A stretch of DNA of 64,000 nt from an uncultured Mycobacteriaceae bacterium (GTDB taxonomy: Bacteria; Actinomycetota; Actinomycetes; Mycobacteriales; Mycobacteriaceae): the NCBI GenBank assembly GCA_902826815.1, contig CADEGF010000016.1:1-64000 (forward strand). The letters are read 5' to 3'. The notes under the pieces are model-generated. The model was given only the letters and a program-made list of their open reading frames with translations, searched no databases and was not told the DNA's origin. Positions 1 to 64,000 of this stretch are shown here, piece after piece. The first letter of the stretch is position 1. Each line of letters starts with the position of its first letter. The translations under genes and the position numbers were made by a program.

Positions 1-1
1 A

Positions 2-55
2 GCGATGAGGCCGGTCACCGTCGAGGTCGACCCCGAAAAGGCTACGCAGGACTAG
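2..55 (+). CDS. C-terminal end of an unidentified gene (partial)
   Basis: An open frame enters from the left edge and ends at TAG 53-55. It gives about 17 residues ending VEVDPEKATQD, with G/C-rich third positions typical of coding sequence here. Nothing about function can be read from so short a tail. It could be a chance frame. It points towards the downstream convergent gene that ends at 109. Confidence 0.3.
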   Translation, partial: AMRPVTVEVDPEKATQD

Positions 56-108
56 TAGTTCCGTCACGCTCGCCGGATCGCGGCCCGAGGCCACACGCTC
101 GTCACCTT

Positions 109-1170
109 CTACGAGGCGTGCTTGTTCGACTTTGCGTGACGCGGCCCTTCCGACGCATCCTTCGCAATGCTTCGCGCCGCCTGAGAAACTTTGGACGCGA
201 CGTTGCGCAGTGGGTGTGAGCTGTTCGTCTCGGGTTTGGCGGCGTGTTTGGCCGTGCTAGTCGACCGACGAGCAGGATTCGCGAACGGAAGGACTGACGT
301 CCTTGCGGTAGAGGGCTTTACGCTTTGCACGACTGCTCTTCGACTTGACGACTGCGTCGCCGCGTTACGAATGTCGGAGGCTGCGGTGACCACGGACTTC
401 GCCACCACGTTGACCGCGGCGTTCACCGACCCGGCCGCGCTGTTGACCCCGGCAGCCGCTGCCCGTACCGGATCGCCGGTGGCCGCCAGTTCCTGCGCCG
501 CGGCGTCAGGGACTCCAACGGCGGCTTGCAGGACGTCGTTGAATGCCGGGAAGACGACGGCTTCGCCCACCCTGATCGCACCCAACGCCGCGACCTGCAC
601 CACTCCGTTCGGCATCACCGTTGGCCCGGTAACCGGGATCGGCAAGTTGAGCGCCTCGAAGGTTTGTTCGCGGAAAGCCTCGAGGGCTGCGCCGACGGCG
701 GGCAGACCGCCCGCAGTTGCGGGAACGAGATTGAGCAGGCCGATCACACCGACCTCGAACGTGTTCGACGCCTTGGGGACCGCAACCGTGGTGTCCGCGT
801 CGCTGGCTGCAGCCAGCGCGGCGTTGGTCGGCCCAGTCACCGATGCGGCCGTAGTGCCGATCGCCTTCAACAAGTCGCCCGACTGCACTGCCGCGAGGAA
901 CGTCACCGGTGTCCGCAGCGTCGTCGCGGCGGCCGTCACCCCGGTATTGACCAGTGGCGGGCAGATGGCCGCGCAGTAGACCACCTGATTTCCCAGAAAG
1001 CTGGTGAGCAGTCCGCCGAGTGGAACGTCGTCAGCGGACAACCTGACATCGCGCGTTGCCGATTGTGTCTGCGGTGCCGGAGCCAGCGGTGTTGCGGCCA
1101 TGGCTGCGATTCCCGCCACGGCAACCCCGGTGGCTGCCAGGCCGGCATGTGAGCGCGTTCGGACATGCAT
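109..1170 (-). CDS. Secreted alanine-rich hypothetical protein
   Basis: Predicted 353-residue exported protein. I place the start at ATG 1170, after a GGGGGAT ribosome-binding site; an upstream in-frame start at 1230 has no such site. The N-terminus MHVRTRSHAGLAATGVAVAG and following hydrophobic Ala/Val stretch form a signal peptide of about 30-40 residues. The mature part is Ala/Val rich, with a CAAIC cysteine pair about 65 residues in. The C-terminal ~80 residues are rich in Ser, Arg and Lys and look disordered and basic (for example ARRSTSTAKHAAK). I recognise no enzymatic motif. It resembles lineage-specific mycobacterial envelope or secreted proteins, without the PE or PPE signature. Confidence 0.7.
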   Translation of the reverse strand: MHVRTRSHAGLAATGVAVAGIAAMAATPLAPAPQTQSATRDVRLSADDVPLGGLLTSFLGNQVVYCAAICPPLVNTGVTAAATTLRTPVTFLAAVQSGDLLKAIGTTAASVTGPTNAALAAASDADTTVAVPKASNTFEVGVIGLLNLVPATAGGLPAVGAALEAFREQTFEALNLPIPVTGPTVMPNGVVQVAALGAIRVGEAVVFPAFNDVLQAAVGVPDAAAQELAATGDPVRAAAAGVNSAAGSVNAAVNVVAKSVVTAASDIRNAATQSSSRRAVVQSVKPSTARTSVLPFANPARRSTSTAKHAAKPETNSSHPLRNVASKVSQAARSIAKDASEGPRHAKSNKHAS

Positions 1171-1255
1171 GCTATCCCCCTTGATCGACGGTGATACTGT
1201 TCGCACGAGTTGGGGGCGCGGTGGGTTCAATCCTGTGAGGCAGCGCCGACGGTTC

Positions 1256-2716
1256 CTAGGTCAGCCACCTCGGCGGATGCCGCTCTGCCCATGGCGCTTT
1301 CGCTTCGAGTTGGGCGGCCAGTTGCAGCAGCACCGTCTCGTCCGGCGCCATCAGCTGGACACCGATCGGCAGGCCGTCGGCGGTCGTGGAAAGCGGCAGC
1401 GAGATGGCGGCCCAGCCGGTGACATTCGCCAGCGAGGTCCAACCCGTAGTGGCGAATTCGACATCGAAGAACGCCCTTGTGGTGCCGCGTGGCTGGTCGA
1501 GCAGCGCGTACGGGGGCGGGGTCGTCAGCAGTGTCGGAACCAGGAGTACGTCGTGCCCAGCCATGCCGGCGGCGAAGCGCCGCGTCTGGGCGTGCACATC
1601 AGCGATCGCGCCTGCGTACTGCGCGCCGGTGGTGGTGAAGCCATCGCGGACCATCACCCAGGTGCTCGGCTCGAATTCGTCTTCCGCCGGTTCGCGGCCA
1701 AGGTGGCAGGTGGCGAGCGCGTGTAGTTCAACGTTGCTGACCGTGTGAAGCGTTGCGATCGCATCGGCGACGACATCGGGATCGATTGTGGGAGCACCTG
1801 GTTCGACGGTGTGGCCCAATTCGGCGAGCAGTTTTCCGGTTGCCTCGACGGCCGCCACGATTGCCGGATCGGTCGGTGAGCCAGGAAACGGAGAGGCCGT
1901 TGCCAGCAGGATGCGCTGCGCCGCAGGCTCATTGGCGATCGCGGCCTGATAGGTGGTCGTCGGCGGTGCAGCGTAGTACGGGTCTCCTGGGGCGGTGCCT
2001 GCGATGGTGTCGAGCAGCGCGGCACTGTCCCGCACGGTGCGGGTGAGCGCGTTCGCAACGGCCAACCCCTCCAGCGAATGTCCCGCGTCAGGCGCGAACG
2101 AGCTGCGCCCGCGGCGCGGCTTGAGACCGACGAGCCCGCAGCACGAGGCGGGCACGCGGATGGAACCCGTGCCGTCGCCGCCCGACGCAGCGGGAACCAC
2201 GCCTGCGGCCACCGCCGAAGCCGATCCACCGCTCGATCCGCCAGGGGTGACCGACGGCGACCACGGATTGACTGTCGGGCCGAACAGGGACGGCTCAGTG
2301 GTGCAGTGGTTGCCCCACTCGGGGGTGTTGGTCTTGCCGAAGACCACCAACCCTGCCGACAGGTAGCGGTCCACGACCCAGGCCGTCTCCGTCGCGACCT
2401 GAGTGCGCAGAGCCCGCGAACCCATCGCCTCCGGTGTACCGGCCAGGGACATGCCGAGGTCCTTCAGCAGGAACGGCACCCCTGCCAGCGGGCCGGATTC
2501 ACCGTTGCGCGCGCGGCCCGAGGCATCCAGTTCGGCAGCCTGCTCACGCCCGCGGTCGAAGAGATCGCAGATGACGGCATTGAGGTCTCGAGCCGTCTCG
2601 AGCCGGAGGATTGCTGCGTCGAGCAGCTCAACTGCGGACATCTCACCCCCAGCGACGAGCTCGCCCTGCCCGATTGCGTCGATATCGGCCAGTTCGAAAG
2701 CCTGCACGGAGTCCAC
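1256..2716 (-). CDS. Amidase (amidase signature family)
   Basis: Hydrolase of 486 residues expected to cleave carboxylic amides with a Lys-cisSer-Ser triad. All three positions are visible: Lys85 in FLLKDLG, Ser161 in PGGSSGGSAS and Ser185 in GTGSIRVPAS. Length is normal for the family. I use GTG 2716; the frame stays open upstream to 3265 but that part overlaps the neighbouring transporter gene and is not family-like. The substrate is unknown, since members range from indoleacetamide and aryl-amide hydrolases to GatA-like proteins, and no GatB/GatC gene is nearby. It lies about 50 bp downstream of the POT transporter gene on the same strand, so the two may be co-transcribed for uptake and cleavage of amides or peptides. 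Confidence 0.85.
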   Translation of the reverse strand: MDSVQAFELADIDAIGQGELVAGGEMSAVELLDAAILRLETARDLNAVICDLFDRGREQAAELDASGRARNGESGPLAGVPFLLKDLGMSLAGTPEAMGSRALRTQVATETAWVVDRYLSAGLVVFGKTNTPEWGNHCTTEPSLFGPTVNPWSPSVTPGGSSGGSASAVAAGVVPAASGGDGTGSIRVPASCCGLVGLKPRRGRSSFAPDAGHSLEGLAVANALTRTVRDSAALLDTIAGTAPGDPYYAAPPTTTYQAAIANEPAAQRILLATASPFPGSPTDPAIVAAVEATGKLLAELGHTVEPGAPTIDPDVVADAIATLHTVSNVELHALATCHLGREPAEDEFEPSTWVMVRDGFTTTGAQYAGAIADVHAQTRRFAAGMAGHDVLLVPTLLTTPPPYALLDQPRGTTRAFFDVEFATTGWTSLANVTGWAAISLPLSTTADGLPIGVQLMAPDETVLLQLAAQLEAKAPWAERHPPRWLT

Positions 2717-2766
2717 GATTCGGAATCTAAGCGCCTGGACGCCCGAGGGGCAATTCTGCACAAACC

Positions 2767-4233
2767 TTAGTGCACGCCTTCCATCTCGCGGCTGATCCAG
2801 GGCGAGAGGGCGAAGACGACCACGCCTGCGACGATCGCGACCGCGCCGATGATCCCGAAATAGGCGAACTCCCGGCTCGCGTCGTAGTACTTGGCGAGCA
2901 CTCCCGACATCGACGTGCCGAGGCCGACCGAGAAGAAGTACAGCGCCATCATCTGCGCGCGGAACGCTTCCGGCGCAAGCTTTGTCGTCACCGACAGTCC
3001 GATCGGTGACAGCAGCAGCTCTGAGATCGCGAACACGGCCAGAACCGCTGCGACGTACAGAGCCGGGACCGTCTGGCCCTCCGTGCCCGCCATCGGCAGG
3101 AACAGCAGGAACGCCACACCCATGCCGATCACACCGTATGAGAACTTGCGCGGCGTCGTCGGTGCGCGGTTGCCTAGTTTCGTCCACATGATCGCGAACA
3201 CCGGCGACAGCAGGATGATCCACACCGGCTCGATGGAGCCGATCCAGTTCGACGGCGCCGTCCACCCGAAGATCGACCAGTTCATCCGCTCGTCGGAGTA
3301 CACGGCGAGGACGGTGAAGATCTGCTGGAACAGCGACCAGAACACCGCATTGGCGATGAAGAGCGGAATGAAAGCGCGCACCCGGGTCTTTTCAACGGCT
3401 TCGACCTTCGAGCTGGTGAGCATTACCGTGAAGTAGGCGATCGACGCCACGATGATCACGCCGGTGGTGACCTGCGACAGGTTCGCCAGCTTGACCAGGC
3501 CGGTGACGAAGGCGACGGCGATGACGGCGATCACCAAGATGGCCGCAGCCACCATGAACTTGATACCGCTGCGCGGCAACGGGTTCGGCACATTCCGGCC
3601 GTGGTCGCCGAGGTTCTTGCGGAAGAAGACGTACTGGGCGAGGCCGAGCGCCATTCCGACCGCGGCGGCGCCGAAGCCCCAATGGAAGCCGATCCGCGTC
3701 TGCAGCAGACCGGTGATCAGCGGGCCGATGAACGCGCCGAGGTTGATGCCGAGATAGAACAGCGTGAACCCGCCGTCGCAGCGCGCGTCACCCTTCTCGT
3801 AGAGGGTGCCCAACAGCGACGACGCATTCGCCTTCAGTGCGCCCGAGCCGAGGGCGACCAGCACGAGACCGACGGCGACGCCGGACAGACCCGGGAGGAT
3901 CGCGAGCGCGATGTGGCCGAACATGACCACAACGCCTCCGTAGAAGACGGTGCGTTCCATGCCGAGTACCCGGTCGGCGATCCAGCCGCCCAGCACTGTG
4001 GAGAGGTAGACCAAGCCGCCGTAGGCGCCGACGATGCCTGTCGCGGTGGCTTTCGGGAGCTCGAGGCCGCCCTCGGTGACGGTGTAATAGAGGTAGTAGC
4101 CGAGGATCGTGAGCATCCCGTAGAACGAGAACCGCTCCCATAACTCGACGCCGAAGAGGTTGGCCAGCCCTATCGGGTGTCCGAACATGGTGCGTCCGGT
4201 CGGCGTTTCGTCCGTCTCTCCCACTGTTGTCAT
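2767..4233 (-). CDS. POT/PTR family proton-coupled oligopeptide transporter
   Basis: Integral membrane symporter of 488 residues with about 12-14 hydrophobic helices. The N-terminus carries the family signature FGVELWERFSFYGM (the E-x-x-E-R-F-x-Y-Y-like motif of helix 1), followed by GGWIADRVLG. Members import di- and tripeptides with protons at the cytoplasmic membrane. I choose ATG 4233 (MTTVGETDE...) because the longer frame to 4431 adds a non-homologous, arginine-rich extension that overlaps the divergent gene at 4337. It precedes the amidase gene on the same strand by about 50 bp, which fits peptide or amide use. No nearby regulator is evident. Confidence 0.9.
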   Translation of the reverse strand: MTTVGETDETPTGRTMFGHPIGLANLFGVELWERFSFYGMLTILGYYLYYTVTEGGLELPKATATGIVGAYGGLVYLSTVLGGWIADRVLGMERTVFYGGVVVMFGHIALAILPGLSGVAVGLVLVALGSGALKANASSLLGTLYEKGDARCDGGFTLFYLGINLGAFIGPLITGLLQTRIGFHWGFGAAAVGMALGLAQYVFFRKNLGDHGRNVPNPLPRSGIKFMVAAAILVIAVIAVAFVTGLVKLANLSQVTTGVIIVASIAYFTVMLTSSKVEAVEKTRVRAFIPLFIANAVFWSLFQQIFTVLAVYSDERMNWSIFGWTAPSNWIGSIEPVWIILLSPVFAIMWTKLGNRAPTTPRKFSYGVIGMGVAFLLFLPMAGTEGQTVPALYVAAVLAVFAISELLLSPIGLSVTTKLAPEAFRAQMMALYFFSVGLGTSMSGVLAKYYDASREFAYFGIIGAVAIVAGVVVFALSPWISREMEGVH

Positions 4234-4336
4234 GTGGGCCAGCTTTACCACTCTCGTTCGCGCACTGGAAGGGCCTTCGGAGCAGTCGCAGGTAGGCCGT
4301 CCGGCGCCGTCACCCTGTCGTGGAAAACTGGCCGCC

Positions 4337-4636
4337 ATGGCGTTCAAGGTGCGTTTCAGCGGGCAGGCACAACCGCAGGACTTCGGTGACGATGACGGCT
4401 TCGAGTTCCTGGAAGGCGGCGTGCTCGCCATCCACTTCGGCGACGAGGAGACGTGGGCTCAGTACCACCCACCCACGAAGTGGGAGCAGATCACCGCGGA
4501 CCCGGACCACCTGGCCGGGCTGAATACCCCCTACGTCGACGAAGAGGACGAGGACGAGGATTACGACGACGAATTTGAGGACGAAGACTACGACGACGAG
4601 ACCGACTACGAAGACGACGAGGCCGAAGAGGCCTAA
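4337..4636 (+). CDS. Small acidic protein with Asp/Glu/Tyr tail
   Basis: Protein of 99 residues starting at ATG 4337 (MAFKVRFSGQ). The first ~65 residues look like a compact domain with aromatic positions (ETWAQYHPPTKW). The last ~35 residues are almost entirely Asp, Glu and Tyr (for example DEEDEDEDYDDEFEDEDYDD). The tail should be disordered and highly negative. No known catalytic motif. It is divergent from the POT gene and ends 3 bp before the convergent basic-tailed gene at 4640. I recognise it only as a conserved-looking actinobacterial hypothetical. Confidence 0.75.
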   Translation: MAFKVRFSGQAQPQDFGDDDGFEFLEGGVLAIHFGDEETWAQYHPPTKWEQITADPDHLAGLNTPYVDEEDEDEDYDDEFEDEDYDDETDYEDDEAEEA

Positions 4637-4639
4637 GGC

Positions 4640-4855
4640 CTAGGTGGACCGTCGCTTCCGCCGCGTGCGGTGGCTGGCGACGAACTCGGCGTCATAGAAG
4701 GGTGACGACGTCGGAGCCTCGCGTTGCCTTCGCTTCTCGGTGCGGCGCTGCAGCAGTTCGATCAGCTCGACCGGCTTGACCCAGTCCGTCGGCTCCGCCG
4801 GAGAGACCGACTGATGCTCATCCGGCGTCGGGTCCTGCTCGCGTGCATTGGTCAT
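4640..4855 (-). CDS. Small hypothetical protein with basic C-terminus
   Basis: Protein of 71 residues from ATG 4855 (MTNAREQDPT). The middle (WVKPVELIELLQRRTEKRRQ) is predicted helical and amphipathic. The C-terminus is strongly basic (SHRTRRKRRST), which could bind nucleic acid or an acidic partner. The frame remains open to 4972 but the added part is Cys-rich and not credible. It is convergent with, and 3 bp from, the acidic-tailed gene at 4337. No family recognised. Confidence 0.55.
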   Translation of the reverse strand: MTNAREQDPTPDEHQSVSPAEPTDWVKPVELIELLQRRTEKRRQREAPTSSPFYDAEFVASHRTRRKRRST

Positions 4856-5029
4856 GCCCGTCGGCCCCAAGCGGCTCGCGCGCAAACCAGCACAGCACTG
4901 TCCGCGATTGCCGCAGATACCTTGATCATCGCAAACTTCCTGCTCAGCGCACTGTATGAAAGCCGTCGGCAAAACGGCTAGCTAAGCATAATTGACACCT
5001 GCGAAGATTTTCAATTCACCGCGGGTACC

Positions 5030-5704
5030 TCAGTACGAGTCGTGCAACCGCATCCATTCGTACGGCGGCTGCTGCGGCCGGCCCGGCGGCGAATCCTCCC
5101 AGCTCTCCTGCCGCCCGTACGGGGTGATGTCGAGCAGATCGAACACCAACATGAACGGCTCCTCGCCGCGGGCGAACGTCGACCAGGTGTGAAAGATGCG
5201 CCCGCCGTCCCGAAGGAACACGCTGATCGCTTGCCGCTCTTCTCCGTCGACCGTCGCGTGGAAGTCCTCGTTGAACGTCGTCGACGCCGAGGACACCCAG
5301 GGAAGTGCCCAGCCCATGCGATCCCGGAAAGCCAGCAGTTTGGCCAGCGGTGCACGCGAAATCAGCACGAAAGACGTGTCTTTCGCATTGAGGTGGGACA
5401 GCGGAGGAATGGAATCGGCCATCATCGAACAGCCGTCGCATCCTTCCGTCCAGTCAGGCCCGAACATGAAGTGCTGAACGATCAGCTGCTTGCGGCCATC
5501 GAAGAGATCGAGCAGCGACCTGGGCCCGGCCTCGGAGTCGAACGTGTACGACTCGGCGATCTCCACCATCGGCAACCGTCGCCGCGCCGCACTGACCGCG
5601 TCCCTGTGCCGGGTGAGCTCCTTCTCCTTGACGAGCAGTTCAGCGCGCGCCTTCTCCCAATCGAGGCGCGACACGACGGGTGGCATCGCATTTCCGTCAG
5701 TCAT
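5030..5704 (-). CDS. DUF899 family thioredoxin-like protein
   Basis: Protein of 224 residues matching the DUF899 pattern: an N-terminal helix with WEKARAELLVKEKELTRHRD, then FDGRKQLIVQHFMFGPDWTEGC and a CDGCSMMAD segment that replaces the usual CxxC, then the C-terminal ITPYGRQESWEDSP. Such proteins have a thioredoxin fold and are often called DUF899 or dithiol-disulfide isomerase-like; their reaction is not established. Start ATG 5704 follows the family's usual N-terminus. It is divergent from the SRPBCC gene at 5749 across a 44-bp gap, so the two probably share a promoter region. Confidence 0.85.
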   Translation of the reverse strand: MTDGNAMPPVVSRLDWEKARAELLVKEKELTRHRDAVSAARRRLPMVEIAESYTFDSEAGPRSLLDLFDGRKQLIVQHFMFGPDWTEGCDGCSMMADSIPPLSHLNAKDTSFVLISRAPLAKLLAFRDRMGWALPWVSSASTTFNEDFHATVDGEERQAISVFLRDGGRIFHTWSTFARGEEPFMLVFDLLDITPYGRQESWEDSPPGRPQQPPYEWMRLHDSY

Positions 5705-5748
5705 GCCTGCAGCCTGCCACCGCGCCGACCAGCTGATACGTTCGGGCC

Positions 5749-6207
5749 GTGCGCACCACGTTCGAATTCGACTTCGTGACGACCTCAACGCCCGAGCAGG
5801 TGATCGAGCTGATGACCGACTTCACATCCGACCGGGCACGCCGCTGGCCCGCGTCCTCCGAAGCAGCGTTCGAGATCTACCACCTCGGTGAAACCGACGC
5901 CGAAATCCGCGAGGGCCAGGACTTCCCGAAACTGTGGGCGCGATGGCGCTACGACTGGTCTACGCCAGGCACGGTGACGCTGACGGTGGTGCAGGCCGAC
6001 GCGCTCAACCCGGGCGGGTTCATGTCGTTGACGGCGACGCCACGGGCCGGGGGCGGCAGCGCGGTGCACGCGGTTTGGGACCAGTCGTCGAAGAACTTGA
6101 CCGGGCTGGTGGCGGTGACTGTGATGCGGTTCATCGGCCCGAAGTCCCTGACGTCGTACTACAAGAAGGTGTACGACAACTACACGCCGCCTACCCGAAA
6201 TCCCTGA
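5749..6207 (+). CDS. SRPBCC (START-like) family protein
   Basis: Protein of 152 residues starting at GTG 5749 (MRTTFEFDFVTTSTPEQVIE). It has the single-domain SRPBCC/polyketide-cyclase pattern: an N-terminal strand, two short helices (PEQVIELMTDF...), a run of antiparallel strands with WRYDWSTPGTVTLTVV, and a long C-terminal helix (SLTSYYKKVYDNY). These domains bind hydrophobic ligands in a helix-grip cavity, and ligand or reaction cannot be assigned. The 3' end overlaps the convergent LLM gene by 17 bp. Confidence 0.75.
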   Translation: MRTTFEFDFVTTSTPEQVIELMTDFTSDRARRWPASSEAAFEIYHLGETDAEIREGQDFPKLWARWRYDWSTPGTVTLTVVQADALNPGGFMSLTATPRAGGGSAVHAVWDQSSKNLTGLVAVTVMRFIGPKSLTSYYKKVYDNYTPPTRNP

Positions 6208-7084
6208 CGACGTCGGCGACCCTGCGCACCTGTTCGACATCCGAGCTGGTCGGGATGAGATGGACCTCGTCGGTGCCGATATCGCCGAATCGTTTGAGCA
6301 CGCTTAACAATTCGTCCTCGGTGCCTGCCCAGCCGGTGCTGGGTGCCATCGCGTCGACGTACTCTGCAGGTATCCAGTTCATATAGCGGCGCAGATGCCG
6401 GTGCACCTGCGCGCGCGCTTCGTCGCCGTCGCCGAGCGCGAACCAAAACGAAGTGGCGAGAAGCGGTTTGGGCTTTCCGGCCTGAGCCCACGCCGTCCGC
6501 GCGACGTCATACAGCTCGTTCTGCTTGGTGGTGTCGAGGTCCAGCGTGGTGCCCGCCAGGCCGTCGGCCCATGCGGCGGCGGACCGCACCGTCTTGGGGC
6601 CCATCGTTCCGACCAGTAGCTGTGGGCCGCCCTTCTGCACAGGTGCAGGCCCAACAGGGACGACGGAGTCGGTCACGTTCTCACCGGCCCATATCCGCTT
6701 CATCACCGCGACCCGCTCGGCCATCCCCCGCATCGTCTGCGTCGCGGGGTCGGCGCCGACTGCGTCGTAGTCCTCGCGCCGTCCGCCGACTCCGAGGCCG
6801 ACGGTGAGCCTTCCGCCGCTGAGCATGTCACCGGTCGCCAATGATTTGGCGAGCATCACGGGGTCATGTAGCTGAGGCACCACCACGGTTGTCACCAGCC
6901 GCACGCGGTCCGTCCATGCCGCCAGCGCGCCGAGCAGCGTGATCGCCTCTGGATTGTCGAACGCGATCCGCTCACCCCAGCACAGCGACGAGAACGGCCC
7001 GTCGTCGATGGTCCTGGCCCAAGTCTCGAGGATCGTCGCATCGAGGTCCGGTTCCATCACCGGCATCGTCATCCCTACCTGCAC
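6191..7084 (-). CDS. LLM-class (F420-dependent type) oxidoreductase
   Basis: Luciferase-like TIM-barrel oxidoreductase of about 297 residues. The features seen are the N-terminal strand QVGMTMPVMEPD, the WGERIAFDNPEAITLLGALA segment, GGRLTVGLGVGGRREDYDAVG, the LLVGTMGPKTVRSAAAWADG strand and a C-terminal GTEDELLSVLKRFGDIG helix. In mycobacteria most such proteins use F420 rather than FMN, but the cofactor is not provable here. I propose GTG 7084 as the start; ATG 7072 is an alternative and the frame is open to 7114. It is convergent with the SRPBCC gene. Substrate unknown. Confidence 0.8.
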   Translation of the reverse strand: MQVGMTMPVMEPDLDATILETWARTIDDGPFSSLCWGERIAFDNPEAITLLGALAAWTDRVRLVTTVVVPQLHDPVMLAKSLATGDMLSGGRLTVGLGVGGRREDYDAVGADPATQTMRGMAERVAVMKRIWAGENVTDSVVPVGPAPVQKGGPQLLVGTMGPKTVRSAAAWADGLAGTTLDLDTTKQNELYDVARTAWAQAGKPKPLLATSFWFALGDGDEARAQVHRHLRRYMNWIPAEYVDAMAPSTGWAGTEDELLSVLKRFGDIGTDEVHLIPTSSDVEQVRRVADVVRDFG

Positions 7085-7127
7085 GACGGCGATTGTGGCA
7101 CGCCGCCGTCGCAAGGCCGGGCGCCGG

Positions 7128-8297
7128 TCATTGGCCGGGCTCCCGCAGCAGTTCCGGCGGCTTGGGTCCTACTTCGTAGAGATTTCCAGGGGTGGCGATG
7201 GACGTCATTTCATACGCGATCTGGCCCGCCGAATGCAGTTCGGGAATATCGGAATTCACGAACACCACCAGGCTGGCGTCCTGTTCCGGCAGGTATACAA
7301 CGACGGTCGCATACCCGGGGATGTCTCCGTTGTGGCCGACCCACTTGTGCACGTCGAAGATGGCGAAGTCGTAGTTAACGCCAGGCGCAGCGGAGAACCC
7401 GTCGCTGACGCGTTGCGCCTGAGTGGCGGGTTGCAGCAATGTGCCCCTGCCCAACGCCGACGCCCAGAGCTTCATGTCGGCGAGGTTGGAGACGATCTTG
7501 CCCGCGGCGTCACCCCAGGACGGATTCCACAGGGCGGCGTCGAAGATTTCACCCTCCGGGGACTTGTTGTAACCGTGCGCATACGGCGTCGGCATGAGTC
7601 CGTTCGGCGGATAGCTGGTGTGAGTCAAGCCGAGTGGGTCGAAGATGTTCTGCTGGAAGTAATCTCCGAGGGAGAGACCGGTCACCTTGGTGATCACCAT
7701 GCCGAGCAGCACGGTATTGGTGTTGCTGTACTTCCACTGGGTGCCCGGCGGGAATTCCAGCGGCTGCGCGAACGCCGCATCCACGAGCTCCCGCGGTGTG
7801 GTGGCGAATGCGTCGGGGCCGGTGGGCAGCTCGCTGTAGACCCGGGGCAGAAAGGCGTCGATCTCCGTGTAGTCGGGCAGACCGGTGCGCATCCGGCCAA
7901 GCAGGTCCAGCGTGATCACGTCGCCGGACGGCACACCGTCGACGTACTTGGAGATCGGATCGCTCAACCGGATCCTGCCCTGGTCGACGAGTTGCAGGAT
8001 CGCGGTACCGGTGAAGGTTTTGGTGACGCTGCCGATTCGGGTGAAGTCGTCGATGAGCATCGGCGCGCCGGTAGCGGTGTCGGCGACGCCGAACGTCTTG
8101 TCGTAGGAGATCCGGCCGGGGATGTTCAGGCTGACAATGGCGCCAGGAACACCCATCGCGGCGATTCTGGCTTCGATCGCGGCATCGAGCTGCGCGGCGA
8201 GATCGTCTTCGGGGTCGGCGAGCGCAGGTCCGATGCCAATGCTTGCGCCTGTCACGAGCGCCGCGATGATGGCCAAGATCCTCCGGATTGCGCCCAC
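7128..8297 (-). CDS. Exported serine hydrolase, beta-lactamase/PBP class C fold
   Basis: Protein of 389 residues, start GTG 8297 behind GAAAGG. Residues 1-27 form a signal peptide ending in ...IGPALA|DPED. Active-site motifs are present: S90-V-T-K93 (SxxK) in RIGSVTKTF, the YSN triad in KYSNTNTVLLG, and HNG in VGHNGDIPGY in place of KTG. This is the pattern of class C-like esterases and D-alanyl-D-alanine carboxypeptidase-like hydrolases. It should act in the periplasm or cell wall; whether it cleaves beta-lactams, peptides or esters is unknown. A longer upstream frame overlaps the VOC remnant and is rejected. Confidence 0.85.
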   Translation of the reverse strand: MGAIRRILAIIAALVTGASIGIGPALADPEDDLAAQLDAAIEARIAAMGVPGAIVSLNIPGRISYDKTFGVADTATGAPMLIDDFTRIGSVTKTFTGTAILQLVDQGRIRLSDPISKYVDGVPSGDVITLDLLGRMRTGLPDYTEIDAFLPRVYSELPTGPDAFATTPRELVDAAFAQPLEFPPGTQWKYSNTNTVLLGMVITKVTGLSLGDYFQQNIFDPLGLTHTSYPPNGLMPTPYAHGYNKSPEGEIFDAALWNPSWGDAAGKIVSNLADMKLWASALGRGTLLQPATQAQRVSDGFSAAPGVNYDFAIFDVHKWVGHNGDIPGYATVVVYLPEQDASLVVFVNSDIPELHSAGQIAYEMTSIATPGNLYEVGPKPPELLREPGQ

Positions 8298-8367
8298 GAG
8301 TCGGCCTTTCGGTCTCTCCGATCCCGCCCTGACCGACCCTATCGTGGATCCTTGCAGCATGGAGGTC

Positions 8368-8658
8368 ATGGCTATAAATACGACGTCCATCCACCGGTTG
8401 AACGGCAGAGACGAGCTGCACGCCGCCGCAGCACATCTCGACCATCTCGGCATCGCACATGGACCGATCAAAGGTATCGGCATCTCACACATTCTCGAGT
8501 TTGGCGATCCCGACAACATCGCGCTCGAGCTCATCGCTGCCAGCTCAACGAGCTCGTCTCGGTCGCCCACCGCCGTCACATGGCTGGATCCACAACGAGT
8601 TGCGCCGGATCTGCGGCGGCACACCCATCACTGCCGGCGAATCCGCAAACCGGCCTAG
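8368..8658 (+). pseudogene. Internally deleted copy of the VOC gene at 17166
   Basis: The frame from ATG 8368 begins MAINTTSIH, nearly identical to the start of the full VOC protein at 17166. It then jumps to RDELHAAAAHLDHLGIAHG, matching the C-terminal third of that protein. About 75 residues, including most of the first beta-alpha-beta unit, are missing, yet the frame is kept. Upstream bases (GCAGCATG.GGGTCATGGC) also match the full copy. Homology ends after ...IALELIA, where the parent stops, and the frame reads on to TAG 8656. It lacks a complete metal site and is probably non-functional. It lies 10 bp before the tRNA fragment. Confidence 0.75.
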
Positions 8659-8667
8659 TCAAAACAG

Positions 8668-8710
8668 TGGAGCTAGGGGGATTCGAACCCCTGACCCCCA
8701 CACTGCCAGG
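8668..8710 (-). tRNA. tRNA-Ala(GGC) 3' fragment, 5' half missing
   Basis: Read on the minus strand, positions 8710 to 8668 give an anticodon loop CTGGCAG (anticodon GGC), stem strand TGTGG, variable loop, T arm with loop TTCGAAT, acceptor strand TAGCTCC and discriminator A. This is tRNA-Ala from about nucleotide 31 to 73. Beyond 8710 the expected D arm and the 5' acceptor strand GGGGCTA are absent and the 5' anticodon stem does not pair. It is therefore not an intact tRNA gene. Such 3' tRNA pieces are typical remnants of integrative-element attachment sites. Confidence 0.65.
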
Positions 8711-8974
8711 GTGATACGGGGTCTGCTGGCCCGTATTCGAGAGTCCACCGCGTGCCGAATCATCCACGTCGACAGGCCGATTCCGTACACATCTGTCAAG
8801 TGCGTATTTGCCCGCGGTCGAGAGTCAAAGGACACCGCTGGGTCACGACGAACAGGTGTCCGGGAAATGTCGCAGCTGCCGGGCGCAATCGCCGTCATAC
8901 CCGAGACGCTCACACCACCCCAGCCGCTCTTCTGGACGGCCCCGGGACCCTGCGGCCGGGCACCCCGACAGCGT
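8711..8974. other. Non-coding stretch between tRNA fragment and repeat
   Basis: I see no credible gene here. Short frames exist on both strands, but their translations resemble the spurious ORFs that tRNA neighbourhoods produce. If the tRNA piece is an attachment scar, this is the side on which element DNA would lie. Confidence 0.4.
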
Positions 8975-9038
8975 CGATCGGGGCGCCGGATCGAAATCCA
9001 GGTAGTCGATCGGGGCGTCGGATCGAAATCCAGGTAGT
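8975..9038. repeat. Two tandem 32-bp units ending CAGGTAGT
   Basis: Units 8975-9006 and 9007-9038 differ at one position and both end ATCCAGGTAGT. The same pair recurs at 14297-14360, followed in both places by the same GCGCTACGGGGTG sequence. It stands upstream of the decayed three-gene operon. The exact 32-bp spacing, about three helical turns, suggests a binding-site array for a regulator (inference). Confidence 0.75.
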
Positions 9039-9156
9039 GCGCTACGGGGTGGGCTGATCCTCGCGTGCACCAGACTCGACGCTGGCGACTGGAATGACGT
9101 CGTTGCGATGAGGACAGCTCATGGCCAATTCAGTCGGATAAGGGAGGTTGGGCGCT

Positions 9157-9228
9157 ATGGCCATTGGACGAGTGCGACCTGGAACCGATACCGCCGGCGT
9201 GCCTTTCAATCTCACTCCGGTGGGCTAG
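9157..9228 (+). pseudogene. 23-codon remnant of the secreted protein at 14480
   Basis: From ATG 9157 the frame reads M-A-I-G-R-V-R and then PGTDTAGVPFNLTPVG stop, joining the first six residues and the last sixteen of the 139-residue paralogue at 14480. The upstream leader (GGGAGGTTGGGCGCT) is the same. The deletion is in frame and falls between short GGGTG-like repeats in the parent, which suggests slippage. It could still be translated as a micro-peptide, but the signal peptide and mature domain are gone. Confidence 0.75.
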
Positions 9229-9273
9229 ATCGATCAATGAATCATCAACGGACACAACTATTCAGGAGCCCTT

Positions 9274-9795
9274 ATGTATGACAGCGCGCAGCCGATGAGC
9301 CGATACCGCGTGTTCTCATTGATTGCCGGGGCTGTCGTTGCCGCAGTCGCCCTCAGTCCGTCGGCGTACGCCGACGACGATCTGTTCACCCCCACCGAGC
9401 CGTCCATCGTCGTCGGCGGAACCGTGCACCCCCCGGGAACCATCGTGGTCGATCCCGAAACACCCACTGCCGCAACGGGACCAATCGACCCGAAACAACC
9501 CATCGCCGTAGACCCACGAGTCAGGCCCGCTTCCCCTTTCTGCTGCGCCTACATCAACAACGTGCCGATCCCGCAATGGCATTCAAACGCCGTCCCGCCA
9601 GTTCTTCCGGCCGACTACCGGCCCGTTGACGACAATCGAACGGCCTACCTCGACAACCACGGGCGGTACTGGGTCCTGAACCGCGCCACCCTGACACTGG
9701 AGCAGGTCGGCGGATGGCCGGCGCCGGGGCCTAACCAGAACCCAACGGGTCAGCCTGGGTCGCCGCATGGCGGCACATACGGTACTTCGCCGTGA
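9274..9795 (+). CDS. Secreted Pro-rich protein, paralogue 1
   Basis: Protein of 173 residues from ATG 9274, with AGGAG five bases upstream; ATG 9295 (MSRYRVF) is an alternative start. A signal peptide runs to about SPSAYA|DDD. The first ~70 residues (through HPPGTIVVDPETP) are almost identical to the paralogue at 14945. The middle differs completely (PFCCAYINNVPIPQWHSN here), and the end regains similarity (AYLDNHGRYW...LEQVGGWP). A CC pair sits in the variable part. No known domain. It is the only intact gene of the left operon copy. Confidence 0.7.
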   Translation: MYDSAQPMSRYRVFSLIAGAVVAAVALSPSAYADDDLFTPTEPSIVVGGTVHPPGTIVVDPETPTAATGPIDPKQPIAVDPRVRPASPFCCAYINNVPIPQWHSNAVPPVLPADYRPVDDNRTAYLDNHGRYWVLNRATLTLEQVGGWPAPGPNQNPTGQPGSPHGGTYGTSP

Positions 9796-9844
9796 GATCA
9801 CGTGTCGTCACGCTGACAAATCTGCGGCCGCGAAGGGGTCAGGC

Positions 9845-10071
9845 ATGAAGATGTTCGGCGTTGCCGTTGCCGTCGTCGCGTGTTTGCAGCGGGTTGCTCC
9901 GGCGGTGAGAAGGGGCCGCCCGTGACCGTGACCAAAACCACGACCTCGTCGGCGGTCTCGTCCACGCCAACTCCACCCCCTACCAACACGACCGGTGCGC
10001 CGGCGTCGTCTGGTTCTCCCGCGACATCCGCCTCGCTGATTCCGCGCGGGCACTGCCCGGCGCCACGGTAG
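9845..10071 (+). pseudogene. Frameshifted, shortened lipoprotein copy
   Basis: ATG 9845 opens MKMFGVAVAVVA, matching the lipoprotein at 15550. A single-base deletion near 9880-9890 then shifts the frame, so that the lipobox AAGCSGGEK and threonine-rich VTVTKTTT part lie in another frame (9880-10071). The TDFxGTCEGxEHCP repeats of the intact copy are missing; only the terminal HCPAP-like tail remains. An in-frame GTG at 9880 could give a 63-residue product without a full signal peptide. I regard the gene as dead. Confidence 0.7.
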
Positions 10072-10168
10072 TCGCAGCCTTACCGCAGGTCGCGTCCCTT
10101 GGTAACAAAGTTGCGCATCTTACAGAATGACTCGGCTGTGAGGTAGCTGGGGCATTAGCATTCTGCCC

Positions 10169-12808
10169 ATGGCAGATAGCTGGCCGCTGATGAGTCGCTC
10201 GGAGGAACTCGGCTTCATCGGCGAGGCGCTCGACGATGGCGAGCACAAGGGTGTCGTCGTTGCCGGAACGGCCGGGGTCGGTAAGACCCGATTGGCTCGT
10301 GAGGCCGCCGAAGTGGCGGCACGCTCGGGATGGTCGGTGCGCCGGGTGGCCGGTACCGCGACGGGTCGGGCGGTGATGCTCGGAGCGTTCGCGCGGTGGG
10401 CCGATGACTCGGACTCCTCGTCGTCGGCATTGGTGCGCAAAGTGTTCGCGGGGTTGACCGAAGGTACAGCCGGTGGGCGTTTGCTGGTGCTGGTCGACGA
10501 TGCTCATCTACTCGACGATCTATCGGCGCTGATCGTGCACCAACTGGTGCTGCAGGAGGTGGCGAGTGTGGTCGCCACCATCCGCACTGGCGAGTCCACA
10601 CCAGACGCCGTGACGGCGCTCTGGAAGGACGGACTGCTGCCCAGGCTGGAGTTACAGCCGCTGTCCCGCGACGAGACCCGAGGTCTGCTGCACCGTGTTC
10701 TCGATGGTCCGATGCTCACCAGCAGCGCCGACGGGCTGTGGGAGCTCAGCCGTGGGAACGTCCTGTTCCTGCGGCACATTGTCCAGGATGAACAGCGGTC
10801 AGGCCGTCTTTCACGTGTCGGCGGCGAATGGTGTTGGACCGGAGCGCCATCGGCGTCACCGTCACTTGTCGAACTCGTCGAACAGCAGATCGGCGCGGTG
10901 CCCGAGGACGTCCAAGAGGTCGTGGACCTAGTGGCGATCGCCGAACCGATCGACCGGCAGATCCTAGCGGGTCTCGCCGAACCGGAGTCGATTGAATTTG
11001 CCGAGCGGCGTGGTTTGATCGCGGCGGCTCTCACCGGAAATGGCGTTTCTGTCGGCCACCCCCTATACGGCGAGATTCGGCTGGCAAACTGCGGACCGTT
11101 ACGGCTGAAGAGGTTACGTGGACGCGTCGCAAAAGCCATGGCGGATACGCCCGGAGCTGACCTGCTTCGGCTCGGCCTGCTGTGGCTGGAGTCCGACCTG
11201 CCCACTGATGTGAAGATCTTCAGCCCGGCGGTGAAGATCGCCGGGTGCCGACTTGATATAGGCCTCGCAGAGCGACTCGCGCGCGCCGCGGTGCTCGCAC
11301 ACGCGGGTCCCGAAACGAAGATCCCGCTGGCCTGGGTCCTGTACCTGCAGGAGAAGGGCAGCGAAGCCGAGGAAATCCTCGACACGCTCGATGCGTCGGA
11401 ACTGGCCGTGGACGGCTTCTTCGACGGATCGATCCTGCGCGCTGCGAACCTGTTCTGGCCGTTGCGGAGACCCGATGAGGCACTCACCGTGATCGGGAAT
11501 GCGATAAGCCTCGGCGATGACGCCCGAAACCATTCGCTGCGCACGTTCCGCGCCGCGATGGAAGTGGTGGCCGCCGAACCGACCGCAGCGATCAGGACGC
11601 TTGCCACCGTCGATCGCGGTCAGCTCAATGACCACAACCGCGTCATCGGCTATGCCGCCGAAACGATTGCTCTTGGCGACGTCGGTCGTGTGACCGACGC
11701 AGGTGTGCAGGCCAAGATGGGTTACCGCGTGCTTGAAGAGTCACCGCAGGAAGAGTCTTTCCACGGCTCGGGCCTGGCCGAATTCCACGCCTACGCGCTG
11801 CTGGCGGCAGGCTACGTCGACGAGGCGGTTGCCGTGACCGACGAACAGTATCGTCGGTATGCCGATCTGCCGGGGATGTCACGGTCGATGGCAATTGCCG
11901 CGCGGGGCATGACCGCCCTCGGTAAAGGCGACCTGGCGGCCTGCCAGCGATTTTTCCGTTCGGCGGCGCAGAGTTTCGGAGGATACGGCGAGATTTCGGG
12001 TCTGTTCTACCGATTCAGGATTCTGCAGACCGAAGCGCTGGCGCGGTCCGGCGACATCGATGCCGCCCTTTCCTTGATGGAGAAATTGGACCGAAGCCGA
12101 CATCCCGCGTACGAGTACGTGGAATCGGGATACCTACTCGCGGCGGCTTGGGTGAATGCGGCGCAGGGACGAACCACAATTGCCCTCGAGAACGCCTCGC
12201 GCGCAACAGCATTTGCCAAAAGCCACAACCAGTTGGCGCGCGAGGTTCTTTGTTTGCAAACCAGCGTGCAGTTCGGCGACGCCGGTGTGGTCGGCCGACT
12301 GGAAGAGCTTGTCGAACAGGTGGAGGGACCCCGGGCGCCGCTGTCGGCCCGATATGCACGCGCGCTGGCTGACGACGATGCGCCCAGTCTGGATGACGTC
12401 TCAGGTGGCTTTGAAACGATCGGCGACACACTGGCCGCGGCTGACGCCGCGGCACAAGCGGCCGTCTGTCACCGCTCGGCCGGCCGACGCGGTAGCGCAC
12501 TGACTTCAGGCGCCCGAGCTCAAATGCTGGCCGTGCAGTGCGGAGGCGCGGTCAGTCCAGCACTGGCTGCGAGCAAGGTGGCGTTGCCATTCACCCGGCG
12601 AGAGCACGAGATCGCCGCTCTGGTCGCCAAAGGCCTGTCCAATCGGGATATCGCCGAAGCGATGTCATTATCGGTCCGAACCGTCGAGGGGCACGTCTTT
12701 CTGGCCAGCAGCAAGGCTGGAGTGTCGTCGCGTGCAGAACTGTCCGCCGTCGTCCAGCAACTCCACGATCTAGGGCAGCCCCCTGGAGGCGCCCTGATCC
12801 CGACCTAA
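10169..12808 (+). CDS. LAL-type AAA ATPase/LuxR transcriptional regulator
   Basis: Large regulator of 879 residues from ATG 10169. The N-terminal STAND/AAA ATPase has Walker A GTAGVGKT at residues 33-40 and Walker B LLVLVDDAHLLDD near residue 110. A long helical, TPR-like middle (about 300-780) follows. The C-terminal LuxR helix-turn-helix near 805-860 reads FTRREHEIAALVAKGLSNRD...SLSVRTVEGHV. Proteins of this architecture (MalT/LAL) are ATP- and ligand-controlled activators. It sits between the two copies of the secreted-protein operon and is the obvious local candidate to control them, but that is inference. Its 3' end overlaps the convergent small gene by 4 bp. Confidence 0.88.
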   Translation: MADSWPLMSRSEELGFIGEALDDGEHKGVVVAGTAGVGKTRLAREAAEVAARSGWSVRRVAGTATGRAVMLGAFARWADDSDSSSSALVRKVFAGLTEGTAGGRLLVLVDDAHLLDDLSALIVHQLVLQEVASVVATIRTGESTPDAVTALWKDGLLPRLELQPLSRDETRGLLHRVLDGPMLTSSADGLWELSRGNVLFLRHIVQDEQRSGRLSRVGGEWCWTGAPSASPSLVELVEQQIGAVPEDVQEVVDLVAIAEPIDRQILAGLAEPESIEFAERRGLIAAALTGNGVSVGHPLYGEIRLANCGPLRLKRLRGRVAKAMADTPGADLLRLGLLWLESDLPTDVKIFSPAVKIAGCRLDIGLAERLARAAVLAHAGPETKIPLAWVLYLQEKGSEAEEILDTLDASELAVDGFFDGSILRAANLFWPLRRPDEALTVIGNAISLGDDARNHSLRTFRAAMEVVAAEPTAAIRTLATVDRGQLNDHNRVIGYAAETIALGDVGRVTDAGVQAKMGYRVLEESPQEESFHGSGLAEFHAYALLAAGYVDEAVAVTDEQYRRYADLPGMSRSMAIAARGMTALGKGDLAACQRFFRSAAQSFGGYGEISGLFYRFRILQTEALARSGDIDAALSLMEKLDRSRHPAYEYVESGYLLAAAWVNAAQGRTTIALENASRATAFAKSHNQLAREVLCLQTSVQFGDAGVVGRLEELVEQVEGPRAPLSARYARALADDDAPSLDDVSGGFETIGDTLAAADAAAQAAVCHRSAGRRGSALTSGARAQMLAVQCGGAVSPALAASKVALPFTRREHEIAALVAKGLSNRDIAEAMSLSVRTVEGHVFLASSKAGVSSRAELSAVVQQLHDLGQPPGGALIPT

Positions 12809-13050
12809 GCATCGGTGTTGTCGATGGCGCTGTTCAGTTTGCGCCGCGCCACCTCGAACAAGGTGCTCAGGCTCTCCCGCTCGATGTGCAGGTATCCACA
12901 GATGACATCGTCGGCCACACCGGAATCTTGCAGGCGAAGTGCCAGCGAATACGCCTCGGGCACGCTTCGCAGCGCCGCTTCGTACTCGTCGCCCGTTGTC
13001 ACGAGAAATCCGCCACGCACGGCGACAGCGGTGGGCGCCGAAACTGCCAC
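12805..13050 (-). CDS. Small HTH-like protein of unknown role
   Basis: Protein of 81 residues from GTG 13050. The C-terminal half (SGVADDVICGYLHIERESLSTLFEVARRKL) resembles a recognition helix-turn-helix of the sigma-70 region 4 or LuxR kind. I cannot assign a family. It is convergent with and overlaps the LAL regulator stop by 4 bp and faces away from the DUF4189 gene. It may be a second regulator for the secreted-protein block. Confidence 0.5.
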   Translation of the reverse strand: MAVSAPTAVAVRGGFLVTTGDEYEAALRSVPEAYSLALRLQDSGVADDVICGYLHIERESLSTLFEVARRKLNSAIDNTDA

Positions 13051-13260
13051 CGGGGCCTCATTGCCGATTGCCCATCTCGCTCCCCTATGACCTGTAGCGA
13101 ACTACCTTCGGTTGCATATCCGGCCATCTGGTCTCAAGTGCTTCAGATGAGGCGACTTGACATCATTCTCGTAGATTCGTTGCAGCCGCGGGAATACCGG
13201 AACCCAAGGTAGACCCGATATCCCTTGCTAACAACAGCTTTCGGCGATCGAACCGAAAGA

Positions 13261-13300
13261 CAGGTAGTTGTGCGCGCCATCGACGTGAAATCCACGTAGT
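13261..13300. repeat. CAGGTAGT/CACGTAGT pair, 32 bp apart
   Basis: CAGGTAGT at 13261-13268 and TGAAATCCACGTAGT ending at 13300 are spaced by exactly 32 bp. The second is followed by CCGCTATGG, like the CGCTACGG that follows the pairs at 9031 and 14353. It lies in the ~750-bp gap upstream of DUF4189 paralogue 1. Confidence 0.6.
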
Positions 13301-13305
13301 CCGCT

Positions 13306-13464
13306 ATGGCACACCCGCAGGGACAGAACGCCTATGTTTCCGCCTCGTCACCGGAACCCGTCGCCAGGAAGGAGATCGATGGTTGGCGCGACCCCGCAGC
13401 ATCAAGTGCGCTCATGGCAGGTCCGGTGCTCATTCACGCAAACGTAATCCGTTGCCACAGCTGA
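13306..13464 (+). CDS. Possible 52-residue ORF in the gap
   Basis: ATG 13306 directly follows the repeat pair and opens 52 codons (MAHPQGQNAYVSASSPEPVA...) to TGA 13462-13464. There is no clear ribosome-binding site, no signal peptide and no recognisable motif; codon bias is moderate. It may be a real micro-protein, a gene remnant, or chance. The rest of 13051-13806 shows no other coding evidence. Confidence 0.2.
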   Translation: MAHPQGQNAYVSASSPEPVARKEIDGWRDPAASSALMAGPVLIHANVIRCHS

Positions 13465-13587
13465 AGACGACGGCGCGACGGTCCGCCTCGCAGAACTCTG
13501 ACCTCGCGGTTCCGTTGCCGCCTCCGTTCCGTGACGACATCGCGAACTCTGTCAGCTGATTCGTCGAGCACAGCAGTTTTACGGGTC

Positions 13588-13647
13588 CAGGTAGTCGCTG
13601 CAGAAACCAGGTAGTCCTGGTCGCAGCCGCCCTCAAATACAGGTAGG
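13588..13647. repeat. Three CAGGTAGT-type sites (20 and 32 bp apart)
   Basis: Sites CAGGTAGT 13588, CAGGTAGT 13608 and CAGGTAGG 13640 are spaced 20 and 32 bp. About 110 bp from here to ~13700 is nearly repeated at 16009-16125 upstream of DUF4189 paralogue 2 (shared AAATACAGGTAGGG and CCAAGATTGCACGAGAACG). It precedes the DUF4189 gene at 13807 by about 160 bp. Confidence 0.7.
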
Positions 13648-13806
13648 GCAGCACGGGGCGCGGAACCCTTCGCTGCGCCCAAGATTGCACGAGAACGACC
13701 CGAGCTGCAACGAACCACCTCGCCGCTGGACATCAGTTCCACCTGAAAACGAGCATGGCGCCGACCGTGACCGTCGCAGATCACACGATCGAGAAGAGGA
13801 AAGATC

Positions 13807-14208
13807 ATGTCAATCATCGGCTTTCGAGCGCCCATCGCAATCTCCGCAGCGGGTATCGCCGCGGCGGGCGCCGCCCTCGTCGCCTTGAGCCCGATCGCAC
13901 ACGCCGACGATCAATGGGCCGCGTGTGCGGCGCCGGCCAGCGCCACAAGCACCGGGAACACGGTCTGTTTGGGAACGCCGTATCCCGACCAGGCCTCGGC
14001 CGAATCACGCGCGCTGGCCATGTGCAACTACCTGAAGAACCGGGGATGCACCGTGGTGGTCAGCTACACGGACTGCGGCGCGATCGCTGGAAACGGGAGC
14101 CAGTGGGCGGGCGGCAGGGGCCCCACGCAAGGAGACGCAGAACAAGACGCCCTGAGAAATATTGACAACGGCACCATCGCCAAGTCGACGTGCCTCCTGC
14201 CAGGCTGA
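13807..14208 (+). CDS. Secreted DUF4189 protein, paralogue 1
   Basis: Protein of 133 residues. A signal peptide (MSIIGFRAPIAISAAG...) ends at SPIAHA|DDQ. The mature domain has the DUF4189 pattern: W-x-A-C-A near the start, AESRALAMCNY, the core TVVVSYTDCGAIAGNGSQW, GGRGPTQGDAEQDALRN and a final Cys. Four to six cysteines suggest disulfides. The family includes mycobacterial Rv1813c and Rv1269c, exported proteins of unknown biochemical role. The signal peptide and 5' leader are nearly identical to paralogues at 16168 and 16679. A strong terminator follows. Confidence 0.85.
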   Translation: MSIIGFRAPIAISAAGIAAAGAALVALSPIAHADDQWAACAAPASATSTGNTVCLGTPYPDQASAESRALAMCNYLKNRGCTVVVSYTDCGAIAGNGSQWAGGRGPTQGDAEQDALRNIDNGTIAKSTCLLPG

Positions 14209-14240
14209 TCGCCGCCTCGGATTCGAATTCGCGCACAGAA

Positions 14241-14271
14241 GAGCCCCGAACCTGATGCCGGTTCGGGGCTC
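14241..14271 (+). terminator. Strong hairpin terminator after DUF4189-1
   Basis: A perfect 12-bp inverted repeat, GAGCCCCGAACC at 14241-14252 and GGTTCGGGGCTC at 14260-14271, with a 7-base loop, lies 33 bp after the stop of the DUF4189 gene. The downstream run is only weakly T-rich. Confidence 0.75.
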
Positions 14272-14296
14272 TCCTTGTGTCGGAGTTCGACGACGT

Positions 14297-14360
14297 CGAT
14301 CGGGTCGTCGGATCGAATTCCAGGTAGTCGATCGGGGTGCCGGATCGAAATCCAGGTAGT
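14297..14360. repeat. Two tandem 32-bp units ending CAGGTAGT (right copy)
   Basis: Units 14297-14328 and 14329-14360 are near copies of those at 8975-9038. They sit about 120 bp upstream of the intact three-gene secreted operon. Downstream identity to the left copy continues through the leader of the first gene. Confidence 0.75.
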
Positions 14361-14479
14361 GCGCTACGGGGTGGGCTGATCCTCGCGTGCACCAGACTTG
14401 ATGCTGGCCGATGGGGTGATGTCGCTGCGATGAGGGGCCGCTCATGGCCAATGCAGTCGGGTAAGGGAGGTTGGGCGCT

Positions 14480-14899
14480 ATGGCCTATGCACGGGTGGGT
14501 GCCACGATCACCGTGTTCGCCGCGATCGCGCTGGGCGCCAGCGCCCCGGCCTGGGCCGCCGACATGAGCGGGTCTTATTGGGCTACCGAGATCGGCGATC
14601 CCGCGCAGGTATGGACCTTTACCCCGTGTGGCAACGGATGCGCCGAGGTCGTGTTCGCCGACGGTCGAACGGCGCAGGCCAGAGTTGACCGTGGCCAGTG
14701 GAGAGTCGACGACGTCGGCAACTCCACCGCGATCAAGTGCACCGCCGATGGCACCCAGAGCCCAGGATCTGCCCATTACTCGTGGGATCCCACCACGTTG
14801 GCGGGCCAAGTGTGGGCCACCGACGACACCGGAGCGTGCGGGGTGCTGCCGGGAACCGACACCGCCGGCGTGCCTTTCAATCTCACTCCGGTGGGCTAG
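14480..14899 (+). CDS. Secreted hypothetical protein (first gene of intact operon)
   Basis: Protein of 139 residues; start ATG 14480 with GGGAGG upstream. A signal peptide runs to about APAWA|ADMSG. The mature part is a likely small beta-rich domain with SGSYWATEIGDPAQVWTFTP, two close cysteines (PCGNGC), a later Cys (IKCTADG), HYSWDPTTLAG and a final Cys (GACG). A W-x-F-T-P-C-G motif of this kind is common in short mycobacterial exported proteins, but the function is unknown. The next gene starts 45 bp downstream, so an operon is likely. A severely deleted copy is at 9157. Confidence 0.75.
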   Translation: MAYARVGATITVFAAIALGASAPAWAADMSGSYWATEIGDPAQVWTFTPCGNGCAEVVFADGRTAQARVDRGQWRVDDVGNSTAIKCTADGTQSPGSAHYSWDPTTLAGQVWATDDTGACGVLPGTDTAGVPFNLTPVG

Positions 14900-14944
14900 A
14901 TCGATCAATGAATCATCAACGGACACAACTATTCAGGAGCCCTT

Positions 14945-15463
14945 ATGTATGACAGCGCGCAGCCGATGAGCCGATACCGCGTGTTCTCATTGATTGCCGG
15001 GGCTGTCGTTGCCGCAGTCGCCCTCAGTCCGTCGGCGTACGCCGACGACGATCTGTTCACCCCCACCGAGCCGTCCATCGTCGTCGGCGGAACCGTGCAC
15101 CCACCAGGAACCATCGTGGTGGATCCCGAAACACCCGCTGCGGCAACGGGACCGGGACCGATCGACGCGTCGAAACCCATCGAGGTAGACCCACGAGTCA
15201 GGGTGGCTCCGCCTGCTCCGCCTATATGCTGCGGACGCACGGGCGGTGCCACGGTCCTGATATGGCCTGGTCGTGGCGCAAACCCGCCGGTTTTTCAGGT
15301 TGAGAATAGGTTCGATGGCAATCTAGACGCCTACCTCGACAACCACGGGCGGTACTGGCTCTTCAACCACCAAGCCGTGACATTGGAGCAGGTCGGTGGA
15401 TGGCCCGAGCCGCCGCCGGGACCGAAAATTCTAGACCCACTCCCTCGGGGATATATAGATTGA
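14945..15463 (+). CDS. Secreted Pro-rich protein, paralogue 2
   Basis: Protein of 172 residues, partner of the gene at 9274. The signal peptide and first ~70 residues are the same, then a divergent middle follows with a CC pair (APPICCGRTGGATVLIW), and then AYLDNHGRYWLFN and LEQVGGWPEP. RBS AGGAG lies 5 bp upstream of ATG 14945. It is middle gene of the intact operon, between the 14480 gene and the lipoprotein. No known domain; likely cell-envelope or secreted. Confidence 0.7.
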   Translation: MYDSAQPMSRYRVFSLIAGAVVAAVALSPSAYADDDLFTPTEPSIVVGGTVHPPGTIVVDPETPAAATGPGPIDASKPIEVDPRVRVAPPAPPICCGRTGGATVLIWPGRGANPPVFQVENRFDGNLDAYLDNHGRYWLFNHQAVTLEQVGGWPEPPPGPKILDPLPRGYID

Positions 15464-15549
15464 TCACCTCTCCCGGTGCCACCCACTCTTCGACACACCG
15501 CTTTGACGAAGCCCATAGGGATTGCCTTCAGGCCGCGAAGGAGTCAATC

Positions 15550-15984
15550 ATGAAGAAGTTCGGCATTGCCGTTGCCGTCGTCGCACTGTTGGCCGCAGGC
15601 TGCTCCGGAGGTGAGAAAGAGGCGCCGGTGACCGTGACCAAAACCACGACCCCGTCGGCGGTCTCGTCCACGCGCACCGCAAGTCCCACTCCGAAGACCG
15701 GTGCGCCGCCGTCGTCTGGTTCCAAGGCTCCGGCGACATCCGCCTCGCCGGCTCCAGCACCTGGCGCACCGTCGAACACCGACTTCGGCGGTACCTGCGA
15801 GGGCCTGGAACACTGCCCGACCGTACAAGGGGTTCCGCCAGGAAACACCGACTTCGGCGGCACCTGCGAGGGCCTGGAACATTGCCCCACTGTTCCCGCC
15901 GCACCGCCTGCACCCGCACCACAGCACGAGACCGACTTCAGCGGGACCTGCGAAGGCCAGGAGCACTGCCCGGCGGGCGGATAA
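15550..15984 (+). CDS. Lipoprotein with three TDFxGTCEGxEHCP repeats
   Basis: Protein of 144 residues from ATG 15550. A lipoprotein signal MKKFGIAVAVVALLAAGC places lipidated Cys18 in the lipobox LAAGC. A Thr/Ser/Pro/Ala-rich spacer (about 25-75) suggests a flexible, possibly glycosylated stalk. Three copies of a 14-residue unit, TDFGGTCEGLEHCP twice and TDFSGTCEGQEHCP once, follow, each with two Cys and one His. The units could form disulfide loops or bind metal. It is last gene of the intact operon; a broken copy without the repeats is at 9845. Confidence 0.75.
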   Translation: MKKFGIAVAVVALLAAGCSGGEKEAPVTVTKTTTPSAVSSTRTASPTPKTGAPPSSGSKAPATSASPAPAPGAPSNTDFGGTCEGLEHCPTVQGVPPGNTDFGGTCEGLEHCPTVPAAPPAPAPQHETDFSGTCEGQEHCPAGG

Positions 15985-16008
15985 CCGACGGCCTTGGCAT
16001 CGGACCTA

Positions 16009-16069
16009 CAGGTAGTCGCAGCAGAAAACCACGTAGTGCTGGTCGCAGCCGCCCTCAAATACAGGTAGG
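16009..16069. repeat. Three CAGGTAGT-type sites (21 and 32 bp apart)
   Basis: CAGGTAGT 16009, CACGTAGT 16030 and CAGGTAGG 16062. The arrangement copies that at 13588-13647, and the following ~60 bp are almost identical. The block ends about 100 bp before DUF4189 paralogue 2. Confidence 0.7.
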
Positions 16070-16167
16070 GAAGCACGGGGCACGGAACCCTTCGCTGCGC
16101 CCAAGATTGCACGAGAACGACCCGCGTGACCGGTCGCAGACCACACGGTCGAGAAAAGGGAAAGATC

Positions 16168-16602
16168 ATGTCAATCATCAGCTTTCGAGCACCCATCGCC
16201 ATCTCCGCAGCGGGTATCGCCGCGGCGGGCGCCGTCATCGTCGCCGTGAGCCCCGTCGCACACGCCGACGGTCAATGGGGGGCGTGCGCGGCGCCGGCCG
16301 ACACCACACTGACCCAGGTCGCGATCTGTTCGGGTGATTACGGGGACCCCGACCAAGCCACGGCAGAAAGAGTCGCGCTGCAAGCATGTAACAACCCGGC
16401 TCGATCGGACCGGCGATGCACCGTGGTGGTCAGCTTCACGGACTGCGGCGCGATCGCTGCAAACGGGAGCCAGTGGGCCGGGGGCAGAGGTCCCACGCAA
16501 GGAGACGCGGAACAGGACGCCCTGAGAAATCTGGCCAACGGCAGCATCACGAAATCGGCGTGCGTCTGGCCAGGCCCGGCGCCGGCACCTGCACCAGGCT
16601 GA
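16168..16602 (+). CDS. Secreted DUF4189 protein, paralogue 2
   Basis: Protein of 144 residues; ATG 16168 after AAAGGGAAAG. The signal peptide (MSIISFRAPIAISAAG) ends at SPVAHA|DGQ. The domain core TVVVSFTDCGAIAANGSQW and GGRGPTQGDAEQDALRN matches paralogue 1, while the region between WGACAAPA and AERVALQACN is divergent. The C-terminus adds a short Pro-Ala tail (PAPAPAPG). Paralogue 3 begins 76 bp downstream without its own repeat array, so the two are probably one transcript. Confidence 0.85.
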   Translation: MSIISFRAPIAISAAGIAAAGAVIVAVSPVAHADGQWGACAAPADTTLTQVAICSGDYGDPDQATAERVALQACNNPARSDRRCTVVVSFTDCGAIAANGSQWAGGRGPTQGDAEQDALRNLANGSITKSACVWPGPAPAPAPG

Positions 16603-16678
16603 TCGCCGAAGATCGCACGAAAACGACCGAGCTGCAACGAGCCGCCACGCCGACCACACGATCGAAAAAGGAAAGATC

Positions 16679-17077
16679 ATGTCAATCATCAGCTTTCGAG
16701 CACCCATCGCAATCTCCGCAGCGGGTATCGCCGCAGCGGGCACCGTCATCGTCGCCCTGAGCCCCATCGCACACGCCGACGAGCAATGGGGGGCCTGTGC
16801 GGCGCCGGCCAGCACCGGCCAGAGGGCGATCTGTTCGAGCAACCCGCACGCCGACCAGGCCACGGCCGAAAGATTTGCGCTGTCCGAGTGCAACTACCCG
16901 TCGCAAGAGTACCGGCGATGCAGCCTGGTGATCAGCTACACGGACTGCGGCGCGCTCGCTCACAACGGAAGTCAGTGGGTGGGGGGCCGGGGCCCAACGC
17001 AAGATGACGCGGATCGAGACGCCCTGAGCCAGCTGGCCAACGCCGTTGTCGTAAAGTCCGTGTGCGTGCCAGGCTGA
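16679..17077 (+). CDS. Secreted DUF4189 protein, paralogue 3
   Basis: Protein of 132 residues with the same signal peptide, ending SPIAHA|DEQ. The core is LVISYTDCGALAHNGSQW and GGRGPTQDDADRDALSQ. Over the first ~44 residues it differs from paralogue 2 at about four positions, but the mature remainder is far more divergent. The leader retains a shortened version of the upstream sequence (GATCGCACGAAAACGACCGAGC) but no CAGGTAGT site. Expected role as for the other DUF4189 proteins: exported, disulfide-bonded, unknown target. Confidence 0.85.
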   Translation: MSIISFRAPIAISAAGIAAAGTVIVALSPIAHADEQWGACAAPASTGQRAICSSNPHADQATAERFALSECNYPSQEYRRCSLVISYTDCGALAHNGSQWVGGRGPTQDDADRDALSQLANAVVVKSVCVPG

Positions 17078-17165
17078 CCGCCCTCGGCGGCGATACCTGC
17101 ATGTACGTGATCGGGATGGATCTGACGCCGGGCCGCAAGTTCGGGCGGCTGGCAGCATGAGGGTC

Positions 17166-17579
17166 ATGGCAATAAATACGACGTCCGTCCACCACGTGAG
17201 GCTGACCGTCACCGACATCGCGCGGTCGCGGGAGTTCTACGACAGCGTCTTCGGCTGGCCGGTCATGCTGGAAGTGCCCGAGGATTCCGACGCCGAGACG
17301 CGGGAAAAGCTGTGGTTCCTCTTCGGTGGCGTCATCTACCGCACCGGCGACCTGTTGGTCGGCCTGCGGCCGGTTGCCGAGGACATATTCGACGAGGACC
17401 GCGCCGGCCTCGACCGTGTGGCCTTCCGGTTGAGCAGCAGAGACGAGTTGGATGCCGCCGCAGCACATCTCGACCATCTCGGCATCGCGCATGGACCGAT
17501 CAAAGACATCGGCATCTCACACATTCTCGAGTTCCGCGATCCCGACAACATCGCGCTCGAACTCATCGCCCTGAAATAG
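17166..17579 (+). CDS. VOC (glyoxalase/bleomycin-resistance) family protein
   Basis: Protein of 137 residues; I prefer ATG 17166 (MAINTTSVHHVRLTV), with GAGGG just upstream, over ATG 17157. Two beta-alpha-beta-beta-beta units are visible: VHHVRLTVTDIARSREFYDSV...GWPV and DRVAFRLSSRDELDAAAAHLDHLGI, ending HILEFRDPDNIALELI. The His near the start and the Glu in the last strand fit the usual VOC metal ligands. Substrate unknown. A truncated copy lies at 8368, so this gene marks the right border of the repeat-rich block. Confidence 0.85.
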   Translation: MAINTTSVHHVRLTVTDIARSREFYDSVFGWPVMLEVPEDSDAETREKLWFLFGGVIYRTGDLLVGLRPVAEDIFDEDRAGLDRVAFRLSSRDELDAAAAHLDHLGIAHGPIKDIGISHILEFRDPDNIALELIALK

Positions 17580-17640
17580 CGATTTCGGCGCGTTTCGCCA
17601 CCCCTGAGCGTCGCAAAGCGCGCCCAATTCACACGTGTGT

Positions 17641-17654
17641 GGGGGTTTTCCCCC
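17641..17654. terminator. Possible short hairpin GGGGG-TTTT-CCCCC
   Basis: A 5-bp G/C stem with a TTTT loop lies between the VOC gene and the histidine kinase gene. No T tract follows on the plus strand; it may be a weak terminator for the VOC transcript. Confidence 0.3.
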
Positions 17655-17712
17655 GCGAGGGTCTCGGGAAAACGCCATGTTGCCCGGCCCGCGATCACCC
17701 TAGGTTGAAGAC

Positions 17713-19035
17713 ATGGTCGCAGTCACCTCCACTCCCGCACCACCAACCACGGTCGACGTGCCTGACACCGCCGTCACCGAACCCAGCCCTGCTCGACACA
17801 TCGGCCTGGTTCCGACCGCATCGATGATCACCGGCGGAGCGATCGCCGTGGTGTGGCTGTGGATCCCCATGACAATCATGGTCGTTGGCATCTCGTCCAT
17901 TCCGTCTGTCATCGGCTTCGCGATCGCTGTCGTCGTATTCGTCTATCTGATGCGCGGGGTGGAGTGGCTGGAACGGCTCCGCAGCGAAGCCGTTTTCGGC
18001 ATGGGTATTTCCGTACCGCCACGCAACATCTCGCGCTATGTGGGCTTCCAGCGATGGCTGCACCAGCTTTGGCTGGACATCAGCAGCGCGAGGTTCTGGA
18101 AGGGCGCGGCACACCACCTCGTCCGCGGGATCTACGACGCAGCTGCCACCGCTCTGGCGTTCGCGCTGGTGGTTTTCGCGTTCATCGGACCCGCCGCGGC
18201 CATCGCGATCCGGCAGAGCGACGACGACGCCGGGTTGACGTTCCTGTCGCCGCCGCTCGCCTTCGTGCTCGCGGTGATTGCGCTGCTGGCCGCGGCGGCG
18301 ATCCTGGTCCTCGCGCCCGCTCTCGACGTCGCCATCGACCGCTGGCTGCTGTCCCCGTCCCCGACGGCGGCTCTCAAATTCCAGGTCAACGCTCTTTCCG
18401 AAGCGCGCGAGGGCGCGGTGTCGTCGGCATACACCGAGCGACATCGCATCGAGCGGGATCTGCACGACAGCGTGCAACCCCGGCTGGTGTCGCTGGCGAT
18501 GACCATCGGCCTCGCACAGACCAAGCTCGACAGCGACCTACCGCAGGCCAAGAAGCTGATCGGCGAGGCGCACGAGGACGCCAAGAGCGCGCTCGTCGAG
18601 CTGCGCAACGTGGTGCGCGGCATCGCCCCCACCATCCTGGCCGACCGCGGGCTCGACGCGGCGCTGTCGTCGGTGGTCCAGCGAGCCGAAAACGTCGGGG
18701 TGCCTGCGTCACTCGATGTCTACCTGCCGCGGCGGTTGCCCGACGAGACCGAGTCGGTCGCCTACTTCGTGGTCGCGGAGGCGTTGACGAACGTCGCCAG
18801 GCACGCGCAGGCCACCCAGGCCGTCGTCACCATGCGACTCGACGAGGCGACCAACCAACTGCACGTGTCGGTGTTCGACAACGGTCGCGGCGGCGCTGCG
18901 ATCACCACAAGCGAGGACGCCACCGGCCTGCGCGGCCTCGAGGAACGGGTGCGCGCCGCCCGCGGAACCTTCACCGTCTCGAGTCCCGCGACCGGCCCCA
19001 CCATCGTTACGGCGGTCCTGCCATGCGCATCGTGA
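17713..19035 (+). CDS. NarL-type sensor histidine kinase
   Basis: Membrane histidine kinase of 440 residues. Hydrophobic segments lie at about 40-60, 62-80, 140-165 and 183-205. The HisKA_3 dimerisation domain has phosphoacceptor His251 in IERDLHDSVQPRL. The HATPase domain includes EALTNVARHA (N box) and VFDNGRGG with GLRGLEERV (G boxes). No obvious extracellular sensor domain is present, so the signal may be in the membrane. Its 3' end overlaps the response regulator gene by 13 bp, indicating translational coupling and a cognate pair. Confidence 0.9.
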   Translation: MVAVTSTPAPPTTVDVPDTAVTEPSPARHIGLVPTASMITGGAIAVVWLWIPMTIMVVGISSIPSVIGFAIAVVVFVYLMRGVEWLERLRSEAVFGMGISVPPRNISRYVGFQRWLHQLWLDISSARFWKGAAHHLVRGIYDAAATALAFALVVFAFIGPAAAIAIRQSDDDAGLTFLSPPLAFVLAVIALLAAAAILVLAPALDVAIDRWLLSPSPTAALKFQVNALSEAREGAVSSAYTERHRIERDLHDSVQPRLVSLAMTIGLAQTKLDSDLPQAKKLIGEAHEDAKSALVELRNVVRGIAPTILADRGLDAALSSVVQRAENVGVPASLDVYLPRRLPDETESVAYFVVAEALTNVARHAQATQAVVTMRLDEATNQLHVSVFDNGRGGAAITTSEDATGLRGLEERVRAARGTFTVSSPATGPTIVTAVLPCAS

Positions 19036-19667
19036 TCGCCGAGGACTCCGCGCTGCTGCGCGCAGGCATCGAGCGCATTCTCACCGACGCAGGCCATGAC
19101 GTGATCGCGGGTGTGCCCGACGCGACCAACCTGCTCCGGCTGGTCAACGACAGCCGGCCGGATCTCGCGATCGTCGATGTGCGGATGCCTCCGACGTTCA
19201 CCGACGAAGGCATCCGGGCCGCCGCCCTGCTGCGCACCCAGAACCCCGAGTCAGCGGTGCTCGTGCTCTCGCACTATGTCGAGGAACGCTATGCGGCCGA
19301 TCTGATCGCCTCGGACACAAGAGGATTCGGGTACCTCCTCAAAGATCGGGTCGCCGACGTACCCGCATTCCTCGATGCGGTCGAAGTCGTCGGCGGCGGC
19401 GGCACCGTCCTCGATCCCGAAGTGGTGTCACAGATCCTGGTGCGCTCGCACCGTCGTGCCGTCCTCGATCAGCTCACGCCGCGCGAGCGTGAGGTGCTGC
19501 AACTGATGGCGGAGGGCAAGACCAACTCCGCGATCGCCGCGACCTTGCACATCTCGACCGGGTCCGCCGAGAAGCACATCGCGTCGATCTTCACCAAGTT
19601 GGACCTCGCTCCCGACGAGAGCGAGAACCGCCGCGTCCTCGCGGTTCTGCGCTACCTCGAGTCCTGA
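19023..19667 (+). CDS. NarL/FixJ-type response regulator
   Basis: Protein of 214 residues from ATG 19023. The receiver domain has acidic residues E7-D8 (IAEDSALLR), phosphoacceptor Asp52 (AIVDVRMPP) and YLLKDRV. The C-terminal LuxR helix-turn-helix (LTPREREVLQLMAEGKTNSAIA...SAEKHIASIF) binds DNA. It is coupled to the kinase at 17713 and followed 21 bp later by the DUF4097 gene, which is probably in the same operon and may be its target. Confidence 0.92.
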   Translation: MRIVIAEDSALLRAGIERILTDAGHDVIAGVPDATNLLRLVNDSRPDLAIVDVRMPPTFTDEGIRAAALLRTQNPESAVLVLSHYVEERYAADLIASDTRGFGYLLKDRVADVPAFLDAVEVVGGGGTVLDPEVVSQILVRSHRRAVLDQLTPREREVLQLMAEGKTNSAIAATLHISTGSAEKHIASIFTKLDLAPDESENRRVLAVLRYLES

Positions 19668-19688
19668 TCTACCGAAAGGCCTTTCATC

Positions 19689-20597
19689 GTGACGACTATC
19701 GCCCCGCCCCCTCCCGCTCCGCCGGTCTCCCCGCCGCCGGCGCCACCTGCGTCACCGCCGCCCCTGACTCCCGGCGGGCGCACGGCGATTCGGGTGTTGC
19801 TCATCGGGGCGGCCGCTGTCCTCGTGCTTGGCAGCCTCGGCACGCTGGGAGTTGCGGCGTGGGGGCTGTCGACCGTCCGGGTGATCACCGACAGCAAGCC
19901 CCTTCCCTCAGCGATGCGCTCGTTGGTGGTAGACACCGGCGGCCTTCCCGTTGCAGTCCGCATCACCTCCGACCGCGCCGCCACCGAGCCCCGCGCCGAT
20001 ATGCGCATGATCAACTCGACGCGGGCGGGTTCGCAGCCGCTGACAGTGACCAATGACGCTGACGGCACTCGCGTCGCGATCAGCGGCGAAGCCTCGCCGT
20101 ACCTGCAATGGGGTCGGGCCGGTGAAATCAAGATCGTGCTACCTCCGGAGTTGGCGCGACGGCTCTCCGTCACCAGCCAGCAGGAGAACGGGGTGCTGAT
20201 GGCCCAGGCGGACCTCGACCAGCTGAGCGCGAACATGAACAACGGCGCAATACTTCTCAGCGGGTCGGCCCGGCGCATCGAGGCGCATACCGAGAACGGC
20301 GACGTGATCAGCCGCGCGGCGATCTCGGTCACCGATTCGTTCAGCGCGACGACCAACAACGGCGACGTCGAGGTCGATTTCAAGGACGCCGCTCCGCGCA
20401 CCGTGGACGTGACCACCGATAACGGCGACATCCGCATCGCGTTGCCGCCGCGCGGACCCTACGTGGTCAACGCCGACGGAAAAAACCGCGGATCGACAGC
20501 CGTCCGGGTGCCGCGCACAACGAACTCCGAGGCCGCGGCGGCGGTGGTCACAGCGCGATCCGACAACGGCGACATCGTCATCGACGACCTACGCTGA
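19689..20597 (+). CDS. Membrane-anchored DUF4097-like beta-repeat protein
   Basis: Protein of 302 residues, start GTG 19689. A Pro-rich cytoplasmic N-terminus (about 1-30) is followed by one transmembrane helix (about 34-60). The extracytoplasmic part has the repetitive beta pattern of DUF4097 proteins, with recurring NGDV/NGDI turns (ENGDVIS, NNGDVEV, DNGDIRI, DNGDIVIDD), as in a right-handed beta-roll. Such proteins are often encoded with two-component systems that sense envelope state. Its place as third gene after kinase and regulator supports a role in that circuit; molecular function is unknown. Confidence 0.75.
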   Translation: MTTIAPPPPAPPVSPPPAPPASPPPLTPGGRTAIRVLLIGAAAVLVLGSLGTLGVAAWGLSTVRVITDSKPLPSAMRSLVVDTGGLPVAVRITSDRAATEPRADMRMINSTRAGSQPLTVTNDADGTRVAISGEASPYLQWGRAGEIKIVLPPELARRLSVTSQQENGVLMAQADLDQLSANMNNGAILLSGSARRIEAHTENGDVISRAAISVTDSFSATTNNGDVEVDFKDAAPRTVDVTTDNGDIRIALPPRGPYVVNADGKNRGSTAVRVPRTTNSEAAAAVVTARSDNGDIVIDDLR

Positions 20598-20702
20598 ACC
20601 GGTATCAGAGGCTCTGAGCTGGACGCATATGAGCCTTCTATGAGACAGCCGGTCAGCCCCGGCGACCTCGAACTCGACAGCGCGAGCCGCGAGGTGAGCA
20701 GC

Positions 20703-21722
20703 CTAGGCAAGACCGCCCATGATGTCGGCGACAGATCCGGTCCGGATCGACTTGAAGCCAGTACCCGCCCACACGTTGGTTCCGTGCGGATCGCCCGCGC
20801 GGACCGAGCCGGCGCGCAGGGGCCCGGTGAGGTAGTGGATCTCGGGATAGCCGAACGGTGCCTGCGCCTCGTGGTCGTCGATGAAGCGGTTGTGCAGCCC
20901 ACGTGCGTAGCGACCCGAGAAGGACTTCGTCACAAACGTTTCGGTGAATTGCGGGTCCTGCAGCGCCTTGCGGTGGACCGGGCTGCTGCCCGCCTCGTCG
21001 GCGAGCAGGAAGGCGGTCCCGAGCTGCGCCGCAACCGCACCTGCGTTGATCACCCCGCCGACGTCGTCGGCGCCCATCAGGCCGCCGGCCGCGATGACGG
21101 GAATGTCGACCTGCCTGACGGCAGCGGCGAGTAATTCGTTCAGCGGCTGCGGATTCGGCTCCGCCACCGGATCGAAGGTGCCGCGATGTCCGCCCGCCGC
21201 GGGGCCCTGCACCGCAATCGCGTGCACGCCACAGTCGGCTGCCGCGCTCGCTTCGTCGACCGATGTCACGGTCCCAACCGTCGCGACGCCAGCGTCGCGC
21301 AGCCTCTTGCACTCCTCGACACTCGGCAGGCCGAACGTGAATGACGCCACCTCGGGCCGCAGGTCGAGCAGAACGTCGACCTTGGCCGCCCAGTCGTCGT
21401 CGGTGAAGACGGGATCGCCCAGCTTTGCCCCGTAACGCTCGGCGTCAGGGGCGAGTTCAGCGGCGTAGGTCTCGATTGCCTCGGGGGTCGCCGGGCTGGG
21501 TTGCGGGACGAACAGGTTCACGCCCAGCGGCCCTGTCGTCAGGGTGCGCGCGGCGACAATGCGTTCGGCGAGCGCTTCGGCGCTCAGGTAGCCGGCCGCG
21601 ACGAACCCCAGTCCCCCGGCGTTGGTGCCTGCGGCGGCGAGTTCGGGCGTCGACGGGCCACCTGCCATCGGCGCGACGATCACCGGAACAGCAAGGCCCC
21701 GAAAATCAAAACCGCTCGGCAT
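20703..21722 (-). CDS. Nitronate monooxygenase-like flavoprotein (NPD family)
   Basis: TIM-barrel FMN enzyme of 339 residues. Start ATG 21722 is set by GGGAGG five bases upstream; ATG 21725 is alternative. Seen: the N-terminal VPVIVAPMAGGPSTPELAAA, GLGFVAAGYLS, GVHAIAVQGPAAGGHRG (FMN-binding and catalytic region with GxGGH) and VIAAGGLMGADDVGGVINAGAVAAQLGTAFLLADEAG. Members oxidise nitronates or act as 2-nitropropane dioxygenase-like enzymes or enoyl reductases. The substrate is uncertain. It is divergent from the methyltransferase gene at 21787. Confidence 0.88.
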   Translation of the reverse strand: MPSGFDFRGLAVPVIVAPMAGGPSTPELAAAGTNAGGLGFVAAGYLSAEALAERIVAARTLTTGPLGVNLFVPQPSPATPEAIETYAAELAPDAERYGAKLGDPVFTDDDWAAKVDVLLDLRPEVASFTFGLPSVEECKRLRDAGVATVGTVTSVDEASAAADCGVHAIAVQGPAAGGHRGTFDPVAEPNPQPLNELLAAAVRQVDIPVIAAGGLMGADDVGGVINAGAVAAQLGTAFLLADEAGSSPVHRKALQDPQFTETFVTKSFSGRYARGLHNRFIDDHEAQAPFGYPEIHYLTGPLRAGSVRAGDPHGTNVWAGTGFKSIRTGSVADIMGGLA

Positions 21723-21786
21723 CATCGCCTCCCATCGGTTCAATCGCTCATTCGTACCACGTGACCCTGGATAGCCTGAGCTCGGC

Positions 21787-22557
21787 ATGTTCTCCGAAAG
21801 CAATGGCTACGAACGCTTCATGGGACGGTGGAGTCGCAGGCTGGCCCCGTCGTTCATCGAATTCGCCGGTGTCAGCGAAGGCGATCACGTATTGGACGTC
21901 GGCTGCGGGACCGGCGCGCTTTCATTCGCCGCCGCGGCAGTCAACGGCGTCGAGGTCGTCGGTGTCGACCGGTCTCCGGAATTCGTGCAGGCCGCCGGGC
22001 GCGCGGGCGTCGACCGGGCGACTTTCCAGGTCGGCGACGCCTGCGCGCTGCCGATGCCCGATGGAGAGTTCGACCGGTCGCTGTCCATGCTGGTGGTGAA
22101 CTTCTTGCCGGACGCGGCAGCGGGTGTGCGAGAAATGAACAGGGTCACCAGGTTCAACGGTGTTGTGGCCGGGGCGGTTTGGGACTATGGCGATGGTATG
22201 CAGATGCTGCGGGCATTCTGGGATGGCGCCGTCGCGCTCGACCCCGCGGCCGCCAGCAGGGACGAACGACATATGTCATTGTGCCGCCGCGGAGAGTTGT
22301 CGGCGCTGTGGCGGGATGTGGCACTGGGCGATGTCGACGAGGCCGCGTTGACCATCGAGATGGAGTTCGCCTCATTCGACGACTACTGGCAGCCTTTCCT
22401 GGCCGGTCAGGGGCCGGCGGGTGCCTACGTCTCGACGTTGGCGCAGTCCGGCCGGGACCGGCTGCGCGCACGGCTGCATGACCGGCTGACGGATAGCTCG
22501 AATACAGGTTTCACACTTTCGGCCCGCGCATGGGCGGTCCGGGGCGTGGTCACCTGA
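21787..22557 (+). CDS. Class I SAM-dependent methyltransferase
   Basis: Protein of 256 residues with motif I HVLDVGCGTGALSFAAA, an acidic post-I residue in VVGVDRSPEFV, and motif II/III around DACALPMPDGEFDRSLSMLVVNFLPD. This is the UbiE/small-molecule type Rossmann methyltransferase. The methyl acceptor is not predictable. The 3' end overlaps the convergent acetyltransferase gene by 8 bp. Confidence 0.88.
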   Translation: MFSESNGYERFMGRWSRRLAPSFIEFAGVSEGDHVLDVGCGTGALSFAAAAVNGVEVVGVDRSPEFVQAAGRAGVDRATFQVGDACALPMPDGEFDRSLSMLVVNFLPDAAAGVREMNRVTRFNGVVAGAVWDYGDGMQMLRAFWDGAVALDPAAASRDERHMSLCRRGELSALWRDVALGDVDEAALTIEMEFASFDDYWQPFLAGQGPAGAYVSTLAQSGRDRLRARLHDRLTDSSNTGFTLSARAWAVRGVVT

Positions 22558-23080
22558 CGGCCTTGCCGAACTGCAGGACATCCTGCGGCTCCTGGCCGAT
22601 GTTGGGAAAGACGGTGTGCCGCACCAGCCGTCCTTCGAGCGTCAGCCCGGCCCGCTCCAGCACACGCGCCGATCGCGTGTTGTCGACATGGCAGACGGCC
22701 GAGATCCGGCGCACCTTCGGATCGCTTTCCATCTCGGCGACCAGCAGGTCGACCGCCTCCGCGATCAGCCGCCGCCCCCACCACCGCCTGCCGAGCACAT
22801 AACCGAATTCCCGGACGTGCGGTTGGGCCAACTGGAAGCCACACGTACCGATAATCTCCCCGGTCTCCTGCAGTTCGACCAACCATGTCCGTTCCTTACC
22901 CACATTGAACAGCTCGGTGATCACCCGACGCGTCTCGTCGACGTCGGGATGCGGCGCCCACGTCACATAGCGCGTGACCTCAGGATCGGAGGCGACCGTG
23001 GCGAACAGTTCGTCGGCGTCGTCGAGCCGAGGCGCCCGCAGGACAACCCGGGGGCCGTTCATCACTCTGACATCGACCAT
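22550..23080 (-). CDS. GNAT family N-acetyltransferase (RimJ/RimL-like)
   Basis: Protein of 176 residues. I choose ATG 23080, nine bases after GGGGAGG; the frame is open to 23101. The fold markers are VLRAPRLDDADELFATVASDPEVTRYVTW, WLVELQETGEIIGTCGFQL, the acetyl-CoA loop FGYVLGRRWWGRRLIAEAVDLLV and CHVDNTRSARVLERAGLTLEGRLVRH. This N- and C-terminal pattern is that of ribosomal-protein/amino-terminal acetyltransferases. Acceptor unknown. Confidence 0.88.
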   Translation of the reverse strand: MVDVRVMNGPRVVLRAPRLDDADELFATVASDPEVTRYVTWAPHPDVDETRRVITELFNVGKERTWLVELQETGEIIGTCGFQLAQPHVREFGYVLGRRWWGRRLIAEAVDLLVAEMESDPKVRRISAVCHVDNTRSARVLERAGLTLEGRLVRHTVFPNIGQEPQDVLQFGKAVR

Positions 23081-23135
23081 GCCGCCGATCCTCCCCGACA
23101 TCGCCGGTCGAACGAAAGTGGTTTACTGGCAATAC

Positions 23136-23525
23136 ATGAGCATCATGTTGAACCACACGATCGTCGCCGCAACAGACAAGAGGGTGTCGGCCGCCTTCCT
23201 GACGGAGCTGTTCGGACTTCCCGATGCAGAACCTTTCGGCCCCTTCCTGGCAGTGAACGTCGCCAACGACGTCAGCCTCGACTTCGCCGACGTGCCCGAC
23301 GGTGACGAGATCCGTCCACAGCACTATGCGTTCCTGGTGTCCGAGGAGGAGTTCGACTCGATCTACGGCAAGATCCGCGAACGCGATATTGCGCACTGGG
23401 CTGATCCGAGACAAAGCAGACCGGGCGAGATCAACCGCAACGACGGCGGCCGCGGCGTCTACTTCCAGGATCCGGCCGGCCACTACCTCGAGATCATCAC
23501 CCGGCCGTACGGGTCGGGTGACTGA
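23136..23525 (+). CDS. VOC family protein
   Basis: Protein of about 129 residues, ATG 23136 (ATG 23145 also possible). The sequence LNHTIVAATDKRVSAAFLTELFGL opens the first beta-alpha unit and GGRGVYFQDPAGHYLEIITRPYG closes the second, with His and Glu at the usual metal-ligand places. A family lacking specific function here. The 3' end overlaps the convergent gene at 23497 by 29 bp. Divergent from the GNAT gene. Confidence 0.85.
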   Translation: MSIMLNHTIVAATDKRVSAAFLTELFGLPDAEPFGPFLAVNVANDVSLDFADVPDGDEIRPQHYAFLVSEEEFDSIYGKIRERDIAHWADPRQSRPGEINRNDGGRGVYFQDPAGHYLEIITRPYGSGD

Positions 23526-24153
23526 GCCTGTACTCGAGTGCGGCCACGCCGTCGCCACGCAGACGTGGAAGCACCTCCGGCCGGTTGCCGAGGGCGGACA
23601 CCAACTCAGCTGCGCGCCCTTCCACGGCGGGGCCACGATCGCCGTGACACCACGCGACGTCGCTCGCCCGCAACCGCAAACCCCTGGAGTTGCGATATGC
23701 GGGCACGAACGGATTCGGCATGCTCACTTGAGTGTTCAGCACCGCAACAAGGGCTTCTGCAGAAATGTTCGGCTCCCGATCAAGTGCGAAGACGATGTCG
23801 AGTTCGTGTGTGACGTGGTCGCCGAGGAAGAGACGTGATGGGAAGTAGCGGCCCATCCCGCGCGGCTTCCGGCTCAACCGCTCGAATTCGTCGAGCAGCT
23901 CAGCGGGTGAGCGCTCCGTCGCGAGCGCCGTCGCCATCTCTGCATTAGCGCTGTCGAACGCGCCGCGATGGCGAAGCAAAGCTGCTGCGATGGACTGCGG
24001 TGACGCGCCGAGCCCGACCACCACATGGGCGAGCACCTGGTGATTGGTCCACCGGTCACACAGGCTTGGGCGGGACCAGTCGTCGGCACCGAACCTGCGC
24101 GCGACCCCGCGAAATCTCTCGTCGTTGTGTCGAAGCAGTTCACGCACGGACAT
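23497..24153 (-). CDS. Maleylpyruvate isomerase-type, mycothiol-binding-like protein
   Basis: Protein of 218 residues. The N-terminus VRELLRHNDERFRGVARRFGADDWSRPSLCDRWTNHQVLAHVV is the signature of the TIGR03083/MDMPI N-terminal domain, a DinB-like four-helix bundle, and a later FLGDHVTHELDIVFALDR supplies the second conserved His-rich helix. Known members are mycothiol-dependent isomerases or S-transferases. The actual reaction is unknown. It overlaps the upstream hydrolase gene by 14 bp, so both form one operon. Confidence 0.8.
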   Translation of the reverse strand: MSVRELLRHNDERFRGVARRFGADDWSRPSLCDRWTNHQVLAHVVVGLGASPQSIAAALLRHRGAFDSANAEMATALATERSPAELLDEFERLSRKPRGMGRYFPSRLFLGDHVTHELDIVFALDREPNISAEALVAVLNTQVSMPNPFVPAYRNSRGLRLRASDVAWCHGDRGPAVEGRAAELVSALGNRPEVLPRLRGDGVAALEYRLSHPTRTAG

Positions 24154-25042
24154 CGAGATTCTCCCGTAGGAAGGCGGTCTGGTCGTCGAGTGCCTGCCCG
24201 ACGAGCGGCGGATGGTAGATCTCGAAATGATCGGAGTCGTAGTGGCGGGCAGTGCCGCGTGGCGCCCGCTGCGCCGTCAGCTCAACGTATTTGGGGTCGA
24301 TGAGGGTTTCGCGGTCGCAGACGCACACCAGCAGCGGTGCGCTGATCTCGCGTGCATGCCGAAGCGCGGACGTGTTCACGAGCCCGAGAACGTCCGCCGC
24401 GGCAACCCGGTTGTCGAAGTCGCCGCCCGGCGGCACGGTCGATCTCCAGCCCTCTTCGGCACCGGCGGTCGTGACCATCGCCGTACTGCCCGGCGGTCCG
24501 ACGATCGGCACATACTGCCTGCCCCGACGCAGTGCCGCGCGCACCGCGTCGGCGGCGATGAACGGCGCGAGGCGGAGTGCATGCGTAACGCCCAGCCTGC
24601 GGACGGCCGCAGGACCGTGGACCATGGGACATTGGACGACCACCGCCGCAAGATCGGCGCTGCCCGCGGCAACTTGAAGGACGTTCATACCGCCGAGGCT
24701 GGTCCCCCACAGTCCGATGCGATCCGCATCGATTGACGGATGGGTGCTGACAAAGGCCAGTGCCGCCGCTATATCTGCGCGCTGCGCCCGCAGCGAGATG
24801 TGCTGTCGCGGCTCACCGTCGGACGCTCCGGTGTTTCGGTAGTCAAAGGCCAGGGTCGCGATGCCCGCGGCGGCGAAATGTTGTTCGTACTGCGGAAGCA
24901 TCATCTCGTGCGTCGCCCCGAAACCGTGCGCCAGCACGACCGCAGGGTGTGGCCCCTCACCTGTGGGCAAGGTGAGCCAGGCCGCGCATCGGACACCGCC
25001 CGATTGAAAATCGACGCGATGAGTCGGGATGGTTGACGGCAT
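24140..25042 (-). CDS. Alpha/beta hydrolase (dienelactone hydrolase-like)
   Basis: Protein of 300 residues, start ATG 25042. The alpha/beta-hydrolase core is visible: VVLAHGFGATHEMM (oxyanion hole), FDYRNTGASDGEPR, nucleophile elbow GLWGTSLGGMN with Ser in GTSLGG, acidic residue in VCDRETLIDPKY and catalytic His in DSDHFEIYHP. It probably hydrolyses an ester or lactone. The gene is divergent from the TetR gene at 25119, with paired operator-like palindromes between them, so it is very likely that regulator's target. Confidence 0.87.
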   Translation of the reverse strand: MPSTIPTHRVDFQSGGVRCAAWLTLPTGEGPHPAVVLAHGFGATHEMMLPQYEQHFAAAGIATLAFDYRNTGASDGEPRQHISLRAQRADIAAALAFVSTHPSIDADRIGLWGTSLGGMNVLQVAAGSADLAAVVVQCPMVHGPAAVRRLGVTHALRLAPFIAADAVRAALRRGRQYVPIVGPPGSTAMVTTAGAEEGWRSTVPPGGDFDNRVAAADVLGLVNTSALRHAREISAPLLVCVCDRETLIDPKYVELTAQRAPRGTARHYDSDHFEIYHPPLVGQALDDQTAFLRENLDVRA

Positions 25043-25057
25043 GTCGAACTCCTTTAT

Positions 25058-25103
25058 AAGTACGATGTACGTATAGCTACACTCGTTTACGTACGCCGTA
25101 CTT
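25058..25103. promoter_or_regulatory. Paired palindromic TetR operator candidates
   Basis: AAGTACGATGTACGTA at 25058-25073 and TACGTACGCCGTACTT at 25088-25103 are inverted copies matching at 14 of 16 positions. Each also contains a smaller palindrome (GTACGATGTAC, GTACGCCGTAC). They fill the gap between the divergent hydrolase and TetR genes, the usual place for a TetR-family operator controlling both. Confidence 0.75.
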
Positions 25104-25118
25104 GTCAAGGGGAGTCAG

Positions 25119-25736
25119 ATGCGGGCACGGTTCACCACCGGCGAAATCGCCGTCGCCGCACTGCGCATCGTCGACGAGTCGGGGGTCGGCGCATTGAGCA
25201 TGCGGTCGCTGGCGGCAGCATTGGGCACCGGACCGATGACGCTCTACAACTACGTCGCCGACAAGGAAGGACTCGAGGAACTCGTCGTCGCGGCGATCGT
25301 CGCCGAAGTACGACCGCCCCAGCCGACCGATGACTGGCAGCACGACACACACGCCATCGCACGCGCCATGTGGCAGGGCATCCGCGCCCATCCCGCCGCC
25401 ATTCCGCTGGTGCTGACCCGTCGCATGTCGTCGTCGACCGGCTTCGTGGCGGCCGACGCGCTGATCGCCGCATTGGCCCGGGCGGGTCTGGCCGATCAGG
25501 ACCGGCTCGCCGCCTTCCATGCCCTGCTGGGTCTGGTGACCGGTTCGGCGCAGCCCGAGCTGGCAGGCCCGCTGGTCGCTGCCCGGATCGGTACGGTGGC
25601 AGGCGCCGACTATCCCAATGTGGAGGCGTTGTCCAAGGTCGCTGCCGAATCGACCGTCGAAGATGACTTCGACCGAGGACTTTCAATGTTGCTCGACGGC
25701 ATCGCATCTCGACGCCGGACGCGTCGCCGCCGCTAA
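25119..25736 (+). CDS. TetR/AcrR family repressor
   Basis: Protein of 205 residues. The N-terminal helix-turn-helix at about 6-50 reads [48 protein letters not shown]. The C-terminal ligand domain is helical and fits the TetR_C group. It is expected to repress the divergent hydrolase/isomerase-like operon and itself via the palindromes at 25058-25103. Inducer unknown. Its 3' end overlaps the convergent Rrf2 gene by 4 bp. Confidence 0.9.
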
Positions 25737-26242
25737 CCGACCGTACGCGGCTCGATGTCGCCGGCCTTCCGGCTCCGGTGGCCCCGGTCCTCCTCCTGGC
25801 CGCGGTAGTCATTGGCCATACCGGCGACATGGGGCGGAAGCGACCCGCCGGCGACGTCAGCCAGGCTGGTCTCCTCCAGTACGGATCGCATGCTTGCCCG
25901 CAGGGCCCGCCAGACATCCGTCAACGACGAGGTCGGCCCCGAATAGGGCAGGTCGCCAAGGCCGATGTCCCGCACGCTGGCCAGCGGCCCGTCGATGCAC
26001 CGCAACACGTCGGCGATACTGATCTCGGATGCAGGCCGAGCCAGCTCATAGCCGCCCTCGCGGCCGCGGCGGCTGCGCACCAGCCGATCGGTACGCAGAG
26101 CCGACAAGATGTCCACGAGGAACTGCGGCGGTATCGACTGCGCCTTGGCCAGGTCGTCGGTCTTGACCACCGAACCCTCGTCGGCGGCGGCCAGTTGGAC
26201 CATCGCCCGGACGGCGTACTCCGCCTTGGCCGACATCCGCAT
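25733..26242 (-). CDS. Rrf2 family transcriptional regulator
   Basis: Protein of 169 residues beginning [20 protein letters not shown], the characteristic Rrf2 winged-helix N-terminus, followed by [25 protein letters not shown] and [15 protein letters not shown] (wing) and [11 protein letters not shown]. The three-cysteine cluster that ligates Fe-S in IscR/NsrR is not seen, so this member is probably not an Fe-S sensor. It is divergent from the nitrilase gene at 26303 with 60 bp between starts, making that gene its likely target. Confidence 0.88.
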
Positions 26243-26302
26243 GAATTGAATTCTGCCACCGCCATGGGTGCAATCCGGTCACCAATGCACCACGATCGAC
26301 GT

Positions 26303-27130
26303 ATGACCACCCGTGTCGCCTGCGCCCAAATCCCGCTGTCCGTCGGAGATACCGCGGGAAACCGCACGACCTGCAGAACCGCGGTCGAATCGGCCGCCCG
26401 CGACGGCGCGCAGATCATCGTGCTGCCCGAGCTGGCGTCGTCGGGTTACGTGTTCGCCGACCGCGGCGAACTGTCTTCGGCGGCCGAGACCCGCGACGGG
26501 GCGACCATCACGGAATGGGCTGATCTCGCCGAGGCGTTCAGGCTCACCATCGTCGGCGGATTCCCCGAAGCCGCGGACGAGGCGATCTACAACAGCGCCG
26601 CCGTCGTGGACCCGACCGGACTGCGCGCCGTCTACCGCAAAGCGCACCTGTGGGACAGCGAGAACGCCGTGTTCGACCGCGGCGACGATCTGCCAGTCGT
26701 GGTGGATACCGTTCACGGCCGCATCGGCGTGATGATCTGCTATGACGTCGAGTTCCCGGAATGGGTTCGCGCCGTTGCGCTTTCCGGCGCCGACCTACTG
26801 TGCGCCCCAGTGAACTGGCCACTGCTGCCGCGTCCGGATGGCGAGCGTCCGACCGAGATGGTGCGGGCGTTGGCCGGCGCAGGAATGAACCGGATGCCGA
26901 TCGCGGTGTGCGACCGCGTCGGCACCGAACGCGGTCAGGACTGGATCGGCGGCAGCGTGATCACCGACGCCGACGGTTATCCGCTCGCAATGGCCGAATT
27001 CGGAAAGGCGGACGTGGTCATCGCCGACGTCGACCTCGCCGAGTCGCGGATCAAGCGCATCAATACCCACAACGACGTGCACGCAGACCGTCGCACGGAC
27101 CTCTACCGCCGCTCGGCGTTACTGGACTGA
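26303..27130 (+). CDS. Carbon-nitrogen hydrolase (nitrilase superfamily)
   Basis: Protein of 275 residues, start ATG 26303. The catalytic Glu-Lys-Cys triad is clear: Glu43 in VLPELASSG, Lys113 in VYRKAHLW and Cys146 in MICYDVEFPE. The fold and length suit an amidase or omega-amidase-like member rather than a true nitrilase. The substrate is unknown. The last 8 codons and following bases (27102-27140) are duplicated at the end of the next gene, where an insertion appears to have taken place. Confidence 0.9.
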   Translation: MTTRVACAQIPLSVGDTAGNRTTCRTAVESAARDGAQIIVLPELASSGYVFADRGELSSAAETRDGATITEWADLAEAFRLTIVGGFPEAADEAIYNSAAVVDPTGLRAVYRKAHLWDSENAVFDRGDDLPVVVDTVHGRIGVMICYDVEFPEWVRAVALSGADLLCAPVNWPLLPRPDGERPTEMVRALAGAGMNRMPIAVCDRVGTERGQDWIGGSVITDADGYPLAMAEFGKADVVIADVDLAESRIKRINTHNDVHADRRTDLYRRSALLD

Positions 27131-27140
27131 GGGCGGCGCA
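27102..27140 (+). repeat. Left copy of 39-bp direct repeat flanking the PPT insert
   Basis: Begins TCTACCGCCGCTCGGCGTTA and covers the nitrilase stop codon. It matches 28577-28615 at 36 of 39 positions. See the finding on the pyruvyl transferase insertion. Confidence 0.75.
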
Positions 27141-27180
27141 CGCCGGTCTGCCTTCACTCTGGCGGCAAGCGCAACGATCT

Positions 27181-27220
27181 GAAGCGGGTGCTGTGGACCA
27201 GAAGCGGGTGCTGTGGACCA
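27181..27220. repeat. Perfect 20-bp tandem duplication
   Basis: GAAGCGGGTGCTGTGGACCA occurs at 27181-27200 and again at 27201-27220 with no mismatch. It lies in the 206-bp gap before the pyruvyl transferase gene, inside the inserted segment. No gene seen in the gap. Confidence 0.8.
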
Positions 27221-27336
27221 GGTGAACGGCTCCTGTAAGTTTTGTTATGAGTGCCTGGGCGGCTGGTGGTTGATTCCCACTCGCGTCCTGTGAGTGCTGG
27301 TCAGCAACGACAGCGAATTTTCACAGAGAGGTTATC

Positions 27337-28605
27337 GTGCGCCTGGCTAAGTACCCGCGCAGGAAAATCGATGCGCAGCGGGTCGAGCGGGAGCTTGTCT
27401 ACCTGATCGCACCTGGTGGCGCTCCGAACTATGGCGACGAGTACATACTCCGTGCATGGCTGCGACATCTCGCACGGACACGGCCGGACGCCACCGTCGT
27501 TGTCGACTGCCACACCCCGGGTCAAGCCGCGATACTGCTCAGCGGCTGCCATCCGCGGGCGATGTTCGTTGACACTGTCTGGCGAATATGCGACCAAACC
27601 TCAGCGCTTCCTCCGAAGGAGGCGATAGCGCTCGCGGGCGACGTCGTCGGCAACCCGGGCAGGATGCCCAAACTCGTGACGGGAGTCGAGTTACTCGCCC
27701 GCGCCGATGTGGTGCATCTGGTTGGTGGTGGCTACATAAACATGGTGTGGTCACACCACCTGGCATTGCTGGCCACCGCAGCGGCTGCAGGCGTGGTGTC
27801 CGGCGGTCGGGTAGTAGCGACTGGACTCGGGCTACTACCGGTCGGCGACGACGAGCGATTGTCCCTATTGCGTGGTCTGCAGGCGAGCTTCGCGATCTTC
27901 GACGTACGCGACGCCCTCTCCTATCGGGCCATCGCCGGATCCGGCGGCACCATCTCATTCACCGGCGATGACGCCTGGCTGGGTATCGCAGATGACGACG
28001 TCTACAACACCGAGTCGGAGGCAGCGCGCCGCCCCTATGTCTTGTGTCTGCAATCCGATCTCATGGAGGACTTCGGCGGGGGTCTGGGGACGGACGGCTT
28101 GACGACGGCCATCACTGCGCTCATCGAGCAGTGGAAGATCAGCGGTGAGGAGGTGGCGGCCGTCGAGGGCATCCCGGGATCCGATCGAGTCATCTTCGAC
28201 CGCATAGCCCACCTCCTTCCCGGTGCCGCCTTCGCCACCTTTACTGACATCTGGCGCCACGGATTACCTGCGCGGTCGGGTCAAACGTGGGTGAGCACGC
28301 GATTCCATCCTCACCTGCTCGCCGCCGCAACGGGCGCGAGCGGTCTCGCCCTTGTCGGCCGCCGCGACTACTACCCGATCAAGCACCAGTCCCTGATCGA
28401 TAGCGGATCCCACTGGCAGGTAGCGGATTCGCTCGCAAGCCTGCCGCCGGAACCGGTTCGTGACGGCGGATTCACCCCCGATGATGTCGACGTGTTTCGT
28501 CGGCGAAAGTCGACGCTGGCCGCTCAGATTTACCCGCCCATACCTTCCGCCGCCTCCTCGCCAAGGGCGTTCCCTTTCTACCGCCGCACGGCGTTACAGG
28601 ACTGA
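27337..28605 (+). CDS. Polysaccharide pyruvyl transferase family protein
   Basis: Protein of 422 residues, start GTG 27337. It shows the family pattern: YLIAPGGAPNYGDEYILRAWLRHL at the N-terminus, ADVVHLVGGGYINMVWSHH, TGLGLLPVGDDERLSLLRGLQ, DVRDALSYRAIAG, and late QTWVSTRFHPHLLAAATGASGLALVG with YYPIKHQSL. Such enzymes add pyruvate ketals to cell-wall or exopolysaccharide sugars, using phosphoenolpyruvate. It stands alone, without glycosyltransferases. It is flanked by a duplicated 39-bp sequence, and its last residues (YRRTALQD) come from the duplicated nitrilase tail, so it looks inserted. Confidence 0.85.
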   Translation: MRLAKYPRRKIDAQRVERELVYLIAPGGAPNYGDEYILRAWLRHLARTRPDATVVVDCHTPGQAAILLSGCHPRAMFVDTVWRICDQTSALPPKEAIALAGDVVGNPGRMPKLVTGVELLARADVVHLVGGGYINMVWSHHLALLATAAAAGVVSGGRVVATGLGLLPVGDDERLSLLRGLQASFAIFDVRDALSYRAIAGSGGTISFTGDDAWLGIADDDVYNTESEAARRPYVLCLQSDLMEDFGGGLGTDGLTTAITALIEQWKISGEEVAAVEGIPGSDRVIFDRIAHLLPGAAFATFTDIWRHGLPARSGQTWVSTRFHPHLLAAATGASGLALVGRRDYYPIKHQSLIDSGSHWQVADSLASLPPEPVRDGGFTPDDVDVFRRRKSTLAAQIYPPIPSAASSPRAFPFYRRTALQD

Positions 28606-28615
28606 GGGCGGCGCG
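28577..28615 (+). repeat. Right copy of 39-bp direct repeat flanking the PPT insert
   Basis: Matches 27102-27140 with three differences. It holds the end of the PPT gene and, on the other strand, the end of the PNPOx-like gene. Confidence 0.75.
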
Positions 28616-29253
28616 CTCGTCATCGCCAGGATCGACTCGGGCACCGGGATGCCGGACCGCAGATCGGGCGCAGGCAGCGGCGCACCGTAGGCGACCGACA
28701 TCGGCACGACGCCGGCCCAGGCATCGCCCGCGATGTCCTCATCAGGGTCTTCCGGCCACCCTGCACTGACCTTCAGCGACCAGTTGTCGGCACCGATCGC
28801 CAGTCGCAGTGGCAGGGTCGCCGCGACTTCCTTGCGGGTGCTTCCGCGCAGTTCGGCGGTCCGGCCCGGGATGAACGCCTCGGTCAGCCGGTCCAGGTAG
28901 TGCCCCTTGTCGGCATCGGGTATCGGCTCGAAGACCCCGAAGACGACGGCGCTGCGATAGCGGAACGAGGATTCGAACCCGCTGCGCGCCACTACGATTC
29001 CATCCAACCCAGTGACCGATACCGCCGCGGACGCACCCTCTGCCAGCGCACGCATCCACGGGGACCCGGTCGACCCGTGGATCACGAGTTCGTCGTCGAC
29101 CCTGGCGAAGCCGGTGGGGAAAATCACCGGATGGCCGTCGCGGATCAGCGCGACGGTGGCGAGCGGTGTGCTGTCGAGTAGCGCGTTGAGCTCGGTCCGC
29201 GATGTGGTCTGCTTCTCGCTGATCCGGCTGACCTTGGTCGAAGGTGTCGTCAT
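28594..29253 (-). CDS. Pyridoxamine 5'-phosphate oxidase-like flavin-binding protein
   Basis: Protein of 219 residues with the split-barrel FMN/F420-binding pattern: RTELNALLDSTPLATVALIRDGHPVIFPTGFARVDDELVIHGS, then ASAAVSVTGLDGIVVARSGFESSFRYRSAVVFGVFEP, and DKGHYLDRLTEAFIPGR. This is the DUF447/PNPOx-like subgroup often called FMN-binding or nitroimidazole-resistance-like proteins; function unknown. Its stop overlaps the PPT gene by 12 bp. The isochorismatase gene lies 12 bp upstream on the same strand, so the two are likely co-transcribed. Confidence 0.82.
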   Translation of the reverse strand: MTTPSTKVSRISEKQTTSRTELNALLDSTPLATVALIRDGHPVIFPTGFARVDDELVIHGSTGSPWMRALAEGASAAVSVTGLDGIVVARSGFESSFRYRSAVVFGVFEPIPDADKGHYLDRLTEAFIPGRTAELRGSTRKEVAATLPLRLAIGADNWSLKVSAGWPEDPDEDIAGDAWAGVVPMSVAYGAPLPAPDLRSGIPVPESILAMTSAPPSVL

Positions 29254-29265
29254 GGCTTCTTCCGC

Positions 29266-29865
29266 TCAGTCCGGGATTTCCGAGGCATCGGGCACGACGA
29301 CGGCGAACAGGTCGGCGATCGCGGCCAGGCTCGCCGAGTGCAGCACCGGGGCGGGTACCGGATCGCCGCCGACGCCGGGCAGGGCTCTGGTAGCGGTCGC
29401 GGCGGCCACCACGGTCGGCGCATATCCCAGGTTGAACGCACCGCGGGCGGTGGAGTTCACGCACATATGCGTCATGAAACCGACCAGTACGAGGTTCGAC
29501 GCGTTCGCGGCTTTCAATCGCTCATCGAGATCGGTCTGCACGAACGAATTCGGGTAGTTCTTCACCACCACCGCTTCACCTTCGCGCGGCGCGACGCGGT
29601 CGACGATCGCCCCGCTCTCGCCGTCGATGTCGTAGAGCGAACCGGGACCGTCGGAGTGCTGGATGTGGATGATCGGGATGCCTGCGGATCGGGCGCGGTC
29701 CAACAGGGCGGCCGCCTCGTCGAGCGCGGCCTGCACTCCTTCGAGTTCCATCACACCGCGGGTGTAAGTGTTCTGGCAGTCGATCATGACGAGCGTCGAG
29801 GAGGACAGGCCTGCGGGCGACTGGGGCAGGCCGGCTAGGGTGCGGAGGGTCTGAGAGGCGGGCAC
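29266..29865 (-). CDS. Isochorismatase-family cysteine hydrolase
   Basis: Protein of 199 residues, start GTG 29865. The catalytic triad is visible: Asp29 in VMIDCQNTY, Lys102 in VVKNYPNSF and Cys135 in GFMTHMCVNSTAR. Such enzymes hydrolyse amides such as nicotinamide, ureidoacrylate or N-carbamoyl compounds. This one is preceded on the same strand by an MFS exporter gene ending 20 bp upstream and followed by the PNPOx-like gene. The substrate is unknown. Confidence 0.88.
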   Translation of the reverse strand: MPASQTLRTLAGLPQSPAGLSSSTLVMIDCQNTYTRGVMELEGVQAALDEAAALLDRARSAGIPIIHIQHSDGPGSLYDIDGESGAIVDRVAPREGEAVVVKNYPNSFVQTDLDERLKAANASNLVLVGFMTHMCVNSTARGAFNLGYAPTVVAAATATRALPGVGGDPVPAPVLHSASLAAIADLFAVVVPDASEIPD

Positions 29866-29884
29866 GCCCGCGAGCGTATCCGGG

Positions 29885-31123
29885 TCAGGGCTCCTGTTGT
29901 ACGGGAAACGAATTGCGCGTCCGGTATGCACTGCGAATCAGTAGGACCGCGGCCAGCAGCGCACTACCGCCTGCGATGAAAAAGCCTGTCCGTGCGCCCC
30001 ACAACTCGCACAGCCAGCCGACAAGCGGACCGCCGATCGGCGTGGACCCGAGAAAGACCTGCCCGTGGATCGCCATGATCCTGCCGTGCATCTCGGGCTC
30101 TGCGTTGAGCAGCAACACCGTCCTTGCCAGCGTGTTGAAGATGATGTTGGTGATACCGACGCCGAACATCACGGCCAGCGCCATCGCGATCGTCGGGCTG
30201 AACGCCGCCACGATGTTGACCCCGCCGAAAGCCACCGTGGTCAGCAGGACCGACCAGGAGGTGGGGATGTGCACACCGGCGCTGACGAACGCCCCGACCA
30301 ACGCTCCCAAGCCGATCGCCGAGGTGAGCCAACCGTAGGTGGATGCGTCGCCGTGGTACAGCTCGGTGGCGGCCAACGGCAAGACCACACGGAAGTTCTG
30401 GCCGAACACCGCCACCACGGCCACCAGAAGGATGGTCATCCGCAGTTGCGGTGAGTTCCACATGTATCGGACGCCCTCACGCACCTGCCCCTTCTTGCGC
30501 GGTATGCGCGGCGACGGACGGAGCCGATCGACCTTGAGCACTGCGAGGCTGATGAGGACCGCGACGAAGGACGCGGCGTTGACGATGAACGCCGCTCCAA
30601 CACCGGCGGCGGCGATCAGCACACCGGCGAGGGCGGGTCCGATCAGCCGGCCGGAGTTGTTGACGCTTGACGCGAGCGCCTGCGCGTTGGCGTAGTCGGC
30701 CGGCTCGACCATCGATGCGATGAAAGCCTGCCGCGCAGGCACGTCCAGCACGGTGACCAGCCCCAATCCGAGCCCCAGCAGCAGCACGGACCACAACTGC
30801 ACGACATCGAGGAGTGTGATGGCGGCGAGCGCCACTGCGAGCAATCCGCTGACGGCTTGCGTCGCGACGATCGTGCGGCGCCTGTCGAGACGGTCGACCA
30901 GGAGGCCTCCGTACGGGCCAAGCACCAACATCGGGACGAACTGCGCCGCCACCGAAATGCCAAGCGCCGCACCGTTATGGGTGATCTCGAGAACCAACCA
31001 GTCCTGCGCGACCCGCTGAACCCACGTTCCGATCACGCTGATGCAGTGGCCGGTGAGATAGATCCGGAGGTTGGGCGAATGGCGCAGCGACCGGAACAAC
31101 CCGCCTCGGCGCCTCTCGGTCAC
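29885..31123 (-). CDS. MFS transporter (MFS_3/EntS-like)
   Basis: Membrane protein of 412 residues with about 12 helices. GTG 31123, after GGACGGGGCGAT, gives a normal MFS_3 start (SLRHSPNLRIYLTGHCISVIGTWVQRVAQDWLVLE). The motif A-like loop GGLLVDRLDRRRTIVATQA follows. The family includes exporters of siderophores and small drugs. The gene is divergent from the isochorismatase/ABC operon A; the palindrome at 31242 lies between. Confidence 0.87.
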   Translation of the reverse strand: MTERRRGGLFRSLRHSPNLRIYLTGHCISVIGTWVQRVAQDWLVLEITHNGAALGISVAAQFVPMLVLGPYGGLLVDRLDRRRTIVATQAVSGLLAVALAAITLLDVVQLWSVLLLGLGLGLVTVLDVPARQAFIASMVEPADYANAQALASSVNNSGRLIGPALAGVLIAAAGVGAAFIVNAASFVAVLISLAVLKVDRLRPSPRIPRKKGQVREGVRYMWNSPQLRMTILLVAVVAVFGQNFRVVLPLAATELYHGDASTYGWLTSAIGLGALVGAFVSAGVHIPTSWSVLLTTVAFGGVNIVAAFSPTIAMALAVMFGVGITNIIFNTLARTVLLLNAEPEMHGRIMAIHGQVFLGSTPIGGPLVGWLCELWGARTGFFIAGGSALLAAVLLIRSAYRTRNSFPVQQEP

Positions 31124-31241
31124 ATCGCCCCGTCCCTTCGCCGAACGAAATCGGTCGCGCGACCGGCCTGACACGGCCGCGTTGGGGCAATCCTGCGGAA
31201 ACGCTTGACCGCCGCAAGCACCTATCCTACTGTTTGTATCT

Positions 31242-31256
31242 AATATCCAGGATATT
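31242..31256. promoter_or_regulatory. Perfect palindrome AATATCCAGGATATT (operator site 1)
   Basis: Seven-base arms around a central A. The core ATATCCAGGATAT (31243-31255) is the most symmetrical of six related sites in this window. It lies 63 bp upstream of the proposed start of operon A, and also in the divergent region of the MFS gene. Likely binding site of the FCD-GntR protein encoded at 62100 (inference). Confidence 0.65.
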
Positions 31257-31318
31257 GGTTCTCAGATAAGACATCTAGAGCCTGTTCCGCGGGCCTTCCA
31301 GAGGACGGAGGACGGATA

Positions 31319-32089
31319 ATTACAAGCCGGGTTTGGGATGCGTTCCTGACCGATCAGGACAAGGCGCACCTCGCTGCATCCGCACCGACGCGCCGACGCG
31401 GCTTCGGTCGCAATCCAGCCGTTCTATCGGTCGACAACTACCGGAAGGTATTGGGCGACAAGCCAGAACCTTTACTCGACGCGATCAGCACCTGGCCCGC
31501 GAGCACCGGGCTGGCGGGTTGGGCGGCCGCCGATCGGATCGCCGAACTGCTCGCCGTCGCCCGCGCGGCCGACATTCCCGTCATCCACCTGACCGGTCTT
31601 GCCGAGGAGGAATCCGGCATTTCGGCATGGGCCGCGAAACTCGGTGGCCGTCACGGGCTCAACGGCCAGGCGGCCGACCAACTCGACCGGCACCACCGCC
31701 GCTTCGATTTCATCGACCAGGCTGCGCCTCTCGCCGGCGAGGTCGTGCTGAAGAAGACGGCGCCGAGCGGCTTCTTCGGAACACCGCTGCTCGCACACCT
31801 CATCGCCCAGGGGATTGACACCCTCATCGTCTGTGGCGAAAGCGTGAGCGGATGCGTGCGCGCCACCGTCACCGACGGCTGCGCCTACCGCCTGCACATG
31901 GTCGTGGTCGAAGAGTGCGTCTACGACCGGCACGAGGCGACCCGCGCCATCAATCTGTTCGACATCGATCAGAAATACGGCGATGTGATCTCGCAGGCTG
32001 AGGTCACCGAATGGATCGCCGGGCGCCGGAACGCCTTGATCGCCGGCGACGGTGACCCGTCGCCGCACCACGCAGATTCACCGCTGTAA
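31319..32089 (+). CDS. Isochorismatase-family amidohydrolase, probable ATT start
   Basis: About 256 residues, N-carbamoylsarcosine amidase/isochorismatase type. The N-terminal VWDAFLTDQDKAHLAAS and FGRNPAVLSVDNYRKVLGDKPEPLLDAI are typical of the family, with catalytic Asp39 in VDNY, Lys145/146 in VVLKKTAPSGFFG and Cys179 in ESVSGCVRATV. The first canonical start, TTG 31451, would remove Asp39, and no ATG, GTG or TTG exists in frame between the stop at 31241 and Asp39. GGAGGA at 31307-31312 sits six bases before ATT 31319, which I propose as start; ATA 31316 and CTG 31346 are alternatives. It heads operon A. Confidence 0.8.
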   Translation: MTSRVWDAFLTDQDKAHLAASAPTRRRGFGRNPAVLSVDNYRKVLGDKPEPLLDAISTWPASTGLAGWAAADRIAELLAVARAADIPVIHLTGLAEEESGISAWAAKLGGRHGLNGQAADQLDRHHRRFDFIDQAAPLAGEVVLKKTAPSGFFGTPLLAHLIAQGIDTLIVCGESVSGCVRATVTDGCAYRLHMVVVEECVYDRHEATRAINLFDIDQKYGDVISQAEVTEWIAGRRNALIAGDGDPSPHHADSPL

Positions 32090-32144
32090 CCACCGCCCCT
32101 TGATCACTATCGCTCGACAACTCTCAACAGCACAGGAGCAGCTG

Positions 32145-33293
32145 ATGCCAAGCTCGGTTCACACGCCGCGGGGATTGATCATCGGGTTGGCGTCGGCCGC
32201 CCTTCTCATCGCGTCGTGCTCGGCGCCTGGCGGCGAGTCGGAGTCGGCAGACTCGACCGCTGCCGCCGACAAGTGCGCCGACAGCGCGGTCGTGCAATTG
32301 CAGGACGAACTGAAAGGCAAGCCCGCCGAGGAGCGCGACAAGACGCTCCTCGAGAAGGCCAAGAGCACCAACGACGGAACGATCAACCTCTATACCGAGG
32401 TCAACGACCCGACCGTCATCACCGACCCGTTCGAGAAGAAGTACGACGGACTGCACGTCAGCGTGTACCGCGCAGGCAGCGAACAGATCCGCGAACGCGT
32501 GCTACAGGAGTCGCAGGCCAACTTCGCGGGTGCCGACATCGTCGAACTCGACTCACTGGAGATGGCGATACTCGATCAGAACCACTTGCTGTCCCCCGCC
32601 GATTCGCCGTACCTCGCCGACGTGACCGACAGCGGCAAGTTCGCCAACTTCACCGGAGACCGGCTCAGCTACATCGTTCCGGTCTGGAACACGACGATCA
32701 TCCCCAACGACGCCGCGCCGAAATCACTTGAGGACCTTAAGGATTCGCGGTTCAAGGGCAAGCTTGCCCTCGAGGGAAGCGACGTCTTCTGGTTTGCGTC
32801 GCTGGTGAACTACCTGCAGACCCAAGGCAAGTCCAAGGACGAGGCGGTCCAGCTCTTCAAGGACATCGCCGCCAACTCCGCGATCACCGACGGCCACACC
32901 ACCACCACCGACCTGGTGGTGGCGGGCCAGTACGGCATCGCGGCCAACAACTACATCCACCGCATCCGCGAGTTGCAAGGCAAGGGTGCGCCGCTCGAGT
33001 TCACGCCGGTGAAAGTGCCCGTGGTGGCCGAGGTGACCGGAATCTCCGTGCCGTGCGCATCGGCGAATCCCGCAGGCGCACTTCTGTTGCAGGACTTCGT
33101 CCTCGGCCCAGAAGGTCAGCAGGCGTTCATCGACGACGACCGCACGCCGAGCAACGAAACGATGGCCGAGAAGACTTTCGGTGGAGTAGACATCGAACCG
33201 ATCAAGACCGACGTGGAATCGATCTCGAAGGAGTATTCGGACTGGTCGGACCTGTGGCAGAGCGTCGTTCACAGTAGCGGCAACCAGGGATGA
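32145..33293 (+). CDS. ABC importer A: substrate-binding lipoprotein
   Basis: Protein of 382 residues, ATG 32145 after CAGGAG. A lipoprotein signal ends LIASC with Cys25. The mature protein is an extracellular solute-binding protein of the family 1 Fe(III)/polyamine/phosphonate type (INLYTEVNDPTVITDPFEKKY, SLEDLKDSRFKGKLAL, WFASLVNYLQTQGK, SVPCASANPAGALLLQDFVLGPEGQQ). It should hold the ligand outside the membrane for the permease at 33290, whose ATG overlaps its stop (ATGA). Ligand unknown; the neighbouring amidase and cupin argue against simple iron uptake. Confidence 0.9.
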   Translation: MPSSVHTPRGLIIGLASAALLIASCSAPGGESESADSTAAADKCADSAVVQLQDELKGKPAEERDKTLLEKAKSTNDGTINLYTEVNDPTVITDPFEKKYDGLHVSVYRAGSEQIRERVLQESQANFAGADIVELDSLEMAILDQNHLLSPADSPYLADVTDSGKFANFTGDRLSYIVPVWNTTIIPNDAAPKSLEDLKDSRFKGKLALEGSDVFWFASLVNYLQTQGKSKDEAVQLFKDIAANSAITDGHTTTTDLVVAGQYGIAANNYIHRIRELQGKGAPLEFTPVKVPVVAEVTGISVPCASANPAGALLLQDFVLGPEGQQAFIDDDRTPSNETMAEKTFGGVDIEPIKTDVESISKEYSDWSDLWQSVVHSSGNQG

Positions 33294-35026
33294 CCCAACT
33301 TCTCGAGACACGGCCTGAACCCCGGGAGCAGAGGTTGGCTCCAGGGGGCACGGGCCGACGGCCGTGGGCCATGTGGATCATGGGCGGCGCCGTCATCGTG
33401 GTTCTCGGGTACCTGGTTCTGTCTCCTCTGATCTATCTCGTCTGGCGCGGTCTGACCACGGGACGCGGCTTCGGGCTTTCCAATATCGCCGACGCGTACA
33501 GCGTGCCCGGCACGACGGACATGCTGCTCAATTCCGTGTTGTTCGCCTGCGGTTCGGCGGCGGTGAGCGTCGTGACCGGTACCGCGCTGGCATTCTTCTG
33601 CGTTCGGTCGAACGCGCCGCTCAAGCCGTTGCTCTACGCAGCCTCGATCGTTCCACTGATCGTCCCCGGCATCCTGTACACGATTTCGTGGGTGTACCTC
33701 ATCGGCGGCAACGTCGGCGTATTCAAGAAGATGTTCTCGAACATCGGTCTGGGATTCCTCATCCCCGACGCCTTTTCACTCCCGGGAATGATCCTGATCG
33801 ACGGGCTTCACCTGTCACCTCTTGTGTTCCTGCTGATGTACGCCGCGTTCAAGTCCACCGATCCGTCGCTCGAGGAATCCGCGATGATGAGCGGGGCCAC
33901 GGTGCCGCAGACGGTGCTACGTGTCACGCTCCCGCTGGTACGGCCCGCGCTGCTCGGCGCGATTCTGATCATGGTGGTGCGCGGACTCGAATCTTTCGAG
34001 ACTCCGGCTGTCCTCGGAATGCCCTCCGGCACCTGGGTTTTCACGTCGCGCATCTACGACGCGTTGCATACCTACCCGATCAAGTACGACCAGGCATCGA
34101 TCTATTCACTGACCCTCCTGCTGATCACCGCGTTCGGTCTGCTGCTCGTGCAGTACATGAACCGTCGAAGCGAACGATTCCAGACGGTGACCGGCAAGGG
34201 ATTTCGTCCCCGCACCCTCGACCTCGGCAAGTGGCGCTGGCCGGTGTCCATCGGTTTCACGCTCTACTTCGTGATCGCCGTGGTAGCGCCGATGCTCATC
34301 CTGCTGTGGATGTCGCTGTTGCCCTTCTATCAAACTCCCGGCATCCAGCCGTTGAGCTCGCTGACCGTGAGCAACTACGCGGAATTGTTCGAGACTCGCG
34401 GCGTGACGGATTCTGTGAAGAACTCCGCGATCTTGGGCGTCACCAGCGCCACCGCCGTCATGCTCTTCACCGCGGTCATCTCATGGATGGTGCTGAAGTC
34501 GAAGTTCAAGGGCCGCAGGCTGCTCGACCTCCTCGCGAGCTTCCCCCTTGCGATGCCCGGTCTTGTGCTCGGCGTCGCCCTGATCTTCATCTACCTGCGC
34601 TCGCCCCTGCCGATCTACGGGACCCTGGTGATCCTGTTCATCGCCTACGTCACCCGCTACCTGCCGTACGGAATGAGGTACTCGGCGTCGTCGTTGGGGC
34701 AGGTCGGCGCCGAGTTGGAGGAGTCGGCGAAGATGAGCGGAGCGACGTGGCGGGACACTTTCCGCCGCATCGTATTACCGCTCATGGGGCCGGGGCTGGT
34801 GGCGGGCTGGATCTATGTCGTCGTCGTATCGGTACGCGAGCTTTCCAGCTCGATCCTGCTGTACTCACAAAACACCCGCGTCATGTCGGTGACCATCTGG
34901 GAGTTCTGGCAGAACGGCCAAACCGGTGTGCTGGCGTCGCTCGGCGTATGCATGGTCGTCGTCCTCATGGCTCTTGTCGCGGTGGCTTACAAACTGGGCG
35001 CCAAGATCGGCGTACGGGAGGCGTAG
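33290..35026 (+). CDS. ABC importer A: double-domain permease
   Basis: Permease of 578 residues made of two fused BPD_transp_1 halves with about 12 helices. Each half carries an EAA loop that contacts the ATPase: EESAMMSGATVPQTVLRVTLPLVRP in the first half and EESAKMSGATWRDTFRRIVLP in the second. This FbpB/AfuB architecture is shared with iron and aminoethylphosphonate importers. The start ATG overlaps the stop of the lipoprotein gene by four bases, so translation is probably coupled. Confidence 0.92.
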   Translation: MTQLLETRPEPREQRLAPGGTGRRPWAMWIMGGAVIVVLGYLVLSPLIYLVWRGLTTGRGFGLSNIADAYSVPGTTDMLLNSVLFACGSAAVSVVTGTALAFFCVRSNAPLKPLLYAASIVPLIVPGILYTISWVYLIGGNVGVFKKMFSNIGLGFLIPDAFSLPGMILIDGLHLSPLVFLLMYAAFKSTDPSLEESAMMSGATVPQTVLRVTLPLVRPALLGAILIMVVRGLESFETPAVLGMPSGTWVFTSRIYDALHTYPIKYDQASIYSLTLLLITAFGLLLVQYMNRRSERFQTVTGKGFRPRTLDLGKWRWPVSIGFTLYFVIAVVAPMLILLWMSLLPFYQTPGIQPLSSLTVSNYAELFETRGVTDSVKNSAILGVTSATAVMLFTAVISWMVLKSKFKGRRLLDLLASFPLAMPGLVLGVALIFIYLRSPLPIYGTLVILFIAYVTRYLPYGMRYSASSLGQVGAELEESAKMSGATWRDTFRRIVLPLMGPGLVAGWIYVVVVSVRELSSSILLYSQNTRVMSVTIWEFWQNGQTGVLASLGVCMVVVLMALVAVAYKLGAKIGVREA

Positions 35027-35094
35027 CGCACCAAATGCCAGCGATGACTTTGACACGGCTTCAGAACCGACGACCGCAGGTGGGTGACTGACCA

Positions 35095-36237
35095 ATGCTC
35101 GAAGTAACGGCTTTGTGCAAGGGATTCAAGGACGAGTCGCAGCAGGGCCGCGTCAAGGCCGTCGACGAGGTGAGCTTCACCGTGCATGAGGGCGACTTCT
35201 TCACGATGCTCGGCCCGAGCGGCTGCGGCAAGACCACGACGCTGCGCTGCATCGCAGGTTTGGAGAAGCCCGACAGCGGCAGCATCTCTGTCAACGGCAA
35301 GGTTCTGTTCTCCGACGCCAAAGGCATCTCGGTGGCGGCGAACCTGCGCAATCTCGGCATGGTGTTCCAGAGCTACGCGATCTGGCCGCATATGAATGTC
35401 TATGACAACGTGGCCTTTCCGCTCTGCGTAGGCACCAGGCGGCGCACCCCCAAGAGCGAGGTAAAGCGCCGGGTCGAGCGCGCCCTTGACGTCGTCGGCC
35501 TCGGTCACCTGGCCGGTCGATACGCCACCAAGCTGTCCGGCGGCCAGCAGCAACGGCTGGCGCTGGCGCGCGCGCTGGTGATCGAGCCGGCCGTCCTCCT
35601 GCTCGACGAACCGCTGTCCAATCTCGACGCGAAACTCCGCGAATCACTGCGGTTCGAGCTCAAACGCCTGCAGCGGGAACAAGGCATCACCACCGTCTAC
35701 GTGACACACGACCAGGCTGAGGCGCTGTCTATGTCGAACGAGATCGCCGTGATGCACGAGGGCCGAATCAGCCAGATCGGCTCCCCCTTCTCGGTGTATC
35801 TGGAGCCGGAGAACGATTTCGTCGCCGACTTCATCGGCTTGACCAACTTCATCAAGGGTGTCGTGACGCAACGAACGGGCCGCGGCGGCACCGTCCGGAC
35901 GGCAAACGGCGAGCTGTACGTCAACAGCATGGTCGACGTCGACGTCGACGACGAGTGCGTGGTGTCCATCCGCCCTGAACAGGTACAGGTGATGGCGGAC
36001 AGCACACCGACCGGACCCAACATGTTCTCCGGAACCGTCGCCACGCGACTTTTCACCGGCGATTGCATGGACTACCAGATCAGCATCGGCGCCGAGACCC
36101 TGCGGTGTCGCACGGCGGCTTCCCAACGGTTCAGCACCGGGAAGCCGATCACGCTCTCCCTGCCATCTGAGCACTGTATTGCCTTACGTCCAAACATGAT
36201 TGGAGACAGACCGGAGAATTCAGCCACCTCGATCTGA
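35095..36237 (+). CDS. ABC importer A: ATP-binding protein
   Basis: ATPase of 380 residues: Walker A LGPSGCGKTTT, Q loop in MVFQSYAIWPHMNVYDN, signature LSGGQQQRLALARAL, Walker B LLLDEPLSNLDAKLR and H loop YVTHDQAEALS. A TOBE-like domain follows from about residue 240 (DFIGLTNFIKGVV..., SIRPEQVQVM). This is the FbpC/PotA class that energises the permease at 33290, 68 bp upstream. Confidence 0.93.
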   Translation: MLEVTALCKGFKDESQQGRVKAVDEVSFTVHEGDFFTMLGPSGCGKTTTLRCIAGLEKPDSGSISVNGKVLFSDAKGISVAANLRNLGMVFQSYAIWPHMNVYDNVAFPLCVGTRRRTPKSEVKRRVERALDVVGLGHLAGRYATKLSGGQQQRLALARALVIEPAVLLLDEPLSNLDAKLRESLRFELKRLQREQGITTVYVTHDQAEALSMSNEIAVMHEGRISQIGSPFSVYLEPENDFVADFIGLTNFIKGVVTQRTGRGGTVRTANGELYVNSMVDVDVDDECVVSIRPEQVQVMADSTPTGPNMFSGTVATRLFTGDCMDYQISIGAETLRCRTAASQRFSTGKPITLSLPSEHCIALRPNMIGDRPENSATSI

Positions 36238-36284
36238 CGACGAATCAGCTCACAAGACCGATACGAGTACAGAGGATCCGACAT

Positions 36285-36947
36285 ATGACCGAACGACAGA
36301 CGGAGTCCAAGGCCCACGACCACGGGCACGACAACGGGCACAGCCACGACCATGGGCACGGCCACAGCCATGACGACGGCGGCGACCCCAACTCACCGCG
36401 CCGTCGCGGAAAGTTGCACTATCACGAGGACGAGGTCCGCCCCCTTGCCGCGGGCAAGCTGTTGCACAAGCAGCCGCACCTCGACCTGTACGCCGACAGC
36501 GACCGCAGGCATCCTGCTCGCGATGTCGATCTGCCGCTGCGAACCATCCAGCTGCACATCTCGGAGTTGAAGCCCGGCCAGGCGACCCGGCTGCACAAGC
36601 ACCATAACGAGGCCGCCATCTACATCATGAAGGGCAAGGGCCACAGCGAGGTTCAGGGCGAGGTCGTCGAATGGGAGCAGGGCGATTTTATGTACATCCC
36701 GTCGATGCAGTGGCACACCCACGTCAACTCCGGCGACGGCCCGGTGCTGTATCTGGGCATCACCAACAAGCGGATGCTGGACTGGCTCGGCCTGGACCGG
36801 AAGGTCGAGGCGGGCAAGCACGTCCCGATGGAGGAGGTGCAGAAGGAGATCGAGGCGAAGAGCTATTCGCCGTACTCCTACTACAGCATCACCCCCGAGG
36901 AGGGTGTCCGGTTCGGCCCGGAGGGCTTCATCACCCACAACGACTGA
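36285..36947 (+). CDS. Cupin-domain protein with His-rich N-terminus
   Basis: Protein of 220 residues. The first ~35 residues are dominated by His, Asp and Gly (HDHGHDNGHSHDHGHGHSHD), resembling metal-chaperone tails. The cupin core contains LHKHHNEAAIYIMKGKG (motif 1 with HxH and Glu) and WEQGDFMYIPSMQWHTHVN (motif 2 with second metal His). Cupins of this form are metal-dependent dioxygenases or isomerases. A function in the pathway fed by importer A is likely but not defined. It is last gene of operon A, followed by a terminator. A related cupin begins operon B. Confidence 0.8.
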   Translation: MTERQTESKAHDHGHDNGHSHDHGHGHSHDDGGDPNSPRRRGKLHYHEDEVRPLAAGKLLHKQPHLDLYADSDRRHPARDVDLPLRTIQLHISELKPGQATRLHKHHNEAAIYIMKGKGHSEVQGEVVEWEQGDFMYIPSMQWHTHVNSGDGPVLYLGITNKRMLDWLGLDRKVEAGKHVPMEEVQKEIEAKSYSPYSYYSITPEEGVRFGPEGFITHND

Positions 36948-36968
36948 TCGGCTCGCCACGGCGACGCC

Positions 36969-37015
36969 GGGGTTGCCGACCCCGCCCGCTCCACCATGGA
37001 GGGATCGGCAACCCC
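36969..37015 (+). terminator. Hairpin terminator of operon A
   Basis: A perfect 11-bp inverted repeat, GGGGTTGCCGA at 36969-36979 and TCGGCAACCCC at 37005-37015, separated by 25 bases, 22 bp after the cupin stop. The loop is long, so its strength is uncertain. Confidence 0.6.
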
Positions 37016-37065
37016 CTTCGAACCCGTGATCACGTGATTCCCTTCAGCGAGGAAGGGGTGGCCCG

Positions 37066-37392
37066 ATGACCACCCGAAAACAGAAACGACACAACAAGAT
37101 CGACTTGGCGGCCATCTTGCGCTCGCGCGGAATCGACCGCGAGGAGCACGAGGTCTTGACCTTCGCCGTCAGCTGGCTGCCCTACGACGGACCACCCGAC
37201 GATGAGATCCTGGTTCGATTCGGGCTGACCAAGGAACGTTACCTGGAACGCCTCCAGCAGATCGTCGACGAACATCGCCAACAGATCCACCCCGAAACCG
37301 CCGCACGACTACTCGATCTCTGCGACGGCGCGCATCCAGAGGCGAATGCCCGAAGTCAGGCGTCCCAGGCAGTGCCGCAATCGGCGCATTGA
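37066..37392 (+). CDS. Small DUF3263-like hypothetical protein
   Basis: Protein of 108 residues, ATG 37066. The central part (EEHEVLTFAVSWLPYDGPPDDEILVRFGLTKERYLERLQQIV) resembles short actinobacterial DUF3263 proteins, which have a helix-turn-helix-like arrangement, but I am not certain. Basic start (MTTRKQKRHNK). The last 12 codons overlap the convergent zinc-ribbon gene by 37 bp and are therefore read from that gene's complementary tail. Confidence 0.65.
   Translation: MTTRKQKRHNKIDLAAILRSRGIDREEHEVLTFAVSWLPYDGPPDDEILVRFGLTKERYLERLQQIVDEHRQQIHPETAARLLDLCDGAHPEANARSQASQAVPQSAH
37355..37379. repeat. 25-bp gene-tail repeat, left copy
   Basis: GTCAGGCGTCCCAGGC followed by AGTGCCGCA. It recurs at 50684-50708 with two mismatches. 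Here it encodes, on the minus strand, the last residues of the zinc-ribbon protein. Confidence 0.6.
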
Positions 37393-37808
37393 TACAGGCT
37401 GACGTGCGCGCGTAGCTCTGCAGCAACATGCTTGTCGGCGGGTCCGAGGAGTTCAGCCCGCATCGACCCGCATTCCGGACACGACTGGTTGTAGACGCGC
37501 AGCGCGGACTGCCGGTCATAGGTCAGGCCGATCACGATCACGCCGCCGTCGGTCGATTCGACCAGCCGGACCAGTTCCTCGTCGTCATCGTCGACGATGT
37601 CATCGCCGCCGATCGAGATGACGAGCTGCTCTCCGGCTGGCAGCCGCTCACGGACCTGCTGCTCGGTGAGCGCGACGACGTCATCTGGTGAATTGCGCAA
37701 TGCCCGTCCGGCGACGGGCATCCAGAGCGCGGCAGTGGGCGTCGCACCCGACGGTAGAGCATCGGTGACGATCCGCGTTTCCCAGGGTTGACGCGCCGTC
37801 TCTGCCAT
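37356..37808 (-). CDS. Hypothetical protein with C-terminal zinc ribbon
   Basis: Protein of 150 residues, ATG 37808. Near the C-terminus are two Cys pairs, CPECG and CADCG, about 34 residues apart, forming a probable zinc ribbon. The middle has an acidic stretch (GGDDIVDDDDEELVRL) and a strand GGVIVIGLTYDRQSALRVYN. No enzymatic motif. It is convergent with the gene at 37066 and divergent from operon B. Its last codons are duplicated at 50684. Confidence 0.7.
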   Translation of the reverse strand: MAETARQPWETRIVTDALPSGATPTAALWMPVAGRALRNSPDDVVALTEQQVRERLPAGEQLVISIGGDDIVDDDDEELVRLVESTDGGVIVIGLTYDRQSALRVYNQSCPECGSMRAELLGPADKHVAAELRAHVSLYQCADCGTAWDA

Positions 37809-37899
37809 GAAAACTCCTGATCGGAAGCGAAAATGGACGCCCTGTGACGAGTGCGCTCGAGGTCAGTTTAACGTCCGTGATCCTGTTGACCTGAAGATT

Positions 37900-37912
37900 A
37901 TATCCATTATCA
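37900..37912. promoter_or_regulatory. Operator-like site 2 (ATATCCATTATCA)
   Basis: Shares the ATATCCA half with the palindrome at 31242. It lies 57 bp upstream of the first gene of operon B, in an AT-rich promoter region. Confidence 0.5.
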
Positions 37913-37968
37913 TGTATTGAACCGGCGGCACGCCGGAAGCCCCTGCAGATTGAGGAGAGACAGCCACG

Positions 37969-38487
37969 ATGCCCGAAAAGAGGATTGACTCGATCGAGGA
38001 GATCGAGATCCGCGACCAGGCGCTGAGCGAAACCGCGAACAGCGAGATGACCAACCGCGAGCAGTGGAACCAAAAAAATCCTCCGACCGAAGCGGTCATC
38101 GTCAAAGACCTGAAGACCACCGAGCTGACACCCCGCGAGTACCGCAACACCAAGGCCCGCTTCTACCGGCTTGGCGGCGATATCCGGCTGCAGCCCCACG
38201 TCAGCGAGCTCCCCCCCAAGGGCGAATCCGTCAATCACCGGCACACCACCGAGGCCGTCATCTACATCGTGCGCGGTGTCGGGCACACGATCATCAGCTG
38301 GGACGGCGTGAACAAGCAGCGCATCGACTGGGAAGAAGGCGACATGTTCAGCTTCCCCGTCTGGATGTGGCACCAGCACTTCAACGACAGCGAGACCGAG
38401 GTCGCCCGGTATCTGGCCGTGCAGGACACGTTCGCCGTGAAAGCACTTGGCCTGCACCAGATCGAGAGGTTTCCGGAAACTCAGTAG
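37969..38487 (+). CDS. Cupin-domain protein (operon B)
   Basis: Protein of 172 residues. Cupin motif 1 is VNHRHTTEAVIYIVRGVG and motif 2 WEEGDMFSFPVWMWHQHFN, giving the usual three His and one Glu ligands. It shares topology with the cupin of operon A but lacks the His-rich leader. It precedes the lipoprotein gene by 33 bp and is expected to act on the compound imported by importer B, or to bind it. Exact reaction unknown. Confidence 0.82.
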   Translation: MPEKRIDSIEEIEIRDQALSETANSEMTNREQWNQKNPPTEAVIVKDLKTTELTPREYRNTKARFYRLGGDIRLQPHVSELPPKGESVNHRHTTEAVIYIVRGVGHTIISWDGVNKQRIDWEEGDMFSFPVWMWHQHFNDSETEVARYLAVQDTFAVKALGLHQIERFPETQ

Positions 38488-38520
38488 CCGAGGGACAGCA
38501 GCACGGCAGAGACGAAGGAA

Positions 38521-39585
38521 ATGATGAAACCTACGAGAGCAGGCCGTCCCGGTGTCGTGCTGACTGCCATCGCCATCGTCGCGATCTCCATCGCCGGATG
38601 CGGTTCGTCCAACGGGCCCGCGACGTCGTCTGAGGGACCGTTGAGCGTGAGCATGGATGAGGCGTGCGCGGCCGCCGTCGACGAGAGCGGCGACCTCAAC
38701 TACGTCGCCTCTACCGACCCCGCAGTCTTCGCCAAGGAGATCGAGCCCTTCACGGCCAAACATCCCGACATCTCGATCAAATACACCAACCTCCGCTCCG
38801 ACGACGCCAGTCAGCGACTCCTTGCCGAGTCCCAGACGCGTCACGACCTGTCGTTCGACGCGCTGTCGGGCGACCTGCCCGGCTTCGACCCACTGTTCCA
38901 GCAGAACATGGTGCGCGACGTCGACTGGCCGGCGCTCGGCGTCGCGGACGATCTCGTCATCGAGCAGCAGGACGGCACTGCGTGGCGCAACTACCGCCTC
39001 ATTACGGGCCTCGGATACAACTCCGACCTGGTGCCCAAGGACCAGCTGCCCAACACGTGGAAGGAGCTCGTCGACAGCAAGTGGGCAGGCAAGGTCATCG
39101 TGGACCCACGCGGGTCGTACCTCGGTGGAATCGCCCTCGCGTACGGCGAACAGGAAACGGTCGATTGGTTCAAGGACTTCATGGCCACCGACAAGCCGCT
39201 CATCATCCAGGGTGCGACGGCCAGCGCCCAGAAGGTGATTGCGGGCGAGGCGCTGCTCACGACCAGCGCGGCAGACGCCAACATCCGTGAGTCACAGGCG
39301 GCGGGCGCGCCCATCGACATCAAATACCTCGATGTGGTGCCGACGAGCGACTACCACACGCTGATCATGAAGGACTCGCCGCGGCCCAACAAGGCGGCGT
39401 GCTTCCTCGGCTGGCTGGCAAGCGATGAGGGCGCTGCCCAGAAGGCCAAGTTTGAGTTCCAGCTCAACGACAGCAATCCGCCTGCAGTCCCGGCGACATC
39501 GAAGCTTGTGCTCACGGACTCGCCGGAATCGCTCAAGACGTCGACCGACACCTCGACGGCGCTCGCGAAACTGATGGGGAACTGA
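38521..39585 (+). CDS. ABC importer B: substrate-binding lipoprotein
   Basis: Protein of 354 residues with lipobox SIAGC (Cys27). Mature sequence pattern of family 1 solute-binding proteins: YVASTDPAVFAKEIEPFTAKH, LPNTWKELVDSKWAGKVIVDPRG, AKVI-like VIAGEALLTTSAADANI, and ACFLGWLASDEGAAQKAKFE. It is distantly related to the binding proteins of importers A and C. GAAGGA precedes the double ATG. Ligand unknown. Confidence 0.9.
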   Translation: MMKPTRAGRPGVVLTAIAIVAISIAGCGSSNGPATSSEGPLSVSMDEACAAAVDESGDLNYVASTDPAVFAKEIEPFTAKHPDISIKYTNLRSDDASQRLLAESQTRHDLSFDALSGDLPGFDPLFQQNMVRDVDWPALGVADDLVIEQQDGTAWRNYRLITGLGYNSDLVPKDQLPNTWKELVDSKWAGKVIVDPRGSYLGGIALAYGEQETVDWFKDFMATDKPLIIQGATASAQKVIAGEALLTTSAADANIRESQAAGAPIDIKYLDVVPTSDYHTLIMKDSPRPNKAACFLGWLASDEGAAQKAKFEFQLNDSNPPAVPATSKLVLTDSPESLKTSTDTSTALAKLMGN

Positions 39586-39663
39586 GCCGCCGCGGCACGG
39601 ACGAACAGCAGCCCGGGCTCATCTGTCCCCGGCAGCAGCCGGATGCAGCAGAGAGGTAAGCGC

Positions 39664-41424
39664 ATGCCACCGACGGCGGTCGCAACCGTCGCTGAGCCGA
39701 CCCCCCGCGTGCGCCGCCGACGTCGGTGGCTCACCGGTCGGACGGTCTTCATTTTCGTCACCATCGCAGTGCTCGTTTACCTGGTGGTCGGGCCGCTGCT
39801 TGTCCTCGTTCTCGGCAGCCTCCAGGACACGACATTCGGGCTGATTGTCCAGCCGCCGATTCCGTGGACTGGCGAAAACTACGCCGATGCGGTGTTCAAC
39901 TCGGCGCTCGTCGATGTTCTGTGGACGACGTTTCTCTTCACGGCGGGCAGCCTGCTGTTCGCCTTCGTCGTGAGCTTCAGCCTGTCGATGCTCATTGAGC
40001 GGACGGACATGCCCCTCGGGAACCTGATGTTCGTCCTCATCGTGGCGCCATCGGGAATCCCGACCGTGATCCTGGCCATCTCCTGGAGCCTGATGGTCAA
40101 CCCAACGAACGGCGTGGTCAATGTTGCCTTGCGCGACTTGTTCGGGCTGACCGACTCGACTGGTCCGTTCAACGTTTACACGGTCCCCTGGATGATCCTC
40201 ATCCAGGGGATGGCCTTGGTGCCGCTGACATTCTTGCTCATCACGGCGTCATTGCGGGGCATGAGCAAAACCTTGGAGGACGCGGGGCGTGCGTCGGGCG
40301 CGAAGACTTCGGTGATACTGCGCACCATCACGATCCCGCTGCTCAAACCGGCGATCATCGGCGCTCTCGTGTACCAGTTCGTCACAGTCGTCTCGGTGCT
40401 CGACATCCCGCTTATCGTTGGCCGCCCCGGCGGCATCTCCGTGCTGAGCACGGAGATCTATGCCGCGTCGAACCCTGTGGTCGGCCTGCCGAACAACGGT
40501 GTAGCGAGCGCCTACGGCGTGCTGCTACTTGTACTCTCGCTCGCGCCGCTGTACGTGTACAACCGCATCATCCGGCAGTCCGACGCCTACGTCACCGTGA
40601 CGGGCAAGAGCCGGATGCCGACACCGCTAAGGCTCGGCCGGTGGAGGCCGGTCGCTCTTATCGTCGCGTTCGGCTACGTCGCAATATCCTTCCTGCTGCC
40701 GCTCGTGGTTCTCGTGTGGTCAAGCCTCCAGCCTTATCTCGGCGCGTTCGACCTCGAAAGCCTGGGCCGCACAACGATAGCGGCGTACCAGAGCATCGGC
40801 GACGACCCCCTGTTCCACCGAGGGCTGTGGAACACGTTCGTTCTGGGTGTCTCCGGGTCGGTCATCGCGATGGCGATCTCCACCGCCGTCTCATGGATCC
40901 TCGTGCGCACGCGCTCGCGCTACGTGACGCTTCTCGACGTGTTGGCCTTCATGCCGCACGCATTCCCGGGCGTGGTCATCGGCCTCGCGACACTCTTCCT
41001 CTACCTGCTGTTGCCGATCCCGGTTTATGGCACCATCTGGATCATCGTCCTGGCAATGGCGACTCAGTTCATCGGCCTCGGAACACGTCTCACGACAGCC
41101 GGAATAGCCCAGATCCAGGTCGGACTCGAGGAAGCGTCTTTCATCTCGGGAGGCTCGGGTTGGCAGACGACGCGCCACGTGTTGCTGCCCCTGCTACGCC
41201 CCGTGATTTTCAACGGACTGCTCGTCGTGTTCCTCGCCAGCATTCAGAACCTCACCTTGCCGCTCATGCTCGGCACCGGCGATAGCATTGTGATGTCGAC
41301 GTTGATCTACGGCCGGTGGTTCGACGGTGACGGTCCGGGCACGGCAGCCCTCGGTGTCGTCCTCACGATAGTCACGCTCGTGATGACTCTGTTTCTGCGC
41401 CGCTCGTCAGGAACACGGGTATGA
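39664..41424 (+). CDS. ABC importer B: double-domain permease
   Basis: Permease of 586 residues, start ATG 39664 with GAGAGGTAAG upstream. Two BPD_transp_1 halves; EAA loops at EDAGRASGAKTSVILRTITIP and EEASFISGGSGWQTTRHVLLP, the second being less canonical. It has about 12 transmembrane helices. It forms the channel for the lipoprotein at 38521 with the ATPase at 41561. Confidence 0.92.
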   Translation: MPPTAVATVAEPTPRVRRRRRWLTGRTVFIFVTIAVLVYLVVGPLLVLVLGSLQDTTFGLIVQPPIPWTGENYADAVFNSALVDVLWTTFLFTAGSLLFAFVVSFSLSMLIERTDMPLGNLMFVLIVAPSGIPTVILAISWSLMVNPTNGVVNVALRDLFGLTDSTGPFNVYTVPWMILIQGMALVPLTFLLITASLRGMSKTLEDAGRASGAKTSVILRTITIPLLKPAIIGALVYQFVTVVSVLDIPLIVGRPGGISVLSTEIYAASNPVVGLPNNGVASAYGVLLLVLSLAPLYVYNRIIRQSDAYVTVTGKSRMPTPLRLGRWRPVALIVAFGYVAISFLLPLVVLVWSSLQPYLGAFDLESLGRTTIAAYQSIGDDPLFHRGLWNTFVLGVSGSVIAMAISTAVSWILVRTRSRYVTLLDVLAFMPHAFPGVVIGLATLFLYLLLPIPVYGTIWIIVLAMATQFIGLGTRLTTAGIAQIQVGLEEASFISGGSGWQTTRHVLLPLLRPVIFNGLLVVFLASIQNLTLPLMLGTGDSIVMSTLIYGRWFDGDGPGTAALGVVLTIVTLVMTLFLRRSSGTRV

Positions 41425-41560
41425 GCGGGGTTCAGAGAGCGAGGCCGACGGCGCGGACTGCACAGCAGACGGAACCTCGCAGCAGGCGCTTCGCGACGGC
41501 ACGACAACGGTCTTGGGGCCCAGCGCCCGCCGTCGCTCCACAGTTGGGAGAAAGTGTGTC

Positions 41561-42742
41561 ATGACCGCGATCCGCGTCAAGGATCTCCATCACCGGTACG
41601 GGACCGGCTCCGGCGCCATGACGTCGGTGGACCACATCTCGTTCGACGTCGAGGACGGTGAGTTCTACACACTCCTCGGGCCGAGCGGATGCGGTAAGAC
41701 CACCACTTTGCGCTGCGTCGCGGGCCTAGAGGATCCGTCGGATGGCGTCATCGAGCTCGACGGCGAAGTCGTGGTCTCGGGTTGCGCTGTGGTTCCCCCG
41801 AACAAGCGCGATATCGGCCTAGTCTTCCAGGACTACGCAGTCTGGCCGCACATGACGGTCTTCGAGAACGTCGCCTACCCGCTGCGGGTCTCACGCAAGG
41901 CGTCACGTTCGGAGATCCGCTCGCGGGTCGAGGAAGCGCTTAGCCTCGTCGGTCTCGAGCAATTCATGAAGCGTCGGGCCACCCAACTCTCCGGCGGGCA
42001 GCAGCAGCGTCTCTCACTCGCACGTGCGCTCGTACGAAAGCCCAAGGTGCTGCTTCTCGACGAGCCGCTCTCCAATCTCGACGCCAAGCTGCGTGAGCAG
42101 ATGCGCACCGAGCTGCGGTCCATTCAGCGGCGCCTCAAGATCGCGACGCTGTTCGTCACGCACGATCAGGTCGAAGCGTTGTCGATGTCGAACCGGATCG
42201 CCGTGATGCGTGACGGGAAGATAGTCCAGGAAGGTACTCCGCGCGAGATCTACCTCAAGCCGAATTGCGAGTTCGTCGCCCGCTTCGTCGGCACGGCGAC
42301 ATTCATCCGCGGAACCGTGACCGCGTACTCCTCACGAGAGGACGAGGCGACACTCACGACGTCCATGGGACCCCTGCGCGCGCGGACGCTGGAAGAGGTC
42401 AGGGTGGGCGACACGGCCGAAGTGGTGGTCCGTCCCGAGGCGGTGCTGCTCAACGATGCGAATGCGGCGACCAACCGCTTCGAGGGCGAGGTCGCGCTCG
42501 CTCACTTCGTCGGTGACGCGGTCGACTACCGCGTGCGTGTCGGCGACGAGTCAATCCGGCTAAAGGCCGGGGGCCGGACAAACCTGCGGCGCGGGACCAA
42601 AGTGCACGTCACCCTGCCGGTCAGCGAGTGCACCGTACTCCGCGACGATGCCGAGTCGACGACCGGCGGAACGGCTGACGCCGACCCGTCGCACAGCCGC
42701 AACGATCTGGAGGTCTCCCCGGCCGAGCCCGTCCACCCCTGA
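41561..42742 (+). CDS. ABC importer B: ATP-binding protein
   Basis: ATPase of 393 residues, ATG 41561. Walker A LGPSGCGKTTT, signature LSGGQQQRLSLARAL, Walker B LLLDEPLSNLDAKLR and THDQVEALS, with a C-terminal TOBE region (FVGTATFIRGTVTAY, VVVRPEAVLL). It ends in a short Asp/Ser/Thr-rich tail not seen in the ATPases of importers A and C. Confidence 0.93.
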   Translation: MTAIRVKDLHHRYGTGSGAMTSVDHISFDVEDGEFYTLLGPSGCGKTTTLRCVAGLEDPSDGVIELDGEVVVSGCAVVPPNKRDIGLVFQDYAVWPHMTVFENVAYPLRVSRKASRSEIRSRVEEALSLVGLEQFMKRRATQLSGGQQQRLSLARALVRKPKVLLLDEPLSNLDAKLREQMRTELRSIQRRLKIATLFVTHDQVEALSMSNRIAVMRDGKIVQEGTPREIYLKPNCEFVARFVGTATFIRGTVTAYSSREDEATLTTSMGPLRARTLEEVRVGDTAEVVVRPEAVLLNDANAATNRFEGEVALAHFVGDAVDYRVRVGDESIRLKAGGRTNLRRGTKVHVTLPVSECTVLRDDAESTTGGTADADPSHSRNDLEVSPAEPVHP

Positions 42743-42790
42743 ACCAGCCAGCGGCCCGCGTTCGGGCACGGCGTCAGAACAGGAGAATCG

Positions 42791-43687
42791 ATGACTTTAG
42801 AACAGTGGGGTGCCCAGCCCGGCACAACCGAGCGGGCGCGTGAGTTCTGGGTCGACTCCGACGGGGTGCGGATCCGCGGCCTCGACTGGGGCGGAAACCC
42901 GCAGGGCAAGACGGCGATCATGCTCCACGGGGTGGGCAGCACCGCCATGTCCTTCAACATGCTCGCACCCCGTCTCGTCGCCTCAATCGGCGACCGCTAC
43001 CGGTTCGTCTCCATCGACCAGCGCGGTGGCGGTGACAGCGACAAACCAGCCTCTGGGTATGAACCCGAATTCTTCGGCCGCGACGTCCTGGCCATACAGC
43101 AGGCAATGGGCGGCGGGATCGCCACGCTCATCGGGCACTCGCGCGGAGCCTGGCTGGCGCCGTACGTCGTCGGGCGGTGGCCACATGCCGTGGAGCGGAT
43201 GGTGCTCATCGACCCGGCCCGCATGAGTTATGAGTCCGAGGAAGCGATGGCGGCCTTCTACGGAAAGGTCCGCGACGGTCTCGGACCGTTCGCATCACGA
43301 GAGGCGGCGATCGAGAACGCGATGCGCAATGCGCCGGACGCCTATTGGGGGCCGGAGCGGCAGATGTCCGTGCTGTCGTGCTACTACGCCGCTTTCGATG
43401 GGTCTGTATTCGGCAAGATGCCGCACTGGGTTCTCGACGAGCTCCAACGCGTCCGCGACGAGGATGTCGTAGGTCCGCTCATCGACTCGATCCGCGTTCC
43501 CACGCTGGTGCTCGTCTCGTCCCGCTCGGACGCGCACCGACAGTCGCAGAAGCTCGAATACGCTCAGCGCATCGAGGGCTCACGGGTCGTCATGCTGGAC
43601 GGCACGCACAACCTGCAACACGACTGCGTGGAACAGGTGGCCACAGAGATCGAAGCGCACCTCTTAGCCGCGCCGGCCGCACGCTGA
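42791..43687 (+). CDS. Alpha/beta hydrolase (operon B)
   Basis: Protein of 298 residues. AIMLHGVGSTAMSF (oxyanion hole), SIDQRGGGDSDKP, nucleophile elbow LIGHSRGAWLAPY with Ser in GHSRG, acid in VLVSSRSDAH and catalytic His in DGTHNLQHD. The overall pattern resembles C-C bond or amide hydrolases such as N-formylmaleamate deformylase and MhpC-like enzymes. It is last gene of operon B, 48 bp after the ATPase gene. Confidence 0.87.
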   Translation: MTLEQWGAQPGTTERAREFWVDSDGVRIRGLDWGGNPQGKTAIMLHGVGSTAMSFNMLAPRLVASIGDRYRFVSIDQRGGGDSDKPASGYEPEFFGRDVLAIQQAMGGGIATLIGHSRGAWLAPYVVGRWPHAVERMVLIDPARMSYESEEAMAAFYGKVRDGLGPFASREAAIENAMRNAPDAYWGPERQMSVLSCYYAAFDGSVFGKMPHWVLDELQRVRDEDVVGPLIDSIRVPTLVLVSSRSDAHRQSQKLEYAQRIEGSRVVMLDGTHNLQHDCVEQVATEIEAHLLAAPAAR

Positions 43688-43706
43688 CACAGAGCCAATC
43701 GAGCAC

Positions 43707-43730
43707 CCCACCGCGCCCCGCGACGGTGGG
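43707..43730 (+). terminator. Probable hairpin terminator of operon B
   Basis: CCCACCG at 43707-43713 and CGGTGGG at 43724-43730 form a 7-bp stem 20 bp after the hydrolase stop, with a TT after the stem. The rest of 43731-43972 carries operator-like site 3 and no gene. Confidence 0.5.
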
Positions 43731-43857
43731 TTCAGCCGCTTCGCGGCGGATGACCGCGCCCACCGGTGAGCACGAGCACAGATGCCGGCGAGAGCGCCGT
43801 TAGATCACAACTTCGTCTAGCGCTCATCCGTACGCTCGACTATGGTTTCTGCATCAT

Positions 43858-43870
43858 GAATAAAAGATAT
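43858..43870. promoter_or_regulatory. Operator-like site 3 (reverse ATATCTTTTATTC)
   Basis: Read on the minus strand it is the weakest of the six related sites, with one C changed to T in the conserved half. It lies about 100 bp before operon C in an AT-rich patch. Confidence 0.35.
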
Positions 43871-43972
43871 AGTTCCCGCGTCGTGGCTGCGCCGCCCGCC
43901 TTCTGCAAATAACACCGTGATTGCTCCGGCTCACCAGATCGCGGCGACTCTGTGCCCACCGAAGCGAGAAAT

Positions 43973-45214
43973 ATGATCGAAATCGAGAACTTGAAGCGCA
44001 CGTTCGCCGCCCGCGGTGAACGGGTTCACGCGCTCAAGGGCATCAATCTGAGCGTCCCGAACGAGAAGTTCTTCACCCTGCTCGGCCCCAGTGGATGCGG
44101 CAAGACCACCACGCTGCGGTCCGTGGCCGGCCTGGAACGACCCGATGGTGGGGAGATCCGCATCGACGGCACGACGGTGTTCTCCAAAACGCGGAATGTG
44201 CACATGCCGCCCGAGCGACGCAATCTCGCCATGGTGTTTCAGAGCTACGCCATCTGGCCCCATATGACCTGCGCGCAAAATGTGGCCTTCCCGCTGGAAT
44301 CTCTGCCGCGGAACACGAAGCCAGGGCGATCGGAGATCAAGCAGCGCGTCAAAGACGCCATGTCGGCGGTGCAGTTGCACGAGCACCTCGATCGCGCCGC
44401 CAATGAACTGTCCGGCGGCCAGAAGCAGCGGCTTGCACTTGCCCGCGCTCTCGTCACCGATCCGTCATTGCTGCTCTTGGACGAGCCACTTTCGAACCTC
44501 GACGCCGGTCTGCGACAAGCGATGCGCCTCGAGATCCGGTCGTTGCAGCGGCGACTCCGGCTGTCCGTCTTGTACGTGACGCATGACCAGGCAGAAGCCC
44601 TGTCGATGTCGAATCTGGTGGCGGTCATGCGAAACGGTGAGGTGATCCAGGTCGGCACGCCGAGACAGATTTACAACGAGCCCGCAACGACTTTCGTGGC
44701 GGAATTCGTCGGCAACATCAACAGGGTTTCGGGCACCATCGTCGGAAGCGAACCGGGAGCTCTTGACATCGATACACCGATCGGACGCCTCACCGCCGCC
44801 GCTCAGCACGAATTGTCACCGAGAGACAGCTGCGAGGTCATCATTCGTCCCGAGCAGATCGACGTGCTGCCCGCCGCGGCAGCCGATGAGGTTGCCTCGC
44901 CGAGTCATTCGCTGATCCGCGGCAGGATCGCCCGGTCGGTCTTCTACGGCCAGTACGTATACACCGAGGTTGACGTGAACGACGTTCTGGTTCGCGGACA
45001 TGTCCATCCGTCGGCGGAGTTCAAACGCGGCGAGGACGTCGTCCTGCGGATTCCGCACCGGCAGGTCCGGTTGTTCGACTCCTCCGACGACGACGGTACC
45101 GACCCGGGGTGGAAGCGGCCCAGTGAGACGAGTTCGGCCGAAATCGACGACTTCGAAGACGAACTCGACGCCGTGCCGACAGCCCGCGCGCGCGTGACCA
45201 CCGCCAAACGATGA
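43973..45214 (+). CDS. ABC importer C: ATP-binding protein
   Basis: ATPase of 413 residues, ATG 43973 (GTG 43952 alternative). Walker A LGPSGCGKTTT, signature LSGGQKQRLALARAL, Walker B LLLDEPLSNLDAGLR, THDQAEALS. The C-terminal part has TOBE-like strands (EFVGNINRVSGTIV, VIIRPEQIDVLP) and an acidic/basic tail. In this operon the ATPase gene comes first, unlike in operons A and B. Confidence 0.93.
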   Translation: MIEIENLKRTFAARGERVHALKGINLSVPNEKFFTLLGPSGCGKTTTLRSVAGLERPDGGEIRIDGTTVFSKTRNVHMPPERRNLAMVFQSYAIWPHMTCAQNVAFPLESLPRNTKPGRSEIKQRVKDAMSAVQLHEHLDRAANELSGGQKQRLALARALVTDPSLLLLDEPLSNLDAGLRQAMRLEIRSLQRRLRLSVLYVTHDQAEALSMSNLVAVMRNGEVIQVGTPRQIYNEPATTFVAEFVGNINRVSGTIVGSEPGALDIDTPIGRLTAAAQHELSPRDSCEVIIRPEQIDVLPAAAADEVASPSHSLIRGRIARSVFYGQYVYTEVDVNDVLVRGHVHPSAEFKRGEDVVLRIPHRQVRLFDSSDDDGTDPGWKRPSETSSAEIDDFEDELDAVPTARARVTTAKR

Positions 45215-45239
45215 ACGAAAGCGAAAGGACCCAAACGAA

Positions 45240-46268
45240 ATGCGGATGAACTGCAAGCGCTTAATGGGCATGGCGTTGGCCACGGCGATGACCGTCAGCC
45301 TGGCCGCATGCGGCGGTGGCGGCGGCGCCCCCGGCACGAGCGGTGATGAGCAGGCCGCCTCGGGCGGCGGCAAGAACATCGTCTATTACACGACGCGACC
45401 TGAAGACGGCTTGCCGGGGTTGAAGGACGCGTTCGAGAAGGCCAATCCCGGCTACACGCTGGAGGTCATCCGTGGCTCGTCCAGCGACATGGTCGCCCGG
45501 TTGATCACCGAAGCGTCCGCCAAGCAGCAGAAGGCCGATCTCGTCGAGATCAACTCGCTGCCGATGTCGGAACTGTCGGAGGCGGGAATCCTCGGCACAT
45601 TACCGTCATCAATCCTCGACAAACTTCCCGAGAAGGCGAAGTCACCCGACGGTTCGTATGCCGGCACGCGTTACTTCGGGCATCTGACCCCGTACAACAA
45701 GGACCTGGTCCCCCAGGCTGAATGGCCAACCAGCTACAAGGATTTCCTCAAGCCGTACTGGAAAGGCCAGTTCATCGTCGGCGCCAACGACGTGGAGTGG
45801 GCATACCAGGTCTACGCCTCGATGGGCCCCGAAGAAAGCTTGAAGTTCATGCAACAGATCGCCGCGCAGGAACCGCAAATTCGCGACGAGGGACGCGGTG
45901 CGATCGCCGAACTCATTGCCGTCGGTCAGGCCAAGGCCGCGGTGATGACGCTGGCGTACCACGTAACGAACCGGGAAGCCAAAGGTCTGCCGATCGCGGG
46001 AGCGCCCTGGGTTCCGCCCCTGCTCAACATCGACTGGATGGCGACGTTCAAGGGCGCCCCCAATCCCGAGGCCACCGACGTGTTCCTGAAGTGGCTGTTC
46101 AGCGAACAGGGCATCGCCACGGACGCCGAGCTGGGCTTCAACCGCATCGGCGACGCGGGCACCCAGGAGGCGCTCGCAGATCCCAACCTGCTGATCCTGT
46201 CGCCGGCCACCGCTGACGATCAGAAGAAAGCCGCCGACGATTTTGAAAGTGTGTTCGGAACACATTGA
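45240..46268 (+). CDS. ABC importer C: substrate-binding lipoprotein
   Basis: Protein of 342 residues with lipobox SLAAC (Cys24) followed by a Gly run. Family 1 pattern: IVYYTTRPEDGLPGLKDAFEKANPGY, DLVEINSLPMSELSEAG, YGP-like SMGPEESLKFMQQIAAQEP, VLTLAYH-like VMTLAYHVTNREAKG. It ends with an overlap (TTGA) with the permease start. Ligand unknown. Confidence 0.9.
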   Translation: MRMNCKRLMGMALATAMTVSLAACGGGGGAPGTSGDEQAASGGGKNIVYYTTRPEDGLPGLKDAFEKANPGYTLEVIRGSSSDMVARLITEASAKQQKADLVEINSLPMSELSEAGILGTLPSSILDKLPEKAKSPDGSYAGTRYFGHLTPYNKDLVPQAEWPTSYKDFLKPYWKGQFIVGANDVEWAYQVYASMGPEESLKFMQQIAAQEPQIRDEGRGAIAELIAVGQAKAAVMTLAYHVTNREAKGLPIAGAPWVPPLLNIDWMATFKGAPNPEATDVFLKWLFSEQGIATDAELGFNRIGDAGTQEALADPNLLILSPATADDQKKAADDFESVFGTH

Positions 46269-48019
46269 GTCAGTTACTGATTGACGAGCCGGACACCCCG
46301 ACCCGTCAGGAAGCCCCCGAATCTGCTTCGACAACAGCACTGCGCAGACTGCTCCGGCCAGTGGGGTGGGTCAGTGGCGGGGCGTTGGTCGCATTCCTGC
46401 TGATCCCGTTGGGGTATCTGCTGTGGAACAGCTTCAGTCAGGGGCTGCTCGCCGGAGACAGCGGGCGCACGCTCGAGAACTACCGCGAAGTGTTCACCTC
46501 GGACGGCTTGTGGCCGCTGATCAGGAATTCAGCGGTTTACGGCCTCGGGGTGTGCGTCCTGGCCGTCACGATCGGCGGGTCGCTGGCGTGGGTCGGTGAG
46601 CGGACGAATGCTCCGCTGCGCGGCTGGCTGCTGCCGATCGGCCTTATGCCGCTGGCGATCCCGGGCGTGCTGTTCACTTTGAGCGGCATCCTGATGTTCT
46701 CCAAGGACACCGGCTTGATCAATCAGTTCGTCGCGACGTTCACCCCGTTCGACAACGTCCTCAACATCTACTCGATGCCGGGAATGATCCTGATCGAAGG
46801 GGCGCAGGCTTCTCCGCTGGCCTACTTGATGATCTCCGGGTACCTCAAGTCTGTCGACAGCTCCCTGGAAGAGGCTGCCCGTGTCGCCGGCGCCGGAGTG
46901 TCCCGCACACTGCGCAGGATCACCGCTCCCCTTGGCGCGCCGACACTGCTGGGTGTGCTGCTGCTGATCTTCGTGCGGACCATCGAATCGTTCGAGACCC
47001 CCGCATTGGTCGGTATCCCGGCCAGAATCCCGGTATTCACCTCACTGATCTATCTGGCTATCCGTGATTCGCCGCCGAACTTTGCGCTGGCGTCCGCCTA
47101 CAGTGTGTTGCTTGTTGTGCTGACGTCGATCGGCATCTTCTTGTACGCCCGCGTGCTGCGCAGGAGCGGTCAATACGCGACGATCACGGGTAAGGGCGCC
47201 GCGAACACGCTGCTCGATCTCGGCGCGTGGCGATGGGTCGTGACAGCCGGAGTGCTCGTCTACGCGTTGTTCGTCGTGGTGTTGCCAATCGTGGTGCTGA
47301 CGTGGACATCCCTGCTGCCGTCGTTCCAAGTGCCAAGTGCCAAGGCATTTTCCAATATGAATTTAGACAACTACAGCCGTGTCCTCAGCCGGCCGGACTT
47401 CCAATCGGCGGTGACCAACACGGCGGTCCTCGCGGTAACCAGCGCTCTGATAGTCAGCGCGGTCGCGCTGGTCATCGCTTGGGTCAGCCTGCGCTCGCGG
47501 ATGCGGGCAGCCTGGCTCGTCGACACCATCGCGTCGGTACCGCTCGTCGTCCCCGGCATCGTCATGGGCATGGCCTTCCTTTCCCTGGCACTCAATGTGC
47601 CGGTCGCCCTCTACGGGACGATGCTGATCCTGATCCTGCTGCACACCACCCGGTTCCTGCCCTACGGCGTTCGCACCGCGACTGCCGGGCTGGCTCAGGT
47701 TGACGCTGAGTTGGAGGAAGCCGGCGCGATGTCCGGTGCCGGCTGGTTCCACCGAATGCGCAAAATCGTGTTGCCACTTGTGCTGCCGACGTTGTTCGGC
47801 GGCTTCCTGTACGCCGCGCTGTTATCGGTGCGTGAGCTCGCCGGAAGCATCATGGTGTACACGGTCGACACCCGGCTGTTCTCGATCCTCATTTTCGACT
47901 ACTGGCAGAACGGAGAACTCGGATTGCTGTCCGCCGCCAGTGTCCTCGTGGTGATCGTGCTGATGGCCTTCGTGTTCTTGATGAAAAGACTTGGCGTTCT
48001 CGGCCCGGGAGCACGTTAA
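46265..48019 (+). CDS. ABC importer C: double-domain permease
   Basis: Permease of 584 residues, start TTG 46265 in a TTGA overlap with the lipoprotein stop. The EAA loops are EEAARVAGAGVSRTLRRITAP and EEAGAMSGAGWFHRMRKIVLP. It has about 12 helices in two homologous halves. The next gene starts immediately after its stop codon (TAAGTG), so coupling with the TPP enzyme is tight. Confidence 0.92.
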   Translation: MSQLLIDEPDTPTRQEAPESASTTALRRLLRPVGWVSGGALVAFLLIPLGYLLWNSFSQGLLAGDSGRTLENYREVFTSDGLWPLIRNSAVYGLGVCVLAVTIGGSLAWVGERTNAPLRGWLLPIGLMPLAIPGVLFTLSGILMFSKDTGLINQFVATFTPFDNVLNIYSMPGMILIEGAQASPLAYLMISGYLKSVDSSLEEAARVAGAGVSRTLRRITAPLGAPTLLGVLLLIFVRTIESFETPALVGIPARIPVFTSLIYLAIRDSPPNFALASAYSVLLVVLTSIGIFLYARVLRRSGQYATITGKGAANTLLDLGAWRWVVTAGVLVYALFVVVLPIVVLTWTSLLPSFQVPSAKAFSNMNLDNYSRVLSRPDFQSAVTNTAVLAVTSALIVSAVALVIAWVSLRSRMRAAWLVDTIASVPLVVPGIVMGMAFLSLALNVPVALYGTMLILILLHTTRFLPYGVRTATAGLAQVDAELEEAGAMSGAGWFHRMRKIVLPLVLPTLFGGFLYAALLSVRELAGSIMVYTVDTRLFSILIFDYWQNGELGLLSAASVLVVIVLMAFVFLMKRLGVLGPGAR

Positions 48020-49741
48020 GTGCGCAAACAGTACGGGTCCGATCTCGTCGTCGAATTGCTTCAATCCTTCGGTATCAGACACGTAGCTTTCAATCCGGGC
48101 GCCTCTTTTCGCGGGCTGCACGAATCGTTGGTGACCGCAGGATCGGACGGACCCGAGATCATCGAGGTTCCCCACGAGAAGATCGCCGTAGGGATCGCCC
48201 ACGGATACGCCAAGACCATCGGTAAGCCGATGGCAGTGGTGATCCATGACTTGGTCGGATTGCTACACGCACCGCTGGGCATCTACTACGCGTACGCCGA
48301 CCGGGCCCCCATCCTGCTCCTTGGGGGTGCGGGGCCGATCGACGCAGCGGTCCGGCGACCATGGATCGACTGGGTGCATTCCGCGAACATCCAGAACACC
48401 GCGGTGCGTGACTACACGAAATGGGACGACTATCCGGCGTCGAATGCCGCGTTGGCCGATTCGATGGCGCGGGCACACACGATTGCGATCACGGAGCCGA
48501 AGGGGCCTGTTTACGTCGCGGTCGACTCCGAGTTGCAGGAGCAGGAACTCCCGGAGTGGCCGGCGCTTCCCGAACCCAAGCCGCCAACCAGGTTGGCTGC
48601 CGACCCGGCTGCAATCGACCGCATCGCCGACGCGCTCATGGCGGCCGAGCGGCCCATGTTCGTTGCCGGTTCGGTGGGCCGTGACCCGGCGATGTGGGAT
48701 GTCATGGTCGATCTGGCCGAGACGGTGGGAGCCGGCGTTGTCGATACCGAGCTACGACCCAACTTTCCGACCTGCCATCCGCTGAATCAGACGGGAACCG
48801 CGTCGCTCGCGGAGGCGGACGTGGTCGTGCTCTTGGACATCAAGGACGTCGGCCAGCACACGGCCGTTCTCACCAAGCGCGACCGTGGCGGCAGGCCTCG
48901 GCTGGCCCAGGGGGCGATGCTGGTCGATATCGGTTTCGCGGATATCGGAATCTCGTCGTGGTCGGCCGATTACGGCAGCTGGTATGAGCCCGATGAACGG
49001 GTGGCCGCCGACACGTCGATGGCACTGCCGCAATTACTCGAAGCATGTCGCGGTCGTGGCGCCGACACCGATCGACGAAAGCCATGGCGAACTGTGCTGG
49101 CGCACCGCAGTACTGATCAACGCGAGGCGTGGCGGCAAGCCGCCAAGGTCCCAAATCCCGAGGGTGGCATCACTTCGGCGCAACTCGTGGAGGCGGTCGG
49201 CGAGTTCATCGCTCCCTACGATTGGGTGTTGACCGCGGGGACCGGTGACGGCTGGGCGCACAAACTCTGGGACTTCGACCGCCCCGACCGCCATCCGGGA
49301 CGAAGCCTGGGCACCGCCACGCAGATCGGGATCTCGCTAGGAGTTGCGCTGGCGCACAAGGGTACTGGGAAGTTCGTTGTTGACCTGCAGCCAGATGGGG
49401 ATCTGCTGTTCGACGCCAGCGCCCTTTGGGTCGCGGCGAAGTACGACCTGCCAATGCTGGTCGTCATGGTGAATAACCGCGCATACAACAACGACTGGAA
49501 TCACCAGCTGACGATGGCCGACCTGAGGTCCACGCCACGCGACGACGCCCGAGTGGCCATCACCATCGAGGACCCCGTCGTCGATTTCGCGACGATGGCA
49601 CGGTCACTCGGTTGCTACGCCGAGGGCCCGATCACGGAGCTCCACGAGCTTCCGTCCGCATTGAAGCGCGCCGCTGATGTCGTGCTCGACGGGCGTCCGG
49701 CACTGGTGGACGTGGTGTGTTGGCCCGAGCGGTCACACTAG
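48020..49741 (+). CDS. Thiamine-pyrophosphate-dependent enzyme (acetolactate synthase-like)
   Basis: Protein of 573 residues, start GTG 48020 with zero spacing from the permease. The N-terminal Pyr domain has GIRHVAFNPGASFRGLHESL and IIEVPHEKIAVGIAHGYAK with the activating Glu. The central Rossmann-like domain includes RPMFVAGSVGRDP. The PP domain has TAGTGDGWAHK and the TPP/Mg motif DLQPDGDLLFDASALWVAA...NN. The family covers decarboxylases and carboligases such as glyoxylate carboligase and benzoylformate decarboxylase; the subtype is unclear. It is paired with a hydroxyacid dehydrogenase gene 30 bp downstream. Confidence 0.85.
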   Translation: MRKQYGSDLVVELLQSFGIRHVAFNPGASFRGLHESLVTAGSDGPEIIEVPHEKIAVGIAHGYAKTIGKPMAVVIHDLVGLLHAPLGIYYAYADRAPILLLGGAGPIDAAVRRPWIDWVHSANIQNTAVRDYTKWDDYPASNAALADSMARAHTIAITEPKGPVYVAVDSELQEQELPEWPALPEPKPPTRLAADPAAIDRIADALMAAERPMFVAGSVGRDPAMWDVMVDLAETVGAGVVDTELRPNFPTCHPLNQTGTASLAEADVVVLLDIKDVGQHTAVLTKRDRGGRPRLAQGAMLVDIGFADIGISSWSADYGSWYEPDERVAADTSMALPQLLEACRGRGADTDRRKPWRTVLAHRSTDQREAWRQAAKVPNPEGGITSAQLVEAVGEFIAPYDWVLTAGTGDGWAHKLWDFDRPDRHPGRSLGTATQIGISLGVALAHKGTGKFVVDLQPDGDLLFDASALWVAAKYDLPMLVVMVNNRAYNNDWNHQLTMADLRSTPRDDARVAITIEDPVVDFATMARSLGCYAEGPITELHELPSALKRAADVVLDGRPALVDVVCWPERSH

Positions 49742-49771
49742 CCACGTGCGAATCGAATTGGAGGACCAGCG

Positions 49772-50668
49772 ATGAACATAGAGACGGTCGCGGTGGAGAA
49801 CCCGATTTCGCCTCCGGACGGTATTGCGGTCGTCGGCCTGGGCAAGATGGGTCTGCCGATGGCCAGACATCTGCGGGACGCCGGCTTTCGGGTGGTCGGT
49901 TTCGACCTTTCGCAAGCCTCCCAGGACAAGGCTGCCGAGTTGGGGATCGAAGTCGCGGGCTCCCCCGCCGACGCGGCCGCCAAGACAGCGGCAGCGCTGG
50001 TGGTCGTCGGATTCGACAACCAAGCAATCGATGTCATCTCGGGCGCAGACCAATGTCTTCTCGCCGGCGCGTCTGATGGCTACATCATCGCGATGTGCAG
50101 CACTGTCGAGATGTCGACGTCCGTGCAGATGGCGGCATCCGCCGAGAAGGTGGGCGCGATCCTGGTGGATGCGACGTTGTGCCTTGGGGAGCCGGCTGCC
50201 GAGGACGCGAGCCTGTTGATCATGTGCGGCGGTCCCCCAGCGGCACTGAATCGACTGCAGCCGGTATTGGAGACGGTGGGTCAGAAGATCTATCGGCTGG
50301 GCGATGTCGGCGCCGGCCAGGTCGGCAAGATGTTGAACAACTATCTGCTGTGGACCTCGGTCGTGGCCAACTACGAGGCCCTGCGGCTCGGCGGACGGTT
50401 AGGACTCGATCTCGACGCGCTGCGCCGCTCTTTAATGCTCAGCAGCGGCAACAACTGGGCGTTGGAAACCTGGCTGCGGTCCCGCCCGATGCCGTGGGCG
50501 GAGAAGGACATGCGCATCGTCATGCAGCACGCCGACGAAGCCGGTTTGCCGATGCCGAACGCCGGCTTGGTGCGCGAAGAGATCAAAGAGATCAAACTGG
50601 TCAAGAAGACCTGGACCGAGGGCGGCGTGGCGGCGAGCATGGACGAGTTCACCAGGGCCCACCTGTGA
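49772..50668 (+). CDS. NAD(P)-dependent beta-hydroxyacid dehydrogenase
   Basis: Protein of 298 residues. An N-terminal Rossmann fold with GLGKMGLPMARHLRDAGFRVVGFD, the linker with MCSTVEMSTSVQ and VDATLCLGEPAAEDASLLIMCGG, and the conserved catalytic Lys helix VGAGQVGKMLNNYLLWTSVV place it with 3-hydroxyisobutyrate/tartronate semialdehyde reductases. A TPP lyase followed by such a reductase is the order of glyoxylate carboligase and tartronate semialdehyde reductase, but this is only an analogy. Fifth gene of operon C. Confidence 0.88.
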   Translation: MNIETVAVENPISPPDGIAVVGLGKMGLPMARHLRDAGFRVVGFDLSQASQDKAAELGIEVAGSPADAAAKTAAALVVVGFDNQAIDVISGADQCLLAGASDGYIIAMCSTVEMSTSVQMAASAEKVGAILVDATLCLGEPAAEDASLLIMCGGPPAALNRLQPVLETVGQKIYRLGDVGAGQVGKMLNNYLLWTSVVANYEALRLGGRLGLDLDALRRSLMLSSGNNWALETWLRSRPMPWAEKDMRIVMQHADEAGLPMPNAGLVREEIKEIKLVKKTWTEGGVAASMDEFTRAHL

Positions 50669-50683
50669 GTCGATCAGCGAAAC

Positions 50684-50708
50684 GTCAGGCGTCCCAGGCG
50701 GTGGCGCA
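50684..50708. repeat. 25-bp gene-tail repeat, right copy
   Basis: GTCAGGCGTCCCAGGC followed by GGTGGCGCA; two differences from 37355-37379. On the minus strand it still reads CATAWDA stop, the end of the zinc-ribbon protein, but no such gene lies to its right. Confidence 0.6.
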
Positions 50709-50714
50709 CTCCCT

Positions 50715-52019
50715 GTGTCAGGAGGTCTGACAATCTCCCAAGTGCCACGGACCGGCGCCGAATCGGAGCCGGCGCCATCTTCCGGTGGCGACCTCGCCGA
50801 TTACCAACATCCGTTGCGCAACCACCGGTTCGTCACCTACTGGCTGGCCGGGATCATCTCCAATGTCGGCACCTGGCTGCAGGCAGTCACCGCGGCGGTG
50901 GTCGTCTACGACCTCACCGGATCCGCGCTGATGGTCGGCGTGCTGGGCTTCGCGAACTTCCTCCCAGTGTTCGTACTGGCCATCCCCGGCGGGTATCTCG
51001 CGGACCGCTACGGACCGCGGGCCGTGATCATCGTCGCCCACGCCATGGCATTCGTGATCGGCAGTGCGCTGACCACGCTCGCCTTCGTCGGTCGGGCCGG
51101 GCCGGGCGTACTGATCGCCACCGCAGCACTGCTGGGCGTCAGCTATGCGCTCGCCAAACCCGCGCTCAGCTCCATGGTTGCGGCGTTGGTGCCCAAATCG
51201 ATCCTGCCCAAGGCCACCGCCGTCAACACTCTTCAGTTCATCCTGGGCCAGATCGGCGGATCGCTGCTGTCTGCGGCGATACTCGTCACCGCGGGCGCGC
51301 CATGGGCGTTCGCCGTCAACTGCCTGAGCTTCCTCGGACCGATCGTGGCGATGTTCGTCATCGGCCCAATTGGCAAGAGCGCCAAACAACGCCGCGATGA
51401 TCTCCAAGGCAACGATGGCGGAGCATTCCGGTTGGCCCGGCGCACCCCACCCATGATCACCGCGCTGGTGACGGTCGCGCTTGCCAACGCCGCCGTCGAA
51501 GGGTTGCGAACGCTGTCGCCCGCGTTTGTCACACAGGAATTGCACCTCGACGTGTCGCACTCAGGTGTGATGATCGCGTCCAGCAGTGTTGGCGGCCTTT
51601 TGGGGCTCATCGTGTTCGGGATCGTGTACGCCCGCATCGGGGGGTTCATGATGCTGCTCTGCGCGTTCGGAACGACGACGGTGGGCGCGCTGATGCTCGC
51701 CAGCACCAGCCGATTGCCTGTAGCGGTAGCCGGGGCGGCGTTGATCGGCATCGGGCTGTCGTTCACCATTCCCGTACTGAACTCGACGCTTCTGCTGATG
51801 TCGCCCGACGAGTACCGCGGCCGGGTCATGTCCCTGTTCGCGATGGCCCACTTGGGATTTCGGCCCGTGTGGTCGCTGGGCGCAGGCACAGCGGCCAGTC
51901 TGCTGGGGCCGCGATGGGCGCTGGGCACCCTCGCCGCCGTCTGCTGTGTCGCCCTTGCGGGCGTGCTGCGGCTGCGTGCCGTTACAGGGCATCCGCCGAT
52001 GGACGACGCGGCTACTTGA
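50715..52019 (+). CDS. MFS transporter (MFS_3/EntS-like)
   Basis: Membrane protein of up to 434 residues with about 12 helices. The sequence HPLRNHRFVTYWLAGIISNVGTWLQAVTAAVVVYDLTG and GGYLADRYGPRAVI (motif A) are clear. I give GTG 50715 as start; the AGGAGG at 50720-50725 lies inside it, so a later GTG within the first ten codons could be used. Probably an exporter or importer that finishes operon C. A strong terminator follows. Confidence 0.87.
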   Translation: MSGGLTISQVPRTGAESEPAPSSGGDLADYQHPLRNHRFVTYWLAGIISNVGTWLQAVTAAVVVYDLTGSALMVGVLGFANFLPVFVLAIPGGYLADRYGPRAVIIVAHAMAFVIGSALTTLAFVGRAGPGVLIATAALLGVSYALAKPALSSMVAALVPKSILPKATAVNTLQFILGQIGGSLLSAAILVTAGAPWAFAVNCLSFLGPIVAMFVIGPIGKSAKQRRDDLQGNDGGAFRLARRTPPMITALVTVALANAAVEGLRTLSPAFVTQELHLDVSHSGVMIASSSVGGLLGLIVFGIVYARIGGFMMLLCAFGTTTVGALMLASTSRLPVAVAGAALIGIGLSFTIPVLNSTLLLMSPDEYRGRVMSLFAMAHLGFRPVWSLGAGTAASLLGPRWALGTLAAVCCVALAGVLRLRAVTGHPPMDDAAT

Positions 52020-52090
52020 GGTCCTGTCGGACGACATCGCCCGGGCGCCGTTCGAAACCTTCATCGACGGTTACTTCGTTGTCCCGAGAA

Positions 52091-52134
52091 TGCGGGGAGA
52101 TCACGACTCTTCACGAAAAGGCGATCTCCCCGCA
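52091..52134. terminator. Bidirectional hairpin terminator
   Basis: A perfect 12-bp inverted repeat: TGCGGGGAGATC at 52091-52102 and GATCTCCCCGCA at 52123-52134, followed by GTTTCGG. It separates plus-strand operon C (ends 52019) from the convergent minus-strand operon (ends 52211) and may serve both. Confidence 0.75.
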
Positions 52135-52210
52135 GTTTCGGCATTCAGGGCGAGAGTTAGAAGCCGCAGCTACTACGTCGGAGTCGTTGCACCGCAAGCG
52201 AACCTCTTCT

Positions 52211-52921
52211 CTACAGAACGCCTGCGACCTGGCCCAGATGGATGTAGTGTTCCCAGACCTTGGCAGGCCGGTGCCCGCCACGGCCATAGCTCTCTCCGAC
52301 GAGCCTGACCTCTTCCGCCGTGAGCGGAAGCAGTTTCCCACCGGCCTGCGTGGCGGCGAGCAGCGTTTTCGCGTTCTCCTCGAGATCAAGGCAGTCCATG
52401 AACAGGACGTCAAATCGCTTGGCCACCAGAACAGTTCCGTGCGACCGCAGCAGGCAAGCGTCCGAACGGCCCAGTGTCGCAGCCACCGCATCGCCCTGCT
52501 CCCGCGTGGTGATGTGAGTGGGGTCGGGATGGACCGGCAATCCGTCTGGGTGCTTGTAGGCGAAGTGGCGCATCGGTAGCAGCGGGGTGTCGACCATCGT
52601 GAACGAGGTCGACAGCGTCGGATGGCCGTGGCACACCATGCCGACATCGGGCCGTGCGCGATAGACACCCGTGTGGATGTCGGTTTCGGCCGGCGGCGGT
52701 ACCTCGCCGTGGACGAGCTCGCCGTCGAGATCCACCACCAGCAGGTCGTCGGCCGCCAGCGCGGCGCGGCTCATATCCCGTGGTTGGATGAGGACGTGGT
52801 CGGTGCCGGGAATCCTGGCACTCACGTGTCCGCTGTAATCCAGGATGCCTGCGAAGACCAGCAGGCGGGTGCAGGTGACCAGGTCCTCGCGAAGCCGGGT
52901 GGTGGTGTCGACGGACGTCAT
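52211..52921 (-). CDS. Class II aldolase/adducin family protein
   Basis: Protein of 236 residues. Zinc-binding aldolase II pattern: LDYSGHVSARIPG near the start, MVCHGHPTLSTSFTM (the HxH pair), and LLRSHGTVLVAK with the later His. These enzymes cleave or decarboxylate sugar-acid-like substrates by retro-aldol chemistry. It is last gene of the minus-strand operon led by the hydrolase at 56299, and its stop faces the terminator at 52091. Confidence 0.87.
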   Translation of the reverse strand: MTSVDTTTRLREDLVTCTRLLVFAGILDYSGHVSARIPGTDHVLIQPRDMSRAALAADDLLVVDLDGELVHGEVPPPAETDIHTGVYRARPDVGMVCHGHPTLSTSFTMVDTPLLPMRHFAYKHPDGLPVHPDPTHITTREQGDAVAATLGRSDACLLRSHGTVLVAKRFDVLFMDCLDLEENAKTLLAATQAGGKLLPLTAEEVRLVGESYGRGGHRPAKVWEHYIHLGQVAGVL

Positions 52922-52948
52922 GCCGATCCTCTCTGTGGCCGCAACCCT

Positions 52949-53926
52949 TCAGCTTCGAAGTTGGGGCAGCACTTCGGAACCCAGTAGCTTGATCTGCTCG
53001 AAGAACCGATCGAATTTGAAGCGGAAGTCGAAGACCAGATGCTGGGTTCCCAGGTCCTGGAATTTCTTCACCTCGGCAACCGCCTCGTCCGGTGAGCCGA
53101 CGATCAACTGGCCCTCCAGATCCTCCACCGTCTCGAATGTGCCCGACGGAGGACGCACCGCGAACTTCGCCTTGTTCGCCCACGCCAACAGACCGGGAAC
53201 GTTGACGTACTTCAACGCTTCCTCGCGGGTCTCTTCGATGCTCGTCGGCGGGATCACCGCGATCGTCGGCACCTCCCTACCCTTCTTCTCCGAAAGGTCC
53301 CGCATCGTCTCGATCCGCTTGGCCATGGTGTGCAACGAGATCCGTCCGGGCATCCAGCCGTCGCAGAACTCGACCGCCAACCGAGCCGACCGCGGGGTGG
53401 CGCCGCAATACCAAAACGGCACCCGACCCTTGACAGGTTTCGGCTCGATGGTGATGTCGTTGAAGGTGAAGTTGTCGTCGGTGTAGTCGACGTTGTTCTC
53501 CGTGAAGACCCGACGCAGGATCTCCGCGTTGGAGCGCACGAGTTCGACACGGTCCCTGTCGCCCCACTCGATGGCCTCGAACTCGTGGTCGAAGGTTCCC
53601 GCTCCGAAGCCCAGAATCAGTCGCGGACCGACCAATTGGGTGATCGTGCCCGCCATCAGCGCTGTGATCAACGGATGCCGGAAGGGGATCAGCGATCCCG
53701 TGCCCAGTTCGATGCGGTCGGTTACCGCGCCGATGGCGGTCAACGTCGTCAACGCGTCATAGAACGTGCGGTTCGGCTTCTCCATCTCACCGTGCGGTTC
53801 GAACACCAGATGGTCGCGCACCCACACCGAGTCGAAGCCGACATCCTCGGCGAGCTTCGAACCTTCGAGCAGCTTGTCCTTGTCCGCGTGTTCACCGAAA
53901 TGGGGCAGTAGCAATCCGAACTTCAT
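52949..53926 (-). CDS. LLM-class flavin-dependent monooxygenase-like protein
   Basis: Luciferase-like protein of 325 residues, ATG 53926 (MKFGLLLPHFGEHADKDK). Features are DVGFDSVWVRDHLVFEPHG, DRIELGTGSLIPFRHP, LILGFGAGTFDHEFEAIE and VPFWYCGATPRSARLAVEFCDGWMPG. The longer frame to 54112 overlaps the amidohydrolase and is rejected. It starts 1 bp past the amidohydrolase stop, so the two are tightly co-expressed, as in flavin-dependent ring opening followed by amide hydrolysis (inference). Confidence 0.88.
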   Translation of the reverse strand: MKFGLLLPHFGEHADKDKLLEGSKLAEDVGFDSVWVRDHLVFEPHGEMEKPNRTFYDALTTLTAIGAVTDRIELGTGSLIPFRHPLITALMAGTITQLVGPRLILGFGAGTFDHEFEAIEWGDRDRVELVRSNAEILRRVFTENNVDYTDDNFTFNDITIEPKPVKGRVPFWYCGATPRSARLAVEFCDGWMPGRISLHTMAKRIETMRDLSEKKGREVPTIAVIPPTSIEETREEALKYVNVPGLLAWANKAKFAVRPPSGTFETVEDLEGQLIVGSPDEAVAEVKKFQDLGTQHLVFDFRFKFDRFFEQIKLLGSEVLPQLRS

Positions 53927-53927
53927 A

Positions 53928-55352
53928 TCAGTTGTTTCCTCCGGAGGCATTGACGGTCGCAAGCCGCTTATCCGATTCGGCGACTGCGGTCGCGAGCCTG
54001 CCGTGTCCAGGTTGGCCGACGACGTTTCCGTCGACGAATACTTCTGTGCCCCTGACGAATGTGCGGTCGATGGACGCACTGATTCGACGTCCGTCATAGG
54101 GTGTCCACCCACATCGCGACAGCACGCCGTCGTTGGAGATGGTCCAGGATGCCGCCATGTCCGCGACGACGAGATCGGCGTCGGCGCCGACCTGGATGGC
54201 GCCCTTTATGCCGGCAAGCCCGAAATGCTCTGCCGGGGCGGTCGCCACCAGTGAGACCACTCGGTCGAGGGTGAGCTTTCCCTGGTTCACCGCATCGAGC
54301 AACAGCGGGTAGTAGTACTGGATGCCCGGTGTGCCCGTGTGACAGCTCCACATCTGAGTCCAGCCGATCTCTTTCTCCTCGCGGGTGTGCGGCGCGTGGT
54401 CCGACGAGCAGACATCGATCGTGCCGTCGACCATGCCCTCCCAGATCGCCTCGCGCCCCTCGTCGGGCACCCAGTAGGAAAGCGCGTAGGGCCCGAGCCG
54501 CTCCACGTCGTCCCACGTCGACAGGAACGGAGCCCAGTGGTTCACCTCGCAGGTGACATCGATACCGGCCGCCTTCGCGCGGCGTACGGCGTCGATCGAC
54601 CGACGAGTCTGCATGTGCGCGATGTGAATCGGACAACCCGATGCCTCCGCCAATCGCAGGCAGACGTCGATTGCGGTGTCCCAGATGACACCCGATCGCG
54701 CGGCGTACGCCGACGCGTAGCCCTGTGGCGTGTTCTCGCCGCGGGCCAGGTACTCGCCCTCGATGTAATCCATCAGCGCCTGGTCGTGCGGATGGATGAT
54801 GAATCGCTTACCGGTCTTGGCGATCAGATCCATCATCTTCAGCAGGTGTCCGTGATCGTGCATACCGGTGCCCGCCGGATGCGGGTACGTACGACCGGTG
54901 TCGACGACCATGTAGATCTTGTAGGCCTGCACACCCATGTCGGCCATCGGTTGGATCTGGTCGTAGTTCGTCGGCGCCGGGTTGTGGTTGTAGTCCACGA
55001 TCGACGTGCGTCCGTACCTGTCGAACACGTCCGACAGCGTCTCGACATCGTTGGTCGGCGGGTTGAGGTTCGGCATCCCGAAGATCGTGGTCACTCCACC
55101 GACCGCCGCCTGCCGAGATGTCGTCTCGATGTCTTCCTTGTGCTCGAAACCGGGCTCGCGCGTGTGCACGTGGACATCGACCATGCCCGGGAGCACCAGC
55201 CGGCCCGCGACGTCGACGGTGCGGTCCGCCTCGGCCGCAACGCTGTGGTGCACGAGGCCGACGATCTTCTCGTTGTTGACAAGGACGTCCGCCTCGACGT
55301 TGCCCGCGGGCGTCACGACCGTGCCGCCGCTGATCCGCAGATCGATGCTCAT
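53928..55352 (-). CDS. Cyclic amidohydrolase (dihydroorotase/allantoinase family)
   Basis: Protein of 474 residues, ATG 55352. The binuclear metal site is visible: His61-x-His63 in VDVHVHTREPGFEHKED, Lys in VQAYKIYMVV (likely carbamylated), His residues in FIIHPHDQ and IHIAHMQTRRS, and Asp in VCSSDHAPHTREEK. The N- and C-terminal beta-sandwich of the amidohydrolase superfamily is present (ISGGTVVTPAGNVEADVLV). Members open cyclic amides such as dihydroorotate, allantoin, hydantoin or dihydropyrimidines. It overlaps the upstream hydrolase by 4 bp. Confidence 0.9.
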   Translation of the reverse strand: MSIDLRISGGTVVTPAGNVEADVLVNNEKIVGLVHHSVAAEADRTVDVAGRLVLPGMVDVHVHTREPGFEHKEDIETTSRQAAVGGVTTIFGMPNLNPPTNDVETLSDVFDRYGRTSIVDYNHNPAPTNYDQIQPMADMGVQAYKIYMVVDTGRTYPHPAGTGMHDHGHLLKMMDLIAKTGKRFIIHPHDQALMDYIEGEYLARGENTPQGYASAYAARSGVIWDTAIDVCLRLAEASGCPIHIAHMQTRRSIDAVRRAKAAGIDVTCEVNHWAPFLSTWDDVERLGPYALSYWVPDEGREAIWEGMVDGTIDVCSSDHAPHTREEKEIGWTQMWSCHTGTPGIQYYYPLLLDAVNQGKLTLDRVVSLVATAPAEHFGLAGIKGAIQVGADADLVVADMAASWTISNDGVLSRCGWTPYDGRRISASIDRTFVRGTEVFVDGNVVGQPGHGRLATAVAESDKRLATVNASGGNN

Positions 55353-56299
55353 GCCTTTGCTCCTGTCGTTTCTTTGATGTGCCCGTTCGGGCTGACTGTG
55401 CTGCGCACCGCGAGATCGACTGGCCGAACGTAGGTGTCGAACCACTCGACGATCCGCGGCGTGGTCTGTTCCCAGTACTGGTCGTAGGCCGCGTAGTGGG
55501 TGGTGTGACGCTGGATGATGAGTTCCTTGGGACCCGACGCGGCGGCGTAAAGCGCCTCGGCGTGATCGGTCGGCGTCGTCGCGTCACCGTCGACCCCGAT
55601 GATCAGCAGTGGTGTCGTCATCCCGGCGGCTGCGACCAACGGCTGATAGTTCAGGATCTCGTCCGCACAAGCCAACGGCACGTCAGTCGGGATGCGACCG
55701 TCGACGTCGGATTTCACTGTCGTGGTCCGGCGTTCCGCCGACGGCACCATGATCTCTTCGCGGGGATGAACCCTCCGGCCCACCCCTTCGACCACGCGCC
55801 GCTTCCGGTCCGCCTCCAATTCGCCGAGGAACGCCAACCATTCCGACTCGGACCGCATTCGGTGTAGCCAGTCCCTGCCGTCCGCCACCGGAACCTGACT
55901 CACCGCGGCCTTGATCCGGGTATCTGCCGCGGCAAGGAGTACCGCGTTGCCGCCGCCGGTGCCACCGCTGCCGAAGACGCCGATGGCGTCGGCCACCACG
56001 TCGGGACGCGTGGTCAGGTAGGTGACGGCGTTCATCAGATCCTGCAATTGCCAAGTAGGCGAGAGGATCCCGCGGTCTCCTTCTGATTCACCGAAACCGC
56101 GATAGTCGAAGATCAGCACACCGAAACCGGCCTCGGTCAGCGCTTCGTGGTACCGCACGTAGAGCTTGGAATCCTTGAGACCCAACCAGCCGGGGCCCTG
56201 CACAATGGCGCGATACGGACCTGATGCGCCCTCAGCGGTGCGCCACAGGGCGTCGATCCGCTGACCTTCGCTGTGGAAGGTGACGGGGGTCGTGTGCAT
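55349..56299 (-). CDS. Alpha/beta hydrolase (S9/DLH-like)
   Basis: Protein of 316 residues. RAIVQGPGWLGLKDSKLYV replaces the usual HG oxyanion sequence; FDYRGFGESEGDRG follows. At the nucleophile elbow it reads GVFGSGGTGGGNA, with Ser in GSGGTGG, an unusual elbow. The acid and His regions are LIIGVDGDATTPTDHAE and RHTTHYAAYDQYW. It is first gene of the four-gene operon hydrolase-amidohydrolase-LLM-aldolase, with operator-like site 4 47 bp upstream. Confidence 0.85.
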   Translation of the reverse strand: MHTTPVTFHSEGQRIDALWRTAEGASGPYRAIVQGPGWLGLKDSKLYVRYHEALTEAGFGVLIFDYRGFGESEGDRGILSPTWQLQDLMNAVTYLTTRPDVVADAIGVFGSGGTGGGNAVLLAAADTRIKAAVSQVPVADGRDWLHRMRSESEWLAFLGELEADRKRRVVEGVGRRVHPREEIMVPSAERRTTTVKSDVDGRIPTDVPLACADEILNYQPLVAAAGMTTPLLIIGVDGDATTPTDHAEALYAAASGPKELIIQRHTTHYAAYDQYWEQTTPRIVEWFDTYVRPVDLAVRSTVSPNGHIKETTGAKA

Positions 56300-56345
56300 G
56301 ACGCGGCCTCTCTTCTCTACTGCCTAGGCAGGCAACTGTCATCTT

Positions 56346-56358
56346 ATATCCAAAATAC
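56346..56358. promoter_or_regulatory. Operator-like site 4 (ATATCCAAAATAC)
   Basis: Plus-strand ATATCCAAAATAC, within an A-rich patch, lies 47 bp upstream of the start of the minus-strand hydrolase operon (56299). It keeps the ATATCCA half and the ATAC end of the consensus. Confidence 0.5.
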
Positions 56359-56374
56359 AAAATGCAAAAACGGG

Positions 56375-57619
56375 TCAGTCATCATCAGCGCCAGAAGCGC
56401 TCTCTTCAGCGCCATGCTCGCCAGACATCGCGGGTTCCAGTGCACGCTGAGTACCGGCGACACTTCGGGCCACCGCCGCACCGACGACGCCGAGACCGGC
56501 GAACACGAAAAACGTCTGCGGGATCGTCAGTACCAATGTCACCGCGCCGAACAGCAACGGCGACGAGAACTTTCCGATGTTCCTGACGGTGCCGGTGAGC
56601 CCGATATAGGACATCCGTGCTCCAACCGGGGCCATCTCGTTGGCCAGTACGTTGTGCGCGACACCGTAGATTCCGTCCTGAATGCCGTAAAGCAACAGGC
56701 CGATCGCCACGACGACGGCGGTGTTGCCCCATCCGATGAGGACCAGGCTGACGGTGATCAGCAGCATGGCGCCGAGGATCAGCTCCGACGACCGCCAGCG
56801 CGACGCGAGCCGCTCCGACAGCAGTGCCGTCACCGCGGAGAGTGCACCGCACGCGCCCACCAGCCAACCGACCGCCGCCGCCGACATCCCGACGTGGTCG
56901 ACAGCGAGCACGGGGGTATAGGTCAACACCGCGAACTTGAAGATGAAGCGCGCCGCGGCCAGGGTCTGAACGCCGACGACGGCAGGCGCCTGCCAAACCG
57001 ATTCCTTCGTACCGTCCTTGGCCTTTCGCGGTTCGTCCTGGTGATCTTTGAGCACGAACCACGCGACCACCGCCAAGGGCAGGGTCAGCATCTGCGTGGC
57101 AAAGGGCGCGAACCACGAAACCGCCAGCAGCATGCCGCCGATCACCGGGAACACCGATTCCGACGCTGCCATCGCCACGATCCGCCGGCTCTGGTCCCGG
57201 TGCGCCGCCCGCCCGGACAGGGCAACCGAGCCGATGATCCCGACGGTCATGGACTGCAGCGAACCGAAGACGATGCCCTGCACGAACCGGACGGCGAGCA
57301 AGGTCGGAAGATCATGCGCGAACATGAGGAGAAGGCCGCCCAACCCGAAGATCGTCAGGCCGCCAGCGACGATCTTCCGCGGGCCGATTCGCTCGGTGAG
57401 CACCCCGGCAGCGAATGCCGAGAACACCCCCGGGAGCAGGTAGACGCTGGTGATCAGGCCGACCTGGAAATTGTCGAGGCCGAAGTGGTCACGTATCGCG
57501 GGTATCGCCGGAACGATGCCCTGCATGCCCGACGTGATGAACCCGGCGGTGAGCGCAGCGACCCAGACCGTTGCGCCAACGCCCGGCTGACGTTGCGCAC
57601 GCGTGCCAGAGCGCGCCAT
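56375..57619 (-). CDS. MFS transporter
   Basis: Membrane protein of 414 residues with about 12 helices; ATG 57619 is preferred, with GAAGGGGAG upstream (GTG 57622 alternative). The N-terminus has VWVAALTAGFITSGMQGIVPAIPAIRDHFGL and VLTERIGPRKIVAGG (motif A-like). Mid-sequence has a Lys-rich cytosolic loop with KAKDGTKESVWQ. Probably takes up or exports the organic substrate of the cluster. It ends 76 bp before the hydrolase operon's start and appears to be in the operon led by the LLM at 61892. Confidence 0.87.
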   Translation of the reverse strand: MARSGTRAQRQPGVGATVWVAALTAGFITSGMQGIVPAIPAIRDHFGLDNFQVGLITSVYLLPGVFSAFAAGVLTERIGPRKIVAGGLTIFGLGGLLLMFAHDLPTLLAVRFVQGIVFGSLQSMTVGIIGSVALSGRAAHRDQSRRIVAMAASESVFPVIGGMLLAVSWFAPFATQMLTLPLAVVAWFVLKDHQDEPRKAKDGTKESVWQAPAVVGVQTLAAARFIFKFAVLTYTPVLAVDHVGMSAAAVGWLVGACGALSAVTALLSERLASRWRSSELILGAMLLITVSLVLIGWGNTAVVVAIGLLLYGIQDGIYGVAHNVLANEMAPVGARMSYIGLTGTVRNIGKFSSPLLFGAVTLVLTIPQTFFVFAGLGVVGAAVARSVAGTQRALEPAMSGEHGAEESASGADDD

Positions 57620-57672
57620 CACTCCCCTTCCCTCATTCGCCTTCCTTATTCACGACGATGTCCTGCTCGACC

Positions 57673-59835
57673 TCAGTAGGACACCAAAAGCCCGCCCTCC
57701 AGCGGAACATCGAGCAGCGTGTGAAACACCAGATACAAGACGACGCAGGAGATCACGGTCGTCAACACCGTCGTGAGCCAACGCTCACGGGTGACCAGGC
57801 GCAGGAACAGCACGAAGATCACGGGAACGGTGATTTCGAGGCCGACCAGGATGATCCCGATCAGCATGCCGACCACGAGTATCAGGCTCATCCGGAGGCG
57901 ACGCGCCATGCCGTCGGATTCGTCAGCGACAGGTTCGGCAGGTGTGACCTGCTCTGCCGTGCTGAGCTGACCACGCTCGACGACGACACCGTCATCGGCC
58001 ATCGTCTCGTTCGATCGCCCATGACCGCCGACGGTCGTATCACGCTCAGCGCCAAGTTTTTCGGTGGCATCCTCCTCCAGTTGGGCGACCATCTCCTCCA
58101 TGCCGCCGCCGTCTGCGATCAGCCCACCCGCCCTGCTCCGGACGGCGGGTACCAAGGCCACCACGAGATACACGGCGACCAGGACCACCAGGGCGCCCGC
58201 GGTGATGACGGGGAAGGTGCGGCCCTTGTCGCTGAAGTCAGCGGCCATCGCGAGAGCCACGACGGCAACAAGACCGAACGCCGACATCACTGCCAACGAC
58301 CATGGCCGCGTGGCAGATTCGATGCCACGTGCGACCTCCGCTGCGTCGCGTTGGCCCGCTCGGCGGGTGGAGATCGCCTCATAGACCAGCACCACGATGG
58401 TCAGAATCAGCAGACCGACCGAGATCGGCCGTGTGAAGAACCCGCTGACGCCTCCGTAGGAGGAGAGCGTCTGCAGGTACGACTTCTCCACCAGCGGACC
58501 GAGGATGAAGCCGAGGATCACGGGTATGAGCGGCATCCCGATCGACCGCATGGCATACGCGACCAACCCGAAGCCGATCGACGCGATCACATCGGTCGAG
58601 CTGAGATTCAGTGCGTAGGCTCCGATCACCGCCAGCATCAGGACGAACGGCGACAAGATGCCCGGTTTGATCCGGGTGATCTGAAGCAGTTGCGGCCCGA
58701 AGATCAGGCCGAGTACAGAGGTGAAGAAGCTTGCGGCGCTCAGCACGATGATCGCGATCCAGACGATGTCCGGACTCTCCCTGATCAGGTTGGGTCCAGG
58801 GGTCAACCCGTGAATCACCATGGCGCCCATCACGACCGCCCAATCGGAGCTGCCAGGGATACCGAAGGCGAGACTGGGTAGCGCGGATCCGGAATCCTTC
58901 GCGTCGTTGGACGCTTCCGGCGCAAGCACGCCGCGGGGGTCGCCGTATCCGAATCGCGGATTCTTGCATGTCCTGGCCGCCTGGAAGTACGCCAGGAACG
59001 CCGCCACACTTCCGCCGACGGCGGGTACCAGGCCGATACCGGCACCGATCAGCGAGCTGCGGATCAACAGGAACGGCTGCTTGATCGTGTAGACGACGCC
59101 TTCCAAGATCTGCTTGTGGCCGAACTTGAGGTCCGAGACGCCTTTGGCGACGCTCTGGTTCGTTCGCAGTAGTTCGAGCGCCTCGGTGACAGCGAACATG
59201 CCGACGAGCACGATCACCACGTCGAAGCCGTTGTAGAGCGAAGGTTGGTCGAATGCGTATCTGACGTCACCGCCGACCGGTGCGAATCCGACGAACGAGA
59301 ACAGCACGCCGAGCAGACCCGACACCACGCCCTTGAACATCGATCCACGAGATGCCATCGCGATGACCGTCAAGCCGAACACCCCGAGCATGAAGAACTC
59401 CGGGAAGGAGAACGACAGCACCAACGGCCGCACGATCGGAATCAAAGCGATCAAGACCGCCGTGCCGATGAACGACCCGAGGAACGAGGACGACGCGGAT
59501 ATGCCGATCGCGAAGCCACCGCGACCCTGCCGCGCCAGCGGGTAACCATCCAAAGTCGTTGCGGCACTGGGTGACGATCCAGGAACGTTCAGGAGGATGG
59601 CGGTCACCGAACCGCAGAACGATTGACCTGCCAGTGCGGCGATGAACAACCCCATCGCAGTGTGGGTGTCCATGTTGTAGGTGAACGGGATCATCAGCGC
59701 GATCCCGACTGAACCGCCGAGGCCGGGCAGCAGACCGGTGAGCATGCCGTTGGCGCAGCCGACCAGGAATGCGATGAGGAAGGCCCAGTTCGCCATCGAG
59801 GACAGCGCGTCGGGCAGCGCGCTCAGGAATCCCAT
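57673..59835 (-). CDS. Fused TctA-TctB tripartite tricarboxylate transporter
   Basis: Membrane protein of 720 residues. Residues ~1-495 are TctA, with GMLTGLLPGLGGSVGIALMIPFTY, SVTAILLNVPGSSPSAATTLDGYP, GGSVAAFLAYFQAARTCKNP and GSALPSLAFGIPGSSDWAVVMGAM. The rest (~500-720) contains two pairs of helices split by a ~90-residue acidic cytosolic stretch, like an interrupted TctB subunit. TctA and TctB are normally separate proteins. With TctC at 59843 it forms a complete secondary importer for carboxylates. Confidence 0.88.
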   Translation of the reverse strand: MGFLSALPDALSSMANWAFLIAFLVGCANGMLTGLLPGLGGSVGIALMIPFTYNMDTHTAMGLFIAALAGQSFCGSVTAILLNVPGSSPSAATTLDGYPLARQGRGGFAIGISASSSFLGSFIGTAVLIALIPIVRPLVLSFSFPEFFMLGVFGLTVIAMASRGSMFKGVVSGLLGVLFSFVGFAPVGGDVRYAFDQPSLYNGFDVVIVLVGMFAVTEALELLRTNQSVAKGVSDLKFGHKQILEGVVYTIKQPFLLIRSSLIGAGIGLVPAVGGSVAAFLAYFQAARTCKNPRFGYGDPRGVLAPEASNDAKDSGSALPSLAFGIPGSSDWAVVMGAMVIHGLTPGPNLIRESPDIVWIAIIVLSAASFFTSVLGLIFGPQLLQITRIKPGILSPFVLMLAVIGAYALNLSSTDVIASIGFGLVAYAMRSIGMPLIPVILGFILGPLVEKSYLQTLSSYGGVSGFFTRPISVGLLILTIVVLVYEAISTRRAGQRDAAEVARGIESATRPWSLAVMSAFGLVAVVALAMAADFSDKGRTFPVITAGALVVLVAVYLVVALVPAVRSRAGGLIADGGGMEEMVAQLEEDATEKLGAERDTTVGGHGRSNETMADDGVVVERGQLSTAEQVTPAEPVADESDGMARRLRMSLILVVGMLIGIILVGLEITVPVIFVLFLRLVTRERWLTTVLTTVISCVVLYLVFHTLLDVPLEGGLLVSY

Positions 59836-59842
59836 GGCGTGC

Positions 59843-60850
59843 TCAGCTCGTCAACGTCGGCACGAGCTCCTTCATCTGCTCGATCTGTTTCTTCATCACC
59901 TCGGTAGCCGCTTGCCAGTCCCGCGGGATGATCGGCCGCTTGGCGCTCTTCGCCCAGTCCGCGAACTCGGGGCTGCTCATCGTCTTGAAGGTGGCGTCCC
60001 GCAGATAGGTGGCCACGCCGTCGGGCAGTTCGGGCGGCGCCACGATCAGACGAAGTTCGGTAACCGCTCCACTGAGGTCGGCGAAGCCCTTCGACTGAGC
60101 ACTCGGCACTCCCTTCAACCAGGGCAGCGTGGGCGGCCGTTGGTCTTCGGTGCCCAGGAACAGCAGTGGCCGGATGTCGCCGGACTCCACGAAGCCGGTC
60201 AGGTCGGTCGATCCGTACACGATGAAATCGGCGTCTCCGCGCAGCAATCCGGTCACCACGTCCGCGGATCCCTCTGCTCCGTAGGTGACGGTGGCGTCGA
60301 GCTTGAGTGCCTTGATGGTGGCGAGTCCGGCCAGTGCCGACGAGGAGCCCTCCTCGACGGTCAGGGTGCGCAGTCCCTTCTTGTTGATCAAGTCCTCGAT
60401 CGTGCGGTACGGCGAATCCGACGCGACATAAACCACATACGCGTTCTCGTCGACGCTGCCGAGCACGGTGAACTTCTCGGTATCCCATTTGGCCAGATCC
60501 GGGTCTTGGATCTGCTGCGCGATCGCGGCGGGCATCGGCAGGATTCCGATGGTGTAGCCGTCCGGCTTCGCCGTGTACTGCTCAGTGATGCCCTGCGGCA
60601 GCGGCGGCATGTTGCGGATCACCACGCTGGTCCCGTCGGGCAGCTGTGTCTTCTGCATCACTTCGGCGATTCCGCGCGAGTAGACGTCGAATCCCCCGCC
60701 CGGGCTGTAAGGAACGATCCAGTCGATGTCCTTCGACGGCGTCCACGCCCCTTGAGAGTCGGTGCCGGAGGACGATTTCGATCCGCAGCCTGCGACGGCG
60801 AGCCCTGCGACGAGTCCGACCGCGATAACACGAAAAAGCCGGTTCTTCAT
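59843..60850 (-). CDS. TctC-type substrate-binding lipoprotein
   Basis: Protein of 335 residues, lipobox VAGC with Cys22 (MKNRLFRVIAVGLVAGLAVA). The Bug/TctC fold is recognised by WIVPYSPGGGFDVYSRGIAEVMQ, VIRNMPPLPQGI, and DFIVYGSTDLTGFVESGDIRPLLFLG. Such receptors bind di- or tricarboxylates and some aromatic acids and hand them to TctAB, encoded 7 bp downstream. Substrate unknown. Confidence 0.9.
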   Translation of the reverse strand: MKNRLFRVIAVGLVAGLAVAGCGSKSSSGTDSQGAWTPSKDIDWIVPYSPGGGFDVYSRGIAEVMQKTQLPDGTSVVIRNMPPLPQGITEQYTAKPDGYTIGILPMPAAIAQQIQDPDLAKWDTEKFTVLGSVDENAYVVYVASDSPYRTIEDLINKKGLRTLTVEEGSSSALAGLATIKALKLDATVTYGAEGSADVVTGLLRGDADFIVYGSTDLTGFVESGDIRPLLFLGTEDQRPPTLPWLKGVPSAQSKGFADLSGAVTELRLIVAPPELPDGVATYLRDATFKTMSSPEFADWAKSAKRPIIPRDWQAATEVMKKQIEQMKELVPTLTS

Positions 60851-60869
60851 GGTGTTGCGTCCCTTCGGA

Positions 60870-61892
60870 TCAGCGATACTTCGGCAGGATTTCGTTCGCC
60901 CACAGCTCCATTTGGCGCGTCAACTCGTCCATCGTCGGGTAGATGAATTTGAGCTCGAAATGTGTGACGCCCGCATCGACGAACTCCTCGACGCGGCGCT
61001 GCACTGCCGACACCGATCCGAAGATGTGCCGGTCGAGCGCGAACTGGATCTGGTCGACGTCGCGTTCGTATGTCCCCGAACTCGTCTCGACAGTGGGCAG
61101 AGCGCGGGCCATCGCGGCGTCTTGGTCGGTGTCGATCACAGTGAGCTTCTCGACCGCGATCGTGATGTCATCCGCGCTTCGGCCGTGTTCCTCGGCCGTC
61201 CTTCGCACGATTTCTGTGCCACGGGCCATCTCGCTCGGCGACAGCCAACCGGGCACCCACCCGTCGCCGACTCGACCGGTTCGACGGGCAGCCGCATCGG
61301 TCCAGCCCCCGACCCACACGTCGGGACCCTTGTCCTGCAGCGGTTTCGGGAAGATCTCCGCGTCTTTGAACTCGACATAGCGACCCGAGTAGGAGGCCAG
61401 CGGCTCGGTCCAGATCGCCCGCATCGCCTCGACGTATTCGTCCGTCATCCGCGCACGTGCCGAGAACGGCACACCGAACACATCGAACTCGCTGGATTCC
61501 TTGGAGGCCTTGGAACCCAGTCCGACGCCCGCGATCAGACGTCCGCCCGTCAGGTGGTCGAGAGTGGCCAATTGCTTGGCCGCGTAGATCGGATTGCGTG
61601 TCGGCATGATCAGGCAGGCCACCCCGATGCGCACCCTCGAGGTCTTCGCCGCGAGATAACCGATCGTGGTGAGCGATTCGAAGAAGTCGGCGGACTGATC
61701 GTCGGCGAGCGCCTCGTGCGCGCCGGAGGAGATGTGGTGGCGGTGCATCGCAGTGCTCCACACCACGTGGTCGTGAAGGAAGATCGAATCGAACCCCATC
61801 TGCTCGGCTTCGGTGGCAGCACGGGTGATGTTGTCGACAGACGTCAATGGCCCCGAATTGGGCACCCGCACGCCGAATGAAACCTCCGCCAC
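60870..61892 (-). CDS. LLM-class flavin/F420-dependent oxidoreductase
   Basis: Protein of 340 residues, start GTG 61892. Luciferase-like pattern: FGVRVPNSGPLTSVDNI, EQMGFDSIFLHDHVVW, TSRVRIGVACLIMPTRNPIYAAKQLATLDHLTGGRLIAGVGLGSK, and KGPDVWVGGWTDAAARRTGRVGDGWVPG. It leads the operon LLM-TctC-TctAB-MFS; operator-like site 5 is 40 bp upstream. It is distinct from the LLM at 52949 and may act at another step. Confidence 0.88.
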   Translation of the reverse strand: MAEVSFGVRVPNSGPLTSVDNITRAATEAEQMGFDSIFLHDHVVWSTAMHRHHISSGAHEALADDQSADFFESLTTIGYLAAKTSRVRIGVACLIMPTRNPIYAAKQLATLDHLTGGRLIAGVGLGSKASKESSEFDVFGVPFSARARMTDEYVEAMRAIWTEPLASYSGRYVEFKDAEIFPKPLQDKGPDVWVGGWTDAAARRTGRVGDGWVPGWLSPSEMARGTEIVRRTAEEHGRSADDITIAVEKLTVIDTDQDAAMARALPTVETSSGTYERDVDQIQFALDRHIFGSVSAVQRRVEEFVDAGVTHFELKFIYPTMDELTRQMELWANEILPKYR

Positions 61893-61931
61893 AGGGCCTC
61901 CTCGGACCTCGATTGGTCGATTTCAAATAGA

Positions 61932-61944
61932 TTATCTTGGATAC
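61932..61944. promoter_or_regulatory. Operator-like site 5 (reverse GTATCCAAGATAA)
   Basis: On the minus strand GTATCCAAGATAA, near-palindromic (TATC-CAA-GATA). It lies 40 bp upstream of the LLM start at 61892, inside a 207-bp gap that otherwise holds no gene. Confidence 0.55.
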
Positions 61945-62099
61945 AGAATCCTGCAACCGTTATCTATCGATTGACTAAGCGCCAGCGGGGTGCGTCGAAA
62001 GCAGGACACGCGCAGGCGTCAGCCGCGCGCTTGCCGGCGAGCGGGCTGGCAGGTCAGGGCACGAGAGGTCGTTCAGTGCGCGCCCGCAGGCGGGCGTGG

Positions 62100-62807
62100 C
62101 TAGGCCGGCGACTTCTCTTCGTTCGCGACGATGGCCTGCAGTCTTTCCGAGACCTTGTGCAGATGCTTGACCAGCCAGGCGGTCGCGGCCTTGGTGTCGC
62201 GCTTGCGCAGATGGTTGATGAGCTCTTCGTGACTGTGCTGTTCGTCGACGCGCTGCAACAGCAGATAGCGTCCGACGGCACCGCGCAGGTTGTTCACCTG
62301 AGCCAGCGCCCTTGGCCGATCGGCCCGCAGATAGAGCTGTTCGTACAGCTGGTAGCGCCGATCGAGCCGCTCGCTGAGCTCTTCGGCGTTCTCCAGGTCC
62401 TCGACAATCGCCTCGAGGCGGTCGACCAGTTCGTCGTCCATGGCCTGGATCGCGAGCTTCAGCAGATAGGACTCGAGCAGGATACGCAGTTCGTAGATTT
62501 CGGCGATCTCATCGGGCCGTAGCACCGAAACGGTGGCGCCGCGATACGGGTGGATCCGAACCAGACCCTCGTTCTCCAATTGGCGGAGGCTGGCGCGCAC
62601 GGGCATCCGGCTGACGCCGAGCGAGCCAGCTATGGTGTCGAGGTTCAACCGCTGTCCTGGGCGGAAAATGCCTTGGACGATGGCCTCCCGGATGAAGGAC
62701 TGGGTCATGTCCTCGACGGTCTGGAACGTGCCGCGCACGGACTCCGCAATGTTGCTGAGGACTTTGGCGTCCCGCTCCGACACCTCGACCTCGATACTGC
62801 GTGCCAT
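62100..62807 (-). CDS. GntR-family regulator with FCD domain
   Basis: Protein of 235 residues. The winged helix at about 33-97 reads IREAIVQGIFRPGQRLNLDTIAGSLGVSRMPVRASLRQLENEGLV...GATVSVL. The C-terminal FCD ligand domain (about 105-225) has ELRILLESYLLKLAIQAM, RRYQLYEQLYLRADRP and QRVDEQHSHEELINHL, with the metal-binding His positions typical of FCD. It is probably a repressor released by a carboxylate-type ligand. The six operator-like sites in this window, including one 70 bp before this gene, suggest it controls the island and itself. Confidence 0.9.
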   Translation of the reverse strand: MARSIEVEVSERDAKVLSNIAESVRGTFQTVEDMTQSFIREAIVQGIFRPGQRLNLDTIAGSLGVSRMPVRASLRQLENEGLVRIHPYRGATVSVLRPDEIAEIYELRILLESYLLKLAIQAMDDELVDRLEAIVEDLENAEELSERLDRRYQLYEQLYLRADRPRALAQVNNLRGAVGRYLLLQRVDEQHSHEELINHLRKRDTKAATAWLVKHLHKVSERLQAIVANEEKSPA

Positions 62808-62876
62808 GCTCTCCTAGCCTCATCTCGGGCCTCGTGGCCCATTAGCTGTGTGACTGTAGCTGTTCCTGTGAGTGTT

Positions 62877-62889
62877 ACATATTGGATCG
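62877..62889. promoter_or_regulatory. Operator-like site 6 (reverse CGATCCAATATGT)
   Basis: Minus-strand CGATCCAATATGT lies 70 bp upstream of the GntR gene, a probable autoregulatory site. It keeps ATCCA and ATA-like bases of the consensus. Confidence 0.4.
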
Positions 62890-62918
62890 TGAATCCTTAA
62901 TTCCCGCGTCGGAGCGTT

Positions 62919-64000
62919 CTACCCCTCTTCCGGCAGATCGTTCATCAGTCGCCATACCCGTTCCGGTGTCAGAGGTAAGCGTGTCGGCCACCGGCCTACC
63001 GCCTGCGCGATAGCCGAGGCCACCGCACCGCCGATCGGATTGAGCTGCCCTTCGCCCGCGCCCTTGGCGCCATACGGTCCGACTCCGTCGCGGCGTTCGG
63101 CCAGCATCAGGTCGATCCGGCGCGCCAGGTCCCCCGCTCGGGGCACGCGGTAGTCCACCACGTTGGCGTTCGCGAGTTGCGGCCCGTCGTAGACGAGTTC
63201 TTCGAACAACGCGGCACCCAATCCCTGGGTGGCGGCGCCAAGGTCCTGCGCCTCGACCGCCTGCGGGTTGATCGCGAAGCCGACGTCGCCGCATGTGACG
63301 AGTTGGTCGACGGTCACATAGCCGGTGTCCGGATCGACCTCGACGGCTACGCCGACGGTGCCCGTCTCCCAGAACGGCGGCATCTCCTTCGTCACCCCTT
63401 CGCGGCGGACCAGTCCCACGCCGGTCACCTCACCGGCCGACCCGCCGAACCACTTGCGCACGATGGTGCCAAGATCCAGTTGCTTGTCATCGGGACCGCA
63501 TACGGCACCCGGCGCGTCGCTGACCTCGTCCTGCGCGCACGACCACAACTCGGCCGCCATGGCGCGCAGTTTCTGCCTGGCATCTGCGCATGCGCGTTGC
63601 AGGGAAAGACCGGCAAGCGTCGACGTCCGGCTCGCGCCCGTCGTCCGCTCGTAGGCGGAGGCGGCCGTGTCCGACTGCACAACGGAGATCCGCTCCATAC
63701 CGATGCCGAACTCCTCGGCCGCGATCTGGCTCAGCAGTGACCGGCTGCCCTGGCCCATCTCCGTGCTGCCCGACAGCACGATGACCGATCCGTCCGTCTC
63801 GACGCGCACCTGCGCCGTCGAAATCGGGTAGGCGCCTGCGTCGGAAGCTGTTACGCCGAAGCCGATTCCGTAGTGGTCGGTATCTCGGCGACCACGTTCG
63901 AGCGATTCGACGACCATGTCGAGGTCGGCGATCAGGTCGGCGTCGATACCGCGGTTGCCTGGCAGAATCTCCTCGCCGTGCCGCACGAGATTGCGGCGGC
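62919..64000 (-). CDS. Xanthine dehydrogenase-family molybdopterin subunit (partial)
   Basis: The frame enters from the right edge and ends at 62919, giving the C-terminal ~360 residues. Family features: VLSGSTEMGQGSRSLLSQIAAEEFGI, VVQSDTAASAYERTTGASRTS, TVGVAVEVDPDTGYVTVDQLVTCGDVGFAINPQAVEAQDLGA, and the active-site GPYGAKGAGEGQLNPIGGAV with the catalytic Glu in GAGEG. These molybdenum hydroxylases insert oxygen from water into aromatic N-heterocycles or aldehydes. FAD and Fe-S subunits would be expected outside the window. Confidence 0.88.
   Translation of the reverse strand, partial: RRNLVRHGEEILPGNRGIDADLIADLDMVVESLERGRRDTDHYGIGFGVTASDAGAYPISTAQVRVETDGSVIVLSGSTEMGQGSRSLLSQIAAEEFGIGMERISVVQSDTAASAYERTTGASRTSTLAGLSLQRACADARQKLRAMAAELWSCAQDEVSDAPGAVCGPDDKQLDLGTIVRKWFGGSAGEVTGVGLVRREGVTKEMPPFWETGTVGVAVEVDPDTGYVTVDQLVTCGDVGFAINPQAVEAQDLGAATQGLGAALFEELVYDGPQLANANVVDYRVPRAGDLARRIDLMLAERRDGVGPYGAKGAGEGQLNPIGGAVASAIAQAVGRWPTRLPLTPERVWRLMNDLPEEG

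Follow-up and report, generated by a model that had tools for sequence, protein, structure and literature searches.

Locus, operons and predicted operators

The window analysed here is a stretch of 64,000 nucleotides comprising positions 1–64000 of contig C16 (110 kb), within a genome of 6.87 Mb. It holds five catabolic and uptake operons, a gene for a GntR/FCD regulator and part of a gene for a Mo-binding subunit, with gene products of the operons assigned by Pfam:

31319..36947, forward strand: operon 1, isochorismatase-like hydrolase, solute-binding protein, fused permease, ATPase and cupin (extent taken from gene spacing)
37969..43687, forward strand: operon 2, cupin, solute-binding protein, fused permease, ATPase and alpha/beta hydrolase
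43952..52019, forward strand: operon 3, ATPase, solute-binding protein, fused permease, TPP enzyme, enzyme of the 3-hydroxyisobutyrate-dehydrogenase type and MFS protein
52949..56299, reverse strand: operon 4, in transcription order alpha/beta hydrolase, amidohydrolase (cyclic-amidohydrolase type) and LLM protein
56375..61892, reverse strand: operon 5, LLM oxidoreductase, TctC, fused TctA/TctB and MFS protein
62100..62807, reverse strand: GntR/FCD regulator of 235 aa (PF00392, E 2.6e-15; PF07729, E 1.2e-12)
62919..64000, reverse strand: 3′ part of the Mo-binding subunit gene, whose Mo-hydroxylase operon extends beyond the window with 2Fe-2S, FAD and CoxG genes

The Mo-hydroxylase operon starts at about position 67052 of the contig and ends beside the GntR gene. 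Among ten proteins compared with NCBIfam for pathway naming (best 25 families each), only the match of 60870–61892 to TIGR03619, a broad LLM subfamily model, passed the curated cut-off. The gene set as a whole (Mo-hydroxylase, cyclic-amidohydrolase type enzyme, isochorismatase-type hydrolase, LLM proteins and several importers) points to the breakdown of an N-heterocycle as the probable function.

The product of the gene at 62100, hereafter the 62100 protein, belongs to the FCD (FadR) subfamily of the GntR family, with both domains well above their cut-offs (PF00392, 56.2 bits against 27; PF07729, 48.8 against 24.3). Its GntR domain begins at residue 39 and is preceded by a conserved N-terminal stretch. 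The closest named relatives are a Mycolicibacterium agri protein (91%) and a protein of a Mycobacterium MAG (85%), followed by other Mycobacterium and Mycolicibacterium records (75–78%) and then by Sphaerisporangium and Jiangella (60–63%). In relatives, a second copy of the regulator (60–72% identity) lies after operon 1, in one case interrupted by a stop. The present genome has a single copy at E ≤1e-30, with the next best match at E 1.3e-24, and the 62100 regulator therefore probably serves both halves of the cluster.

The sequence-only reading had proposed six related palindromic sites upstream of the five operons and the GntR gene, forming one GntR regulon across 32 kb. All six quoted sequences were found at their positions and strands, with near edges 40–82 bp from the ORF starts used (isochorismatase-like 31319, cupin 37969, ABC ATPase 43952, alpha/beta hydrolase 56299, LLM oxidoreductase 61892 and GntR 62807), and the best copy is indeed a perfect 15-bp palindrome, AATATCCAGGATATT. 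The predicted operators, with scores against the motif described below, are:

31233..31258, forward strand: operator 1, array GTATCTA-ATATCCA-GGATATT, before the isochorismatase-like/ABC transporter/cupin operon (31.0 bits; 0/3000 shuffles)
37897..37917, forward strand: operator 2, before the cupin/ABC transporter/alpha-beta hydrolase operon (24.1 bits)
43853..43873, reverse strand: operator 3, before the ABC transporter/TPP enzyme/dehydrogenase operon (21.7 bits)
56341..56363, reverse strand: operator 4, four AT steps in 7-bp phase, before the alpha/beta hydrolase, amidohydrolase and LLM genes (25.6 bits)
61920..61949, reverse strand: operator 5, five AT steps in 7-bp phase, before the LLM/TctC/TctAB/MFS genes (14.7 bits; 2/3000 shuffles)
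62877..62901, reverse strand: operator 6, the weakest, between the Mo-binding subunit gene and GntR (12.1 bits; 7/3000 shuffles)

Upstream motif and its 7-bp phase

The consensus first offered for these sites proved a poor descriptor. With up to two mismatches it finds four of the six sites (one on both strands) and six other places in the window, giving 11 matches compared to 4.56 expected (sd 2.21), a count that one of 100 shuffles also reached. Across the whole genome there are three exact matches, two of them inside the window, and 21 matches with one mismatch, where the reversed control gives 8. The one exact match outside the window (C47:51622) lies in a stretch where the learned motif finds nothing of at least 6 bits (L044). 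This string was consequently dropped for searching, being weak and incomplete.

Expectation maximization on 26 upstream regions reached a log-likelihood of 191.7, compared to 44.4–53.7 in eight Markov-shuffled sets (120 seeds for the real run, 40 for each shuffled run). An earlier registration of 20 sites had taken in the window, and a later run repeated it without the window: the out-of-window motif was trained on 31 upstream regions, all from other genomes, the training sites being orthologues and thus not independent. The regions upstream of the second GntR copies of L069, L070 and L071 were left out of both training sets, L079 was likewise left out, and Jiangella was represented by L105, L107 and L109 only. 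At a threshold of 8 bits, this motif hits precisely the six reported places in the 64-kb window. Among 400 column-permuted matrices, the mean number of window positions of at least 12 bits was 0.195 and the maximum four, so that none reached six. When the 180-bp region of each site was dinucleotide-shuffled 3000 times, the observed score was reached in 0, 0, 0, 0, 2 and 7 shuffles, in descending order of site score. The earlier motif, which included the window, found nothing of at least 9 bits at the loci L106 and L110; with the same motif, matches of up to 12 to 18 bits occur at the distant loci L112–L114. A sequence-only model (R1) was also used for whole-genome scanning, and was too weak at 21 positions to return the other known sites: at E ≤10 it gave two matches in the present genome, operator 1 and C83:1411, and 12 matches in five relatives, all on contigs with cluster genes and mostly training sites. 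In the single-contig genome G099, its matches lie inside the cluster.

The description of the sites as single palindromes gave way to one of arrays of TATCYAA-type heptads in 7-bp phase, each with several axes of dyad symmetry. These axes follow one another every 3.5 bp: those at 5.5, 9, 12.5 and 16 score 0.48, 0.46, 0.46 and 0.40, respectively, against a mean of 0.28. They form the ladder predicted by a 7-bp-periodic array, and the single-palindrome reading was rejected on these scores. Self-identity over 39 sites peaks at lag 7 (z 10.4) and lag 14 (5.9), with smaller peaks at lag 5 (4.3) and lag 2 (2.7), these z values being inflated by the relatedness of the sites. For the eight sites of the present genome alone, lag-7 identity is 0.46, a value reached by none of 2000 shuffles. 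The sites are accordingly tandem direct repeats in fixed phase, as in an operator of the NanR type. Operator 2 on its own, in a wider context, shows no phase (lag-7 identity 0.26).

The same periodicity is visible in the skeleton AT-N5-AT-N5-AT, which has 11 matches in the window compared to 4.07 expected; ten fall within the six sites and every site is covered, while none of the other spacings tried (4–13) touches more than one site. Three AT steps are present at the operators of operons 1–3, and four or five at those of operons 4 and 5. Four steps in phase occur at nine positions in the genome, five of them in four regulon sites, and at none in the reversed control. At the site before CoxG (below), no run of three phased AT steps occurs. 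None of the eight own-genome sites (35-bp contexts) contains GT-N2/3-AC, the box typical of FadR-type regulators. It is this operator architecture that is unusual; regulons of such a kind are common.

Conservation and sites beyond the window

Regulator orthologues (73–78% identity, best copy per genome) occur in five of the 395 other same-genus genomes examined at E ≤1e-30, and the cluster amidohydrolase (E ≤1e-120) and the regulator are found in the identical six of 396 same-genus genomes, the present one included. The neighbourhoods of these orthologues and of the named relatives hold the same genes, partly rearranged. The site is likewise kept upstream of orthologous genes in same-genus genomes: operator 1 in three relatives, operator 3 in the one relative examined that has operon 3 (L075), and operator 4 in its orthologous regions, with the site upstream of the alpha/beta hydrolase gene kept also in Sphaerisporangium and Jiangella. 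Orthologous regions of operator 6 in L062–L067 carry TGATCTAAWATGCA. As in a GntR regulon, the same site precedes the regulator gene and the target operons and is conserved in relatives. No site is visible upstream of the second GntR copy in L069, L070 and L071.

A further candidate was considered before the LLM gene. The GlnR motif is an AC-n9-AC element, and a GlnR-like element of this form was seen by eye in L063, L064, L065 and L067. It is absent from the window, L100 and L101, and a regular expression with extra context gave one instance in L063 and one other in L064; the candidate was rejected.

Presence of the site also follows the regulator clade. Among loci around FCD regulators, a site of at least 12 bits was found at 11 of 11 from a strict search (E ≤1e-30), six of which (L031–L036) contain training sites, compared to 2 of 29 from a looser search. 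Three of the strict-search loci (L039–L041, from three relatives) have the site beside regulators only 36–37% identical to the 62100 protein. Identity alone does not part the two groups, since five of the 29 looser-search loci lack a site although their regulators match just as closely across the alignment: L002, L011, L018 and L019 (36–39%) and L010 (35%), none with an E value below 7.7e-25. The pattern KTATCYAAWATCNA with one mismatch occurs nine times in the present genome compared to once for the control, 29 times compared to 2 in the five carrier genomes, and 57 times compared to 22 for controls in 20 non-carrier genomes (G001–G020, summed by hand).

Outside the window, 64 stretches of the same genome (1,270,805 bases) were scanned, and the learned motif reached at least 12 bits four times in this 1.27 Mb. 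All four positive stretches had been fetched for cause; the remaining 60 contain no site of at least 12 bits. Of these 60, 11 had been picked because the consensus matches there with one mismatch, and some more on comparable grounds. One site (67080–67100 on C16, 18.5 bits) lies 3 kb past the window, directly before the CoxG gene, which is followed by the FAD, 2Fe-2S and Mo-binding subunit genes. Another (C44:15862, 20.0 bits) precedes a cupin-like gene (26.0 bits, just below the Pfam cut-off of 27.2) and a transporter paralogue, a solute-binding protein gene whose product shares 77% identity with its counterpart in operon 1. The remaining two are C83:1411 (30.8 bits), about 156 bp upstream of a methyltransferase gene, and C96:5956 (16.1 bits), about 110 bp upstream of an FCD-GntR gene whose product is 31% identical to the 62100 protein. 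Thus, one motif does stand before all five operons and the GntR gene, as proposed, but the extent of 32 kb was too narrow: given the predicted sites at 67080 and on C44, the regulon would reach beyond the window to the Mo-hydroxylase operon and the C44 unit.

Proposed regulation and comparison with known systems

Promoter geometry suggests how the arrays may act. Operon 1, its counterparts in three same-genus relatives and the C44 unit each have a TTGACC-N17/18-TANNNT pair, with the start of the array either at the –10 box or immediately behind it; this pair is missing from the Jiangella region. At operon 2 the pair reads TTGACC-N16-TATCAT, with operator 2 situated in its spacer and extending over its –10 box. 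The pair is seen in three of three orthologous regions, the arrangement at operon 2 being shared by two relatives. No –35/–10 pair of the form sought is present at operons 3, 4 and 5, GntR or CoxG. A protein bound at or after the –10 box, or over the spacer and –10 box, would block RNA polymerase.

It is very likely that the cluster forms one GntR regulon, for which we infer binding by the 62100 protein, and we hold with good confidence that the six sites are the predicted operators of a single inducible catabolic and uptake regulon of this protein. Each operator would consist of AT-rich heptads of the TATCYAA type in 7-bp phase over ~20–30 bp, in which pseudo-dyads recur at 3.5-bp intervals. 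As long as inducer is absent, the 62100 protein would occupy the array, presumably as neighbouring dimers, and so block RNA polymerase at operon 1, the C44 unit and operon 2. Release would then be brought about by an intermediate of the pathway, probably a carboxylate bound in the FCD domain. Several observations count against this explanation: the weakness of operators 5 and 6 in the window, the site at the 31%-identical C96 regulator, some excess of the pattern in non-carrier genomes, the lack of a promoter pair at several operons, and the second GntR copies of L069–L071 that have no upstream site.

More distant FCD regulators do carry the same kind of site, and cross-talk is possible; exclusive control by the 62100 protein does not follow. 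The arrays could be common to several FCD-GntR paralogues, with another, such as the C96 regulator, binding a subset or the full set, either by itself or together with the 62100 protein. The site before the C96 gene, those beside the 36–37% identical regulators of L039–L041, and a recognition region that is almost unchanged (SRMPVRASLRQLE compared to SRVPVRSALIQLE) speak for such sharing, but the 62100 gene alone is in the cluster and tracks it across genomes, and a site occurs at just 2 of 29 other FCD loci, so we regard this arrangement as unlikely. Less probable still is that the motif is a promoter element (an AT-rich –10 region recognised by a special sigma factor) or an activator site rather than a GntR operator. 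Although it is AT-rich, lies 40–80 bp before the starts and includes the –10 box at operon 2, it takes up different places with respect to the TTGACC box, lying after the –10 box at operon 1 and in the spacer at operon 2, and relatives keep each of these arrangements. This shift argues against the array being the promoter itself, and the motif is also rare in the genome and tied to the GntR clade. Chance likeness of AT-rich upstream DNA would fit the weak enrichment of the original consensus and its recovery of just four sites, yet is scarcely credible given that the out-of-window motif hits just the six sites, that permuted matrices and shuffles fail to do so, and that the AT-N5 skeleton is specific in its spacing; in our view, the permuted-matrix and shuffle controls already refute it.

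Regulation of the six operators by the 62100 protein, if true, would place five operons, the Mo-hydroxylase operon and the distant transporter unit in a single, uncharacterised mycobacterial catabolic pathway. It would also supply an operator code, open to testing, for one clade of FCD-GntR regulators. More tentatively, and against somewhat unfavourable odds in our judgement, such a clade in several actinobacterial orders might read 7-bp-phased heptad arrays in place of a lone palindrome, with dimers next to each other; the strength of repression at each operon would then depend on how many heptads there are and how good they are. Binding would thus follow a NanR-like mode within an unrelated pathway.

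A search of titles and abstracts, with subscription papers mostly outside reach, yielded no paper that we recognised as treating this regulon or motif. A study of the FadR subfamily describes operators as TKGT/ACMA palindromes with GT and AC 2–3 nt apart, and weaker extra half-sites 7–12 nt from the site centre (PMC4494728). The present system resembles these in protein family and in having sites before its own gene and the target operons; it differs in that none of the eight sites has the GT-N2/3-AC core and that several dyad axes are of similar strength. Ms0535 of M. smegmatis was footprinted on a 26-bp inverted repeat with a 4-nt spacer and reported to be an activator (PMC4609117). It too is a mycobacterial GntR/FadR-type regulator that binds upstream of the gene encoding it, and that gene shares an operon with a transporter gene, but its plain inverted repeat has an unrelated sequence, in contrast to the 7-bp-phased array found here.

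Direct-repeat operators are known exceptions among GntR regulators, with NanR, FarR and NagQ named among them (PMC4494728). The nearest known analogue is NanR of E. coli, of which three dimers bind a (GGTATA)3 operator cooperatively (PMC8012715). Both are FCD-type GntR proteins with a catabolic and uptake regulon and a short tandem-repeat operator, several dimers being presumed in the present case; the unit here is of the TATCYAA type with a 7-bp step, rather than GGTATA. NanR dimers cooperate through an N-terminal extension; the conserved stretch before residue 39 of the 62100 protein does not by itself imply cooperative binding. If the regulon reading holds, the arrays would offer, beside NanR, a second repeat-type operator for asking how GntR dimers pack on DNA.

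Probable border of the cluster and a distant site

Directly past the Mo-hydroxylase operon, at its far end, lie two genes (positions 3913-6491 of L072, a stretch of C16, the contig that holds the window), one of the inositol-monophosphatase family and the other a CysN/C-type APS kinase fusion, and these two genes probably represent the border of the cluster. On another contig of the same genome, C83, a 30.8-bit site (L117, 1411-1431) occurs ~156 bp upstream of a methyltransferase gene and is distant from every cluster homologue; the site and this gene are possibly a further member of the regulon.

Start codon, fusion and interrupted copy

Comparison of upstream regions revealed that the isochorismatase-like ORF of the window has no ATG, GTG or TTG (31316-31340) at the position of the ATG start in relatives L069-L071; the aligned codon is ATT, and translation of the ORF may therefore begin at a rare start codon or be poor. 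A single 720-aa fusion protein (59835-57673) comprises both TctA and TctB; its TctB part scores 26.3 bits in Pfam, below the cut-off of 29.1. In L071 (G157:C27, 8420-9083), a stop interrupts the second GntR copy, leaving two pieces.

Element upstream of the LLM gene

By eye, no AC-n9-AC element was found upstream of the LLM gene in the window, L100 or L101. Such an element does precede this gene in four relatives (L063, L064, L065 and L067), likewise by eye, and resembles the GlnR box.
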